In this document: piece after piece, positions 1 through 64,000 of the stretch
Position numbering within the stretch: the stretch's first letter is position 1
Layout: the number at the start of each line of letters is the position of its first letter
Assembly (NCBI GenBank): GCA_030035585.1
Contig: CM057466.1
Span: 58,349,233 to 58,413,232, forward strand
DNA from: Dugong dugon
Taxonomy: Eukaryota > Chordata > Mammalia > Sirenia > Dugongidae
Length of the DNA stretch: 64,000 nt
Direction: 5' to 3'
The notes under the pieces: model-generated
What the model was told of the DNA's origin: nothing
The model's input: the letters and a program-made list of their open reading frames with translations, nothing else
Databases searched by the model: none
Position numbers and translations under genes: made by a program

Positions 1-965
1 TCCCTGGGATCCCTGGTCTATAACTTCTTCAAGGATATATAATGGTGGTGGCAGCAATGGCATTAACTTAAAAAAAGGAAGTGGTGTTATGAAGATAACC
101 TTTTAAATGGGAAGAAACTTTGGATCCTCAAGACTTCCTTGAGTGCTATGCTGCTCTAGGGATACCTGTACTCTCCCAGCTCATCCTCAGCATAACCCAA
201 ATCTGATCTAAGCTGCTTCTTTCCCACAGGGGCTGACAATACTGGTAAAGTTGAAGTTAACAAGGATGAGACCAGACACTACTCAATCCAGGAAGAACTC
301 TCATGTGAGAACTTAAATCTTTCTCCCAGTAGAATCACAATGACATCATGTTGACAAGCCCACTAGGAAAAAAATAGAAACTTATGCCACATCTTCCTTA
401 TACAGCTACAGACTTCATTATTTTTCTCTTAAATCCATTCACTTTTTCCTGCATCAGTGATTTACATTACAAGTGTGAGGGGTTCTCAAGATTTTATGAA
501 GATGTAATTAGATTTCACATGCTTGAATTTACCAAATGAAGGGATGACTATATACTGCTATGTATTCTGCTATTTTTAGTTCTTAGAATATCTCTCAAAT
601 CCCCAGAAAGAAAAATAATCCTAACGATAAGAATATAAAATGACTTACAAAGGCACTATTTTCCATTCTGAGCATTTTCAGACCCAAGGAAAAGATACAG
701 AGAAAGCTGAGGACCGGACAGAAGTATGGCTACTTGGAAGTGATGAAGGTGATGTGACAACACCTTGGAAAATGGCAGAGAAAGAATCATTTCGGAGCAA
801 GGAAGAAGGTGCCCTCATTCTCCTTAATGACCTTCCAGCCTGTGTATCTTTCGGTCTTTCACAGAATCCACATTTTCCTCTGGCACCAATGGATTATTCC
901 TGAGTCACTTTCCGAATATGCTGGCACCCGGTAGAATCACAATGACATCATGGTGAAATGCTGTA

Positions 966-2606
966 TTGTTGTTGTTAGGTGCCATCAAGTCGGTTCTGAC
1001 TCATAGTGACCTTATGTACAACAGAACGAAACACTGCCTGGTCCTGCACCATCCTCACAATCTTTGCTATGTTTGAGTTCACTGTTGCAGTCACTGTGTA
1101 AATCCATCTCAATGAGGGTCTTCCTCTTTTTCACTGATCCTCCACTTTACCAAGCATGATGCCCTTCTCCAGGGACTGATCCCTCCTGATTTAACATGTC
1201 CGAAGTTATGTAAGAGGAGGTTTCATCATCATCCCTTGTAAGCAGCATTCTGGCTATACTTCTTCCAAGACAGAATTGTTTGTTCTTCTGGCAGTACGTG
1301 GTATATTTAGTACTCTCACCAACACTGTAATTCAAAGGCATCAATTCTTCTTCTGTCTTCCTTATGCATTGTCCAGCTTTTGCATGCATATGAGGTGACT
1401 AAAATAGCATGGCTTGGGTCAGGAACACCTTAGTCCTCAAAATTACATCTTTGCTTTGAACACTTTTAAGAGGTCTTTTGTAGCAGATTTGCCCAATGCA
1501 ATAAGTTGTTTGATTTCTTGACTGCTGCTTCCATGGGCGTTGATAGTAGATCCAAGTAAAATGAAATTCTGTACAACTTTAATATTTCCCTGTTTATCAT
1601 GCTGTTGCTTATTGGTCCAGTTGTGAAGACTTTTGTTTTATGTTGAGGTGTAATCTATACTGAAGGCTGTAGTCTTTGATCTTCATCAGTAAGTGCTTCA
1701 AGTCCTCTTCACTTTCAGCAAGCAAGGTTGTGTCATTTGCATATCACAAGCTGTTAATGAGTCTTCCTCCAATCCTGATGCCCTGTTCTTCTTCTCATAG
1801 TCCAGCTTCTCGGATTATTTGCTCAGCATACAGACTGAATAAGCATGGTGAAAGGATACAACCCTGACACACACCTTTTCTGATTTTAAACCACGTAGTA
1901 TTCCCTTGTTCTATCTGAACGACTGCTTCTTGGTCTATATACAGGTTCTGCATAAGCACAATTAAGTGTTCTGGAATTCCTGTTCTTTGCAATGTTATCC
2001 AAATTTGTTATGATCCACACAGTCGAATGCCTTTACATAGTTAACAAAACACAGGTAAACATCTCTCTGGTATCCTCTTTCAGCCAAGATCCATCTGATA
2101 CACCTAGTTCCACATCCTCTTCTGAATCCAGCTTGAATTTCTGGCAGTTCCCTGTTGATGTACTACTGCAGCCATTTTTTAATTACCTTCAGCAAAATTT
2201 GGAGCCCTGGTGGTGCAGTGGTTAAGAGTTTGGCTACTAACCAAAAGGTTGGCAGTTTGAATCCACCAGTCACTCCTTGGAAACTCTATGGGGCAGTTCT
2301 ATTTTGTTCTATGGGGTTGCTATGAGACAGAATCAACTCAACAGCAATGGGTTTTTTTTGTTTTTGTTTTTTTAGTGATATTAATAATATTGTTCGAAAA
2401 TTTCCACATTATGTTGGGATCACCTTTCTTTGGAATGGGCACCAATATACATCTCTTCTAGTATTCTGGCCAGGCAGCTGTCTTCCAAATTTATTGGCAT
2501 AGACGAGTGAGCACCTCCAGCACTCCATCCATCTGTTGAAACATCTCAACTGGTATCCCGTCCATTCCTGGAGCTTTGCTTTCGCCAGTGCCTTCAGTGC
2601 ACTGAA
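966..2606 (-). mobile_element. RTE-clade LINE (RTE1_LA-like), copy 1
   Basis: The plus strand reads the antisense of an RTE LINE, starting with its 3' tail (ttaggtgccatcaagtcggttctgactcatagtgacc). Minus-strand fragments at 1795-1992 encode reverse-transcriptase pieces (IPEHLIVLMQNLYIDQEAVV, then KGVCQGCILSP). The reading frames are broken. An AfroSINE is inserted at 2201-2372. Confidence 0.85.
2201..2372 (+). repeat. AfroSINE (short form) inside RTE copy 1
   Basis: It has the tRNA-derived head ggagccctggtggtgcagtg with A/B-box-like sequence, the body ggaaactctatggggcagtt, the tail tatgagacagaatcaactcaacagcaatggg, and a T-rich end. It interrupts the RTE text between aaaattt and agtgatattaat. 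Confidence 0.9.
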
Positions 2607-2913
2607 GTACCCTGTACTTCAAATGTCAACACACTGTGATGTGTGGGTGCCCCAGAGAATGGGTACATATTCTGCTACTGAGGATCACAGAGTCTATTTT
2701 CAAAGAAAAAAGAAGAGGTGCAGAAAGACAGAGAGAGAAGGAGGGAGACAAAGATTGCGATTGATTTACCATGTACTAAGGCTGGAAGAAACGTCAGTGG
2801 CTCAATTAATCCAATGCTCCACATTTAAGGAGGATTAACATTAAGCCACTACAGTCAATTAAGAATCCTTCCTATTTTAAATTAACAATAAAGGAAGAAA
2901 TTATAAGTCCCCC

Positions 2914-2984
2914 TGTTATGGATAGAGTTGTGTCCCCCAAAAATACGTATTTAAGTCCTGGCCTTTACTTATTAGAAGTATATT
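2914..2984 (+). repeat. Fragment of MaLR-like LTR
   Basis: The text tgttatggatagagttgtgtcccccaaaa matches the start of MST/MLT1-type LTRs. It is cut off after about 70 bp where the old L1 begins. Confidence 0.4.
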
Positions 2985-5900
2985 ATTTATGTATATTTCC
3001 AAATAAATGTTTTCCTAGATTTCTTTCTGTTGCAAATTTCTAATTTAATTTTGTTATGGTCAGAGAATGTACTTTATATGGTTTAAATCTTTTTAAATTT
3101 ATTGGGACTTGTTTTGTGACCCAGCATATAGTGTATCCTAGAGAATGTTCCATGTGTGCTTGAAAAGTCATAGAGTGGAATGTCGTACAAATTTGTTACA
3201 TCAAGTTGGTTGACAGTGTTGTTCAAGTCTTCTGTATCTTTTCTATCTAGTCATTCTATCTAGTTGTATTTGTCTATCTGGTTGTTTCTATCCAGTTGAA
3301 AGTGCAGTATTCAAATCTCTATTATTGTTGGGCTGTTTATTTCTCCTACCAATTCTGTCAGTTTTTGCTTCATATATTTTGGGGTGCTATTGTTAGATGT
3401 GTATACATTTATACCTGTTATATCTTCCTAATATATTCATATTTTTATCATTATTAAATATTCTTCTTTGTCTCTAGTAATATTTTCTGTCTTAAATTCT
3501 ATTATATTAATATAACTACTCCAGTTAGCTCTCTGATAGTTACTGTTTGCATGGCATATCTTTTCCATTCTTTAACTTTCAATCTATATCTCTGAATCTA
3601 AGATATGCCTCTTGAAGACAGTATATAGTTGGGTCTTAGTTTTTTTTAAATTCATTCTGAATATCTTGCCTTTTGAGTGGGGGTATTTAATCCATTCACA
3701 TAGACTGTAATTGTTGATAGAGCTGCTAGCAACAAATCTCTCAGTCTTTATCTCAGAATGTCTTTATTTCTCCTTTATTTTTAAAGGATAGTTTTGTTGT
3801 AAATAGAATTCTTGGTTGACACTTTTTTTTAGCGTGTTGAATGTGTCAACCCACTGCCTTCTGGCCTCCACTGTTTTTGATGAGAAGTCAACTATTCATC
3901 ACATTATTGTTCCCCTATATGTGATGCACCATTTCTTTCTTGCTACTTTCAAGGTTTTCTGTCTTTCAACAATCATAATGTGTCTAAGTGTAAAAGTCCC
4001 TACTTGGGGTTCACTGAGGTTCTAACATCAGTAAACTAATATTTTTCATCAAATTTAGGAAGTTTTCAGCCATTATTTTTTCAAATATTTTTTCTATCCT
4101 TCTCTTTTCTCTTTCTGGAATTCTTACTATACATATATTGATACACTTGATGTATCACAGGTCTCTGAAGCTCTGTTCATATTTCTTTAGTTTTTAAAAT
4201 TTTTGTTGTTCAGACTGGATAATTTCTATTGCTCTACCTTCCAGCTCACTTATTCTTTCTTCTGGTATCTCAAATCTGCTGCCAAGTTCCTCTAGAAATT
4301 TTTTGTTACTGTATTTTTTTTGATTGTGTATTTTATTTGATCTATCCTCCCCAATCATTTTTTAAATTTATTGTAATTTTTAAAATTTTTTAAAAATAAT
4401 ATTTTATTGTGTTTTCAGTGAAAATTTACACAGCAAATTAGATTCCCATTTGACAATTTCTACACAAACTGTTCAGTGACATTAGTTACATTTTTCACAA
4501 TGTGTCAACATACTCTTTAATTGGGTTCTGGTCGTTCTGTTTCCAGTACTCTAGTTTCCCTGCTCTCTTATATTCTTATCTTTGCTTTAGAGTAACTGTT
4601 GATCTTTTGGTCTTGTACAGATAGTTTTTTAATGGGGCACCATACTCACAAATAATATCCTTTATTTTGTGTACCAATCTGTTATTTCACTAAAAGGTGA
4701 CCTCAAGGGTTAGTTTTGGTTCAAGGTTTAAAGAGTATCTCGGGGCAATAGTCTCAGGGAGTCCTCTAGCTTCAACTGGTCCAGTAAGTCTGAAATTCTT
4801 AAGAATTTGAGTTCTGTTCTGTGTTTTACTCCCATTCTAACATGGTCCATCTACTGTGGCCCTGATCAGAACGGACAGTAGTGGTAGCTGGGCACCATCT
4901 AGTTCTGGTCTCAGGGTAGATGAGGCCATGGCTCATGTAGGATATTAGCTCTGTAGACTAGTTTCTTTTCTGAGACTTTGGTTTCCTTCTCTTTTGCACC
5001 TGATGAGTAGAGACCAACAGATGTATCTTACATGGGTAATCGCAAGCTATTAAGACCCCAGACGCTACTCACACCACTAGGATACAGAACATGAACTTGG
5101 TGAACTATATTATGCCAATTGACTGAGTTGTCCCATAAGACTAATGCCCTAAGCCTTCAAACCCGGAAAACCATTCTCACAAGGTGTTTGGTTACATCTG
5201 AGAAGTATCTGTAACTGTGCCCTCTTTGAATATATATGCATGCACACACATACCTGTACATACATGTACATATAGATACTTCTATCTGTGCACACATATG
5301 TACTCACCTGTGGCTACCAATACACATACATGCCTATACACCTACATATGTGACTCACTTTTTGGTTATTATTGGTGTTGTTGCCCAATTATATACGTCA
5401 CATTCTTTAGCACAAACTTCCTTTTCTCTTGTGCACTTCTTAGTGGCATCATTTACTTTGGTCAAGCTGTGCTTACACCCACATTCTGTGCTACTTTTCC
5501 CATCACCAAAAATAACTAGTATCTACAATCTAAAGAGTGCCCTCCCCATCGCTGGTAACCACCAATGAACACTGGTCTCTGTATATATATCTGTTCCTGT
5601 CTTTTTATAAAAGTGGGATCATACAATATTTGTCCTTATGTGACTGACTTATTTCACTTAGCGTTATGTCCTCCTGAACCATCCATGTTATATGTTTCGC
5701 AGACTCCTCATTGTTCCTAATGGTTACATAATATTATATGGTAGTATGTGCCACATTTTACTTATCCATTTATCCACTGAAGGGCACTTAGGCTGTTTCT
5801 ATTTTTTTGCTATTGTGATTAATGCTGCAATGAATGTAGGTGTGCAAATGTCTGTTCGTGTCACTATTAGTGTATACCCAGGAGTCGGATTGTAAGGTAG

Positions 5901-8020
5901 TTCTACTTCTAGTTTTTTGAGGAAGCAAAAAACTACTATCTTCCATAGTAGTTGTACCATTTTACAGTCCCACTAGCAATAGATAAGGGTGCCAATCTCC
6001 CCACATCCACATCAACATTTGTTGTTATTTGGTTTGTTTGGGTTTTTTTTTGTATCAGAGCCATCTTCAGCCAGGGCGAGATGGTATCTCATTGTGGATT
6101 TGATTTGCATCTCTCTAATGGCTTGATCTTGAGCACCTTTTCATGTATTTGTTGGCTACTTGGTTGTCCTCTTTGGTGAAGTGTCTGTTCATGTCCTTTG
6201 CCCATTTTTTGATGGGGTTGTTTGTCTTTTTGTTATTGAGTTGAAGTTTTCTATATATTTTAGAGATTAGGCCCTTATCAGATATGTTGTTTCCAAAGAG
6301 TTTTTCCTTGTCTGCAGGTTGTTTTTTTTCACTCTTTTGATGAGCGTAAGTGTTTGATTTGTATGCAGTCCCAATTATCTAATTTGTCTTCTGCTACTCA
6401 TGCATTTGTAGTTATGTTAGCCTATTTTTTAAAGATTACATCCCATAGTTTCCTCCCTATGTTTTCTTCCAGGAATTTTATAGTTTTAACATTTAGGTCT
6501 TTGATGAATTTTGAGTTAGTTTGTGTGCCTGGTGTGAGGCTAGTTTTTGTGTTTGGTGTGAGGCATGGGTCCTGTTTTGTTTTCTGTAAGTAGATATACA
6601 GTTTTGCCAGTACCATTTATTAAAAGAGACTGTTTCTTTCCAAAGTCAGCTGTCCATAAACAGATGGATTTAGTTCTGGGTTCTCAATTCCATTCCACTG
6701 GTTTATGTGTCTATCATTGAACCAATACGAGGCTGTTTTGATTACAGCGGCTGTATAGTATGCTTTGATATCTGGAAGTGTGAGACCTCCTACTCTGTTC
6801 TTCTTTTTCAGTAGTGCTCTGGCTATTCGGGGCTTCTGAGTTACCATACTTTTTAACTTCAGAATTTCCATTTTTTTTTTTTTTTTATAATTTCTATCTC
6901 TTCACTGAGATTCTGTATTCATTGATTCTTTCCTTTAATTCTTTAAACATGGTTCCCTTTAGATCTCTGAACATACCTATAATAGCTGCTTTAAAATCTT
7001 TTTTCTGCCAAGTCCAGCATCTGAGGACAGACACTCACAGACAGTTTCTACTTACTGCTTTTTCCTGAGTATGGACCACACTTTGTTTCTTTGAATGTCT
7101 CTAATTACTGGAAATTTTAGATACTATGTGATAGCAACTCTGGATTCTGACTTTTCCGCAAAAAGGAGTTGTTCTTTTTGTTTAGTAATTTGGATTAAGT
7201 CTGTGAAATCTGTCTCCTATGCAATGTATAGTTACTAATGTCTTTATTCAATTTTTTTCTTGTTTTTATTTTTAATCCTGGCTTCCTAGGGGTCCTTCCT
7301 GTGTTTGCATAGCTTGATGGTCTGGTAAAGATTGGTCAAAGGTTGTACTCAAACACTTCAAGCCAGGAAAACTTCTACTTTCTGCTTCTGTGTGTGGGCT
7401 GGAGAGCACATCCAAACTTCAGGCTGTTTTCATGTCTGCCCCGTTCTTCCCTTTCTGCTGGGCTCCCCCACATCTCCTTTGTGTGTCCACGCAGGCACCG
7501 CTGGTAGTGATGTGTGGGTGGCTTGGGCCTGCTCCATCTCTGCTGCTAATGCATACAGGCTAAGGTCAATCCAGGATACATGGAGAACTATCAAGCCCCC
7601 TGTGGTGCCTCATCTCCCAGAACTACCTATTAAAACCCAGGTTAGTCCACTGGTCCATTGTTCACCCCAAACAGGACTGTAAAGCTAATGGAACCACTGG
7701 CCCTTCCTGTTTGTTGACAATGCTCCAAACAGAGTGCACCTCCTCTGGTCTTCACAGCCTGCCCTGCTCTGGTTGAGCTATCACACTGTCAGAGCTGGGG
7801 AGGAGGGAATGGGAGCAACCCTAGGAAAGACCACCACAAACTCAAACCCAAAGTTTAGAAGTTTTCATGAATAAGTGCTTCTCAGTTTGTTGTGTGCCTT
7901 TGATCGATTTTAAGAGAGCTGAAATGGATATTTTTGACAGTTCTGTCCAGCTTTGTAGCTGCCTTTTGGGGAGAGGATTTATCAACCTCCTCACTCCATC
8001 ATGCTGGAAGTTAGTATCTC
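2985..8020 (-). mobile_element. Old L1 (L1M/HAL1-like) in antisense, interrupted by a younger L1
   Basis: Segments 2985-4304 and 6856-8020 read as antisense of an ancient mammalian L1 (for example ttctctgatagttactgtttgcatgg, and acttcagaatttccattt continuing to ttcactgagattctgtattc). The two halves are continuous when 4321-6839 is removed. Coding capacity is destroyed. Confidence 0.7.
4321..6839 (-). mobile_element. 5'-truncated L1, antisense, nested in the old L1
   Basis: The 3' UTR lies at the left (4390-5100) and ORF2 C-terminal sequence at the right. A minus-strand fragment at 6620-6840 encodes [19 protein letters not shown] and ASYWFNDRHINQWNGIENPE, typical L1 ORF2. It is flanked by diverged target duplications gttactgtattttttt (4305-4320) and gttaccatacttttta (6840-6855). 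Confidence 0.75.
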
Positions 8021-8873
8021 AACCATTCTTTACATTCTGCTGGGAATGGAATGATTAATGCTATTAAAAAGTAGACTATTCACGTGAAAAAATCACTATG
8101 AAGTCTCATTTTCAAAGAAAAATGTTTTTTCTAGGAAAAACAAATCAACCAGAAAGCATATAGATGGCTAAAGACACCACTTCAGTAGATTAATTAATTA
8201 AGAAATCTCACTCCTTGCGAGCAGAACCCAGACCCCACAACTTGACTCATTCACAGACATTACAGAAATTAAATAATCCAATAGAAAGAGTTAGTTCCAA
8301 AGTATTTCAGTTACAGCTGTGAATTCCACAGCTGCTTCCCCACTCTCCCTGTTTCTTCTTTGTTTTCTCACCTCTCTATCTTATGCTTCAACCAGGGACA
8401 CTCAGACACACAATGGGCAATTCTATAGTAATTCCATTGTGAAGCCTTCATCAAAGTCTCCCAACCTGGCCATTTTTTCTCCTTTCCTTTCTCTATCACC
8501 TCTGATAGACAGAGTCCTCTTGGGCAAGCCACTTGAGCTCTGGACACCCTCAGAGCCCACAGGAAAGGAAAATAAGAACTTCCACTTGCATCTAAAAGCT
8601 TGAGGGGTCCTAGAGATTTTCAGAAATTAAGGCTCAGGAAGACTAAGGGGTTTACCAAAGGTCATCTTTCAGGAGTGCTATAAAGATTGAATAGGTAATG
8701 CTGATAAAATAGGCGGAAGGCCTCAGGAATTGTTGCCTGAATTGGTGATGGATTAGGCTCAGGCCCAGTGGCTAGAAATGATTTCATAGGACGGAATCTT
8801 CCATTGAATAGGCTCTAAGAATACTGGACGCAGGGGCTCACAGAGAGATTTCCCTACCCCTCCCCTCTCTTAC

Positions 8874-8967
8874 CTTAGCAAAAAAAATCCAGGCTGCACA
8901 CTGCCCTGGGGCCACAGTGCTTTTTAGCTTCACTGTGCTGAGCATGAGAAAGAATCCTAAAAATCCA
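8874..8967 (-). CDS. TMEM241: TMEM241 exon (94 nt, GFLGFFLMLSTVKLK ... APGQCAAWIFFAK)
   Basis: The acceptor ttttctccttccag and donor AAG|gtaaga bound 94 nt. T completes serine, then 31 codons read a hydrophobic helix GFLGFFLMLSTVKLK, a short loop, and APGQCAAWIFFAK, ending in phase 0. The most C-terminal exon, which should encode another helix and a short tail, is not in 1-8873, so the gene continues left of the window. Confidence 0.95.
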
Positions 8968-9165
8968 CTGGAAGGAGAAAATATTCTTTAGTTAGTGAGG
9001 CTTGTCTTCCTTTAGCCAACAGCTAACTATTTTCTGCTACATTTACCAATCAATTTTTAATTATTACATAATTTGTATCTCATCTGTTTTCTAGTTATCT
9101 CTCGATAAAAACAAAAGCAAAATTAAAATAAGCTCTACTTTTCCAAGGAGCTATGGTGACAGCAA

Positions 9166-9350
9166 GGAGCCCTGGTAACACAACAGTTAAGCACTTGGCT
9201 GCGAACTGAAAGGGTGGCAGTACAAACCCACCTAGCCACTCTGCAGGAGAAAGACCTAGCGATCTGCTCCTGTAAAGATTACAGCTAAGAAACCCCCGTG
9301 GGGCTGTTCTAGTCTGCCACATGGGGTCGCTATAAGGTGAAATCGATAGA
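9166..9350 (+). repeat. AfroSINE (long form)
   Basis: It begins ggagccctggtaacacaacagttaag and includes the extra middle block aaagacctagcgatctgctcc. It ends near cgctataaggtgaaatcgat. It lies 200 bp from the TMEM241 exon at 8967. Confidence 0.85.
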
Positions 9351-9723
9351 ACCTAATAAAATAACATGATGACAGCATTTCATTGGAGGTGGGGAGAGGA
9401 TATAGGAAGTTAGGAGGTCTCTGGTTAAATCATGAAAGAAAAAAATGTGGAAAACAATACCTCATGCTCCCTCCCAAATTACCTGAAGAGCTTGGTGCTT
9501 GCCACAGTACAGCTTCAATCTTTTCCAAGCTCTACCAGGAAGCTCAAATTGTCAGGAAAAGACCTCAAAAGGGAAACTCATTCTACGAGAAGAGGGGCCT
9601 GGACCGGCTCTGGAGCTCAAGGTAATGTTCTAAAGGGGAGGGTGGGTTACAGGAACATGCGGGACAACTCCCCACACTGGGCAGACCTAAGATGCTTTGC
9701 TTTAGGGATGATGCCTCAGCACG

Positions 9724-9725
<2 letters not shown>

Positions 9726-9764
<39 letters not shown>

Positions 9765-9788
9765 GTGCGTGTGCGTGTGTGTGTGTGA
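9726..9788. repeat. (TG)n microsatellite
   Basis: About 63 bp of TG repeat with a few GC interruptions near the 3' side. It creates spurious low-complexity reading frames on both strands. Confidence 0.97.
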
Positions 9789-10231
9789 AGTAAAAGAGCC
9801 CAAACCATGGGAGCCTGAGGCTAGGGTAGCATCCTGGGCTATTCAGAGGTCTGGACCAGCAAGGGCACCGGCACAGCAATGGACAAGGAAGCAATGGCAT
9901 GCGCTGGAACCATTTTCAGAAGTTTCACTGTGTGGTCAAGGCCAAAGCAAAGGGAGCTCCAAACAGAATGGTCACTCTTACTGACATTTAGAGGCAGGAA
10001 ACTGTGGCAGAGGGTGTGGCAGAGTGGCCTCAACAGGAAGAGGTTGACTTCCTACAAATATGTGCAAGTAGAGCTTGGGTGTGAATTTTATCTGAAATTG
10101 AAAAGTGAAAAGCAAGAGACAAGACTGTAGTTGTACCCCAAGCCAGAGAGGCAGGGTATATGAGTTACATTTCATTTGTGCCTGCAGAGTCTCCAGTATC
10201 TCACCATTATCTGACCTTTATTATAGTCACT

Positions 10232-10447
10232 GGAGCCCTGGTGGTCAGTGGTTAAGGGTTCAGCGGCTAACCAAAAGGTCAGCGGTTCAAACCCAAGAGT
10301 TGCTCCGCGGGAGAGAGATGTGGCAGTCTGCTTTCACAAAGATTTACAGCCTTGGAAACCATATGGGGCAATTCTACTGTGTCCTACAGGGACACTATGA
10401 GTCGGAATCCACTCAACAGCAACGAGTTTGGCTTTTTGTTTGTTTGT
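10232..10447 (+). repeat. AfroSINE (long form)
   Basis: It runs from ggagccctggtggtcagtgg to ctatgagtcggaatccactcaacagcaacg with a T-rich tail (tttttgtttgtttg). Confidence 0.9.
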
Positions 10448-10449
10448 TA

Positions 10450-11990
10450 TAATCTCTGGTGTCTAAGCTCAGAGGCAGGATCCCAACTTGGCTTCTCTGT
10501 GATTCCCCACAGAGCCTATCTAACACAGTGCCTTTATCAAAGCAGGTATTAAAGAAATGCTTGTCAGGTTGAAGAAAGCAGGTTGAATGAGATTAACACA
10601 CCTAAGGTCGAATTTCACGGAAATCTGTACCTTTACCTCATCAGATTAGATGAGTGTACAGCCACATTCTTGGGGCAGGACCAGAGACGGGCATTAGGTT
10701 CCCACTGTGCAAACTTCAGCATGCTGGGCCCTGGTGGCCTGCACAGTTTGTTCACATTTGCATCTGCAGTTATGGGTGACTGGACAGCCACGGATTAAGA
10801 CATCAAGTCATTCACATCCGAAAGAGAGACTCCTTTGTGGGTAAGCGGCAAGCTGGAAATCAAGTGACCTGGACTTAGGTGTGCTCACGGACCCTCATAA
10901 CCTTAACCAAATCCCCCCTTTTTTCTTGCCTCAGGTTCTATGTTCTCGAAATAGGTGTAAACATAGCAATCCTCATCCTACCTTACGCAAATCAGAGCCT
11001 TTCAGAACAGAAAGATGGCTTAGCCCCCAAATCTTACTTTATTAACAAGGAAAAGGAGGCACAGACACAATTAGAATCCAGGTTTCCCGGCTCTTCAAAC
11101 AGCTCTATTTCCACCTCACCATGGGAAGAGTGACCAGGTGGACACAGGTGAGACAGTCCCTGTGCCCTTGGCCATGAGATGTGGAGCAGAGAAATAAAGA
11201 GGGGAGCTATGGAGACCGACCAGATGGGGAAGGGAGAGACGGGAAGGGAAAAGCCACAGCAGCTGGTGCTCCAGGGCTCCCCTGGTGGTTCTCAAGTCAC
11301 CCTGCACCCCAATGCCTGCCGAGCCTCCACACCCCTTCCCCTTGGTCTTCTCTCCTCTCCTCCCCACCTCCAGCTAGAGGAAGAGCTTGATTCCACTTGC
11401 ATTTTTTCCCTGGCCTCAGGCTCTGTGCTAGGACTAAGCTATTCCCAGTTTGTGAATGACATGCGTATGAGAAAGTCTATGAGTCTTCCTGTCACTTGAC
11501 TTGAGTGTGTGTGAATCATTTCTAAATCTTGCATGCATGGATACTTATCTTTCTCCTTCCACCTCCAGCTCTTCTGCCCCTGGCTATGCAGGCAGGTTGT
11601 AAATGTAGAGGGAGAATCCCAGAAGTGAAAGAGCCTTGCGCTCCCTGTTAATGGGTCTGCAGGTCACAGCCAGCATCGTCCCCTCAGGTCCCCATGGCCC
11701 CTTCTTAGTTCACCCAGGACCTCCTGAGGGTGACAATTCTCATTCTGAGATATGGTCATGGAAGAGGCATGAAATGACTTGGGGGAAACCTACGTCTTCT
11801 TAAACAGGTTAAAGTTGTGTGCTTAAGTCAGGGACTATAATATAACAGAATTAATTATTCCAAATAAAGGCTTCCAAATTTTAAAGTGGAAAAGCTGATT
11901 TTGCACGTTGAGCTATAAGAAAGTTGCAGATGAAAAGGGGCAGAAATACAGCCAGATGCCCCCAACCCACAAAGCCAACAGCAACGGGCT
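10450..11990. other. Intronic sequence with no recognised gene
   Basis: Between the SINE at 10232 and the repeat from about 12000 I see only unassigned intronic DNA. Short ORFs such as those at 10583-10798 and 11179-11499 show no domain, repeat or splice-consistent structure. Confidence 0.5.
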
Positions 11991-12660
11991 GTGAACTGGG
12001 TTGCACCATTGTAAATAACAGCAGGCTGTTGACCTCCCCTCCCACCCTGTCTGCCCTGCAGCCAGTAACCAGACTCCCAGCGTGGGGTTACTAGTTACTC
12101 TGCCTCAAACAGTTTAGCCTTTGTCCCTGGCCTCTGTGAAATAACCCTTAGAGTAGTTGGACTACATTGGCTACACCTGAGGGTTTGTATTATTAAGTGG
12201 AAGCCAGTCTGGGAACCTACCTGGTAACCAATAATGAGTGTGAGGGCTGGCTGATAAAAGCCCAAAACACTGAGGCTCAGAGAAGCTTCCTGAGGGAAAC
12301 AATCCTGAAAGGAGAGCTTCCTGGGGAGAGACATGCCCTCCACTCCGGGTACCTTTCCAAACGTCGCCCAAGTACCTCTTCATGTTGCTACCGAGCTAGT
12401 TGTGAATTGTATCCTGTTATTCCTGCTTGTTCAAATCCTGAGTTATTCATGAGTTGTATCTTTTACCCTAATAAGCCACATAACCATAAATATAGTCTCT
12501 GAGTTCTGTGTGATGTTGTAGTGAATCACCAACCTTAGCAGAGAAATAGAATGCCATGAAGAAGGAACTGGCTGGTGTCATAGACAATGGAGAAGTTGAA
12601 AAGCTATACTTGACTTCTGCCTCCTAGGAATCAGCTTTGTGTTGATTCTTATTCATGAAA
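11990..12660 (+). repeat. LTR-like interspersed repeat, related to the copy at 60020-60910
   Basis: The right part (about 12400-12650) contains ttaccctaataagccacataacc, tctgagttctgtgtg and tctgcctcctaggaatcagc. These elements recur in the same order at 60690-60900. A polyadenylation-like aataag followed by GT-rich sequence suggests an LTR. The family is not identified and the left boundary is approximate. Confidence 0.45.
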
Positions 12661-13094
12661 TTATTAGTTCACCCAGATACCCAAGTCCACACAGACCGCA
12701 CAGGACTGAGACTATGCCGTACAATCCCAGCTCACAGTCAGAACGCACCTCACCAAATTGACAGGAACTGAGAGGATGAATTCTGTCAATGTTCTCCTGA
12801 GACTTTTCTGAGAGTGATAAATAAATCATTCTGAGGCTCAAATGCAAAAACAAACTAAAAAATTGTTTGTTTTTTGCCCCAACACACCTGAGGGACGTGA
12901 CCCACTCCCATCAAAATCAGTATCTGACCACATATCAGCAATTTAGCTATCTGGATAGAATCCCTGTTTTACAAGGTGCCGTTTTATATGTGTGGGGGTA
13001 GCTGGTTTGATTTTTATGTAACAATTGCTCATGATGTGTTAACATTTTACTTACAGTTGACCTGAGCAGATAACAGTCCTCATTTATTTGGCCA

Positions 13095-13290
13095 GGCACA
13101 ATGCTTAGGGGCTTGCATATCTTATTTAACGCGCACAATAACCCTGCCTTCGTATTGTTTTTCCATTTTACAGATGAGAAAATTAAGGCTTGGGAGAACC
13201 TGGATAACCTGTCCAAGGGCCACACCATCAGCAAGCAGCAGAGCTGGGACTCAACCCAGGTCTGGTCTCTCCATCATGTCAGAGCACATG
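13095..13290 (-). repeat. MIR SINE
   Basis: Reverse MIR text is recognisable: ccattttacagatgagaaaattaaggc, ccaagggccacaccatcagc, and gggactcaacccaggtctgg. Confidence 0.7.
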
Positions 13291-13920
13291 CTTTGACATG
13301 ATCCCCAGAAGCCTTTCCACTCCTCAGCATAATAAAGTCAAATTAAGTGAGGATCACTGAAGGAAAGGGGGTAGAGGGTGGATATGAACTTCCGGATATC
13401 TAAACATATCCTTCTAATGGGCCTACATAACTGTGTACTTCCCAAGGCGAAATATGAACCATCATCGTGTGGTCATCCCCTCATCACTGGTTTCCAGTCT
13501 GTTTCTTAGAGTCTTAGGGCTCAGTGGAAGTTTTTTAGAGGTTGCCTTCAGAAGCAAGAGGGAGGCCAAGATGGAAGCAGAGAGGGTAGAATTCTGGATC
13601 CAAATATTGAAGCTCTGTGGAAGATTTACTTATGGAGACAAAAAATGGTAGGCTTCTAGCTCTTCAGTAAAGTTTGAAACCACTACCCTGGCCGAGGAGC
13701 CTCTACAGAACAGAGGTCCTCACAGGATCCAGCACTGCACTGATACCTGAGGGTGCTCAGCAACAACATGTTGATCGATGTTGACGAGCGGGCTGCTTAT
13801 TCCCCACACTCACCACCACTCACTTCCACAGTAACATGAACGTACTGAGACTAAAACACAACTGAGAGGACAGAAAACATAGAAATTAACAGAGCAATGG
13901 GCTCTACAGCTAAAGATTAC

Positions 13921-13990
13921 CTGGCACAGCAGCTGCCATGAAATCTGTAGAAATACAGGAACGGAAACTCCAGGACACTGAAGAGATCAC
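13921..13990 (-). CDS. TMEM241: TMEM241 exon (70 nt, DLFSVLEFPFLYFYRFHG...)
   Basis: The acceptor cgtgcccttcccttcag and donor CAG|gtaatc bound 70 nt. Two bases complete glycine, 22 codons begin DLFSVLEFPFLYFYRFHG and continue S-C-C-A, and two bases of serine close the exon. The aromatic FPFLYFYRFHGSCC block matches human TMEM241 closely. The next exon in the transcript is 8967-8874. Confidence 0.95.
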
Positions 13991-14185
13991 CTGAAGGGAA
14001 GGGCACGGGTCAGACGATGGCCACACAGCCTCACATAGCACCCACACAGCCCCACACATCCCTTTGTCCCCTATGGCTCCCAGAAATGGAAGGAGAGTCC
14101 TCTGAGTGCTGAGATCCTAATATTTAACTCACCCTGGCATGCCCAGGGTTTCTCCTGGTAATGACACTGTCTTATGATAATGATA

Positions 14186-14340
14186 AAACCCATTGCCGCC
14201 AAGACAATTCCAACTCATAGCAATCCTATACGACAGAGAAGAACTGCCCCATAAGGTTTCCAAGGAGCTGCTGGTGGATTCAAACTGCTGACCTTTAGGT
14301 CAGCAGCCGTAGCTCTTAACCACTATGCCACCAGGGCTCT
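14186..14340 (-). repeat. AfroSINE (short form), antisense
   Basis: The plus strand reads aacccattgccgccaagaca ... gaactgccccataaggtttcc ... ccaccagggctct, the reverse of an AfroSINE. Confidence 0.9.
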
Positions 14341-14387
14341 GTAATAATGATAGTAAGATCATAATAATGACCATTTAGTGAAAGCCT

Positions 14388-14602
14388 ACGATTACCTGAG
14401 TGGTGCAAACAGTTAAGTGCTCAGTTGCTAACCAAAAGACTGACAGTTTGAGTCCACTCAGAGGCATCTTGGAAGAAAGGCCTGGCGATCTACGTCTGAA
14501 AGGATACAGCCATCCAAAACCCTAAGGAGCAGTTCTACTCTGACACACATGGGGTCACCGTGAACTGGAATCAACTTGAAGGCACTGGTTTGGTTTTAGT
14601 GA
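14388..14602 (+). repeat. AfroSINE (long form), diverged
   Basis: It reads gagtggtgcaaacagttaag, then ggcctggcgatctacgtctg and ggggtcaccgtgaactggaatcaacttgaagg. The subtype lacks the ggagccctgg start. Confidence 0.85.
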
Positions 14603-14614
14603 GAGCCTGCCCTG

Positions 14615-14735
14615 TGTCAAAAGCTTTACAAACATTACCTCTTTCGATCCTCATAACAACTCCGTAAGGTTTTACAATCTCCGTTTTTACTGTTGCTCAG
14701 AGAAGTCAAGAGATCTAATATCGCACCCTCATCCA
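14615..14735 (-). repeat. MIR SINE fragment
   Basis: The text aaagctttacaaacattacctctttcgatcctcataacaac ... gctcagagaagtcaagagatc is reverse MIR. Confidence 0.6.
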
Positions 14736-14743
14736 TCGCTAGT

Positions 14744-14917
14744 GGAGCCCTGATGGTGCAGTGGTTAAAAGATTGGCTGTTAGCCAAAAGGTCAGCAGTT
14801 CAAATCCACCAGCTGCTCCTTGGAAACCCTATGGGGCAGTTCTACTCTGTCCTATAGGGTCACTATGAGTTGGAATTGATTCAACGGCAACGGGTTTGTT
14901 TTGTTTTTGGTTTTTAC
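14744..14917 (+). repeat. AfroSINE (short form)
   Basis: A near-consensus copy: ggagccctgatggtgcagtgg ... tcctatagggtcactatgag ... ggcaacgggtttg with a T-rich tail. It abuts an L1 3' fragment directly. Confidence 0.93.
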
Positions 14918-16335
14918 CCATTGCTGGTGGGAATGCAAAATGGTACAGCCATTGTGGAAAACAGTGTGGTGGTTCCTCAAAAAACTAAAAATAGAACTAT
15001 CATATGACCCAGCAATTCCACTCCTAGGTTTATACCCAAAAGACTTGAAAGCAGAGACTCAGTCTTGTACACCAAGGTTTACAGCAGCACCATTCACAAT
15101 AGCTAAAAGGTGGAAACAACCTAAATGTTCATCAATAGATGAACAAAATACATACAATGGGTTACTGCTAAGCCAGTAGGAAAAATGAAGTTTGATACAT
15201 GCTATAATATAGATGGAGCTGAAAGACGGTATGCTGAGTGAAATAAGTCAATCACAAAAGGACAAATATTACATGACCTCACTTATATAAAAAGACAAAT
15301 GCATAGAGAAAAAGTTTATTAGTGGTTACCAGGGGTAGGAGGAAGGAGAAAAGGGAGGGGTTAGTAGTGATGGAAATATCACACTGATTAAGGGTAGGGT
15401 TGCACAGCTGATCATTGTAATTGCTGCCAATAAGTTGGATACCTGTAAAAAGTTGAATTGGCAAAAGTTGTGTGATAGATATATTTACAATAATGCCAAA
15501 AAAAAAAAGTAGTTGCTGAGGTTGACTATGTACAACCAAAAACCTCATGGGATTTAGTTCTTTGGTTTGGAGGTTCAGGGTCACAGTTTCATGGGATATC
15601 CCAGTTAATTGGCCTAATAACATGCTTAGTGCTTCTGTTCTAACTTCTAGTTCAAGGTGTGATGCTTGGGGTCTTAAAAGCTTGCAAGCAGCCATCCAAA
15701 GCACAACAATTGGTCTCTATTTGCCTGGAGCAACAGAGGGAAGAGAGTCAAGAATAGGAGGAGGATATGAAATTGACTCCATAAACAACTGCCTCCTTTG
15801 CCATGAGACCAGAAGAACTGGATGGTGCCTGGCTGCCATTACTGCATTTTGATCAAAGATTTCGTAGAAGAATCCTGATCAAAAGGGAGAACATGCAGAA
15901 TAGAATTTCAAATTCTCATGGACTCCAGACTTCCTGGAGCCATGAAGTTTGGATGAACCCCTAAAACTACTGCCCTGAGATAATCTTGAAACCTTAAACC
16001 AAAAATATCCCCTAAAGTCTTAAAACCAAACAACAGTTTAGCTTAACTAGTGAAAAAAGGTCTGCCTTGAGCATTAGCTCTTGTAAGAACTATCTATATG
16101 AGATCAAATTGACAATAGCAACTCAAAATATTAAATAGGAACGTTAGGGGGCAGTGACTTTATGTTAATGGGTGAGGAACAAGTCAGAAAAGGAGGGTGA
16201 GAATGATTACACAACTCAAAGTATGTAATCAATGTCACCAAAAGGTACATGTAGAAACTGTTGAATTGGTGTATGTTTTGCTGTGTATATTCTCAACAAC
16301 AACAACATAACTAAAATTATATTTTAAAAAAGAGA
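14918..16335 (+). mobile_element. L1 3' end(s): ORF2 C-terminus and 3' UTR
   Basis: Residues 14918-15180 encode L1 ORF2 C-terminal motifs ([31 protein letters not shown]). An A-run near 15499 may end one copy. From 15630 a second 3' UTR (ggggtcttaaaagcttgcaagc onward) ends near 16335 in an A-rich tail. This second part is paralogous to 28600-29410. Confidence 0.75.
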
Positions 16336-17740
16336 CCTAAGATTGCAAGACTCTTGAGCTATGCAGCCAGGGTGCGATCCTCAGCCAAGCCAGATCCTGG
16401 GATAATTCCTCTTCACCCGGCAGCCTTCCCTGCAGAAGGGAGCATGCAGGAAAAAGATTCTTTTTAAAGATTCTTTTTCTTCTTTTTCTGCCTTGTGTCT
16501 AAAAAAAGACTGTGAATACATTCCTCTGACATCTTTTTTCATTTTTGTGTTTAATTACTGCACAAAAGACACAGGGACCAGACCCACCATGCATGCTCAT
16601 TTTATTTTAAGGTCCAAAGGGTACATTTATTTCTAGTGAAGTAAGTTCATTCTTTTAGTTCCACTTGGTGCAAGAGGAAATAATCACACATACTGGCTGC
16701 TTCCCCCTCTGGAATTTGAACTTGGTCACAAACAAAAAAATCACGGGATTAAAAAAGCAGAAAGCCTTCCAAAAATGTCCAGGGAAAAGGAATTACGGTA
16801 AGTATTGCCACGGCAGATAGCCTAAGCTTTAAAACCCTTCCAAATCTGGAATTTCTGAGACTCTGGGGGAACCTGGGCTTCCAGACCCCAGTCCTTGGTC
16901 TGTCTATCAGATCTGGATGGTCTGGTGGGAGAAGGACTGATTTTCCTAAGTACTGACAGGATATTAGGTATGCAGCAGGACACGAAGGCAGTATTTCCTT
17001 CATCACTACACTTATTAATCAAGAGCTTCGGAACAAAGACACAATGGGTTTCTATGCTTCCTCAGAGCCTTAAATGATTTCAAATGATTCAATCATCTAT
17101 TGGGACAGAAAGTTCTGAATACCGTTTCTCTGGAGGGTCGGTATTTTTTATTGTTATTTTGTTCTGTTTTGTGTGTACATATACGTATGTATTTTAACTG
17201 AAAGGAGGGGGTTTTCTTTGGGATCTGGCTTTTGAGCAGCCAAAACAAGAGCTTAAGACTTCTTATTCTCTCTCAGTCACGATTCCACTGAATAGAGCTC
17301 CTGCCTAACTGAGACCTAGGTTGGTGGAGGGACTTCATAAACTAAAACACCAGGTTCAGACATCTAGTGCATGAAGAATATGATTTACTCTGAAGGCCCT
17401 TTCCCTACAGAAGCAACAGCCGAGGTAATCGTTGGTACCCCAGTCCCACAGCGTGGCCAGAGCCCCATGTTCAGGCAGGTGGAGGAGGACGTCTTGGAGA
17501 ATTTGCTGTCTCTGTGGCAGCTGTGACTCTGGTTCTTGGCCCTTTCCCAATTTCCCTCTCTGTAAGAGAAACTGCAGTACACTCAGTGTGATAAGGAGCA
17601 CCAGGCAGAGAGGGAGATAAATCCAGAACCACCATCCCCTCCACTCGACCTCCTCTCAACACCTAGTCTTTCATCAGAAATGCTCCTGAGTGGTGAAATG
17701 AACTCATGGCACGTCAGCTCCTCTTATACACAGCCAGGCT
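16336..17740. other. Intronic sequence, no recognised gene
   Basis: Unassigned. A minus-strand open stretch (about 17356-17646) encodes a hydrophobic helix followed by a basic and then polar segment, but lacks a convincing ATG or splice acceptor. Confidence 0.4.
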
Positions 17741-17742
17741 TT

Positions 17743-17821
17743 GGAGGAGTCTAAAGAGCAGGAAAGTGGTCAGAGGTAGACTGGGAGTCTAAAGAGAACG
17801 GAAGTGGTCAGAGGTAGACCA
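17743..17821. repeat. Two-copy tandem repeat (about 39 bp unit)
   Basis: gagtctaaagagcaggaaagtggtcagaggtagac is followed directly by a second copy with small changes (gagtctaaagagaacggaagtggtcagaggtagac). Confidence 0.85.
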
Positions 17822-17984
17822 TAAGAAAAAATTCTAGTCCTGGGTAATTTTTCAGTTAGATTAAATAATCCCACCCAAATCCTGAAAACGGATCCCATAA
17901 ATTATTGAGAGAGAGAAAGAGGAAGAGAAGGGGAGGACAGAGAGAGAGAGAATAGCTCACTGTTTATTTTTGGGCCCTTCCTAA

Positions 17985-18150
17985 ATCCTCAACACTTTTC
18001 TCACAGGGCACTTAGTTGACTTCATATCTGTCTCTCCTCCTAGAACTACAAAGTCCTTGAGAGCAAAGACTATCTTACTCATCACTGTATCCACTGTGCC
18101 TCGCACCATACCTGACACAGGACAACACTGCTGAACTGAGTATGCGAAAG
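17985..18150 (+). repeat. L2 LINE 3' fragment
   Basis: The text tacaaagtccttgagagcaaagactatcttactcatcactgtatcc and gtgcctcgcaccatacctgacacagg matches the L2 3' end. Confidence 0.6.
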
Positions 18151-18412
18151 ACCAAAATACCTCTCGTTTTCCCTGGAGAGAATGTTCCAAACAGTTTCCA
18201 GTTAGCTGTGTTGGTCCACAAATTCAAATTAACCTTCAACCTTCCTACTCTTTCACTAAGGTGGACCTCTTAAACAGAGAGGGTGCATCAACCTCTAAAG
18301 ACAAATGCCTTTAGGCTATAAATACCCCTGAAGCTGTTACAGCGCGTGGCTGGCTGGCCCTAACCTTGTGAAACTAAATCCAGGAGCCTTAAAAGTTTGT
18401 GAAGATACTCAA

Positions 18413-19816
18413 AAAAAGATAACACTCCTGGACGGAGGTGGCGAAGGAAGAAAGGAGGAAGCCCAGGAAGGTGGCAGAGGCTGCGAGGCTAGGCTTGCGG
18501 GGCTTGTTGGACTTGTGGGGCTGAAGCGGATGCCATGGACCATCTGTACTGCACACAAGACCCTGTGCCCGAGGCTGTGGGCGGCGACATGCAGCAGCTG
18601 AACCAGCTCGGCGTGCAGCAGTTCTCAGCCTTTACAGAAGTGATTTTCCACTTCCTAGCTGAGCCAAAAGAGGTGGAAAGGTTTCTGGCTCAGCTCTCTG
18701 AATTTGCCACCACTAATCAGATCAGTCTTGGCCCCCTCAGAAGCACCGTGAAAAGCCTCCTGCTGGTGCCAAATGGTGCCCTGAAGAAGAGTCTCACAGC
18801 CGAGCAGGTCCGGGCTGATTTCATAACTCTGGGTCTTAGTGAGGACAAAGCCACTTACTTTTCTGAAAAGTGGAAACAGAATTCCCAGACCCTTGCTCAG
18901 TGGGCCATAAGTCAGACTCTGATGATTAACCAGTTTATAGATATGGAGTGGAAATTTGGAGTGACATCTGGGAGCAGTGAATTGGACAAAGTGGGAAGTA
19001 TTTTTTTACAATTAAAGTTGGTGGTTAAAAAAGGAAACCAAACTGAAAATTTGTATATAGAATTAACTTTGCCTCAGTTCTACAGCTTCCTACAAGAGAT
19101 GGAGCAAGTCAGAGCCAGCATGGAGTGTTTCAGCTGATTTCTGTCCCCCTACATCTCTGCCTTGCCACCCTCCCCTCCCTGGGTGACTGCTCTGAGAGGT
19201 ACCTCACTCACAGGCCTGTTGGGTGCTCATTTTGCCCTTGTTTGCCTCTTGGGAGCCCAGGTGTAAAGGTTTCTGAAAAACTACAGGATTAAGTACTTTA
19301 AGAGCCCTACACGATCACCCTGTAAACTCTTTGTTAAGGAATCACCACCCATCTCCCAGGATACTTTTTAGATACTCAAAACAGATTCAGGGAAGAAAAT
19401 GAGTTGAGTCACCTCCCCATCAAAACTCTATGTATACAGATGGTGCCATCACTCAAGATACACACAGACCACCCTTCCCCCAAAAGAACAAGAACTCATT
19501 TATGGCTGAACAAGAAGCAGACTGTAGGAATGGCACGTGTGGAGAGCCCCAAGGATTTCTGCACACTTTCTTTGTGGTGGTGGGGCAATGATAATCAGTT
19601 TTTAACTGAGCATTGTGTATAAACATGTGATTGGTCATCTCTGAAAAGAACTGAGGCTAAACTCTGCCCCCAGTTCTGGTTTTGCCCTGTTGTGTTATAA
19701 TAAGGTGGGCCTTTTGAGGCTATTTGAGCTTGTTTTGGTTGAAGCTGACCTCTGTTGGTTAGGTGCTGAATAAAAAAGGTTCTGAAGGGAAAAAAAAGAA
19801 AAAGATAACACTCCTG
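18413..19816 (+). mobile_element. L1-mediated retrotransposed COMMD7 cDNA with target-site duplication
   Basis: The same 18 bp (aaaaagataacactcctg) flank the copy at 18413-18430 and 19799-19816. Between them lie a GC-rich 5' UTR (from 18431), the ORF, a 3' UTR to about 19790, an AATAAA signal at 19769-19774, and an A-rich tail (gggaaaaaaaagaa). Perfect duplications, the A-tail and absence of introns are the hallmarks of L1-driven reverse transcription of an mRNA. The 5' UTR looks near full length. Confidence 0.93.
18535..19137 (+). CDS. COMMD7: COMMD7 retrogene/retrocopy, intact 200-codon ORF
   Basis: The ORF starts at an ATG in good Kozak context (gccATGg) and runs 200 codons to TGA without interruption. 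I recognise COMM domain-containing protein 7 over its full length: N-terminal AVGGDMQQLNQLG, the helical HN region with EPKEVERFLAQLSEFATTN, and the C-terminal COMM domain (about residues 133-200) with MEWKFGVTSGSSEL and LPQFYSFL. It has the normal family length. COMMD7 acts in the COMMD/CCDC22/CCDC93 (Commander) complex and in NF-kappaB control. The parental mammalian gene is multi-exonic; here there are no introns, so this is a retrocopy. It lies antisense within a TMEM241 intron. An out-of-frame ATG sits 5 nt upstream. Whether it is transcribed cannot be seen; the lack of disabling mutations suggests it is young or selected. Confidence 0.88.
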   Translation: MDHLYCTQDPVPEAVGGDMQQLNQLGVQQFSAFTEVIFHFLAEPKEVERFLAQLSEFATTNQISLGPLRSTVKSLLLVPNGALKKSLTAEQVRADFITLGLSEDKATYFSEKWKQNSQTLAQWAISQTLMINQFIDMEWKFGVTSGSSELDKVGSIFLQLKLVVKKGNQTENLYIELTLPQFYSFLQEMEQVRASMECFS

Positions 19817-20257
19817 CAATACTTTGTGAAGAACTGCACCATTTAAGCACAAATAAGTGGTTAAAAGATGTGCCAACATGTTTTGTGGCATCAACGTGCA
19901 GCTTATAAATAAGGTCTGAGTTAAGCCTTCATTCTTGTTTTCCATAGTTACTACTCTGCTCTCTCTGAGTGAGGGAGTGAGTCCCATTTCTCTAAAGATG
20001 ACAGAGTATAAAGTTGCCACAGTAAAAAGTGTGGCATAATCTTAGCACATTCAAGACTAACTGGTATTTAAACATCAAGAAAATGTCCTCTCACCTCATC
20101 TTACCCCTCATTACTGGAAGAAAATGGAAGGGTCAATTCCAAGGTATAATGCTTGCTTTATCGACACACCAACAATAGACACACCAGGTAACAAGGTCAT
20201 TTCTGTATCAGATTCCTGTGGATCTCCCTGTTCTTCCAGTTCTTTGAAATTCTTTCT

Positions 20258-20610
20258 CTTGAACACAGGGGCGGATTATCCAATAGGCAAAGTAAGCATA
20301 GTGCTTACCAGATCACCTGTAGTGAACCATGTGAAATTGTTCACTACAGATTGGTAAATAAGCACAAGTAAGCCCTTGCTTACCTTACTTACTGGGTCAT
20401 CTACCCCTCTCAAGGGTTGTAAATTTGAAAAGAGGCTTTGATTCTGTAGGAAGGTGCTGTGGGCCTGGGAGACAGACAGATGCCAGCCATACCTAGACGC
20501 AGAGTCTTCAATGTGGTGAAAATGTGAAACTGTTCACTAAAGATGATCTGGTAAGCAAGGTAAACACCGTGCTTACCTTACCTATTGGATAATCTGCCCC
20601 TGCTTGAACA
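20258..20610. mobile_element. Foldback hAT-like DNA transposon (non-autonomous) with 8-bp TSD
   Basis: The element (20266-20602, 337 bp) begins caggggcggattatccaata and ends in its reverse complement (tattggataatctgcccctg). The inverted repeats extend, imperfectly, to about 85 bp (gcttaccagatca, gtgaa..tgttcact). Identical 8-bp duplications cttgaaca flank it at 20258-20265 and 20603-20610. The 8-bp duplication and CAGGG terminus fit the hAT superfamily. It has no transposase ORF. Confidence 0.88.
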
Positions 20611-21036
20611 CCACAGCTGAATACAAATACCAATATACATACAAACATTAAATGCAAACTTTCAAACAAGGGAAGAATTTCTCTTCTCCACAATGGCTTA
20701 AAACAGTAGAGGGGATGGGCAGTACTCTTCCCAAGCAAGGTTCCAAGACGCCTGGAGTCTCTACATGAATCGTGAAGTTGAAAAACTAGAGGGTGAGGAG
20801 GATTCCACCCACTAAAAAGCAAACTCAGTATTTGAAGGGGGGAAAGCGGCAGGGCTCTTGCCTAAGATACGGAAAATTGTCTACCTGATACCAAATCACC
20901 ACTGCCCATCACAGCCCAAAGATTATGACCCAAAGCTACATTTTCTGCATCTACAGGGAAGCCGATCTTTCTCCTTAATCATGGGTAAGAAGGGCAGCTT
21001 GGTCAAAAGCACTATATAGACCATTACAAACCCACT

Positions 21037-22742
21037 GTTGTTGCAAGCTGCCATCAAGTCTGTTCTAACTCATAGCGACCCTATGTACAACAGAAAGAAA
21101 CCCTATCCAGTCCTGCACCATCCTCATGATTCTTACTGCTTGAGCCCATTGTTGCAGCCACTGTGTCAATCCATCTCTTTGAAGGTCTTCCTCTTTTTCG
21201 TTGACCCTCTACTTTACCAAGTATGAGGTCCTTCTCCAGGGACTGGTCCCTCCTGATAACATGTCCAAAGCATGTGAGACAAAGTTTCGCCATCCTTGCT
21301 TCTAAGAAGCATTCTAGCTGTACTTCTTCCAAGACAGATTTGCTCTTTCTCTTGGCAATCCATGGTATGTTCAATATACTTCACCGACACCATAATTCAA
21401 AGGCATCAATTATTTTTTCGGTCTTCCTTATTCATTATCCAGCTTCTACATGCATATGAGGTGATTGAAAATACCATGACTTGGGTCAGGTGCACCTTAC
21501 TCCTCTAAGTGACATCTTTGCTTTTCAACACTTTAAACAGGTCTTTTGCAGCAGATTTGCCCAACGTAACATGTCGTTTTATTTCCTGACTGCTGTTCCC
21601 ATGGATGTTGACTGTGGATCCAAGTAAAATGAAATCTTTGACAACGTCAATCTTTTCTCCATTTATCATGATGTTGCTCATTGGTCCAGCTATGAGGATT
21701 TTTGTTTTATATTGAGGTGTAATCCATACTGAAAGTTGTAGTCTTTGATCTTCATTAGTAAGTGCTTCAAGTCCTCTTCATTTTCTGCAAGCAAGGTTGT
21801 GTCATCTGCGTATCACAGGTTGTTAATAAGTCTTCCTCCAATCCTGATGCCTCGTTCTTTCTTCACAGTCCAGCTTCTCAGATTATTTACTTAGCATATG
21901 GACTGAATAGTATGGTGAAAGGATGCAACTCTGACACATCTTTCCTGACTTTAAACCATGCAGAACCCCCTTGCTCTGTTCAAATGACTGCCTCTTGGCC
22001 TATGTACAGATTCCTCATGGGGACAATTAAGTGTTCTGGAATTCCCATTCTTTGCAATGTTATCCATAATTTATTATGATCCACACAGTTGAATGTTTTT
22101 GCAGCATCAATAAAACACAGGTAAACATCTTTTTGGCTATTCTCTGCTTTTAGCCAAAAGCCATCTGACATGATCAATGATATCCCTCGTTCTACATCCT
22201 CTTCTGAATCTGGCTTGAACTTCTGGAAGTTCCCTGTCAATATGCTGCTGCAACCACTTGTGAATGATCTTTTGCAAAATTTTACTTTGTGTAATATTAA
22301 TGACACTGCTCGATAATTTCTGCATTCTGTTGGATCACCATTCTTTGGAATGGGCACAAATATGGATCTGTTCCAGTCAGTTTCCTAGGTAGCTGTCTTC
22401 CAAATTTCTTGACATAGATGAGTTAGCACCTCCAGTGCTGCATTCATTTGTTGAGACATCTCAACTGATAACCCGTCAATGCCTGAAGCCTTGTTTTTTG
22501 CCAATGCCTTCAGTGCAGCTTGGACTTCTTCCTTCAGTACCATCGGTTCTTGATCATATGCTACCTCCTAAAATGGCTGAACGTCAAAAAATTCTTTTTG
22601 GTACAGTGACTCTGTGTATTCTTTTCATCTTCTTTTGATGCTACATCATTCAATATTTTCCCTATAGAATCCTTTAATATTGAAACTCAAAGCTTGAATT
22701 TTTCTTCAGTTCTTTCAGCCTGAGAAGTGCTGAGCTTGCTTT
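21037..22742 (-). mobile_element. RTE-clade LINE (RTE1_LA-like), copy 2
   Basis: Antisense RTE throughout, from the 3' tail (aagctgccatcaagtctgttctaactcatagcgacc) to near gagaagtgctgagc. A minus-strand fragment 21980-22357 encodes RT motifs (MPIPKNGDPTECRNYRAVSL, then FIDAAKTFNCVDHNKLW). Stops and frameshifts are present. Confidence 0.88.
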
Positions 22743-22744
22743 TC

Positions 22745-23172
22745 CCACTCACTACAATAGCTAAACTAAGACTGACAACACCAAATGTTGGTGAGGATGT
22801 GGAGCAACTGGAACTCTCATACACTGCTGGGTGGGAGTGTAAAATGGCACAAGCACTTTGGAAAACAGGCAGTTTCTTAAAAAGCTAAACACACATCTAC
22901 ACTAAGACCCAGCAATTCTACTTCTAAGCATTTATCCAAGAAACATGAAAACATAAGTCCACAAAAACTACTGTATAAGAGCATTCATAGTAGCTTTCTT
23001 TCTAACAGAACAAAACTGGAAACAGCCCAGGTGAGCATCAACTGGTGAATGGACAAACAAAACATTATTCAGCTACAAAGAAAAATGAAATTCTGATACA
23101 AGCTATGACATGGATGAACCTTGAAAACATTATGCTGAATGAAATAAGTCAGACACAAAAGGACAAATATTA
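22745..23172 (+). mobile_element. L1 ORF2 3' fragment
   Basis: The text ggtgaggatgtggagcaactggaactctcatacactgctgg ... attatgctgaatgaaataagtcagacacaaaaggacaaata is L1 ORF2 C-terminal and 3' UTR sequence. Confidence 0.8.
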
Positions 23173-23199
23173 ACTTGGGCCCATATCATTATTGCGAAT

Positions 23200-23530
23200 C
23201 ATCAAGATGTTTGCTAAAATGGGCACATCTGTGTAAGCACTACCCAGACAAGAAACAGTATGACAAGCTCTGTGAAAAATCAATGACCTCTCAGTCACAG
23301 CCAACATTCCTCTAGCAGGTGACCCTTTCATGACTTCCAACACCATAGGGAGTTTTACCCATTTATGAACTTTATTTAAACAGAATTTTTTTGTATGTCT
23401 GGCTATTTCACTCAGTGTTGTACTTCTGAGATTCATCCCTGTTGGGTTTAGCAGTAGTCTGTCCATTTTTCATTACTGTATAGCAATCCATTAAACAAAT
23501 ATACTACAATTTGTTTATCCATTAAAAAAA
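23200..23530 (-). mobile_element. Old L1 3' UTR fragment, antisense
   Basis: ctggctatttcactcagtgttgtacttctgagattcatccctgttggg and the following tgtccatttttcattactgtatagc are typical reverse L1M sequence. Confidence 0.55.
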
Positions 23531-23930
23531 CAAACAAAAACTAGGTCTGAAACTCTGTACAACTTTAGAGGGCAGAGTCCTGTTTATATAACACAACTGC
23601 TTGTGGCAGTCCTGAGAGTTTATAAAAGCTAAAGCTGATAAAAACCTGGACAGTCTCTTCTAGTTGGATTTCACAAGCAGCTTCACTACTCTACCCAAGA
23701 TTATTTTGCTACTCAACAGTCCTCATCCAGTCAGACACTCAAGGACAAACCCTGTCTGCCAAGAGTTTAAGTCAATAGCCACCGATAGGAGGTGAAAGGA
23801 AAAAAAGACACACACATCTTTAAGGCATCCTGACCATTTTTAAAAGTTCTAAGAAAGCAACAAACGTGGTCACGCTGATCACACACAGAACACCTTTACA
23901 AAAAAAAGCACTTTTACTTTACTGAATGAA

Positions 23931-24122
23931 GGAGCCCTAATGGCTCAACAAGCTTGGCTGCTAACAGAAAGGTCAGCAGTTCAAACCCACCAAGCAGCTC
24001 TGAGGGAGAAAGACCTGGTGATCTGCTTCCATCCGGATTAGAGTCAAGAAAATCCTATGGGGCAGTTCTACTCTGTCATTGGGTTGCTATGAGTTGGGAT
24101 CTACTTGACAGCAACAACAACA
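23931..24122 (+). repeat. AfroSINE (long form)
   Basis: It runs from ggagccctaatggctcaaca to ctacttgacagcaacaacaacac and includes gaaagacctggtgatctgc. Confidence 0.9.
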
Positions 24123-24791
24123 CATTACTTAATATACATAGAAGTAGGTGTGGTTTCAGTGTCTCCATGGGATGCTCATGAGTTAGATACTGAACTTGGT
24201 ACTGGTAGAGATGGAAGAATCCAGCTTCTTCTAGAAGCCCGCCACCAGTTTGTACATAACCCCACACCCAACTTCCCCAAGGCCTCTGCAGGAGCCCTGC
24301 TAGGATGGCTACTTAGAACCTTCAGGATTCCTGAACCCTACTACTTGGGGCATCTCTTTGTTAGAGAGCATCAGCCACTTACAGAAAGGAAGGCCAAGGC
24401 TGCCTCTGCTACTGACACCAGGGTCGCAGCTAGTCTCATCAAATACAGCAAAATCCTTCTCAGAAGCCCAGCTTTCTATAGTTGGCCTCTTCATAGATAC
24501 CACCTCATCAGCTGGATACTGGAGTGTGCCAAAGTCACAGAGAGGAGGCCTTTAAAGGAAGTGTGCCCAGTCTCTCTGCTTGAATCCCACTGGCTCTACA
24601 GCTCCCTGAGCTGCCCCTCATACAACTATCCTCATGCACTCTCTATGCAATGGACTGAAGTCTGCCGGAGAAGAAAGAGAGGTGAGCATCTCATGTCCAT
24701 TTTTTCAAACTTAAAATATAATTTGAAGGAAAATTAATCCTTATAAATATCCTTTTCTGCATAACTGAGCTTCAAGCAGGCTCTCAAATCC
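24123..24791. other. Intronic sequence with an unassigned 210-codon open frame
   Basis: The plus frame 24105-24737 is open but starts inside the SINE tail. It has no domain that I recognise and no protein-like repeat or motif. I treat it as chance. Confidence 0.4.
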
Positions 24792-24957
24792 GAGATCACT
24801 GGTGGCGTAGCGTTTAAGAGCTTGGCTGCTAACTAAAAGGTCGGTAGCTCGACTCCACTTTGGAAATCGTATGGGGCAGTTCCACTCTGTCCTACAGGGT
24901 TGCTATGAGTTGGAATTGACTCGATGACAACGGGTTTTTTGGATTTTTTTATACATT
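24792..24957 (+). repeat. AfroSINE (short form)
   Basis: gagatcactggtggcgtagcg ... tatggggcagttccactctg ... ttggaattgactcgatgacaacggg, then a T-rich tail. Confidence 0.9.
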
Positions 24958-25110
24958 ATTTTTACTGAGATATAATTCACCTACTATGAAATTCATGCTT
25001 TTAAAGTGTACAATTGAGTGGTTTTTAGTATACCCAAGGAGTTGTACAACCATCACTACTATCTCATTCCTGAACATTTTCATCATCCCAAAAAGAAACT
25101 GCAGCCTATT
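24958..25110 (-). mobile_element. Old L1 3' end, antisense
   Basis: tttactgagatataattcacctactatg ... taaagtgtacaattgagtggtttttagtatac ... ttgtacaaccatcactac is the reverse of a mammalian L1M 3' terminus. Confidence 0.7.
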
Positions 25111-25439
25111 TTTTAATTATTCTTCTTCCCAGACCATTCTACAACCTTAGGCTGCTGCTGACCACTCTGGGTTCCCAGAGTGAACTATGTGCTTAAGGCA
25201 TTCTTGCACCGACCTAAAAGTTTAGCAATAACTCCAGGTAAGAAGTAGGACTGTTGGTCAAAACGTATAAACTATGACCAGCAGCCCTGTGCTTGGAAAC
25301 TGGTGGACAAAATGCCCTCCAAACCAACAGAAGGTCCAGGAAGAAATTTAGGAACATTGATCAGGAAACTTAGAATAAAGTGTAGTATCAATGAAAAAAA
25401 GGAGTGTTAAAAAAACAAAATAAAACTGGAAAGGGGGTC

Positions 25440-25570
25440 AGGAGACCTAAGCTACCAACTCCCTCTGCTACCCACCTGCTCAGCATCATTGTGGTCACAT
25501 CACTTAACTCTCTGGGCTTCCATGTCCTCATTCGTAAAATTTAGCGGTAGCTTGGATAATCGCTAAAAAT
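25440..25570 (+). repeat. MIR SINE
   Basis: cacatcacttaactctctgggcttccatgtcctcattcgtaaaat matches the MIR core. Confidence 0.65.
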
Positions 25571-26980
25571 CGTGATAATAATTGCTAATAATCCTAAGTG
25601 TAACAAATGAGCAAGCATAACCTCTTAGTTGAAAAGCAAAGTGATTTCTTTAGGCAAAAATTATCCACCCAAATCTACTAGAAATCATTCAGGAAATAAA
25701 GGAATATAAACCAAGGAGAGCCAGTAAGCATAACTTCCCAAAGGCCTTTGACAGAGCACATCCCAAAGGGGGAGGACATGTAATAGACACTTCAACATCT
25801 GTAGGGTGGCAACCACCAGGCTGCATGAAGGAATGACTAGAGGCGTGATTTAGAGACGGACACCAGCAGCAGGGGTCAGCAGAAACAGTTTGGGCTTAAA
25901 AGCATGGTTTCATGTCATTTATTATTTTACAAAGGATAGGCTTTCAACAAATGAGAGTGGCAAGAGCACTCAGCAGTAAGCCTCATGGCTCTGAGATGAC
26001 AAGACGCTGTGGGAGGGGGCAGGAAGCAACAGATGTGCTTCAGTGTGGATAAGTGTAGAGTAATGCATTACGAAAAAAATCATTGCAATTCTCCTGGTGA
26101 GACACGGTTCCGATATGTCATATACAATCTAGAAACGTTACTCATGAGTCACTATTGACAGCTTTCTGAGGACACCAGTTCAAATAGGCTGAAGCATCTA
26201 CAAACACCAACAGAAAGCTGTCATCGTTTTGAGCATGAAGTGAGCGCTAGAAGGGGTTAGAAATAATCCAGTCCACTTTCTCATTTTACAGGTAAGAAAA
26301 CTGAGGACCAGAGGGCTTGGGCAATTTGAGCAGGAACCTACCTCATTGTACCTTGAGCATAGCACGTGATTAATAAACATTAGTTTTTTTTAAAAAAAGA
26401 TCTTACGACCCATTAGTGAGGGAGCCAAGAGAAGTACCAACCCTGAAACTCTGAGCCAATGCTCTCCCCACCGCACTCCAGTATGCCACAAGGAGCACCA
26501 CCAATAAAACGTGTATTTTCAGCCAGATAACACACAGATGTTATTGTTCTGTCTTTGGCATCAACTTCAAAGCCTTTCAAAGCAAAAAACTACAGTGAAA
26601 AAGACTATTATGGGCAATTCCTGAATCTGAAAAGCAACTACAGAGTAACTGAGACAGCAATAGAATGATAAGTTTTAAAAATTGACTTCTTTAATCTGGA
26701 ATTATGAAAATTTGGATGGTAAAACATGGTAACAATTTATAAAGTTGTGTCAGTGAGAAATAGGGTGAAACTGAACTTTTTCACCAAATTCTTAGCACTA
26801 GAATTGAAGAGCTACTCTGAATAACTGAAGAAGGAATTTTACAAGTGGGCAAAGCAAACACTATTTTACCTGGTAGGTAATAAACCTGTCTGTACAACTG
26901 GGATGGCACCAGATGAAAACACAGAAAACAAAATTCAAGTAGGGATAAGAATAAATTTTGGGGCAACAAATCCGTAATGG
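25571..26980. other. Intronic sequence; MIR fragment near 26240-26330
   Basis: ctcattttacaggtaagaaaactgaggaccagagg is reverse MIR. The remainder shows no recognisable gene or repeat. Confidence 0.5.
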
Positions 26981-26984
26981 GTTA

Positions 26985-27493
26985 TCGTCATGGGTTAAAT
27001 TATGTCCCCCCAAAAATGTGTGTATCTGTTTGGCTGGACCACGATTCCCAGTATTGTGTGGTTGTCCTCCATTTTGTGATTGTAATTTTACATTAAAGAG
27101 GATTAAGATGGGATTGTATAACACCCTTACTAAGGTCACATCCCTGACCCAATGTAAAGGGAATTTCCCTAGGGTGTGGCCTGTACCACCTTTTATCTTA
27201 CAAGAGATAAAAGGAAAGAGAAGCAAGCAGAGAACTGCGGACCTGACACCCCAAGAAAGCCGTGCTGGGAGCAGAGCGCGTCCTTTGGACCTGAGGTTCC
27301 TGTGCTGAGATGCTCCCAGACCAAGGGACTGGGACTTGAACCGTGACTAATGACAAGAACCTTTCTCCAGAGCTGGAGTCAATGCCCTGAATTTGGACTT
27401 GTAGCCTACTGGACTGTGAGAGAGTAAATTTCTCTTTGTTGAAGCCATCCACTTGTGGTATTTCTGTTACAGCAACACTAGATGACTAAGACA
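26985..27493 (+). mobile_element. MaLR-like solo LTR
   Basis: It starts tcatgggttaaattatgtccccccaaaa and ends ttgaagccatccacttgtggtatttctgttacagc...gactaagaca, like MST/MLT1 LTRs of ERVL-MaLR. A short duplication gtta flanks it (26981-26984 and 27494-27497). No internal region is present. Confidence 0.6.
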
Positions 27494-27657
27494 GTTATCA
27501 AGAACAGTTTCAAGTATGTGGGCCATTCCTAACCTCTTGGTTTGCTAACCTGGAAGACAACAATGCTCTCTTACAGAACGTACCTGAGAGATATAATCAA
27601 GGTCAACACTGGTTGAATGCGCATTGTAAAACAAAATAACATCGTAGTGAAGATTAC

Positions 27658-27692
27658 CTGTAGGATGGGATGCAAACGCCAGCAGCACCACA
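27658..27692 (-). CDS. TMEM241: TMEM241 exon (35 nt, VVLLAFASHPT-G)
   Basis: The acceptor tttgtgtgtctttttcag is followed by 35 nt: T completing serine, 11 codons VVLLAFASHPT, and the first G of glycine; the donor is CAG|gtaatc. The glycine is completed by GT of the exon at 13990. A second, stronger-looking donor (CAG|gtacgt) lies 74 nt further at 27583, and the intervening sequence is open in the same frame. A MaLR-like solo LTR ends about 165 bp downstream in transcript sense. Confidence 0.92.
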
Positions 27693-27784
27693 CTGAAAAA
27701 GACACACAAAGTGGTCAGGAAAGCTTCCCTGGCAATAAAACCACCCCATAAATTTCCACCCATTCTACTTGGAAATAGGTGTTA

Positions 27785-28050
27785 GCTGCTGTGAGTCAGC
27801 CCGACTCATGGCAACCTCATGCACAATGGGACAAAACACTACCCAGTCCTACATCATCCTCATGATCGGCTGTAAATCAGACTGTTGTGATCTATAGGGT
27901 TTTCAGCGGCTGATTTTTAGAAGTAGACCAGGCCTTTCTTCCTAATCTGTCTTAGTCTGGAAACTCTGCTGAAACCAGTTCAGCATCATAGTGACACACA
28001 AGCCTACAGTGATAGATGGGTAGTGGCTGCACATGAGGTGCACTGGCCAG
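27785..28050 (-). repeat. Afrotherian SINE, long antisense variant
   Basis: gctgtgagtcagcccgactcatggcaacctcatg ... ttttcagcggctgatttttagaagtagaccaggcc ... ttcagcatcatagtgacacacaagcc. It shares its head with the elements at 52752 and 55700 and has an additional 3' part also seen at 35190-35275. Confidence 0.7.
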
Positions 28051-28589
28051 GAATCAAAATAGTTAAATTTGCCTGAAAGCAAATTATTTGCACTGAATGA
28101 ATTATGTCACTTTGCCTAACTCTAACCCCACAGTGAAAAGGTGAGAATCACGGGAAATGTCTCATGTTTTGGAAAGAGGATTGACTGAGAGTCTCACGTT
28201 CCACTCTGCAGGTCCACAGGTCATTTCTCTTGGCCTCAGTTTACCTTACTATTATCATATTCACATAATTCACAAAGAATATTTGTAAGCTAAACAAAGC
28301 AAGTTACCATCCAAAAGCTCACCGCTGAGAGTGAGAAAATATACTTTTGACACAAAATTAACCATACATAAGGTATTCAGTTCCTGAGAAGGTAGCTCAC
28401 AAAATGATCGATCCATCCACCATGTGGATGAAAACTATCGGGGCTGGTTTTCAACAGATGCCAAAGGGGTAAAAGAAAGAAAAGGGGGCTAAGAATGTCC
28501 GTCTGATGCTGGCCATATTTGTCCCTGGTGCCTCCCATCTTCCTTTCTGGAAGCCTCTAGAAGCCTCTCCCATTTCCCAGGGCCCCTCT

Positions 28590-29410
28590 CACAGCACCTT
28601 CATGCTGTGTTAAGCCCACCGCAGTATTCAAATCTCCCACCTTCTGCATCCTCCACAATTACCATCTTGTCTTCCATCAAAACTCTCCTTCCTAATGTGT
28701 TTGGTGCATCTGTTCTACCTCCTAGTTTGTTGTGTAGTGTCAGGGGTCTTAAAAACTTGCAAAAGTCATCCAAGACACAAAAATTGGTCTCTATTCACAG
28801 AAGAAGAAGGAGAGTCAGGAATAGGAAGAGGTTATGGAATGTGTGGCTAATTGCCTCCATGAACAACTGCCTCTTTTGTCAAGAGACCAGAACTGGATGG
28901 TGCCTGGCTACTATTACTGAATATTTTGATCGAGGATTCTACAAAAGCATCCTGATCAAAAGGGGGAACATGCAGAAAAGAATTTCAAATTATCGTGGAC
29001 TTTAGACTTTCTGGAGCCATGGAGGGTGGATGAACCCCTGAAACTATTGCCCAATATAATCTTTAAACCTTAAACCCAAAACATCACCTTAAGTCATCTT
29101 AAAATTGAGCAACAGTTTAGCTTAACTAGTAAAAAAGGTCTGCCCTAAGCATTATGTTCTTTTAAGAACTATCTATGCGGAATCAAATTGACAACAGCAA
29201 CTCAAAAGACTAGATAGGAAACTTAGGGGGCAGTGAGTTTATGTTAATGGAGGAGGAACAACTCAGTAAAGGACCATGAGAATGGTTGCACAGCTGGAAG
29301 AATATAATCAATGTCACTAAACTGTACATGCAGAAACTGTTGAATTGGTTTATGTTTTGCTGTGTATATTCTCAACAACAACAAAATAAATAAAATTTTT
29401 AAAAAATGCA
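28590..29410 (+). mobile_element. L1 3' UTR, paralogous to 15630-16335
   Basis: ggggtcttaaaaacttgc, gatggtgcctggctactattactg, gtctgccctaagcatta and gttttgctgtgtatattctcaacaacaacaa occur in the same order as in 15630-16335. It ends in A-rich sequence near 29410. Confidence 0.75.
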
Positions 29411-29869
29411 AAAAAAACTCAAAAAAAACTCTCCTTACATCTAGACAGCTGATCCAGTTAGGGGTTAGGAATAACACTTTTTTTATGCCAGTGTGGAGAG
29501 AACTAACCCTTCTGGGGGCATACTTAAAAAAAAAAGTGCTGGATGGTCTACTCTGTGGTTCTTAATGTTGGCTGCACATTAGAATTGCCCATCATCCAGG
29601 CTTAAATCAGAATCATGAGGGTGTGGTCCTGGCATCAGTTATTTGTTTTTTAAGGCCCCCAGTAGTTCAAACATGCACGGGGATTGAGAACCACCACAAA
29701 GAATAAGTTGGTGGCATTAGAGGCAGTGTATAGAGCAGGGAAACCACTGTTAGTCAGTGCTGCCTGCTCTTGGGGCTACCTTTCCATACCATTTCTGTTA
29801 TTCTCGGGCCCTTCCTTTGCTCTACCTCTGAAGCACAGGTTCCCTAATGGCTCCCAGAGTGACAACATT

Positions 29870-30000
29870 ATAGAAAGATGCAGGAGGAGAGGAGGTTCAG
29901 GAGAAGAATGGAGAATAGCCACACGTCAGGGTAATTCAGAATTGTCAGTTTCTAAGACAGAGTTTACACGTAGCTGTAAAAACCACACATGCTCCAAGTG
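29870..30000 (+). repeat. 131-bp exact direct duplication, copy 1
   Basis: It is identical base for base to 30977-31107 (starts atagaaagatgcaggaggag, ends acacatgctccaagtg). The flanking bases differ. Confidence 0.97.
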
Positions 30001-30614
30001 AGCCTTAGAGATTTTCCAATGATCCGTCTTTAGGATGGCTCAGTCTTCATTTGCCATCTCTTCTTTCTTGAGAAAATACATTACCCACACCCACTCCATG
30101 ATTTTTTTCCACTGGATCTCCTTCTGGTTATAACTTCAGGAGCAAAAGGTATTACTTAAATGGCAATGTATGAGGAGCCCTTTTCCACTTCAAAATATCT
30201 CCCAAGACTTGCCATGGAACCTAAAATCCCATCACTGTCATCACCCCAAAGAGTGTCCCTAAAATGAAATATTAAGGGTTATAAAGAAGAAGCAAATGAA
30301 ACAGTTGGTTCCCTATTTGAATTCTGCAAATACAGTGTTACATCACTCCCAGTTCCTACACTGTGACCTTCTTAAGAGTCTATTCTATTCATCTTTGGGT
30401 GCCAGCAACCCAGTAGTACCAGACACCTAGCAAGTGCTCAGTGTTTTCTGAAGTACAATTCATCACCTCTACATGTATTTGTGGTGGGAATATCTTTGAA
30501 GGGAAAAACAGCATGAGGCTCTCTATAGTTCTAAGATTATAAATCACCGTAAACTCTGTAACAAGGAAATTATACTAATAGAAAAGGCATATCATGCCAG
30601 ACAAACAGCAGAAT

Positions 30615-30730
30615 TGTTTAATTCATTCATTCAACAAATATCTATTGAGTGCTTAGTATGGGCTGTATCTGGGGATACAGCAGTGAACAAAATAGAACAC
30701 ATCCCTACTCTTGTGGGAAACAAAATAGGA
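30615..30730 (-). repeat. L2-like fragment
   Basis: attcattcattcaacaaatatctattgagtgcttagtatgg ... ctggggatacagcagtgaacaaaat is a common old LINE-derived motif. The exact family is uncertain. Confidence 0.45.
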
Positions 30731-30976
30731 AAATACAATCTCCACATGCTACATCCCAATACATTTTTCTTTTGTTTTACCAAGCCATACCCTGGAGAAA
30801 TGATCTGTCTACTTCTCTTTGACACACACAAAAATCTCATGTACAAATGAAGGACGTGGAGTTTGAACAAGTGACATCCTGGAAATTTTCTATTTAATAG
30901 ACTAGGAGAGATTAGTGTCTGTCTCATATTAAAATGAAGCAAAGCTAGGTATGCATCCCCGAATATTCATTCCTAA

Positions 30977-31107
30977 ATAGAAAGATGCAGGAGGAGAGGA
31001 GGTTCAGGAGAAGAATGGAGAATAGCCACACGTCAGGGTAATTCAGAATTGTCAGTTTCTAAGACAGAGTTTACACGTAGCTGTAAAAACCACACATGCT
31101 CCAAGTG
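30977..31107 (+). repeat. 131-bp exact direct duplication, copy 2
   Basis: Perfect copy of 29870-30000, 1107 bp away. It has no poly(A) tail or flanking duplication, so it does not look like a retroposon. Confidence 0.97.
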
Positions 31108-31235
31108 CAGCCGAAAATATACCCATTTTTAGAAGTTCCACTTATTTTCGGCCTCATATACAAACTTCTCCTTTATTCTTTCCTTCACTTTTCCCCCTCT
31201 ACCTTGTGCCTTATGCTTCTCATCTATATGAGAAA

Positions 31236-31442
31236 CAGGAGTCTCTGGGTGGTGCAAACAGTTAAGCGCTCGACTACTAGCCAAAAGGTTGGTGGTTCGA
31301 ACCCACCTAGAGGCACCTTGAAAGACAGCCCTGGCCATCTGCTTCTGAAAGGTCACAGCTTTGAAAACCCTACGGAGCAGTTCTACTCTGCACACGTGGG
31401 GTCACCATGAGTCAGAATGAACTTGACAGCAACTAACAACAA
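31236..31442 (+). repeat. AfroSINE (long form) with TSD
   Basis: It has the body ctctgggtggtgcaaacagttaag ... gtggggtcaccatgagtcagaatg. The direct repeat tatatgagaaa flanks it at 31225-31235 and 31443-31453. Confidence 0.9.
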
Positions 31443-31949
31443 TATATGAGAAATATACCAAAAAGGCTCAAGTGAGGGTCAGGGAGCAAATACATCCTCC
31501 AAAAAAAAAACAAGAAAAAAACAAGGGTGTGTGCCAAAGGTAGAAAACTATTTAACTATTTGCTTCAAACAATTGAGAGATCAAATGAATTCCACACCCT
31601 GGCAGACAGTGCTCTGGGCTGGCATACTGAAGTACAGCCGACCGTAAATCTGAGCAAACTGGAAACCTCTGGATGCTGATCCCTCAGTGTTTGGTGCCAA
31701 TGGGAAAGCAAACAGTCGCCCTCATTCTGATTTACACATCTTCATCACTCGTACTGAAAGAAAAGACTTGGACAGAGAAGCTTGGCAGTAGAACGGCATG
31801 CTGCCATCTCAGCCAGGAAGTCGCAGGCATCAAGCTCACAGGCAATAAATTTCCTCACACCAGAAGAAAGAAGTCCGAGGGAGGGAAAAAAGGACAGGAA
31901 AATTAGCTATGGGTCATAAAGGCTCATTTTTCCATACCCCTTATGTGAT

Positions 31950-32702
31950 GGTTAAGGTTGTGTGTCAACTTGGATAGGCCACGATTCTCAGTGGTTTGGC
32001 AGTTATGTAATGATGTAGCTTGGCAGTTATGTGACGCAGTCATCCTCCATGATGTGATCTGAACTGATCAGCAATCAATTGTAAGGAGAGTTTCCTCGGG
32101 GTGTGGCCTGCATCCAATATATACATGGACGTTCTGGCAAAGTTTGTTAGTTTGCTCTGGATCCTCCACCTGGCTGGTCATCATCTGACCTCCGGTTCTT
32201 GAGATTCATCAGCCTCCACAGCCTGTGAGCCAGCAGCCTGCCATCTTACCTGCCGATCTTGGATTTGTCAGCATCAGCAGCCCATGAGCCAGCAGCCTGC
32301 TGTCTGACCTGCTGATCTTGGATTTGTCAGCCCCTGCAGCTACATGAGAGCCCTGGCAGCATAGTGATTAAGAGCTCGGCTGCTAACCAAAAAGTCAGCA
32401 GTTCGAATCAACCAGCCACTCCTTAGAAACCCTATGGGGCAGATCTACTCTATTCTATAAGGTTGCTATGCGTTGGAATCAACTTGATGTCAACGGGCAG
32501 CTACGTGAGTCAGAAGAAATCTCCAGCCTGATGTCTGATTCATGGACTTGGTACTTGCCAGCCTCTACAACTGCACGAGCCATTTCCGTGAGATAAATCT
32601 CTTTCTCTCTCCTTATGTCTCTTTATATATATATATATAGACACACACATATACACATACATGCACTTCACTGGTTTTGCTTCTCTAGAGAATCCAGCCC
32701 AA
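31950..32702 (+). repeat. LTR-like interspersed repeat related to 26985-27493, split by a SINE
   Basis: gtgatggttaaggttgtgtgtcaacttggataggccacgatt ... ggggtgtggcctgc ... gagataaatctctttctctctcc ... ctctagagaatccagc. It shares the gccacgattc(t/c)cagt and gtgtggcctg blocks with the LTR at 26985. A TA/CA-rich stretch lies at 32625-32665. Confidence 0.5.
32349..32496 (+). repeat. AfroSINE (short form) with TSD
   Basis: It is flanked by gcagctacatgag (32336-32348) and gcagctacgtgag (32497-32509), a 13-bp duplication with one mismatch, within the LTR-like repeat. Confidence 0.95.
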
Positions 32703-32732
32703 AACACTTTATTCCTTTGCTACTTCATATAG

Positions 32733-35185
32733 CTACGTTGTTAAGTGCCGTCAAGTCGGTTCCGACTCATAGCGACCCTACGCACAACTGAACAAAACAC
32801 TGCCTATGCATGCGCCATCCTCACAATCACTGCTATGTTTCAGCCCACTGTTGCAGCCACTGTATCAAACCATATCAGTGAGGGTCTTCCTCTTTTGTGC
32901 TGACCTCTACCTTAACCAAGCATGATGTCCTTCTCCCAGGGACTGATCCCTCCTGACAACATGTCCAAAGTATATAAGATTAAGTCTCACCATCCTCACT
33001 TCCAAGAAGCACTCTGGCTGTACATCTTCCATGACAAACTAGTTCGTTCTTCTGGCAGTCCGTGGTATATTCAATATTCTTCACCAAAACCATGATTCAA
33101 ACACATCAATTCTCCTTCGGTCTTTCTTATTCACCGTCCAGCTTTCGCATGCATTATGAGGCAACTGAACATATCACGGCTTGGGTCAGGCACACCTCAG
33201 TCCTCCAAGTGACGTCCTTGCTTTTTAACACTTTAAAGGGGTCTTTTGCAGCAGATTTGCCCAATGCAATGCATTGTTTGATTTCTTGACTGCTGCTTCC
33301 ATGAGTGTTGATTGTGGATCCAAGTAAATGAAATCCTTGACAACTTCAATCTTTTCTCCATTTATCATGATGTTGCTTATTGGTCCAGCTGTAAGTATTT
33401 TTGTTTTATGTTGAGAGGTAATCCGTATTGAAGGCTGTGCAGTCTTTGAACTTCATCAGTAAGTGCTTCAAGTCCTCTTCACTTTCAGCAAGCAAGGTTG
33501 TGTCATCTGCATATCGCAGGTTGTTTTTTGTTTGTTTATTGTTGTAGTTTAAGTGAAAGGTTACATTTCAAGTTAGTCTCTTACACAAAAATTTATACAT
33601 ACATTGTTATGTGACCCTAATTACTCTCCCTATACTGTGACAGCACACTCTTCCTTTCCACCGCTGACTTCCCATGTCCATTCAACCAGCTCCTAACCCT
33701 CTCTGCCTTCTCATCTCACCTCCAGACAGAAGCTAACCATTTAGTCTCATGTATCTACTTGAGCTAAGAAGCACACCCCTCACGAGCATCACCTTATGTC
33801 CCAGAGTCCAGCCCAATCTTTGTCTAAAGAGTTGGCCTCAGAAATTGTTTTACTTCTGGGCTGACAGAGAATCCGGGGGCCATGCTTTCCGGGGTTCCTC
33901 CTGTCTCAGTCAGACCATTAAGTCTGGTCTTTTTACGTAATTTGAGTTCTGCACTCCACCTTTCTCCTGCTCCATCAGGGGCTCTCTGTTGTGTTCCCTG
34001 CCATGGTGGTCACTGGTGGTAGCCGGGCACCATCTAGTTCTTCTGATCTCGGGCTGATGAAGTCTCTGGTTCATGTGGCCCTTTCTCTTAGGTTACTACT
34101 TTCCTTGTGTCTTTGGTGTTCTTCATTCTCCTTTACTTCAGGTGGTTGGGACCAACTGATGCATCTTAGATGGCCACTTGCATATCACAGGTTGTTAATG
34201 AGTCTTCCTCCAATCCTGATGCCCCATTCTTCTTCATACAGTCCAGCTTCTCGGATTATTTGCTCAGCATACAGATTGAATAAGTATGATGACAGAATAC
34301 AACGCTGATGCACACCTTTCCTGATTTTAAACCATGCAGTACCCCCTTGTTCTGTTCGAATGACTGCTTCTTGGTCTATGTACAGGTTCTGCATGAGCAC
34401 AATTAAGTGTTCTGGAATTCCCATTCTTCACAATGTTATCCATAATTTGTTATGATCCACACAGTCGAATGCCTTTGCATAGTCAATAAAACACAGGTAA
34501 ACATCTTTCTGGTATTTTTTGCTTTCAGTCAGGATTCATCTGACATCAGCAGTGATACCCCTCTTTCCACATCCTCTTCTGAATCTAGCTTGAATTTCTG
34601 GAAGTTCACTGTTGATGCACTGCTGTAATCTTTTTTTAATTACCTTTAGCAAAATTTTACTTGCGTTTGACATTAATGATATTGTTCGATAATTTCCACA
34701 TTCTGTTGGATCACTTTTCTTTGGAATGAGCATAAATATGGATGTCTTCTAGTCGGCTTGCCAGGTAGCTGTCTTTCAAGCTTCTTGGCATAGACAAGTG
34801 AGCACCTACAGCACTGCATCTGTTTGTTGAAACATCTCAAGTGGTATTCCATCAGTGCCTGCAGCCTTGTTTTTCGCCAATGCCTTCAGTGCAGCTTGGA
34901 CTTCGATACCATTGATTCTTAATCATACATACGCTACCTCCTAAAATGGCTGAACGTTGACCAAATCTTTTTGGTACAGTGACTCTGCATTCCTTCCATC
35001 TTCTTCTGATGCTTCCTACGCCACTGAATATTTTACCCATAGAATCCTCCAAAACTGCAACTCGAAGCTTGAATTTTTTCTTAAGTTCTTTCAGCTTGAG
35101 AGATGCTGAGCATGTTCTTCCCTTTAGGTTTTCTAATTCCAGGTCTTTGCACATTTCATTATGATACCATGGATGACTCTGCTGG
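32733..35185 (-). mobile_element. RTE-clade LINE (RTE1_LA-like), copy 3, split by an L1
   Basis: Antisense RTE runs 32733-33507 and 34197-35185. The minus strand 34185-34424 encodes MGIPEHLIVLMQNLYIDQEA and KGVHQRCILSSYLFNLYAEQ (RT). 34536-34733 encodes a further upstream RT block. The frames are broken. Confidence 0.88.
33526..34178 (-). mobile_element. L1 3' UTR insertion in RTE copy 3
   Basis: It is flanked by an 18-bp duplication with one mismatch, tgcatatcgcaggttgtt (33508-33525) and tgcatatcacaggttgtt (34179-34196). T-rich sequence at the left end marks the antisense poly(A). The body is the reverse complement of the outer L1 3' UTR near 51890-52500. Confidence 0.92.
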
Positions 35186-35189
35186 TATT

Positions 35190-35275
35190 TAAAATACCAA
35201 TGGCTTAGCTTCCAGCATCACAGCAACACAGAAGCCACCACAGTACAACAAACTGACAGACACATGGTGGTTTTC
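35190..35275 (-). repeat. Afrotherian SINE 3' fragment
   Basis: ttccagcatcacagcaacacagaagccaccacagtac resembles the distal part of the SINE at 27785-28050. Confidence 0.45.
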
Positions 35276-36503
35276 TTGCTGGGAGGCTGTAATATTGGGG
35301 GGAGGCCCACCAGGGAAAGTCTCACCCCTACGGTCTGAGAGGCATGGGTGGTTTGGGAGAGGGGAGGGTGCTGAGCCACCTTCTGTGTTCCAATGTCATG
35401 GAAACATGTTAAAAACCAAGAGACTTCTGCATTCTTCAAAAAGTCTGAAGAGGAAGCTGGTGGGTCTGAGCAGAGTAGAACTAGTGATTATTTTTAGCTG
35501 AGTACAATAGAGGATCACAGCCATGCTTGGGGCGGGGACTCTGCTCTGAAAAAGGCGTTTTAATAAATACCAAGATATTTATGAGCTTTATTTATGAGAA
35601 TACAGCTCTAGTTGAATGTTTTAAGCAGAGACTCTTCCTCCAGAAACACACATGACCAAATGCTGAAAGGTACATCTCCAACCTTGGTCCTCTTCATGTG
35701 ATGTCACTGCATTAGGCAAACTAGGGTTTCCAACAGCAAATTTCTCTCTGTTTCTCAACTAGGTCCTTGCAGTGTACGGTTGACTTAGCTGGCTGGCTCC
35801 TATCCTTGGCTGGGCTTAAGCAAGAGTACCACGTGTCTAAATATTTAACAATTATAAATCAAACCTAAAACTTCACCCTACCTTAGTTAACAAATATATC
35901 TTCAAAACAGCCTGGAAGGCCAGATTAAAATGTAGAATTCTTAGAGTCCCTGGAGCCTCATGTCAGAATGTGGCAGTATGGGAAGACCAGCCCCTGGTTC
36001 CCAGCTCCCAATGCGCCCCTTCTCTTTCCACCCCAGGCTCCATCCCGTGTGGGCACCTCAGCCTACAAGTTCACATTCCATGTATACTCCTTCCCACCAC
36101 AGCCTCCCTCTAGACACCCCCTAGGCCTAAGAATGAGTTAGAAGGATAAACCCCCGGAGGCCTGACATCGAGCTCTAGACCACTTGGGCAGGAAATTCCA
36201 GGGCATGTTCTAGAACTGAGAGTGTGGGCCCAGAGATAAAACTTCCCCTTAGCTGACAGACTCCATGTCCCACGGGGAGGGGTACAGCCCTCACTAGTGC
36301 GGGTCCTAGGCAGAGGCCCTGCTTGCCTGTTCTAAGGGCAGGATGACTATTTGGTCTCCACAACCTCTGGCCACCTCACAAATTATTTAACTTGTCTTCC
36401 CGGCAGGCACACTGGCTCAGAAGTCTCTAACCAAAATATTAGAATTAGAATCAAAATCTAGAATGATATGAGTTGTTCTTTGACAATGTAAATTATACTT
36501 TAC
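35276..36503. other. Intronic sequence, no recognised element
   Basis: I find no repeat family or coding signal before the TMEM241 exon at 36504. Confidence 0.45.
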
Positions 36504-36539
36504 CTGAATATATAGTTTAAATACTGCTGGTCAATGTCA
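36504..36539 (-). CDS. TMEM241: TMEM241 exon (36 nt, DIDQQYLNYIF)
   Basis: A long pyrimidine tract (gttttttccctttcattccttag) precedes 36 nt: one base completing serine, 11 codons DIDQQYLNYIF, and two bases of the next serine; the donor is CAG|gtaaag. DIDQQYLNYIF is essentially identical to the human TMEM241 segment as I remember it. The outer L1 begins only about 205 bp on the upstream side of this exon (transcript sense), in the adjoining intron. Confidence 0.93.
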
Positions 36540-38157
36540 CTAAGGAATGAAAGGGAAAAAACAAAAAAAGATAAAGCATGCAAAATAATCGAAGTGTTTT
36601 TGATACAAAAAACAAGCATTATCCTCTATTAATAAATTAAATCATGTATAAGTCATACATTTATAAATTATCAATAAAGAACACAAAGAATACTTTATAT
36701 TCAAAATCAGTTCCAGGTTCATTTTTTAAAAATATTCCCTGAAGAGGTGGGGCCAAGATGGCGGAAGAGTCAGACGCTTCCGGTGGACCCTCTTACAACA
36801 AAGACCCAAAAAAAACAAGTGAATCAATTATATGTGACAATCTAGGAGCCCTGAACATCTAAGGCAAAGCTGAGGAACCGGACTGAGTGGTGGGGGAGGG
36901 AGAGACGGTTGGGAAGCAGTGAGGAGTTGCCAGACCCGACCTGGAGAGAGCCTGAGCCCTTCAGGCCTGATCAGCTCATAGGTGAGCGGTGAGACAGGCA
37001 AGCAGTGGTGCTTGGGAGGGGCGGTTTGCACACTGAGACAGACCCAGCGCCAGAAACTCTACTCGGCCAGCCAGAACCAGCCCTCATCAGCAAAAGATAA
37101 GTACTTGCGTAAGGCCTCCTATGCAGATCAAAAACACCCCCCTTAGGGAATAAACTCTCTCCCATCTACCTCCCTGCTCCCTGCTCTGCACTGGGTGTGG
37201 ACCAGCTTTAGCAACTGCCGAGTCCCCTGGGCCTGAAGTAGGATCCATCACATGCCCTGAGCCATTCCCCCAGCCTTGGATAGTGAACAAATTAACAAAC
37301 AAGGGAAAACATATACTGCCGGCTCCCCTAAGCCAGGAAGCCAGGGTAGGCACAGCTCCTTTGCCTTGGAACAAGCATAAGGGATCCAGGGACTTTAAGC
37401 ACCTTTCCCCCTGCATAGACTTGTGTGGGCCCCTTTCAACAGCACAGGTACTTATTACTGCAGTACAACAGGGTATATACTTGAAGACTAACTTGAACTG
37501 TTTCAGCTGTGAAGTGGCAGGTTCATAACATTTGACACTGCTCTGCCCATTAAGCAGGGTCTTCACCTACCCAAATCAGGGGCCTGAGGACTGGTGGTTC
37601 CACCCATGCCACCTAGCCACCTACGATAGGGGCCCAAAAATAAGAGGTGCCCCATAGTCCTTACAGCCAACAGCACTCGGTGGTCACAGTCTGGCTGCAA
37701 ACCCACCCACCTACACGCTTTAGGGAACAGGGACACATCTTCCTCTGGACACTTGGGGGTGGCCGTCAGCCCCCTGCCTTGCTCAGAGTGTGTCCCCCTG
37801 CTGGAACCAGATGCCTGTTCCTACACCAATCACCCATGCCTGTCTAGGACTGTAGGTGAGAAACTACACCAAACTCTTGGTGGCTATCTACCTGGGCACC
37901 TGAGCTGAATCCATACAGGAGGAGTGGGCAGACTCCTGAGCTCACATACCTAGTAACACATCTAACCACCTGGTGACAGGACATTAGAGCTTCAAAGGTG
38001 ACAAAAAATAAACTAGCTCATACAAGCAACCTATTTGGGCATATCAAAACAAAACAAGAAGCTAGGACACAGTAAGCAAACATAAAATAAATAAATATAA
38101 TAACTTACTGATGGCTCAGAGATAAGAGTCAATATCAAATCACATAAAGAGGAATCC

Positions 38158-38776
38158 ATGATGGCTTCAGCAAACTCCCAAAATTAAGAATCTACACATT
38201 TTCCAGAGGAGGAAAATTTCTTGGAATTACCAGAGGCAGAATACAGAAGATTAATATACGGAACTCTTCAAGGAATTAGGAAGGAAATTAAGCAAAACAC
38301 AGAACACACAATAGAGGAAATTGAAAAGATTAGAGAAGAGCAGAATGAAAAATTCAACAGGCTGCAAGAATCTATACAGAGACAGCAATCAGAAATCCAG
38401 AAGATTAACAATAAAATGTCAAAATTAGACAACTGAATAAAAAGTCACAGGAGTAGAACTGAGGCAATGGATGTCAGAATTAGTGAGACTGGAGATAAAG
38501 CACTCGACACCAACTTATTTGAAGAAAAATCAGATAAAAGGATCAAAAAAATGAAGAAACTCTAAGAATTATGTGGGACTCTATCAAGAGGAATAACCTA
38601 CGAGTGATTGGAGTACCAGAACGGGGGGGGGGGGGGGGGATAACAGAAAATACAGAGAGAATTGTTGAAGATTTGTTGACAGAAAATTTCACTGATAGTG
38701 TGAAAGATGATAAGATATCTATCCAAGATGCTCATCAAACCCCACATAAGGTAGATCCCAAAAGAAACTCACCAAG
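38158..38776 (+). pseudogene. Outer L1 ORF1, N-terminal part (resumes at 46976)
   Basis: It starts ATGATGGCTTCA at 38158, has a TAA at codon 10, then an in-frame coiled-coil region (EIEKIREEQNEKFNRLQESI). A further stop follows at 38434 and frame changes around a 17-base G run (38623-38639), then RRM-like sequence (NNLRVIGVPE, TENTERIVEDLL). It encodes the L1 RNA-binding trimer protein. The reading continues past the inner L1 at 46976 (SYPAKQSLRYDGKI-like C-terminal domain, to about 47307). Confidence 0.85.
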
Positions 38777-40502
38777 GGAAGAGTCTGGCAAGATGGCATT
38801 CTAGGCAGAAGCACCATGCCATCCCTCCACAGCAAAGATCCAAAAAACTAAGCCAAACAGAGAATCAACAATCCTGAAACCCTAGAACATCAAATGAAGA
38901 GATAAAGAACTCAGCCAAACACCAAACGGAGTGAGAATACTGAAAGAGAACGGAGATCGAGGAGAGATTCATGCAGAGGTCCCCTACCAGCTAACGCAGT
39001 GCGGATCCACCATCTTGGACTCCTATCGGAGACCAGCAAATGGGAGAACGGGAGAGCAGCCTCGCAGAGCATCCAGTGGGAGACAAAACAGCCGGTAATT
39101 TGCGGTGTGCACTTTCCCACACCCACCCCTCTTTGCCCCAGCTGGGGCTCCCCTGCTTCCCGTGGCCAAGGTCCCTGGGCCGGGGGCCGCCGGCTGCTTG
39201 GATTCCGCGCGCCTGGGCGGGCGGCTCTCTGGATGCCGTTTGTTGGCTGCTGGTGTTGCTTTTTCTGCTTCTTTTGGTTTCTCTCTTGCCTCTCACTGCC
39301 TCCCCCTCCTTTTGCTCAGGTGTCTGGTTCCGAGCGCCATCTTTGCCCTTTCCTGCGGGACTGTGGGGCTACGTTTGGGTGTGTGGCTGCTTCCAGGTCT
39401 GGGCTGCCGCGCTGGTGAGATACCAGGGCTTTTGTTCATTTGCTCCTCTGCTTCCCGTGGCCGCAGTCTCTTCACCGGGGTCTGCTGGCTGCTTGGATTC
39501 TGCGTGCCTGGGCAGGCGGCTCTCTGGGTGCCATTTGTTGGCTGCTGGTACTGCTTTTTTTTTTTTTTTCCTGCTTCTTTTGGTTTCTCGCTTGCCTCTT
39601 GCCACCTCCCCCTCCTTTCACTCGGGTGCCTGGCTCCGTGCACCCTCTTTGCTCCTTCCTGAGGGTCCCCAGAGCGCAGGCAATTTGTGATATACACTTT
39701 CCCACTCTCCACCCTTCTTCACTCACACTCGGCCTCCTCTGTTTCCCACGGACACAGTCTCTTCTCCAGAAACACCAGCCCATACTGGCTGGCTCTCTGA
39801 GCGCCATTCGTTGACTGCTGGTGTTGCTTTTTTTTTTTTTTTATTACTTTTTTTCTTTTTTGATTAGTTTTGTATTCTTTTCCCTCTTCTTCCCTTTTGT
39901 CTTTCTTCATTGCTCAATTTCTCGTCTCTCTATCTCTTCCTTCTCTTTCTGATCCCTGAATACCAGGTGTTGTATGCCTCTGCGCTTCTGGCCAGGCTGT
40001 GCTGCGAAACCTGAGACCGACTTCCCCAGACCTCATAGCTGCATCGGTGGGATCCCTGGGAACTTTGCAGTTCTTTAACTTTTCTGATGTTTATTTGTTC
40101 ATTCTTTCCTTTTCTTTCTCTTCCCCCTTCGGGTTTTCTCCATCCCATAGTCTCTCATCTGTCCATTCCAACGGCAAGCTCCCCTAGCATTCTTTTATGT
40201 TTGTATGTTTTTTTGCTCCTGCTCCTCTCTCCTCTCTCCCATATCCAGCTTAGGTTCACACATAACCATCTCCCCGCTGCATCCTACCTACCTGCACCGT
40301 GCACTTGACATCACACCACCAAGCTGTGCAGGCACGCCCTATTGGAACCTGCCCAGCACTGACTACTGACCGTCCTGGTGGCTGCGGTGAGTGTCACAAA
40401 CAACCCGTCCCAGTGGCTCCTCTTCAGCTAGGCCTGCCCAGCTGTACCACAAGGGCGAAACAAAAAAATCTACAATCATCAAACGAGAGAAATATCTACT
40501 GA
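38777..40502 (+). promoter_or_regulatory. Inner L1 5' UTR/internal promoter with tandem monomers
   Basis: GC- and CpG-rich, unlike the surrounding AT-rich DNA. The phrase ctgcttcccgtggcc and its variants recur at 39153, 39448 and 39739 (spacing 295 and 291 bp), each followed by ggctgcttggattc-like and tttgttggctgctggt-like text and a T-rich block. This is a monomer-type array. L1 5' UTRs act as internal RNA polymerase II promoters. A YY1-type site is at the start. Confidence 0.75.
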
Positions 40503-41548
40503 ATGCCCCGAAAACAGCAAACAATATCAAAATATTTACAAAAACAAGACAAAATGGCTCCAATAGGCGTCCAAATTAAAACACCAGATAACTCTCCTGT
40601 GGAAGAAAATGCACTAGAAGTACCTGATAGGGAATTCAAATCACTAATACTCGGAATATTCCAAGAACTGAGGCAAAAAGCTGACAAACATGAGGAAAAA
40701 CTAGACAAATTTATGGAAAATACAGACAAAATATTGGAAGAATTCAGGAAGATGATGCAGGAACAAAATGCCAAAATAAATTCACAACTAGAAATTATAC
40801 AAAAACAACAATTAGAAATCCAAAAGATAAACAACAAGATTTCAGAAACGGATGATGTCATAGAAGGGCTGAGAAGTAGATTTGAAACCGTTGAAGACAG
40901 GATCAGTGGAACTGAAGACAAACACTTGGATACAACTCTGTTTCAGGAAAACTCAGAAAAAAGAACAAAGAAAAATGAAGAGACCCTGAGAGTTATGTGG
41001 GACACAATTAAAAGCAAAAATTTACAAGTGATTGGCATCCCAGAAGAGGGGGAGAAAACAGAAAACACAGAGAGGATCATTGAGGAACTGCTAACAGAAA
41101 ACTTTCCCAATATCATGAAAGATGAAAAGCTGGCCATCCAAGAAGCTCAACGAACTCCATATAGAAGAGACCCCAAAACAAAATCACCAAGACATATCGT
41201 ATTCACACTCGCCAAAACTAAAGACAAAGAATCCAGAGAGCAGCTCATGAAAAACAAGAAGTCACATACAGAGGAGAAACAATAAGACTAAGCTCACATT
41301 ATTCAGCAGAAACCATGCAGGCAAGAAGGCAGGAGGATGACATATATAAAATCTTGAAAGAAAAAAATTGTCAGCCAAAAATAATATATCCTGCAAAACT
41401 CTCGTTCAAATTTGATGGTGAAATTAGGTCATTTCCAGATAAACAGAAACTAAGGGAATATGCAAAAGTCAAACCAAACTTACAAGAATTATTAAAGAGA
41501 GTTCTTCGATCAGAGGACAAACAGCTTCAGCCCTCAGGCAGGACCTAG
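40503..41548 (+). pseudogene. Inner L1 ORF1 (RNA-binding protein), one frameshift
   Basis: Frame 40503-41285 (260 codons) starts MPRKQQTISKYLQKQDKM. It has a long coiled coil (about residues 40-130, with EEFRKMMQEQNAKINSQLEI), an RRM (NLQVIGIPEEGEKTENTERI) and the start of the C-terminal domain. A frame change after 41280 moves the rest (41315-41548, YPAKLSFKFDGEIRSF) to another frame. It would be about 340 residues if intact, normal for L1 ORF1p. Confidence 0.92.
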
Positions 41549-41970
41549 GACGCAGGATCATACGAGCCAGATACCATTCTAGGTAATGATCTCTCGAGGA
41601 CTATCCAAAACCAAAAGAAATACAACAGGGAATCAGAGCAATCAATCAAAGGGTGACAACAACATCAAAACAATGAAAGAGTGAATAAACGGCATAGGTA
41701 TAGAACCTTCTAACGGAGAGGAAGGCAAGGCGATACCAAGTAAGGGTAGACTGCTTCAAACTTATAAAGATAAGGGTAAAATTCATGGTAACCACAAAGA
41801 AAGTTAACAAACATATTCATTAAAAAAAGAGGAAAAACATAAAGTCTCAGCAAAAACAAAACCTACAAAAACAAAAGAAATGAACACAAAATCCACAAAC
41901 AAAACTAACTCAGCACAAGAGAGTAAGAAGAACAAAGAAAACTTCAGCACCACAAAAAAAGCACTACAAA

Positions 41971-44900
41971 ATGACAGCAACAAACCTCCATCTATCAATA
42001 ATTACACTGAATGTAAATGGACTCAGTGCACCCATAAAGAGATGGAGAGTGGCAGAATGGATAAGAAAACAGGATCCATCCATATGCTGTCTACAAGAGA
42101 CACACCTTAGAAACAAAGATGTGAATTTATTAAAAATCAAAGGTTGGAAAAAAATATATCAAGCTAACAACTACCAAAAAAGAGCAGGAGTGGCAATTCT
42201 AATCTCAGATAAAATAGACTTTAAAACAAAATCTACCATAAAAGACAAAGAAGGACACTATATAATGATTAAGGGGACGATACATCATGAAGACATAACC
42301 ATAATAAACATCTACGCACCCAATGACAGGGCTCCAAAATACATAAAAAAAACTCTAACAACACTGAAAAGAGAAATTGACAGTTCCACGATAATAGTAG
42401 GAGACTTCAACACATCACTCTCAGTAAAGGACAGAACAACTAAGAAGAAACTCAGCAAAGATACAGAAGACCTAAAGGACACAATCAGCCAACTGGACCT
42501 CATAGACATATATAGAACAATCCATCCAACCGCTGCAAAGTACACATTCTTTTCCAATGCACATGGAACGTTCTCCAGAATAGACAACATCTTAGGCCAC
42601 AGGGCAATCCTCAACAAGATCCAAAACGTTGAGATAATTCACAGTATCTTCTCTGACCACAATGCCATCAAGGTAGAAATTAACACTAGAAAGAGCAAGG
42701 AAAAAAAATCAACTACATGGAAACTGAATAATACCCTGCTTACACATCAATGGGTAATAGAAGAAATCAGAGATGGAATCAAAAATTCCTAGAATCAAAT
42801 GAAAATGAAAACACATCATACCAAAACTTTTGGGACACAGCAAAGGCAGTCCTCAGAGGACAATTTATAGCAATAGATGCACATATCAAAAAAGAAGAAA
42901 GGGACAAAATCAAAACATTAACTACAGAACTCAAACAAATAGAAAGACAACAGCAAAAAAAGCCTACAACCACCAGAAGAAAGGAAATAGTAAAGATCAG
43001 AGCAGAAATCAATGAAATAGAGAACAGAAAAACAATAGAAAGAATCAACAAAACCAAAAGTTGGTTCTTTGAAAGAATCAACAAAATCGACAAACCACTG
43101 GACAGACTGACAAAAGAAAAACAACAGAGGACACAAATAATCAAAATAAGAAATGAAATGGGGGACATTACAACAGACACAACCGAAATAAAAAGGATTA
43201 TAACAGAATATTATGAAAAACTATATTCCAACAAATTTGAAAACCTAGAGGAAATGGATAAATTTCTAGAAACACACGGCCTACAACAAAGTGATGTTGA
43301 AAATCTGAACAGACCCATAACAGGAGAAGAGATTGAAAAGGTAATAAAAAAACTCCCAACCAAAAAAAGCCCTGGCCCAGATGGAGTCACTGGAAAATTC
43401 TACAAAACATTTACAGAAGAGCTTATACCAGTTCTACTCAAGCTATTTCAGAGCACAGAAGAGGAAGCAACACTTCCAAATTCATTCTATGAAGCCAGCA
43501 TAACGCTGATACCAAAACCAGGCAAAGACGTCACACAAAAAGAAAATTACAGATCAATATCTCTCAGGAATATAGATGCAAAAATTCTGAACAAAATTCT
43601 AGCCAACAGAATTCAGCATCATATCAAAAAAATAATACACCACGACCAAGTAGGATTCATACCACATATGCAAGGATGGTTTAACATTAGAAAATCCATC
43701 AACGTAATTCACCACATAAATAAAAGGAAAGAAAAAAATCACGTGATCATCTCAATTGACGCAGAAAAGGCATTTGACAAAGTCCAACACCCATTCCTAA
43801 TAAAACCTCTCAATCAAATAGGTATAGAAGGGAAATTTCTCAACATAATAAAGGGCATCTATGCAAAAACAACAGCCAACATCATTCTTAATGGAGAGAG
43901 GCTGAAAACATTCCCCTTGAAAACAGGAACAAGACAAGGATGCCCTTTATCACCACTCCTATTTAACACTGTGCTGGAAGTTCTAGCTAGAGCAATAAGG
44001 CAAGAAAAAGAAAGAAAGGGCATCCAAATTGGTAATGAAGAAGTTAAACTGTCCCTGTTTGCAGATGATATGATACTACACATAGAAAACCCTAAAGACT
44101 CCACGAGAAATCTACTGGAACTAATAGAAAGATTCAGCAGAGTAGCAGGATACAAGATAAACATTCAAAAATCAGTTGGTTTCCTATACACCAGTAAAGA
44201 GAAGATGAAAAGGAAATCAGGAAATGAATACCATTTTCAATAGCCCCTAAAAAGATAAAATACTTAGGAATAAATCTGACCAGGAATGTAAAAGACCTAT
44301 ACAAAGAAAACTACAAAACACTGCTGCATGAAACCCAAAGGGATCTACATAAATGGAAAAACATACCATGCTCATGGATAGGCAGACTCAACATTGTGGA
44401 AATGGCAATTCTACCCAAAGCAATTTACAAATACAATGCAATCCCGATCCAAATACCAGCAACATTCTTCAAAGAGATGGAAAAACTAATTATTAACTTT
44501 ATATGGAAAGGGAAGAAGCCCTGAATAAGTAAAGCACTACTGAAGAAGAAGAATAAAGTTGGAGGACTCACACTACCTGACTTGGGAACCTACTATACAG
44601 CTACAGTAGTCAAAACAGCCTGGTACTGGTACAACAACAGATACATTGGCCAATGGAACAGAATTGAGAACCCAGATGTAAATCCATCCACCTACGGTCA
44701 CCTGATTTTCGACAAGAGCCCAAAGTCCATCAAACGGGGAAAAGACACTCTTTTTAACAAATGGTGCTGGAAAAACTGGATATCCATTTGCAGAAAAATG
44801 AAACAGGACCCATACCTCACACCATATACAAAAACTACTTCAAAATGGATCAAAGACCTGAATATAAAGCCTAAAACTATAAAGTTCATAGAAGAAAAAA

Positions 44901-45782
44901 CAGGACCAACACTTCAGGCCTTAATACACAGCATTAACAGGATACAAACCATAACCATCAACGCACAAAACCCAACAGATAAACTAGATAACTGGGATCT
45001 TCTAAAAATCAAACACCTATGCTCTTCAAAAGACTTCACCAAGAGTCAAAAGAGAACCTACAGACTGGGATAAAATTTTTGGACAGTACAAGTCAGACAA
45101 AGGTCTAATCTCCATAATCTACAAGAAAATCCAACACCTCTACAACAAAAAGACAAACAATCCTATCAAAAAATGGGCAAAGGAAATGAACAGACACTTC
45201 ACCAAAGAAGACATTCAAGCAGCCAACAGACACAAGAGGAAATGCTCGCGTTCACTAGCCATTAGAGAAATGCAAATTAAAACCACAATGAGATACCATC
45301 TTACCCCAGCATTACTGGCACGAATCAAAAATACTGGAAATAACAAATGTTGGAGGGGCTACGGGGAGATGGGAACTCTTATACACTGCTGGTGGGAATG
45401 CAAAATGATACAACCATTTTGGAAAATGATATGGCATTTCCTCAGAAAGCTAGAAATAGATATACCATTCAATCCAGCAATCCCACTCCTAGGAATATAT
45501 CCTAGAGAAATAAGAGTCATCACTCGAATAGACATATGCACACCTATGTTCATGGCAGCATTGTTCACAATAGCAAAACGATGGAAACAACGCAGGTGCC
45601 CATCAACAGATGAATGGATAAACAAACTATGGTACATACACACAATGGAGTACTATGCAACGAGAAAGAACAACAGTGAATCTGTGAAGCATCTCATAAC
45701 ATGGATGAAACTGGAGGACATTATGCTGAGTGAAATAAGTCAATCACAAAAGGACAAATATTGTATGAGACCTCTATTGTAA
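41971..45782 (+). pseudogene. Inner L1 ORF2 (endonuclease-reverse transcriptase), few disabling changes
   Basis: The AP-endonuclease domain (41971-42784) keeps NVNG, QETH, IYAPND, VGDFN and SDHN motifs. The frame shifts near 42780. RT runs 42750-44243 with [15 protein letters not shown] and FADD (44058-44069). Another break near 44230 and a TGA at 44524 precede the C-terminal fragments 44582-45073 ([17 protein letters not shown]) and 45186-45782 ([16 protein letters not shown], cysteine-rich end). With three or four lesions it is recent but dead. Confidence 0.93.
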
Positions 45783-46822
45783 AAACCCATGAAAAAGTTC
45801 ACACACAAAATGTAACAATCCTTGTTGGTTACCAGCGATGGGAGGGGAGGGGGTGAAATACTAAATAAGCAATAGATAAGTGGTATCATGGGTGATAGGT
45901 GAGACAGTACACAATACAAGGGAAACTAACACAACCTGCACAAGGAAAGGTCATGGAGGCCCCATGGACATATCTAACTCCCCGAGGGACTAAGTTGCTG
46001 GACGGAGGGCTCTGGGGACCATGGTCTCGGGGAACATCTAGCTCAATTGGCATGACACTACTTATAAAGACAATGCTCTACATTCTACCTTGGTGAGTAG
46101 TGTCTGGGGTCTTAAAAGCCCGTGAGTGGCCATCTAAGATACTCTACTGGTCTCATCCCTTCGGGAGCAAGGGAGAATGAAGAGAACAGGATACAACGAA
46201 AAGATTAGTCCAAAGGACTAATCGTCCACAGCTACCAAGGCCTCCACCGGACTGAGTCCAGTACAGCTAGATGGTGCCTGGCTACCACCGCTGACTGCTC
46301 TGACCAGGATCACAGCAGACGGTTTTGGACAGAGCTGGAGAAGGATGTAGAGCATAATTCTAACTCACACAAAAAAGACCAGATTTACTGGCCTAAAGGA
46401 GACTGGAGAAACCTCAAGAGTATGGCCCCCAGACACCCTTTTAGCTCAGTGGTGAAGTTACCTTAGAGGTTCACTGTTCAGCCTGGGAGTGGACAGCCAA
46501 GTAAAACCAAATGAGACTAATGAGGTACAGGAGTCCAGTGACAAGGGCCAGAAGGCAGAAGGGGAGTAGGAAGCTGATGATAGGGAACACAAGGTTGAGT
46601 AAGGATACTGTTGATGTGTTGTGAGATTGTTAACCATTGTTATAGGGCAACATTTGTAGTAACTGTTAAATGGGAGACTATTTTGTCCTGTAAGCCTTCA
46701 TCTTAAGTGAGAATAACAGCACAATTAGAAGAGCGTAGTCAATGTCACTTAAATGTGTACGTAAAAAGTTTTGAAATGGTGTATCTTTCGCTATGTGTAT
46801 TTTCACCAAAAAAAAAAAAAAA

Positions 46823-46959
46823 GCTGAGAATTTAGAGGGTTAAAATGTTGTGGGGTTGTTAACCAAAGTCATAAAACAGCATGTGTACTACTGTTACATG
46901 AGAAACTGTCTGTTCTGTAAGCTTTCACCTAAGTACAATAAAATACTAAAAAAGAAAAG
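46823..46959 (+). repeat. Extra L1 3'-terminal segment between A-run and target duplication
   Basis: gttgtggggttgttaaccaaag ... ctgttctgtaagctttcacctaag parallels 46617-46712 of the inner L1 3' UTR, but is diverged. It lies inside the target duplication boundary and ends in an AATAAA (46938-46943) and A-rich tail. Confidence 0.7.
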
Positions 46960-46975
46960 AAACAAACTCACCAAG

Positions 46976-47307
46976 ACATATTATAATCAAACTTCCCAAA
47001 ACGCAAGATAGATAATTTTAAGAGCAACTAGGGATAAGCAGAAAGTCATCTACAAAGGATAGTCAATAAGAATAAGCTCGGACTACTCAGAGAAACCAGG
47101 CAGGCAAGAAGGCAATGGGATGACATATATAAAGTCCTGAAGGAAAACAACTGCCAGCCAAGAATTATGTATCCAGCAAAACAGTCTCTCAGATATGATG
47201 GCAAAATTACGACACTTCCAGATAAACAGAAGTTTAGGGAATGTGCAAAAACCAAACCACAATTACAAGAAATACTAAAGGGAGTCCCCTGGTTAGAAAA
47301 TCAGTAA
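46976..47307 (+). pseudogene. Outer L1 ORF1, C-terminal part
   Basis: After the target duplication (46960-46975) the text resumes the ORF1 C-terminal domain: acatattataatcaaacttcccaaaacgc ... ccagcaaaacagtctctcagatatgatggc ... agaagtttagggaatgtgc. It matches the inner ORF1 C-terminal region (41200-41548). Confidence 0.85.
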
Positions 47308-47746
47308 CATCAGATAACTACCCAAGACTAGAATACAGAACAGAGCAACCAGATAGCAACCCAGACGCAGAAGTCATGAAAATAAATCAAAGCTAAAACA
47401 CTGAAAATAGGGAAACGGATGTCAATATGTAAAAGAAGACAGCATTAAAACAAAAAAGAGGGACTTAAAAAATGTAGACATAGATTCTGCATATGGAGAG
47501 GAAGTCATGGCGATACAAAGAAATAAAAGATGGGTATGAACTTAGAAAAACAGGGGTAAATATTAAGGCAACCACAAGAAAACTAACAATCCTACAAATC
47601 AAAATAAAAGAACTACAAAAATATAAAGACTCAGCAAACACAAAATCAACAACGATGAAAACAAAATACATGAAGAAAAATGACTCAACACAGAAAATTA
47701 AGTGGAACAAAGAAACTATCAACAACACACAAAAAAAGACATCAAA

Positions 47747-50700
47747 ATTACAGCGCTAAACGCATATCTATCAAGAATTACGCTGAATGTAAATGGACTA
47801 AATGCACCAATAAAGAGAAAGAGAGTGGCAGATTGGATAAAAAAACACGATCCGTCTATTTGCTGCCTAAAAGAGATACACCTTAGACCTGAAGACACAA
47901 ACTAACTAAAACTCAAAGGATGGAAAACAATACATCAAGCAAACAACACACAGAAAAGAGCAGGAGTGGCAATATTAATCTCTGACAAAACAGACTTTAA
48001 AGTAAAATCCACCACAAAGGATAAAGAAGGACACTACATAATGATTAAAGTGTCAATACACCAGGAGGATATAACTATAGTAAATATTTATGCACCCAAT
48101 GACAGGGCTCCAAAATACATAAAACAAACTCTAACACCACCAAAAAGAGAGATAGACAGCTCCACAATAGTAGTAGGAGACTTCAGCACACCACTTTCAG
48201 TGAAGGACAGAATATACAGAAAGAAGCTCAACAAAGACATGGAAGAGCTAAATGCTACAATCAACCAACTTGATCTCATAGACATAAATCGAACACTCCA
48301 CCCAACAGCAGCCAAGTACGCTTTCTTTTCCAACGCACGTGGAACATTCTCCAGAATAGACCACATACTAGGCCATAAAACAAGCCTTAACAAAATCCAA
48401 AGCATTGAAATATTACAAAGCGTATTTTCTGACCATAAAGCCATAAAAGTAGAAATGAACAACAGAAAAAGAAAGGAAAAAAAATCAAACACATAGAAAC
48501 TGAACACCTTGAGCTACTGGGTTATAGAATAAATTAAGGATGGAATAAAGAAATTCATAGAATCAAACAAGAATGAAAACACATTTTACCAGAACCTTTG
48601 GGACACAGCAAAAGCAGGGCTCAGAGGTCCGTTTATAGCAATGCATACATCCAAAAAGAAAGGGCCATAATCAAAACATTAGCCCTACAACTGGAACAAG
48701 TAGAAAGAGAGCAGCAAAAGAAGCCCTCAGGTGCCAGAAGAAAGGAAATACTAAGAATTGGAGCAGAATTAAATGAAATAGAGAATAGAAAAACTGAAAA
48801 AGCTAAGGAGACCAAAAGCTGGTTCTTTGAAAAGATCAACAAAATTGATAAACCACTGGCCAAACTCACACAAGAAAAACAGGACAGGATGCAGATAACC
48901 TGTATAAGAGAAGAGATGGGAGACATCACAACAGACCCAACTGAAATTAAAAGAATCATAACAGAATACTATGAAAACCATACTGTAACAAATTTGAAAA
49001 CCTAGAGGAAATGGGCAAATTTCTACAAACTCACTATCTGCCTAAACTAACACAAACAGAGGTAGAACAACTAAACAAACCCATGACAAAAGAAGAGATT
49101 GAAAAGGTAATTTAAAAATTCCCAACAAAAAAAAAGCCCTGGCCCAGATGGCTTCACTGGAGAATTCTACCAAACTTTCAGAGAAGAGTTAACACCATTA
49201 CTACTAAAGGTATTTCAGAGCATAGAAACTCCCAAACTCATTCTAGGAAACAAGCATAACCCTGATGCCAACACCAGGAAAAGACATCACAAAAAAGAAA
49301 ATTACAGACCAATATCCCTCGTGAAAATTGACACAAAAATCCTCAACAAAATTCTAGCCAATAGAATTCAGCAACATATAAAAAAAATAATTCATCATGA
49401 TCAAGTAGGATTTATACCAGTTATGCAGGGATGGTTCAACATTGGAAAAATAATCAATGTAATCCATCACATAAATAAAACAAAAGACAAGAACCACATG
49501 ATCTTATCAATCAATGCAGAAAAGGCATTTGACAAAGTCCAACACCCATTCATGATCAAAACTCTCAACAAAATTCCTCAATACAGTTAAGGGCATTTAT
49601 ACAAAGCCACCAGCCAAAATCATCCTAAATGGAGAGACTTTGAAAGCATTCCCCTTGAGAACAGGAACCAGACAAGGATGCCCTTTATCACCACTCGTAT
49701 TCAACACTGTGCTGGAGGTCCTAGCCAGAGCAATCAGGCTAGAAAAAGAAATGAAGGGCATCCAAATTGGTAGAGAAGAAGTAAAAGTATCTCTTTATGC
49801 CGATGATAGGATCTTATACACAGAAAACCCCAAAGAATCCACAAGAAAACTACTGGAACTAATAGAAGATTTCACCAAAGTCTCAGGATACAAGATAAAC
49901 ACACAAAAATCAGTTGGATTCCTTTACACCAGCAAACAGAACCTCGAAGAGGAAACCACCAAATGAATACCATTTACAATAGCCCCCAAGAAGATAAAAT
50001 ACTTACGAATAAATCTAACCAGAGACATAAAAGACCTATACAATGAAAACTACAAGACACTACTGCAAGAAACCAAGAGACCTGCATGAGTGGAAAAACA
50101 TACCTTGCTCATGGATAGGAAGACTCAACATTGTGAAAATGTCAATGGTACCCAAAGCGACCTAAAGATACAATGCAATTCCGATCCAAATTCCACCGGG
50201 ATTTTTTAGTGAGATGGAGAAACAAATCACCAACTTCACATGGAAAGGGAAGAGGCCCCAAATAAGTAAAGCATTACTCAAGAAGAACAAAGTGGGAAGC
50301 TTCACACTACCTGATTTTAGAACCTATTATACTGCCACGGTAGTCAAAACAGCCTGGTATTGGTACAACAACAGATACACAGACCAATGGAATAGAATTG
50401 AGAATCCAGACATAAATTCATCCACCTATGAGCAGCTGATATTTGACAGGCCCAAAGGCTGTTAACTGGGGAAAAGACAGTCTCTTTAACAAATGGTGCT
50501 GGCATAACTGGATATCCACCTGCAAAAAACTGAAACAAGACCTATACCTCACACCATGCACAATAACTACCTCAAAATGGATCAAAGACTTAATTATAAA
50601 ATCAAAAACGATGAAGATCATGGAAAAAAAATAGGGACAACACTAGGAGCCCTAATACATGGCATAAACCCAATACGAACCATAAGTAACAATATACAAG

Positions 50701-51530
50701 CACCAGAACAAAGACTAGATAACTGGGAGTGCCTAAAAATCAAACACTTAGGCTCATCAAAAGACTTCACCAAAAGAGTCAAAAGACAACCTACAGACTG
50801 GGAAAAAAAAAATTGGCTACGACAAATCCGATCAGCGTCTAATCTCTAAAATCTACAAGATACTGTAAAACCGCGACAACAGAAAAACAAATAACCCAAT
50901 TAAAAAATGGGCAAAGGATATGAACAGGCACTTCGCCAAAGAAGATATTCAGGCAGCTAACAGACACATGAAGAAATGCTCATGATCATTAGCCATTAGA
51001 AAAATGCAGATCAAAACTACAATGAGATATCATCTCACCCCAACAAGGCTAGCATTAATCCAAAAAACACAAAATAATAAATGCTGGAGAGGTTGTGGAG
51101 AAACTGGAACACTTATACAGTGCAGGTGGGAATGTAAAATGGTACACTTTGGAAATCAATTTGGTGCTTCCTTAAAAAGCTAGAAATAGAAGTACCATAC
51201 GATCCAGCTATCCTACTCCTTGGAATATATCCTAGAGGAATAAGAGCCATCACACAAATAGATACACACACACCCATGTTCATTGCAGCACTGTTCACGA
51301 TAGTAGAAAGAAGGAAACAACCTAGATGCCCATCAACAGACAAATGGATAAACAATCTATGGTATATCCTCACAATGGAATACTATGCAACCACACAATG
51401 GAATACTATCCAACGATAAAGAACAACGATTAAGCCGTGAAACATAACATGGAGGAATCTAGAGGTCATTATGCTGAAGGAATTTAGTCAGTCACAGAAG
51501 GACAAATATTGTATAAGACCACTATTATAA
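47747..51530 (+). pseudogene. Outer L1 ORF2 (endonuclease-reverse transcriptase), decayed
   Basis: The start codon position reads ATT (47747) instead of ATG. The endonuclease region is readable in 47766-48496 (LNVNGLNAPIKRKRVADW, VNIYAPNDRAPKYIK, TIVVGDF, SDHKAIKV). RT is in 49321-49966 with YADD (49796-49807) where the inner copy has FADD, plus [10 protein letters not shown]. The C-terminal domain at 50214-50849 and 51000-51500 is fragmentary. There are many frameshifts and stops, for example after 48496, 49005 and 49590. Confidence 0.88.
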
Positions 51531-52751
51531 GAACTCAAGAAAAGGTTTAAACATAAAAGACAACATTGTTTGATGGTTATGAGGGTGGGGAGGGAGGGTG
51601 AGGGTTATTCACTAACTAGATAGTAGACAAGTATTATCTTAGGTGAAGGGAGGGACAGCACACACTACAGGGAAAGTCAACACAACTGGACTAAACCAAA
51701 GCTAATAAGTTTCCTGAATACAATCAAACACTTTGATGGACAGAGTAGCAGGGGTAGGGATCTAGGGACCATGCTTTCAGGACACACCTAGGTCAACTGG
51801 CATAACAAAGCTTATTAAGAAAATGTTCTGCATCTTAGTTCAGTGAGTGGCGTGTGGGGTCTTAAAAGCTTGCAAGCGGCCATCTAAGATGCATCAATTG
51901 GTCTAAACCAACTGCAGTAAAGGAGAATGAAGAACATCAAAGACACAACGGAAGTAGTAGCCCAAGAGACAGAAAGGGCCACGTAAACCAGAGACTTCAT
52001 CAGCCTGAGACCAGAAGAAATAGATGGTGTCCGGCTACCACCAATGACTGCCCTGACAGGGAACACAACAGAGAGTCCCTGATGGAGCAGGAGAAAGGTA
52101 GGGTGCAGAATTCAAATTCTAGTAAGAAGACCAGACTTAAAGGTCTGACTGAGGCGGGAGGAACCCGAGAAAGCATGGACCTGGGATTCTCTATCAGCCC
52201 AAAACTGAAACAAATTCTGAGGCCAACTCTTCAGACAGACTGGACTCAACTGTGGGACATAAAGTGATACTCATGAGGAGTGTGCCTCTTAGCTCAAGTA
52301 GATACAAGAGAGCAAACAGACAGCTTCTGTCCGAAGGTGAGATGGGAAGGTAGAGACAGTTAGGACCTAGTTGAATGGACATGGGGAATCGGGGTGGAAA
52401 GGAGTGTACTGTCACAGTATGAGGAGAGCAACTGGGGTCACATAGCAATGTATGTATACGTTTTTGTATCGGAGACTAACCTGAAATATAAACTTCATTT
52501 AAACTACAACAATTAAAAAAAAAAAAAAAAAGATTCCTTAGTTTACTACAATCAAACACATTTTCCCCTGTGGCAGATGACTTCCTGTGTGTATATTTGC
52601 TACTTCAAAAGGAATGTCAACTATCTCAGGCCAGTGGACTGGCTTTTAGGGCTGCCATATTTAACAAATAAAAATACAGGGCACTCAAATAAATTTGAAT
52701 TTCATATACAGAATAATGTTTAACCATGTTTCACATATTAGATAGGAGATA

Positions 52752-52960
52752 CCAGTAACAGTTGCCATGGAGTTGATTCTGACTCATGGCAACCCCATGG
52801 GTCTCTGAGTAGAACTGAATTCCACAGGGTTTTCAATGGCTGGTTTTTCAGAGGTAGATTGCCAGGCCTTTCTTCTGAGGTGCCTCTGGGTAGACTTGAA
52901 CATCCAAGCTCTCTGTTAGCAACCAAGTATGCTGTTCGCACTACCAAGGACTCGGGATGG
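52752..52960 (-). repeat. Afrotherian SINE, antisense long variant
   Basis: gttgccatggagttgattctgactcatggcaacc ... cacagggttttcaatggctgg ... ggcctttcttctgaggtgcctctgggtagacttgaac. Confidence 0.85.
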
Positions 52961-53510
52961 CACATGCTTTAACTAAAAATAAAAAAATTATTCGCTGCTG
53001 AGCTGAAATTCAAATTTAAGTAGGCATCATGTATTTTATCTGGCAACTCTACTGCCTTCTTGCTGCAAAAACACTTTATTAAAAGAACAAAAGGTGCTCT
53101 AGGGACCAAAAGTCACACAGTCTCAGTGTATAACCTTCTCCCAGCAGTCATTCCCTTCAGACCTGCCTCCTCTGGGCCTTCAGGCAGGCCAGGCCCCCTG
53201 GAAACCCAGCAGCCAGCTGGTCTGGAGGAGAGCAGCCCTTGCAGCTTCAGCTCACCCAAGGCCTGAGCCCTGTTTTTTCACTGACATTCACCAAGGCCAC
53301 TTGATTCCAACGAAGTCCTCATTTTACCCAAGGAACAGAGCTAGTGAGTGGGGAGATTCAGGGTCTAAACTGAATCAAGTCAGGAGAGACAAGGAAACCA
53401 GAAGCAAGAGTTGTGCCTCTGAGCTGGAGCTGGACAATTCAGGCCCAATGCAGCTAGTCACATAAATTTCACACAAACGTCACCTAATTGCTGACCCTGA
53501 AGGGACTGAG

Positions 53511-53674
53511 GGAAACCCTGGTGGTGTAGTGGTTCAGCGTTTTGCTGCTATCAAAAGGTCAGCAGTTCAAATCCACCAGGCGCTCCTTGGAAACCTATGG
53601 GGCAGTTCTACTCTGTCCTATAGGGTCACTATGAATCAGAAGCAACTCGATGGCAACCGGTTTGGGTTTTTTTG
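53511..53674 (+). repeat. AfroSINE (short form) with TSD
   Basis: It is flanked by gaagggactgag (53499-53510) and gaagggaccgag (53675-53686), one mismatch. The body ggaaaccctggtggtgtagtgg ... caactcgatggcaaccgg is intact. Confidence 0.95.
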
Positions 53675-53850
53675 GAAGGGACCGAGACTCCCAGGCCTCT
53701 TCCCCAGTCACTGAAGGCAGACACATTTTAGGTGTGGGGCTCAGCCTCGGGAGCTGAGCAGGCTGCCCTCACTGCTGCCCAGTCTCACATCGTCATGGAT
53801 CTTATTCCTTCCTTTAACCAACAACAACTCACCCAACTTAAAAGGTTTAC

Positions 53851-53896
53851 CTTAGCACGTTGGGCTTCTGGGACTTCTGTCGTATCCTATAAGCTC
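53851..53896 (-). CDS. TMEM241: TMEM241 exon (46 nt, AYRIRQKSQKPNVL)
   Basis: The acceptor cccttcattttcag and donor AAG|gtaaac bound 46 nt. Two bases complete a glycine, 14 codons read AYRIRQKSQKPNVL, and the last two bases begin a serine finished by the exon at 36539. This is a basic loop of the transporter-like protein. An AfroSINE ends about 175 bp away, at 53674. The next intron (17.3 kb) holds the nested L1 pair. Confidence 0.92.
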
Positions 53897-54699
53897 CTGA
53901 AAATGAAGGGACATATGTCACAGGCACGCAGCATTCTGCGCAACAAGCTGCCTACATTTCCAGGTCAAGCACGAAGTCCCTGTGGCAGAGGGTCTCTGCA
54001 GGTGGGGCTGCTAGTCCCCCCCACCCTCTTTACCAGGGTCACACACGTCCCACGGGGGGTTTCCAAGAATGAGAATTCGAATTCTCCATGATCACGCATC
54101 TCAGTACCAAAGGGGCCCACCGAGGGCACTGGGCAAGAAAAGCTTAGTGATCAACACAGGGGTACAATTAACAGAAAGGTTTTCATTTCCTTTAAAAGAG
54201 GCACAGGAAATAGAGAAACATCCTTGGATTTCTGAACTGTGTCTAACAAAGTCAGGGTACTATATTTCTCCCTAAGACTATAAACAGGAAACACTGAACA
54301 CATGATCTGAAATAAAGTCAGATGGCCCTTTTATTTAACCCACTTAAAATTGTTTTGATGTATGGCTGGAAGAAAATATTTTTGACCCAAACTTACGGAT
54401 ATTCCCCCACTGTTTTCAGAGAAAACCAACCAGCACCCACAGGCTGGGCTGAAGAAGCAAACCCCCAGCATAGGGAGTTAACTAATGTTTGTCATGAAAT
54501 AGAGGAAACTGCATTGGAAACAGAAACGTTTGAGAAAACTCCAAAGCGGAAAAATCAAACCAGAAAATACTCATTTAATTGTAACACTGATACCTTGAAT
54601 TTAATTCTCCTATTGTCCATTCCTACTGAAAAATGGATATACTCTAAGGTCTAATGAATAAGCCTCAATTATATACGTAAACATTCTTTTAAAACTTAC

Positions 54700-54748
54700 C
54701 TACACAGAATAAGTGAATTATAGCCCAAAAATATCCATCTGGATCAAA
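54700..54748 (-). CDS. TMEM241: TMEM241 exon (49 nt, FDPDGYFWAIIHLFCV)
   Basis: The acceptor ...tatcgtgttttacag and donor TAG|gtaagt bound 49 nt that start in phase 0 and code FDPDGYFWAIIHLFCV plus the first base of a glycine codon. It follows directly on NDSQ of the previous exon. The YFWAIIHLFCV part is a membrane helix. The other two frames contain stops, so the reading frame is unambiguous. Confidence 0.93.
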
Positions 54749-54869
54749 CTGTAAAACACGATAACAAAGTGAATGGCTTAAGTACAGACACACAACAGGC
54801 AAGGGCAGTGATCAGAAACCTGAACAGTCAATGCCAAGCAAGTACCAAGAAGGGGCCAAAACAGGACGC

Positions 54870-55380
54870 TTCAGGCCTTGGGCCAGTGCTTCTTCTTTTC
54901 CTGCCCAGATGCCCATAACATCTTCCTGACAGAACTCTGCCTCCATCACCACCACCCCTATCCCCACGGTGCCACCAGACTGTGTTTCTATAATAAAAGG
55001 CAAATCTGGTGGTGTCATCTGTTGCTTAAAATCATCAACAGTTCCCCAGTGACTTCAGGATAAAATCCCAATGACACAAGCTCTCAGATCATAGCTGCCC
55101 CCACCCCCAGGAGACAGAGACCTGCTTGCATTTCCCTAAGTTGCAGTGCTTCCCCCATCAACTCAGCACAGGGGCACTCCCTCCTCTTCTTCCTTTCCTT
55201 CTTCTCTGTAGGACTTAATATCATCTGACACACTCTATATTTTATTTATTCTTCATTTATCTGTCTCTACCCACCCACCACCCTGCCCCTGACACATACA
55301 CACAGATTGTAAGTTCCAGGAGGGCAGGAATTAGGACAGGGCAGACACATAGTGGGTGTTCAATAAAGCTGAATCATGAA
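54870..55380 (+). repeat. L2 LINE 3' end
   Basis: ttgcttaaaatcatcaacagttccccagtgac ... attgtaagttccaggagggcagg ... tagtgggtgttcaataaagctgaat is the L2 3' region. It starts about 120 bp from the TMEM241 exon at 54748. Confidence 0.75.
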
Positions 55381-55481
55381 ATACTTATCACACCTCCAGG
55401 ACTTTACCTACACCTGCTTTCTTCTTCTAGCTAACCCTTCCTCATTCTTCAAGATTTAGGTCTAGCAGGCAGAGTCTGAAA

Positions 55482-55687
55482 GGAGTCCTGGTGGCACAAT
55501 GGTTAAGGACTCAGCTGCTAACTGAAAGGCTAGTGGTTCAAATCCATCCAGCAGCTCTGTGGATGAAAGACCTGGCAATCTGCTCCCATAAAGATTAAGC
55601 CCAGAAACCGCTATGGGGCAGTTCTACTCTGTCACATGGGGTCTCTATGAGTCGAAATCGACTCCACGGCACCCAACAACAACAACC
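55482..55687 (+). repeat. AfroSINE (long form)
   Basis: ggagtcctggtggcacaatgg ... gaaagacctggcaatctgc ... gtctctatgagtcgaaatcgactccacgg; ends in an (AAC)n-like tail. Confidence 0.92.
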
Positions 55688-55699
55688 AGAGTCTAGCTC

Positions 55700-55897
55700 T
55701 ACAACTGCCATGAAGTCAATTCAACTCATGGCAACCCCATGAGTATCAGAATAGAACTGTGCTCCATAGAGTTTTCAGTGGCTGATAGTTTTTTCTAGAC
55801 TGCTAGGTCTTTCTTCCGAGTTGCTTCTGAGTAGATTCGAACCATCAACCTTTTGAGTTGCAGCCAAGCACGTTAACCATTTGTACCACCCAGAGAC
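55700..55897 (-). repeat. Afrotherian SINE, antisense long variant
   Basis: actgccatgaagtcaattcaactcatggcaacc ... agttttcagtggctgatag ... gagtagattcgaaccatcaacc ... accacccagaga. It lies tail-to-tail with the SINE at 55482. Confidence 0.88.
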
Positions 55898-55904
55898 AAA
55901 ATCA

Positions 55905-56105
55905 GAAAGATCTGGGTTAAATTCTCAAATCTCCACTTATTTGTTAGCTGGTGACCTTTTGGACCTCATTATTCTTCAGCTATGAAATGGAGATAATAAC
56001 AGTGGCTCCCATCTTGGAATTGTTGTGAGACTTTAACTAAGATAAGGCAGTAAGCATTGGCACAGTGCCTGGCACACAGCTGGCTCCGTATAATTGTGAG
56101 CCCTT
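55905..56105 (+). repeat. MIR SINE
   Basis: tctgggttaaattctcaaatc ... ctatgaaatggagataataacagtggctcc ... ttggcacagtgcctggcacac is a near-complete MIR. Confidence 0.8.
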
Positions 56106-56808
56106 CCTACTTGCAAGTCTTAGGTGCCCCACAGCATCCCATACCTCCCTAGGGTACAGCCCTGGCCTCACTGTGTTATAATTATCTGCTGACTCGTCTG
56201 TTCCCCCTCCCCTTGACTCTAAGTAGACTTTGACTTCTATTCTTCCTGGACACGGACTATTCTTCTTCTCTGTGTCTTCAGTGCCTGGCTCAGTGCCTGA
56301 CACTTGGTGGGGACTTAAGAAATGATGGGGGAGAAAAGGAGGGTGAAAAGAAAAGAAACCCATCAATTAGATGACTTCTGGGGATGGGAGGTGGGTCCTC
56401 AGTGCTAATAAAAACACAACTCGACTCCCGCTCAGGATAACAAAGAAAGTGAAAATTACCTCCTAGATGAGGCTCTTGGATGAGAGGGAAAACAACCTCG
56501 CCTCCATGCTGTGGCCTGGGCAGCCTACACAATGGTTTACAGGTTCACCAAACACATAGAGAGCAGACTGCTCGCAAACAGCACCCACAGAGGCAAGTGT
56601 TAGGTGGCTGCCATGTCACCACCTTGGAGAGAAGGCAAAGTCTGGGGAAAGGTGAGCCTGGGCAAAAGGTACCCAGGCTAAGAACTTCTGAGTGTCTTCC
56701 CACAGACCAGGGTTATTCTGATTCTAAAAGGAAGGGCTGGGAAATTTTGCTTGTACACATAGGACTTCAGAGAGTAACAAAAGGCAAAAAGAGTTTATCT
56801 GAACTTAC
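56106..56808. other. Intronic sequence with L2-like fragment (56195-56335)
   Basis: ttcttctctgtgtcttcagtgcctggctcagtgcctgacacttgg resembles L2. Otherwise unassigned up to the TMEM241 exon. Confidence 0.4.
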
Positions 56809-56860
56809 CTGGGAGTCATTGAAGGGAAGGCATCCTGCAGCAGCCAGGAGGAAGAGGGCA
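56809..56860 (-). CDS. TMEM241: TMEM241 exon (52 nt, membrane segment ALFLLAAAGCLPFNDSQ)
   Basis: The acceptor tctcctttccacag and the near-consensus donor CAG|gtaagt flank 52 nt. The first base completes the serine begun in the 61078 exon. The remaining 17 codons read ALFLLAAAGCLPFNDSQ, a hydrophobic helix ending in a polar turn. The exon ends in phase 0. It is separated by 2060 bp of intron from the next exon at 54748. Confidence 0.93.
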
Positions 56861-57399
56861 CTGTGGAAAGGAGATATAACAGCTCAGCTTTACCTTTCAA
56901 CATCAAAGGGCTTGCAGAGAAAGTGCAAGCTGAAATGTATTGAGTGGTGTCTAGAGGAGGCAAAGATCCCACAAGAACAAGCTCAGTTCATCCTCTGAGA
57001 ACCTGGCTGCCTGTATAGTTGTCAATTGTGTGCAATACCGAGAACTACACACTCCCTTCCCTGGTGCCCTGCTAGCCATTTTCCCAGGGAGGCACTTCCA
57101 GGACATACTGAGTCACTCAAACATATGTGCCTGTTAAACATATAATAAAAGGAGTTTTTTTTTTTTTTCTTTTCTTAACAATGCAACCTGAAAAGAACAA
57201 TTGGTGGAAAACCGGGCAAACAAGACCACAATTGTACCAGTTCCAAAAAGAAAACACCATGGAAATAGCACTAAAATCTTTTGCATAACACCTTAACCAA
57301 ATAATCAAACTCAACAACTCCAACAATAGAGCAGATCTACATGCGCCTCCTTGTATGATGCCCCCAGAAGGATACAACATCACTTATGTGGTATTCCCG

Positions 57400-58240
57400 A
57401 CAAACACGCAGAACCTGAATCAAATCATGAAGAACACTGAGACAAACTCAAATTTAGGGACAGTCCACAAAACAATGGGCCTACAGTCTTCAAAAACAGT
57501 GCAATGAAAGACTGAGGAACTGTTCCAGGTTAAAGGATATGAAAAAGACAGGGTGGTCTCTTTTAGAGAAAAAATTGCTATAAAAAAACAACATTGGGAT
57601 AATGGGAAAAATCTGAACGTGAACTCTACATTAGATGATAATACTGTATCAGATGTAGAATTTTCTAAATTTGATAACTGCACTGTGGTTATATAAGAAA
57701 TTGTCGTTGATTTTAGGGGTAAAGGGTCATGATCTCCGAAATGTATTCTCAAATAATTCAGAAAATTCAGATACAAAATAAGAGGAAGAATAATAATGTT
57801 TATATTCTAATATATTCTATATATATTACATACATGTGTATATATGTAGCTATGATTCAGAATCGACTCACATATACATAGACACACACATAAACAGAGA
57901 GAGAGAGAAAGCAGATACAAAAAATATTATCAATGGATGAATCTAGGTGAAGGGTATATGGGAGTTCATTGTAATATTCTTGCAATTTTTCAGTAGGTTC
58001 AAATCTTTTTTCTTGAATAAAAGTTTTATTAGGAAAATCTTTTAAACATACTGAACTATTTACAGATGAAATGCTATCATGCCTGGGACTTACTTCAGAA
58101 TAAGAAGTGAGGAAGTAGGTGGGACCAGGAGTTGATAATTGTTGAAGCTGGGTGACATGTATGTGGGGCTTCATTATACAATTGTGTCTACTTTTATGTA
58201 TGTTTATAAATTTCCATAATAATTTTTTTTAAATTCTTAT
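57400..58240 (+). mobile_element. Old L1 (L1M) 3' UTR sequences
   Basis: gggacagtccacaaaacaatggg, ctgaggaactgttccaggttaaagg, ggtgaagggtatatgggagttcattg and a second terminus tgtttataaatttccataataa match ancient L1 3' ends. A (TA)n-like stretch near 57800-57850 lies between them. Confidence 0.6.
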
Positions 58241-58837
58241 ACAAAAAAGCAACATTGGTAATCACAGATATTTCAGAAAGCTATTCTCATTCACTAGAAA
58301 GTCAGTTTGGAGCTTTCTTTTGGTTCAATAATCATTGGTTTTCTCTCTCCTGAGTTTCGTATGTCAAAATATTTTGCCCTCTCGCTTTCCCTAATCATTT
58401 TCTCCTCCTAAAAGAAGATACCAGAGGCAAAAAACCCAAACTATCACACACTCTCCCCTCGTTCCATTTTATCATGCACCAACATGTACAGTGTTGGGCC
58501 CTTTCACTACTGACCATTCCATTAGGCAGCAAAGGGCAAAGGATTAAAGGCCTGAGAGAAAACAATGACTACAGTGTTCTCACTCTTAGGGGACTTCGTC
58601 ATAGGACATCTCATACCAGTATATTTTCTACATACATATAGAGTTCTATATTTAGACTGTATATCATATATATTACACATACGTAATTTACAATATTCTG
58701 ATACTTCTAATGTGAGTAGTACACTGAGAAGACTGCTGCTAATCAATTCTGCCAACAGCCCCGTTGTAATCACCTGTAGTTACACACCCAACAGGCTTCC
58801 TGTGACTGATAGAGAGGAGGCTCTGGCGCTGGGAGCC

Positions 58838-58928
58838 TACACACACACACACACACACACCCCTACACACACACACACACCCCTACACACACCCCTACAC
58901 ACACAGACACACACACACACAGACACCC

Positions 58929-59008
<80 letters not shown>
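58838..59008. repeat. (CA)n microsatellite with interspersed CCCCTA units
   Basis: About 170 bp. The left half alternates ACACAC blocks with cccctacac units, and the right half is an uninterrupted (CA)n of about 75 bp. Confidence 0.97.
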
Positions 59009-59010
<2 letters not shown>

Positions 59011-59599
59011 CCTAGAGAAGAATCTAAGGCCCTGGATGGTGAGGGACTCAAAGGCAAGGGAAGAGGGGAGGGAGTGAGGCGGAGTTTGTCAGGGAGGGTG
59101 TATGGGACTGAACAGGAACAGGTAAGTTTCAAGCGGTAGGGAGGGGAATCCTAGTGAGTGTCTACCTATGGTGAACCTCATGCACAGGGAAGGAGTGACA
59201 GAGATCCCCTCAACAGACAAATCCTAGGGGTTGGGGAGAGAGGGACGACACCAAGGTGTGAGACAGCTTCCTGGTTTCCCACCAAACTTGTGCCCTGAGC
59301 AATACATGATTATATCAGGTATTAGTGGTCTTTAATGCCTTTCTTTAACACCTGCTAATCTTTTAAAGAAGAGAATAAGTCCGGAGGATTTGTTTTTCAA
59401 GTAGCTGCCTGTAACGAAGGCAAAAAACGGACTGGATGAAAGCCCAGAAATATTTGAAACAAAAAGTCCTAAATCCATGTATCAAAGCATCTCTTGTGGT
59501 TTTCCATCTAAAGGACTGAGCTTCTTAGCTGCTAAGCATGGAGGAAGCAGGCAGTGGGCAAAGAACAAGGCATCAGGTTAGAATTTGAATGCTGGAGCT

Positions 59600-59750
59600 G
59601 GAGGGATCTTCAAGAGAGTCCAGCCGGGTTCGTGTTTCAGCTGGGGAAACTGAGGCACAGGGAGTTATGAACCCTGCCCATGATCCTTTGCTGTGGCCCA
59701 GAGCTAACTCAGATGCCCCAACTCGCAGGCCAGTGCTTTTTCTACCACAG
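59600..59750 (-). repeat. MIR-like SINE fragment
   Basis: gctggggaaactgaggcacagggagttatgaaccctgcccatgatc and the following gagctaactcagatgccccaac match reverse MIR. Confidence 0.55.
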
Positions 59751-60019
59751 AAAATATTGAAAACCCAATAAACTTCAAAAATTATTTTAAAAAATTGTAA
59801 GTCGTTTTCATGTTTTTTATTTTCACTCTCCATCAGTATTGTACAACTATTTGTTAGTGAAGCTTCAGGTAACAACAGCTGAAATCTGGTATGGGTTTGT
59901 CTTGTTTGCTTTCCCCTTAGGAATAAAATATTTCAGAAAAAAAAGAGAATAAATTTCTGAATAAGACACAAAACAAGGCTATATGAGTCTTGAGGTACAG
60001 TGAAATTACTTAATACAGT

Positions 60020-60910
60020 CCTTCTAGCCATGGTTTTTGTGACTCCCACACAATAATCTGGTGAAACTGTGCAAATAAGATGCTTGTGGCTCACCAAGGG
60101 GACTGGCCAGCTTGCTGCTAATGTAAATAAGGTACATGGCACTCTTGTGGGGGTGGGACTATGTGAATAAGGTGTATGGAACCCTAACAAAGGGATTCAT
60201 TAGTTTTACCATTCCACTAAGCTTAAAAATGAGCCATCCCAGAGGTGGAAAGGAGGGACCTCGCCACCACCAAGAAAGAAGAGCTATGAGTGGAAAAGCA
60301 TCACTTGGGCCCAGGATCCCTGCACTGAGAACCTCCTAGATCCAAGAGACAGAGAAAGAGAGAGATCTAACACTGGAGACCATGAGAAGCAGCAGCAGAG
60401 AAACAGTGGCAGCAGAGGCAGCAGAAAAAGGAGGTGGCACAGTGTACTTTACCACCCACTGAGCGAGAAAGTTAAGCGCCTTTGGGAAGGAGGCTTACTG
60501 GTGGAGTGGGGTGCCTCTGGGCACTTATCAGTGGAGCTAAAGAGCTTTGTAACACCTGCCCAAGAGGACAGAGGCCAAGACTGAGAGCTGAGAGCCAGAC
60601 AGAGGCATGCCTGCCGGCACAGCTGAGAAGAAGCTGTCCTGATCGAAGAACTGTATCTTGAGTCATTTCTGATCGTGAATTATATAACCTGTTACTTCCC
60701 TAATAAACCCCATAATTGTGAGTATGGTCTTTGAGTTCTGTGTGGCCACTGCAACGAATTATTGAACCCAACAGAGAAGTAGAGAGTGCCGTGGGAGGGA
60801 TGGCTGGTGTCAGAATTGGTAAAAAGGTTGGACAGCAGAGGTATATCTGACTCCTGCCTCATAGGAATCAGCCCTGGGCTGATGCTAATGCTGATGATTC
60901 TCCCCCCCCT
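60020..60910 (+). repeat. LTR-like repeat related to 11990-12660
   Basis: The 3' part contains ttccctaataaaccccataattgtgagtatgg, tttgagttctgtgtggcc and ctcctgcctcataggaatcagcc, shared in order with 12410-12650. It contains an AATAAA (60702-60707). Boundaries and family are uncertain. Confidence 0.45.
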
Positions 60911-61077
60911 TGTGAAGTCAGAGGAGGTCAGATGCCCTGGCACGCCATTTTTACAGTGTTTATAATACATGCCTCTGTCAGCAACCAGGAGACAAATCTT
61001 CAACAAGCAGTTTATCATCATAGTTAAAAATTAGGTTAAGTCTTTTACTTTAGGGGCTGTTTTTTCTTAAAACTTAC

Positions 61078-61103
61078 CTACAGATCTTTGCAGGAGAAGT
61101 TTT
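61078..61103 (-). CDS. TMEM241: TMEM241 exon (26-nt microexon, KTSPAKIC-S)
   Basis: The minus strand shows a pyrimidine-rich acceptor (tttctttactttcatacag), then 26 nt coding K-T-S-P-A-K-I-C plus two bases of a serine codon, then the strong donor AG|gtaagt. The serine is completed by the first base of the next exon at 56860. The exon starts in phase 0. It is the most upstream TMEM241 exon I can find in the window. At 26 nt it is a microexon that ORF-based gene finding would miss. The peptide matches the polar stretch that precedes a membrane helix in the human protein. Confidence 0.9.
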
Positions 61104-62575
61104 CTGTATGAAAGTAAAGAAATTTACAATTAGTCTTTACAAACTCTTTTTTTTCCCCATTAAAAGAAAGTATTTAGATCAGAAGGCAGATAAATTATGA
61201 GTAAGTGTATTAGGGGGCTTAACAGCTGTTGCACTTTCACATTTATTGAAGCTTTTTGTTGCCTGGACCAAATGAGGATGACTCAGAGCTCCAGTGTTGA
61301 GTCACTTCAGCAAAGCACTCTGGGTGTGCAGAGTTGACCCGCCCACCAAGCACTTCTCACAGCACCATCAGAACCATGCTCACCCGGGAAAAGCAAATGG
61401 ACGTGGGAGCCAAGCCTGAAAACATGTGATACATACAGAAAAGGGGAGAAAGGAGAGAGAGAGAGACGGAACCTGTGCGAGAGAAGTAAACTCGCTCTTG
61501 TTCAACTTCTACTGCAGCTCTGTTTCTTTAAATATTCTTTTCATTAACCCAGCTCTGACTCTGGGTGGTGCTATAAATTATCCGGTATGATGTTTAAATT
61601 AAGAAACAGAAAAAGCAGAAGGGCCATTTTACTCCACTCCTAGAGAGAAGAAAAAAGGTTCCTTTTTTAAAGGGCCAATTGGGGGAAACTAAACTCAATA
61701 TTTAAAGCTCCCTGAAATGAAGAAATTCTAATCTGGACTTTACCATTAACCAATTCCTTTTAATTAGTCAGTTTAAGGAAACTAGTCCTTTGCACTCAGG
61801 AAGAAAGTTTTAATTTAGCAGGGAGCAGCATGCAGTTTTTCGTTTTGTTTTGTTTTTTTAGTATTTGATAGGGAAAGCAGATTTGTAGGAAAACAGATTA
61901 ATTCTAAACATTTCAGAAGGCTTGTTTTGCTAGTTGAGGACAAACTACAATTTTTGACACCAAGTTCAGATAAACTGTAAAGTATAAACATATTGTTAAA
62001 AGAGAAGAGTTGATTGTATGGGAAAAAATAAAAAAATAAAATAATTTATTTTTTTTTAAAGTGAAGAGCTGATCAGAGATGCAGATGTGGTTTGCTATGA
62101 AGGCTATCAAGTTATCATGTGTTACTAAATAACCAAGTTTTCATTGTTTTAATAAACAGCTTCTATTTGTATACAAAGGTGTGGCTTGAATCTTTAGAAT
62201 TTTTAATCTCTTATCTTTGTCAAAGTGTCTCTGTAGAGGGCCACCAAGCAAGGCCAACCTGGACTCTACTGCCACCTGGTGGGAACATGCCAATTATCCC
62301 TTAAGTACCGAAGTAATAACATCGGCAAAGGTGATTTGGCTGACAATACCTGGGTAATTGCTCCCATTAAGGTAAAGTATGTTACTTAAAGATTCCGAGC
62401 TAAATATAACTGAACTCTGGACAGTCTGGTGGCAGAGAAGGTATGGAAAGGATAGAGACAAAAGGGATATTTGAACTCTATGAATAACATGCTCACCCAT
62501 TAACTATTTCAGGGCTTTCATTACTGAGCAACAAATCAAATCTTTTTTTAATTTTAAACTCCTTCTGACTAAGGA
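61104..62575. other. TMEM241 intron, no recognised repeat or exon
   Basis: AT-rich unassigned intronic DNA. I looked here for the upstream TMEM241 exon on the minus strand and did not find it. Confidence 0.5.
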
Positions 62576-62576
62576 C

Positions 62577-62742
62577 CCATAGTGGCACAGTGGTTAAGAG
62601 CTCAGCTGCTAACCAAAAGGTCAGCAGATCAAATCCACCAGCAGCTCCTTTGGAAACCCTATGGGGCAGCTCTACTCTGTCCTATGGGGTTGCTGTGAGT
62701 CGTAATCAACTCGTGCGTGGGCAATGGGTTTGGTTTGGTTTC
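62577..62742 (+). repeat. AfroSINE (short form)
   Basis: ggacccatagtggcacagtgg ... ggaaaccctatggggcagctc ... gggttgctgtgagtcgtaatc, with a ggtttggtttggttt tail. Confidence 0.92.
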
Positions 62743-63009
62743 TGACTAAAGGAGCCCAGACCTGAGGTATGGAGAATAAAAACAAGCAATATGTTAATTA
62801 CTGAGCACCACCACTCCCCAGCGTTCTGAAAACAACCGAGGTGCTGAAGTGGGGGCATTCACAATTTTTAAGCCCTCAAGTCCAAAAACAACCTAGTAGT
62901 AAATCCTCATACTATCTTAGGGTTCTGAGTGATTCAGGATACTTCTCAAAAATCATACTGGCAAAAATAACAATAAACAGCTAATATCACTTTGGCTTAG
63001 CTAACGTAT

Positions 63010-63185
63010 ACTGAGGGCCACTTAGCAGGCACTATTCTGAAGTGCTTTACATGTATTACCTCATGAATTCTGACAGTCATGGGTGGTAATGATTTCCTCT
63101 AGTTTACAGATGAAGAAACTTGAGGCACTGAGAAATTAGGTAAGTTACCCAAGATCACAGGAGGTGATCTGGCTCCAGAATCTGA
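63010..63185 (-). repeat. MIR SINE
   Basis: gtgctttacatgtattacctcatgaattctgacag ... tttacagatgaagaaacttgaggcactgag ... acccaagatcacaggagg is reverse MIR. Confidence 0.8.
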
Positions 63186-63239
63186 CCCTTGACAACACTA
63201 TTCTGCCAGAGCCCGCCTGCCAGTCCTGCAGTAACATGC

Positions 63240-63540
63240 CATGGGCTCCTGCAGGCTGCTAGACTTCAATTGCCATTTCCTCTGCCTGGAGTGCCACCTG
63301 GAACATTCCTACTCATCCTATGTGACTCTGGCCCTTCCAAAACCCCTGGTCTACCCACACCTCTATTCAGAGTCCTACAACATTTTATGGACATCACAGT
63401 AAGTACATGTTGGATCCTCCATTCAACTCCTAGTTTTGTGAGGGTAATAATTGTGTCTTCTACATCTCTATAGCTTTAGCCCTAACAAAATGTTTGATAC
63501 ATAGTATATACTTTAATAAATGCTGAATGAATGAATAGAA
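63240..63540 (+). repeat. L2 LINE 3' end
   Basis: cctctgcctggagtgccacc ... ttttgtgagggtaataattgtgtcttctacatctc ... tttaataaatgctgaatgaatgaatag is the L2 3' terminus. Confidence 0.75.
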
Positions 63541-63653
63541 ATATATTAACATTAAACTGTGATAAATATATCTGCAAAGTAGTAGGACCAATTCCAGAAG
63601 TCACACATTCCCTTACAGTTGAATTGTGTGTATGCATATGTATGTGTGTAAAT

Positions 63654-63658
<5 letters not shown>

Positions 63659-63694
<36 letters not shown>
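63659..63694. repeat. (TG)n microsatellite
   Basis: A 36-bp pure TG run, preceded by imperfect TG/TA sequence from about 63625. Confidence 0.97.
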
Positions 63695-63697
<3 letters not shown>

Positions 63698-64000
63698 ACA
63701 AAGAAGTAGTTATAGATGGTGGAAATGAACTGGAGGCTCTATATAGTCTATCCTCATAACCTAGGGGCAAGATCATGAGAAGATTACTTCCCAAAACTGA
63801 TTCCAGTAAAACCAGACACATAATGGACAAAAACAGACCTCGTTGGAAGCAGCAGGTAATGATCTGAAAGGCGGCCTGTAACTGTGCTCTTCATGACAAC
63901 CAGTTACTTCATGAGGACTCCAGACTGTATGATCAGGAATGTAAGTCATACCAAAAACATATCACGGTTGCAGAGCAGATTTTAATGCTAAACTACTAGA

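What the first reader, a model, noticed from the sequence alone, without database searches (positions are those of the whole stretch)
8874..61103. A complete chain of eight tiny exons of TMEM241 on the minus strand
The strongest hidden signal in the window is invisible to ORF finding: exons of 26, 52, 49, 46, 36, 35, 70 and 94 nt spread over 52 kb. Every junction splits codons consistently (serine three times in the AG|T pattern, glycine twice), the 136 codons are open, and the product matches TMEM241. The reconstruction explains why the window holds almost no other gene content: it is one gene's introns.
Basis: partly seen in the sequence, partly recalled or inferred. Interest (0 to 1): 0.75.

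Follow-up and report, generated by a model that had tools for sequence, protein, structure and literature searches.

The report
Middle eight exons of mammalian TMEM241

Summary
Eight minus-strand exons (26, 52, 49, 46, 36, 35, 70, 94 nt; 61103 to 8874) lie between AG/GT sites, join to 408 open nucleotides, and encode residues 120-255 of TMEM241. "Complete chain" is wrong: they are coding exons 6-13 of 15. Exons 1-5 and 14-15 lie outside the window on the same contig; together they form an ATG-to-TAA frame of 296 codons over 222 kb. The nearest listed relative is manatee TMEM241, identical at 269 of 270 aligned residues, so the animal is probably a sirenian. RIO1, RMC1 and NPC1 domain hits nearby fit the known neighbourhood. 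The gene is known: PMC10689955 reports a cis-Golgi UDP-GlcNAc transporter. Corrections: the AG|T serine occurs four times, not three, and one of seven junctions is phase 0. One point deserves a test: the 36-nt exon (36504-36539) encodes the segment aligning with the FYNN base-recognition motif of yeast Vrg4 (YLNY here), keeps the frame when skipped, and is missing from 12 of 120 listed homologue models. The window also carries a COMMD7 retrocopy with an intact frame.

The parts
61078..61103 (-). TMEM241 coding exon 6 (26 nt), phase 0 in
   Evidence: AG/GT flanks, frame continuity, orthologue alignment; at noise level by similarity alone
56809..56860 (-). TMEM241 coding exon 7 (52 nt)
54700..54748 (-). 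TMEM241 coding exon 8 (49 nt); the junction to exon 7 is phase 0
53851..53896 (-). TMEM241 coding exon 9 (46 nt)
   Evidence: similarity alone below the best shuffle hit
36504..36539 (-). TMEM241 coding exon 10 (36 nt, frame-preserving, phase 2/2); encodes the SDIDQQYLNYIF segment (first serine shared with exon 9) that aligns with the Vrg4 FYNN motif; absent from 12 of 120 listed homologue models
   Evidence: similarity alone below the best shuffle hit
27658..27692 (-). TMEM241 coding exon 11 (35 nt)
13921..13990 (-). TMEM241 coding exon 12 (70 nt)
8874..8967 (-). TMEM241 coding exon 13 (94 nt); its last codon is the lysine that aligns, in a weakly supported stretch, with the lysine of Vrg4's GALNK motif

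Best explanation
The eight intervals are coding exons 6-13 of the TMEM241 orthologue of a mammal, most likely a sirenian (manatee or dugong kin). Shown by sequence: the gene has 15 coding exons, an open 296-codon frame from ATG to TAA, GT-AG introns, and TMEM241's neighbours. Inferred from orthology: after splicing it makes a multi-helix SLC35-type membrane protein of the cis-Golgi that brings UDP-GlcNAc into the lumen, where it feeds mannose-6-phosphate tagging of lysosomal proteins such as NPC2. Also inferred, with much less support: that skipping the 36-nt exon 10, which keeps the frame but removes the segment aligned with the base-recognition motif of Vrg4, would give a protein unable to bind its substrate.
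For: Exact exons and open frame. Exons 1-5 and 14-15 found in order on the same contig and strand, joining to 296 codons with a start and a stop. 692 homologues, 120 listed; those that carry a name are TMEM241 in at least one source. 269/270 aligned residues identical to Trichechus inunguis and 238/255 to Elephas maximus. 69 of 81 isoform gap ends in the window's part lie on a predicted exon edge. Genome search with the recalled human protein: 11 of 12 matches lie in this locus and the twelfth is weak (E 2.15), so no second copy was seen, though only the best candidates are scored. Domain hits beyond the gene's coding start, at 32 to 102 kb: RIO1 (3 of its 9 hits), RMC1_C (2 of 2), NPC1_N (3 of 4). 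Profile match to the GDP-mannose transporter Vrg4 (E 8e-14 and 5e-13). Function from PMC10689955.
Against: No RNA reads were available, so splicing in this animal is predicted, not seen. Three of eight exons are not above the best shuffle hit by similarity alone with P0001, four with P0003. 12 of 81 isoform gap ends fall off the predicted edges, and the exon 6/7 junction is supported by one protein only. The Pfam TPT model is below its cut-off (16.5 against 30 bits). The structure model is of low confidence (mean pLDDT 53.9). Papers disagree on the closest human SLC35 relative: SLC35A3 (PMC10689955), SLC35D or SLC35E4 (PMC9333335).
Confidence: 0.98

Rival explanations
1. The intervals are remnants of a decayed or unitary pseudogene of TMEM241 in this lineage.
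For: No transcript evidence is available here.
Against: The frame is open over 296 codons and the 14 introns have GT-AG borders; all but one of 270 aligned residues match annotated Trichechus inunguis TMEM241.
Confidence: 0.01
2. The exons belong to a duplicate copy or paralogue (another SLC35 member) rather than to TMEM241 itself.
For: TMEM241 is distantly related to other SLC35 proteins.
Against: The only match elsewhere in the genome is weak (E 2.15). Identity over aligned residues is 89-99.6% in the 15 best rows of annotated relatives. Gene neighbours fit TMEM241.
Confidence: 0.005
3. Chance assembly: short open intervals with AG/GT flanks chosen by eye.
For: The strand offers 4,517 AG and 4,026 GT sites, and three or four of the eight exons are not above the best shuffle hit by themselves.
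Against: Four to five exons exceed the best hit of 60 shuffles and the reversed window, and seven hits lie in gene order on one strand. The chain continues in frame into exons outside the window.
Confidence: 0.001

Closest known systems
TMEM241 of Trichechus inunguis (P0007, annotated isoform of 270 residues)
   Same: 269 of 270 aligned residues identical; 135 of 136 in the window's part
   Different: The listed isoform lacks the 26 residues of coding exon 5 (outside the window); one residue differs, V243 against M
Human TMEM241, UDP-N-acetylglucosamine transporter (PMC10689955)
   Same: 251 of 284 aligned residues identical to human isoform P0055 and 251 of 291 to P0014
   Different: Ordinary species divergence; the human sequence that I recalled as first query is not exact (282 of 284 against P0055)
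Yeast and Candida Vrg4 GDP-mannose transporter (PDB 5oge, 9s35)
   Same: Profile match: positions 10-279 with 9s35 (E 8e-14), 7-206 with 5oge (E 5e-13); the first asparagine of FYNN and the lysine of GALNK are kept
   Different: FYNN (YYNN in Candida) reads YLNY, and GALNK reads IFFAK in TMEM241 (the second alignment is weakly supported), so guanine/mannose specificity is not expected

Membership tests
TMEM241 orthologue | High identity over full length to annotated TMEM241 | tested here: met
   265/296 to porpoise P0001, 269/270 to manatee P0007
TMEM241 orthologue | Intact frame with start, stop and canonical introns | tested here: met
   15 coding exons, 14 GT-AG introns, 296 codons
TMEM241 orthologue | Gene neighbourhood RIOK3 - RMC1 - NPC1 | tested here: met
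   Domain hits RIO1 58.530-58.532 Mb (+), RMC1_C 58.566 Mb (+), NPC1_N 58.595-58.600 Mb (-) on the same contig. Which RIO kinase it is was not tested, and the human gene order is recalled; passages of PMC10550162 place the four genes in one chromosome 18 locus
TMEM241 orthologue | Expressed, spliced message with these junctions | not testable with these tools
   No RNA reads. Indirect: 69 of 81 isoform gap ends in relatives fall on the predicted edges
SLC35 / DMT nucleotide-sugar transporters | Sequence relation to a solved nucleotide-sugar transporter | tested here: met
   Vrg4 5oge and 9s35 by phmmer and profile
SLC35 / DMT nucleotide-sugar transporters | Pfam TPT (PF03151) above gathering score | tested here: not met
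   16.5 bits against cut-off 30; 6 of the 120 listed homologues carry it as a precomputed domain; PMC9333335 also calls the TPT similarity weak. The placement here rests on the Vrg4 match and on published work, not on Pfam
SLC35 / DMT nucleotide-sugar transporters | Ten-helix fold | tested here: inconclusive
   The model of orthologue P0001 shows ten helices of 15 residues or more, but mean pLDDT is 53.9. The five Foldseek hits with E <= 0.001 are Vrg4 and SLC35B1 (E 2e-4 to 7e-4), with TM-scores of 0.34 and rmsd near 20 A
GDP-mannose transporter (Vrg4 type) | FYNN and GALNK motifs | tested here: not met
   Aligned residues are YLNY (N185 kept) and IFFAK (K255 kept). The second comes from the 9s35 alignment alone, with low per-column confidence there
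UDP-GlcNAc transporter | Transport of UDP-GlcNAc into Golgi | not testable with these tools
   Reported for the human gene in PMC10689955; here by orthology only

The most novel reading that the evidence does not exclude
The 36-nt exon 10 (36504-36539) is a conserved on/off cassette: its 12 residues (SDIDQQYLNYIF) align with the Vrg4 FYNN segment on TM7 that reads the nucleotide base, it keeps the frame when skipped, and it is missing from models of animals in five mammalian orders. Skipping could make a stable but transport-dead TMEM241, so splicing could tune Golgi UDP-GlcNAc supply and lysosomal sorting.
Probability: 0.15. Interest if true: 0.5.

Novelty: already known. Interest (0 to 1): 0.2.

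Why it matters
As a discovery it matters little: TMEM241 is annotated in many mammals, and its function has been published. It shows that very short exons (26-94 nt) hidden in 52 kb can be read correctly from raw sequence. The useful by-product is a testable point. The segment that aligns with the base-recognition motif of this transporter family sits in its own frame-preserving 36-nt exon, which some models of relatives lack. If real, splicing would offer a simple control over mannose-6-phosphate tagging and lysosomal cholesterol export.

Tried and rejected
Structure prediction on 32 orthologues gave a low-confidence model (mean pLDDT 53.9), so the fold match is only suggestive.

Extra exons: 27 inserted segments (9 residues or more) from relatives' isoforms were searched in the window (whose printed list was cut; repeated in full at E <= 0.05). 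Four matched intronic DNA on the right strand and in the matching intron: 35727-35617 (E 4e-10), 20248-20156 (E 1e-6), 8565-8503 (human isoform P0055, E 0.002) and 11096-11040 (E 0.006). The first has an in-frame stop, and I saw no clear exon with AG and GT borders around any of the four, so they were not added to the gene. Some may be shared old repeats (a guess, not tested). Two further matches (E 0.03 and 0.05) lie on the other strand.

Circular RNA: PMC9372085 reports circTmem241 from mouse exons 8-14, formed through complementary intron sequences (passages and section 6 read). By the numbering used here its flanking introns would be 7 and 14; they share an inverted match of 197 columns at 76%. 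Of the 20 intron pairs with any match, self-pairs included, 12 have a stronger one, so this is no evidence. Introns 5 and 13 were searched only in part, and the mouse numbering could not be checked.

Rfam at gathering scores and ARAGORN found nothing. The pattern search only served to place the window in its genome.

Literature on exon 10: 'TMEM241' with 'microexon' gave 0 papers and with 'exon skipping' 1 paper, not opened. A third search listed 10 of 4,097 papers, none of the 10 with TMEM241. One search listed 30 of 63 papers that hold TMEM241. PMC9397453 lists a TMEM241 exon-skip event in ovarian cancer, but the passages seen do not say which exon. So I cannot say that exon 10 skipping is unreported.
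Full report
OBSERVATION. Each has AG before and GT after, each string occurs once on that strand of the window, and together they give 408 nt = 136 codons without a stop. Of the seven junctions, four split an AG|T serine codon, two split glycine, and one is phase 0.

CHANCE. With two orthologues as queries, the best single hit in 60 dinucleotide shuffles was 30.4 bits (P0001) and 35.8 (P0003); the reversed window gave 22.3 and 23.5. The real window gave seven hits on one strand in gene order, 64.3 to 28.5 and 62.4 to 25.0 bits. Five (P0001) or four (P0003) of them exceed the best shuffle hit; the others do not. Chains were not scored in the shuffles. The 26-nt exon is at noise level by similarity (21.9 bits) and rests on frame, splice sites and orthologues. 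By a simple consensus score, donors and acceptors are in the upper tail of GT and AG sites of that strand: top 0.05-3.4% and 0.5-12%.

THE WHOLE GENE. The window is C8:58349233-58413232 of a 3.16-Gb genome. Protein search of that genome placed further exons on the same contig and strand, and fetched stretches gave their borders. The assembled gene has 15 coding exons, 14 GT-AG introns, and 296 codons from ATG to TAA over C8:58275650-58498124. The window's exons are numbers 6-13, so the chain covers 136 of 296 residues.

IDENTITY. A database search with the joined protein returned 692 homologues among 7,995 scored candidates; 120 are listed, and those that carry a name are TMEM241 in at least one source. 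The closest is Trichechus inunguis, 269 of 270 aligned residues, then Elephas maximus, 238 of 255, which points to a sirenian (taxonomy); the species itself was not determined. In the 120 listed proteins the three commonest long gaps are residues 176-188 (12 proteins), 93-119 (10) and 40-66 (7). They match exons 10, 5 and 3, which are exactly the internal exons whose length is a multiple of three. In the window's part, 69 of 81 ends of gaps and insertions (6 residues or more) lie within one residue of a predicted edge, where 21 of 139 positions would qualify. Each of the nine edges is touched, by 15, 1, 4, 3, 14, 15, 5, 3 and 9 proteins from edge 119 to edge 255; the 12 ends off the edges come from 7 proteins. 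Neighbours: RIO1 hits at 58.530-58.532 Mb (+; 3 of 9 hits), RMC1_C at 58.566 Mb (+; 2 of 2), NPC1_N at 58.595-58.600 Mb (-; 3 of 4, the fourth and best on C10). PMC10550162 (passages) places TMEM241, RIOK3, RMC1 and NPC1 in one human chromosome 18 locus.

FUNCTION. PMC10689955 (abstract, outline, one results section and two passages read) reports TMEM241 as a cis-Golgi UDP-GlcNAc transporter needed for mannose-6-phosphate tagging of NPC2. Its mouse knockout deletes exons 6-10; if numbered as here these sum to 209 nt, not a multiple of three, which fits the reported early stop. Relation to the family: profile match to Vrg4 at E 8e-14 and 5e-13; Pfam TPT only below cut-off. PMC9333335 (passages) also groups TMEM241 with SLC35. 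Structure prediction of the porpoise orthologue is weak (pLDDT 53.9) but shows ten long helices; the best fold matches are Vrg4 and SLC35B1 with low TM-scores (0.34) and rmsd near 20 A.

A POINT WORTH TESTING. In the profile alignment FYNN of yeast Vrg4 (YYNN in Candida) falls on TMEM241 residues 183-186, YLNY, encoded wholly by the 36-nt exon 10. GALNK falls on IFFAK (251-255), ending with the last codon of exon 13; this second register comes from the 9s35 alignment alone and its per-column confidence is low there. PMC6789118 (passages) assigns FYNN to guanine recognition, with N221 the more selective asparagine, and GALNK to sugar discrimination. PMC6927460 (passage) gives YYNA and GCIKN for SLC35D1. 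In TMEM241 the first asparagine and the lysine are kept, while the N221 position is Y, which fits a base other than guanine. Exon 10 is carried by 107 of 120 listed proteins with few changes, skipped by 12, and not assessable in 1. The 12 come from primates, carnivores, a tree shrew, a rodent and a hedgehog (species, orders recalled); the listed proteins stand for clusters at 90% identity, so these are not counts of species. The one listed manatee isoform carries exon 10. Whether the skipped form is made in quantity, or matters, is unknown. Predicted database isoforms can be splicing noise, hence a probability of 0.15.

OTHER CONTENT. An intact 200-codon COMMD7 ORF (18535-19137, +) is a processed copy: no introns, an A-rich tail, and an 18-nt target-site duplication at 18413-18430 and 19799-19816. 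Over ungapped sites it differs from the intron-containing parent on C2 at 16 of 603 coding sites (10 in codons with changed residue, 6 synonymous), 12 of 104 5' sites and 31 of 647 3' sites. The intact frame may simply reflect youth; nothing here shows selection. L1-like ORF pieces lie within 40503-45782 and 47906-50849 (four pieces tested), and a different reverse-transcriptase fragment at 21980-22384.

VERDICT. Observation and identification are right; the thing is an ordinary part of a known gene. Interest is low except for the exon 10 hypothesis.

Noticed in passing
window 18413-19816 (+), ORF 18535-19137: Processed COMMD7 retrocopy inside TMEM241 intron 11, antisense to it, with an intact 200-codon ORF, an A-rich tail and an 18-nt target-site duplication; 16 of 603 coding differences from the parent on C2, and a more diverged copy with one stop on C13. 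No sign of selection was shown.
   Followed up: partly
window 40503-45782 and 47906-50849 (+): L1-like ORF pieces, probably two broken elements; four pieces tested gave Pfam hits to the L1 RBD-like domain, reverse transcriptase (twice) and endonuclease.
   Followed up: partly
window 21980-22384 (-): Reverse-transcriptase fragment that reads unlike the L1 copies, possibly of RTE/BovB type (type recalled, not tested; Pfam RVT_1 20.5 bits, below its cut-off of 29.6).
   Followed up: no
window 35617-35727, 20156-20248, 8503-8565 and 11040-11096 (all -): Intronic DNA similar to extra coding segments of TMEM241 isoforms of porpoises (P0017, P0004), black-footed ferret (P0012) and human (P0055), each in the matching intron; no clear splice borders here, and an in-frame stop in the first.
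   Followed up: partly
G000 C8:58275650-58600619: TMEM241 and the RMC1 and NPC1 domain hits, from genes reported to act in lysosomal cholesterol export, lie within 325 kb. The human locus with these genes is already discussed in PMC10550162.
   Followed up: partly
G000 C10:13802691-13803452 (-): Best NPC1_N hit, in one open frame of 538 codons, probably NPC1L1 (name recalled).
   Followed up: no
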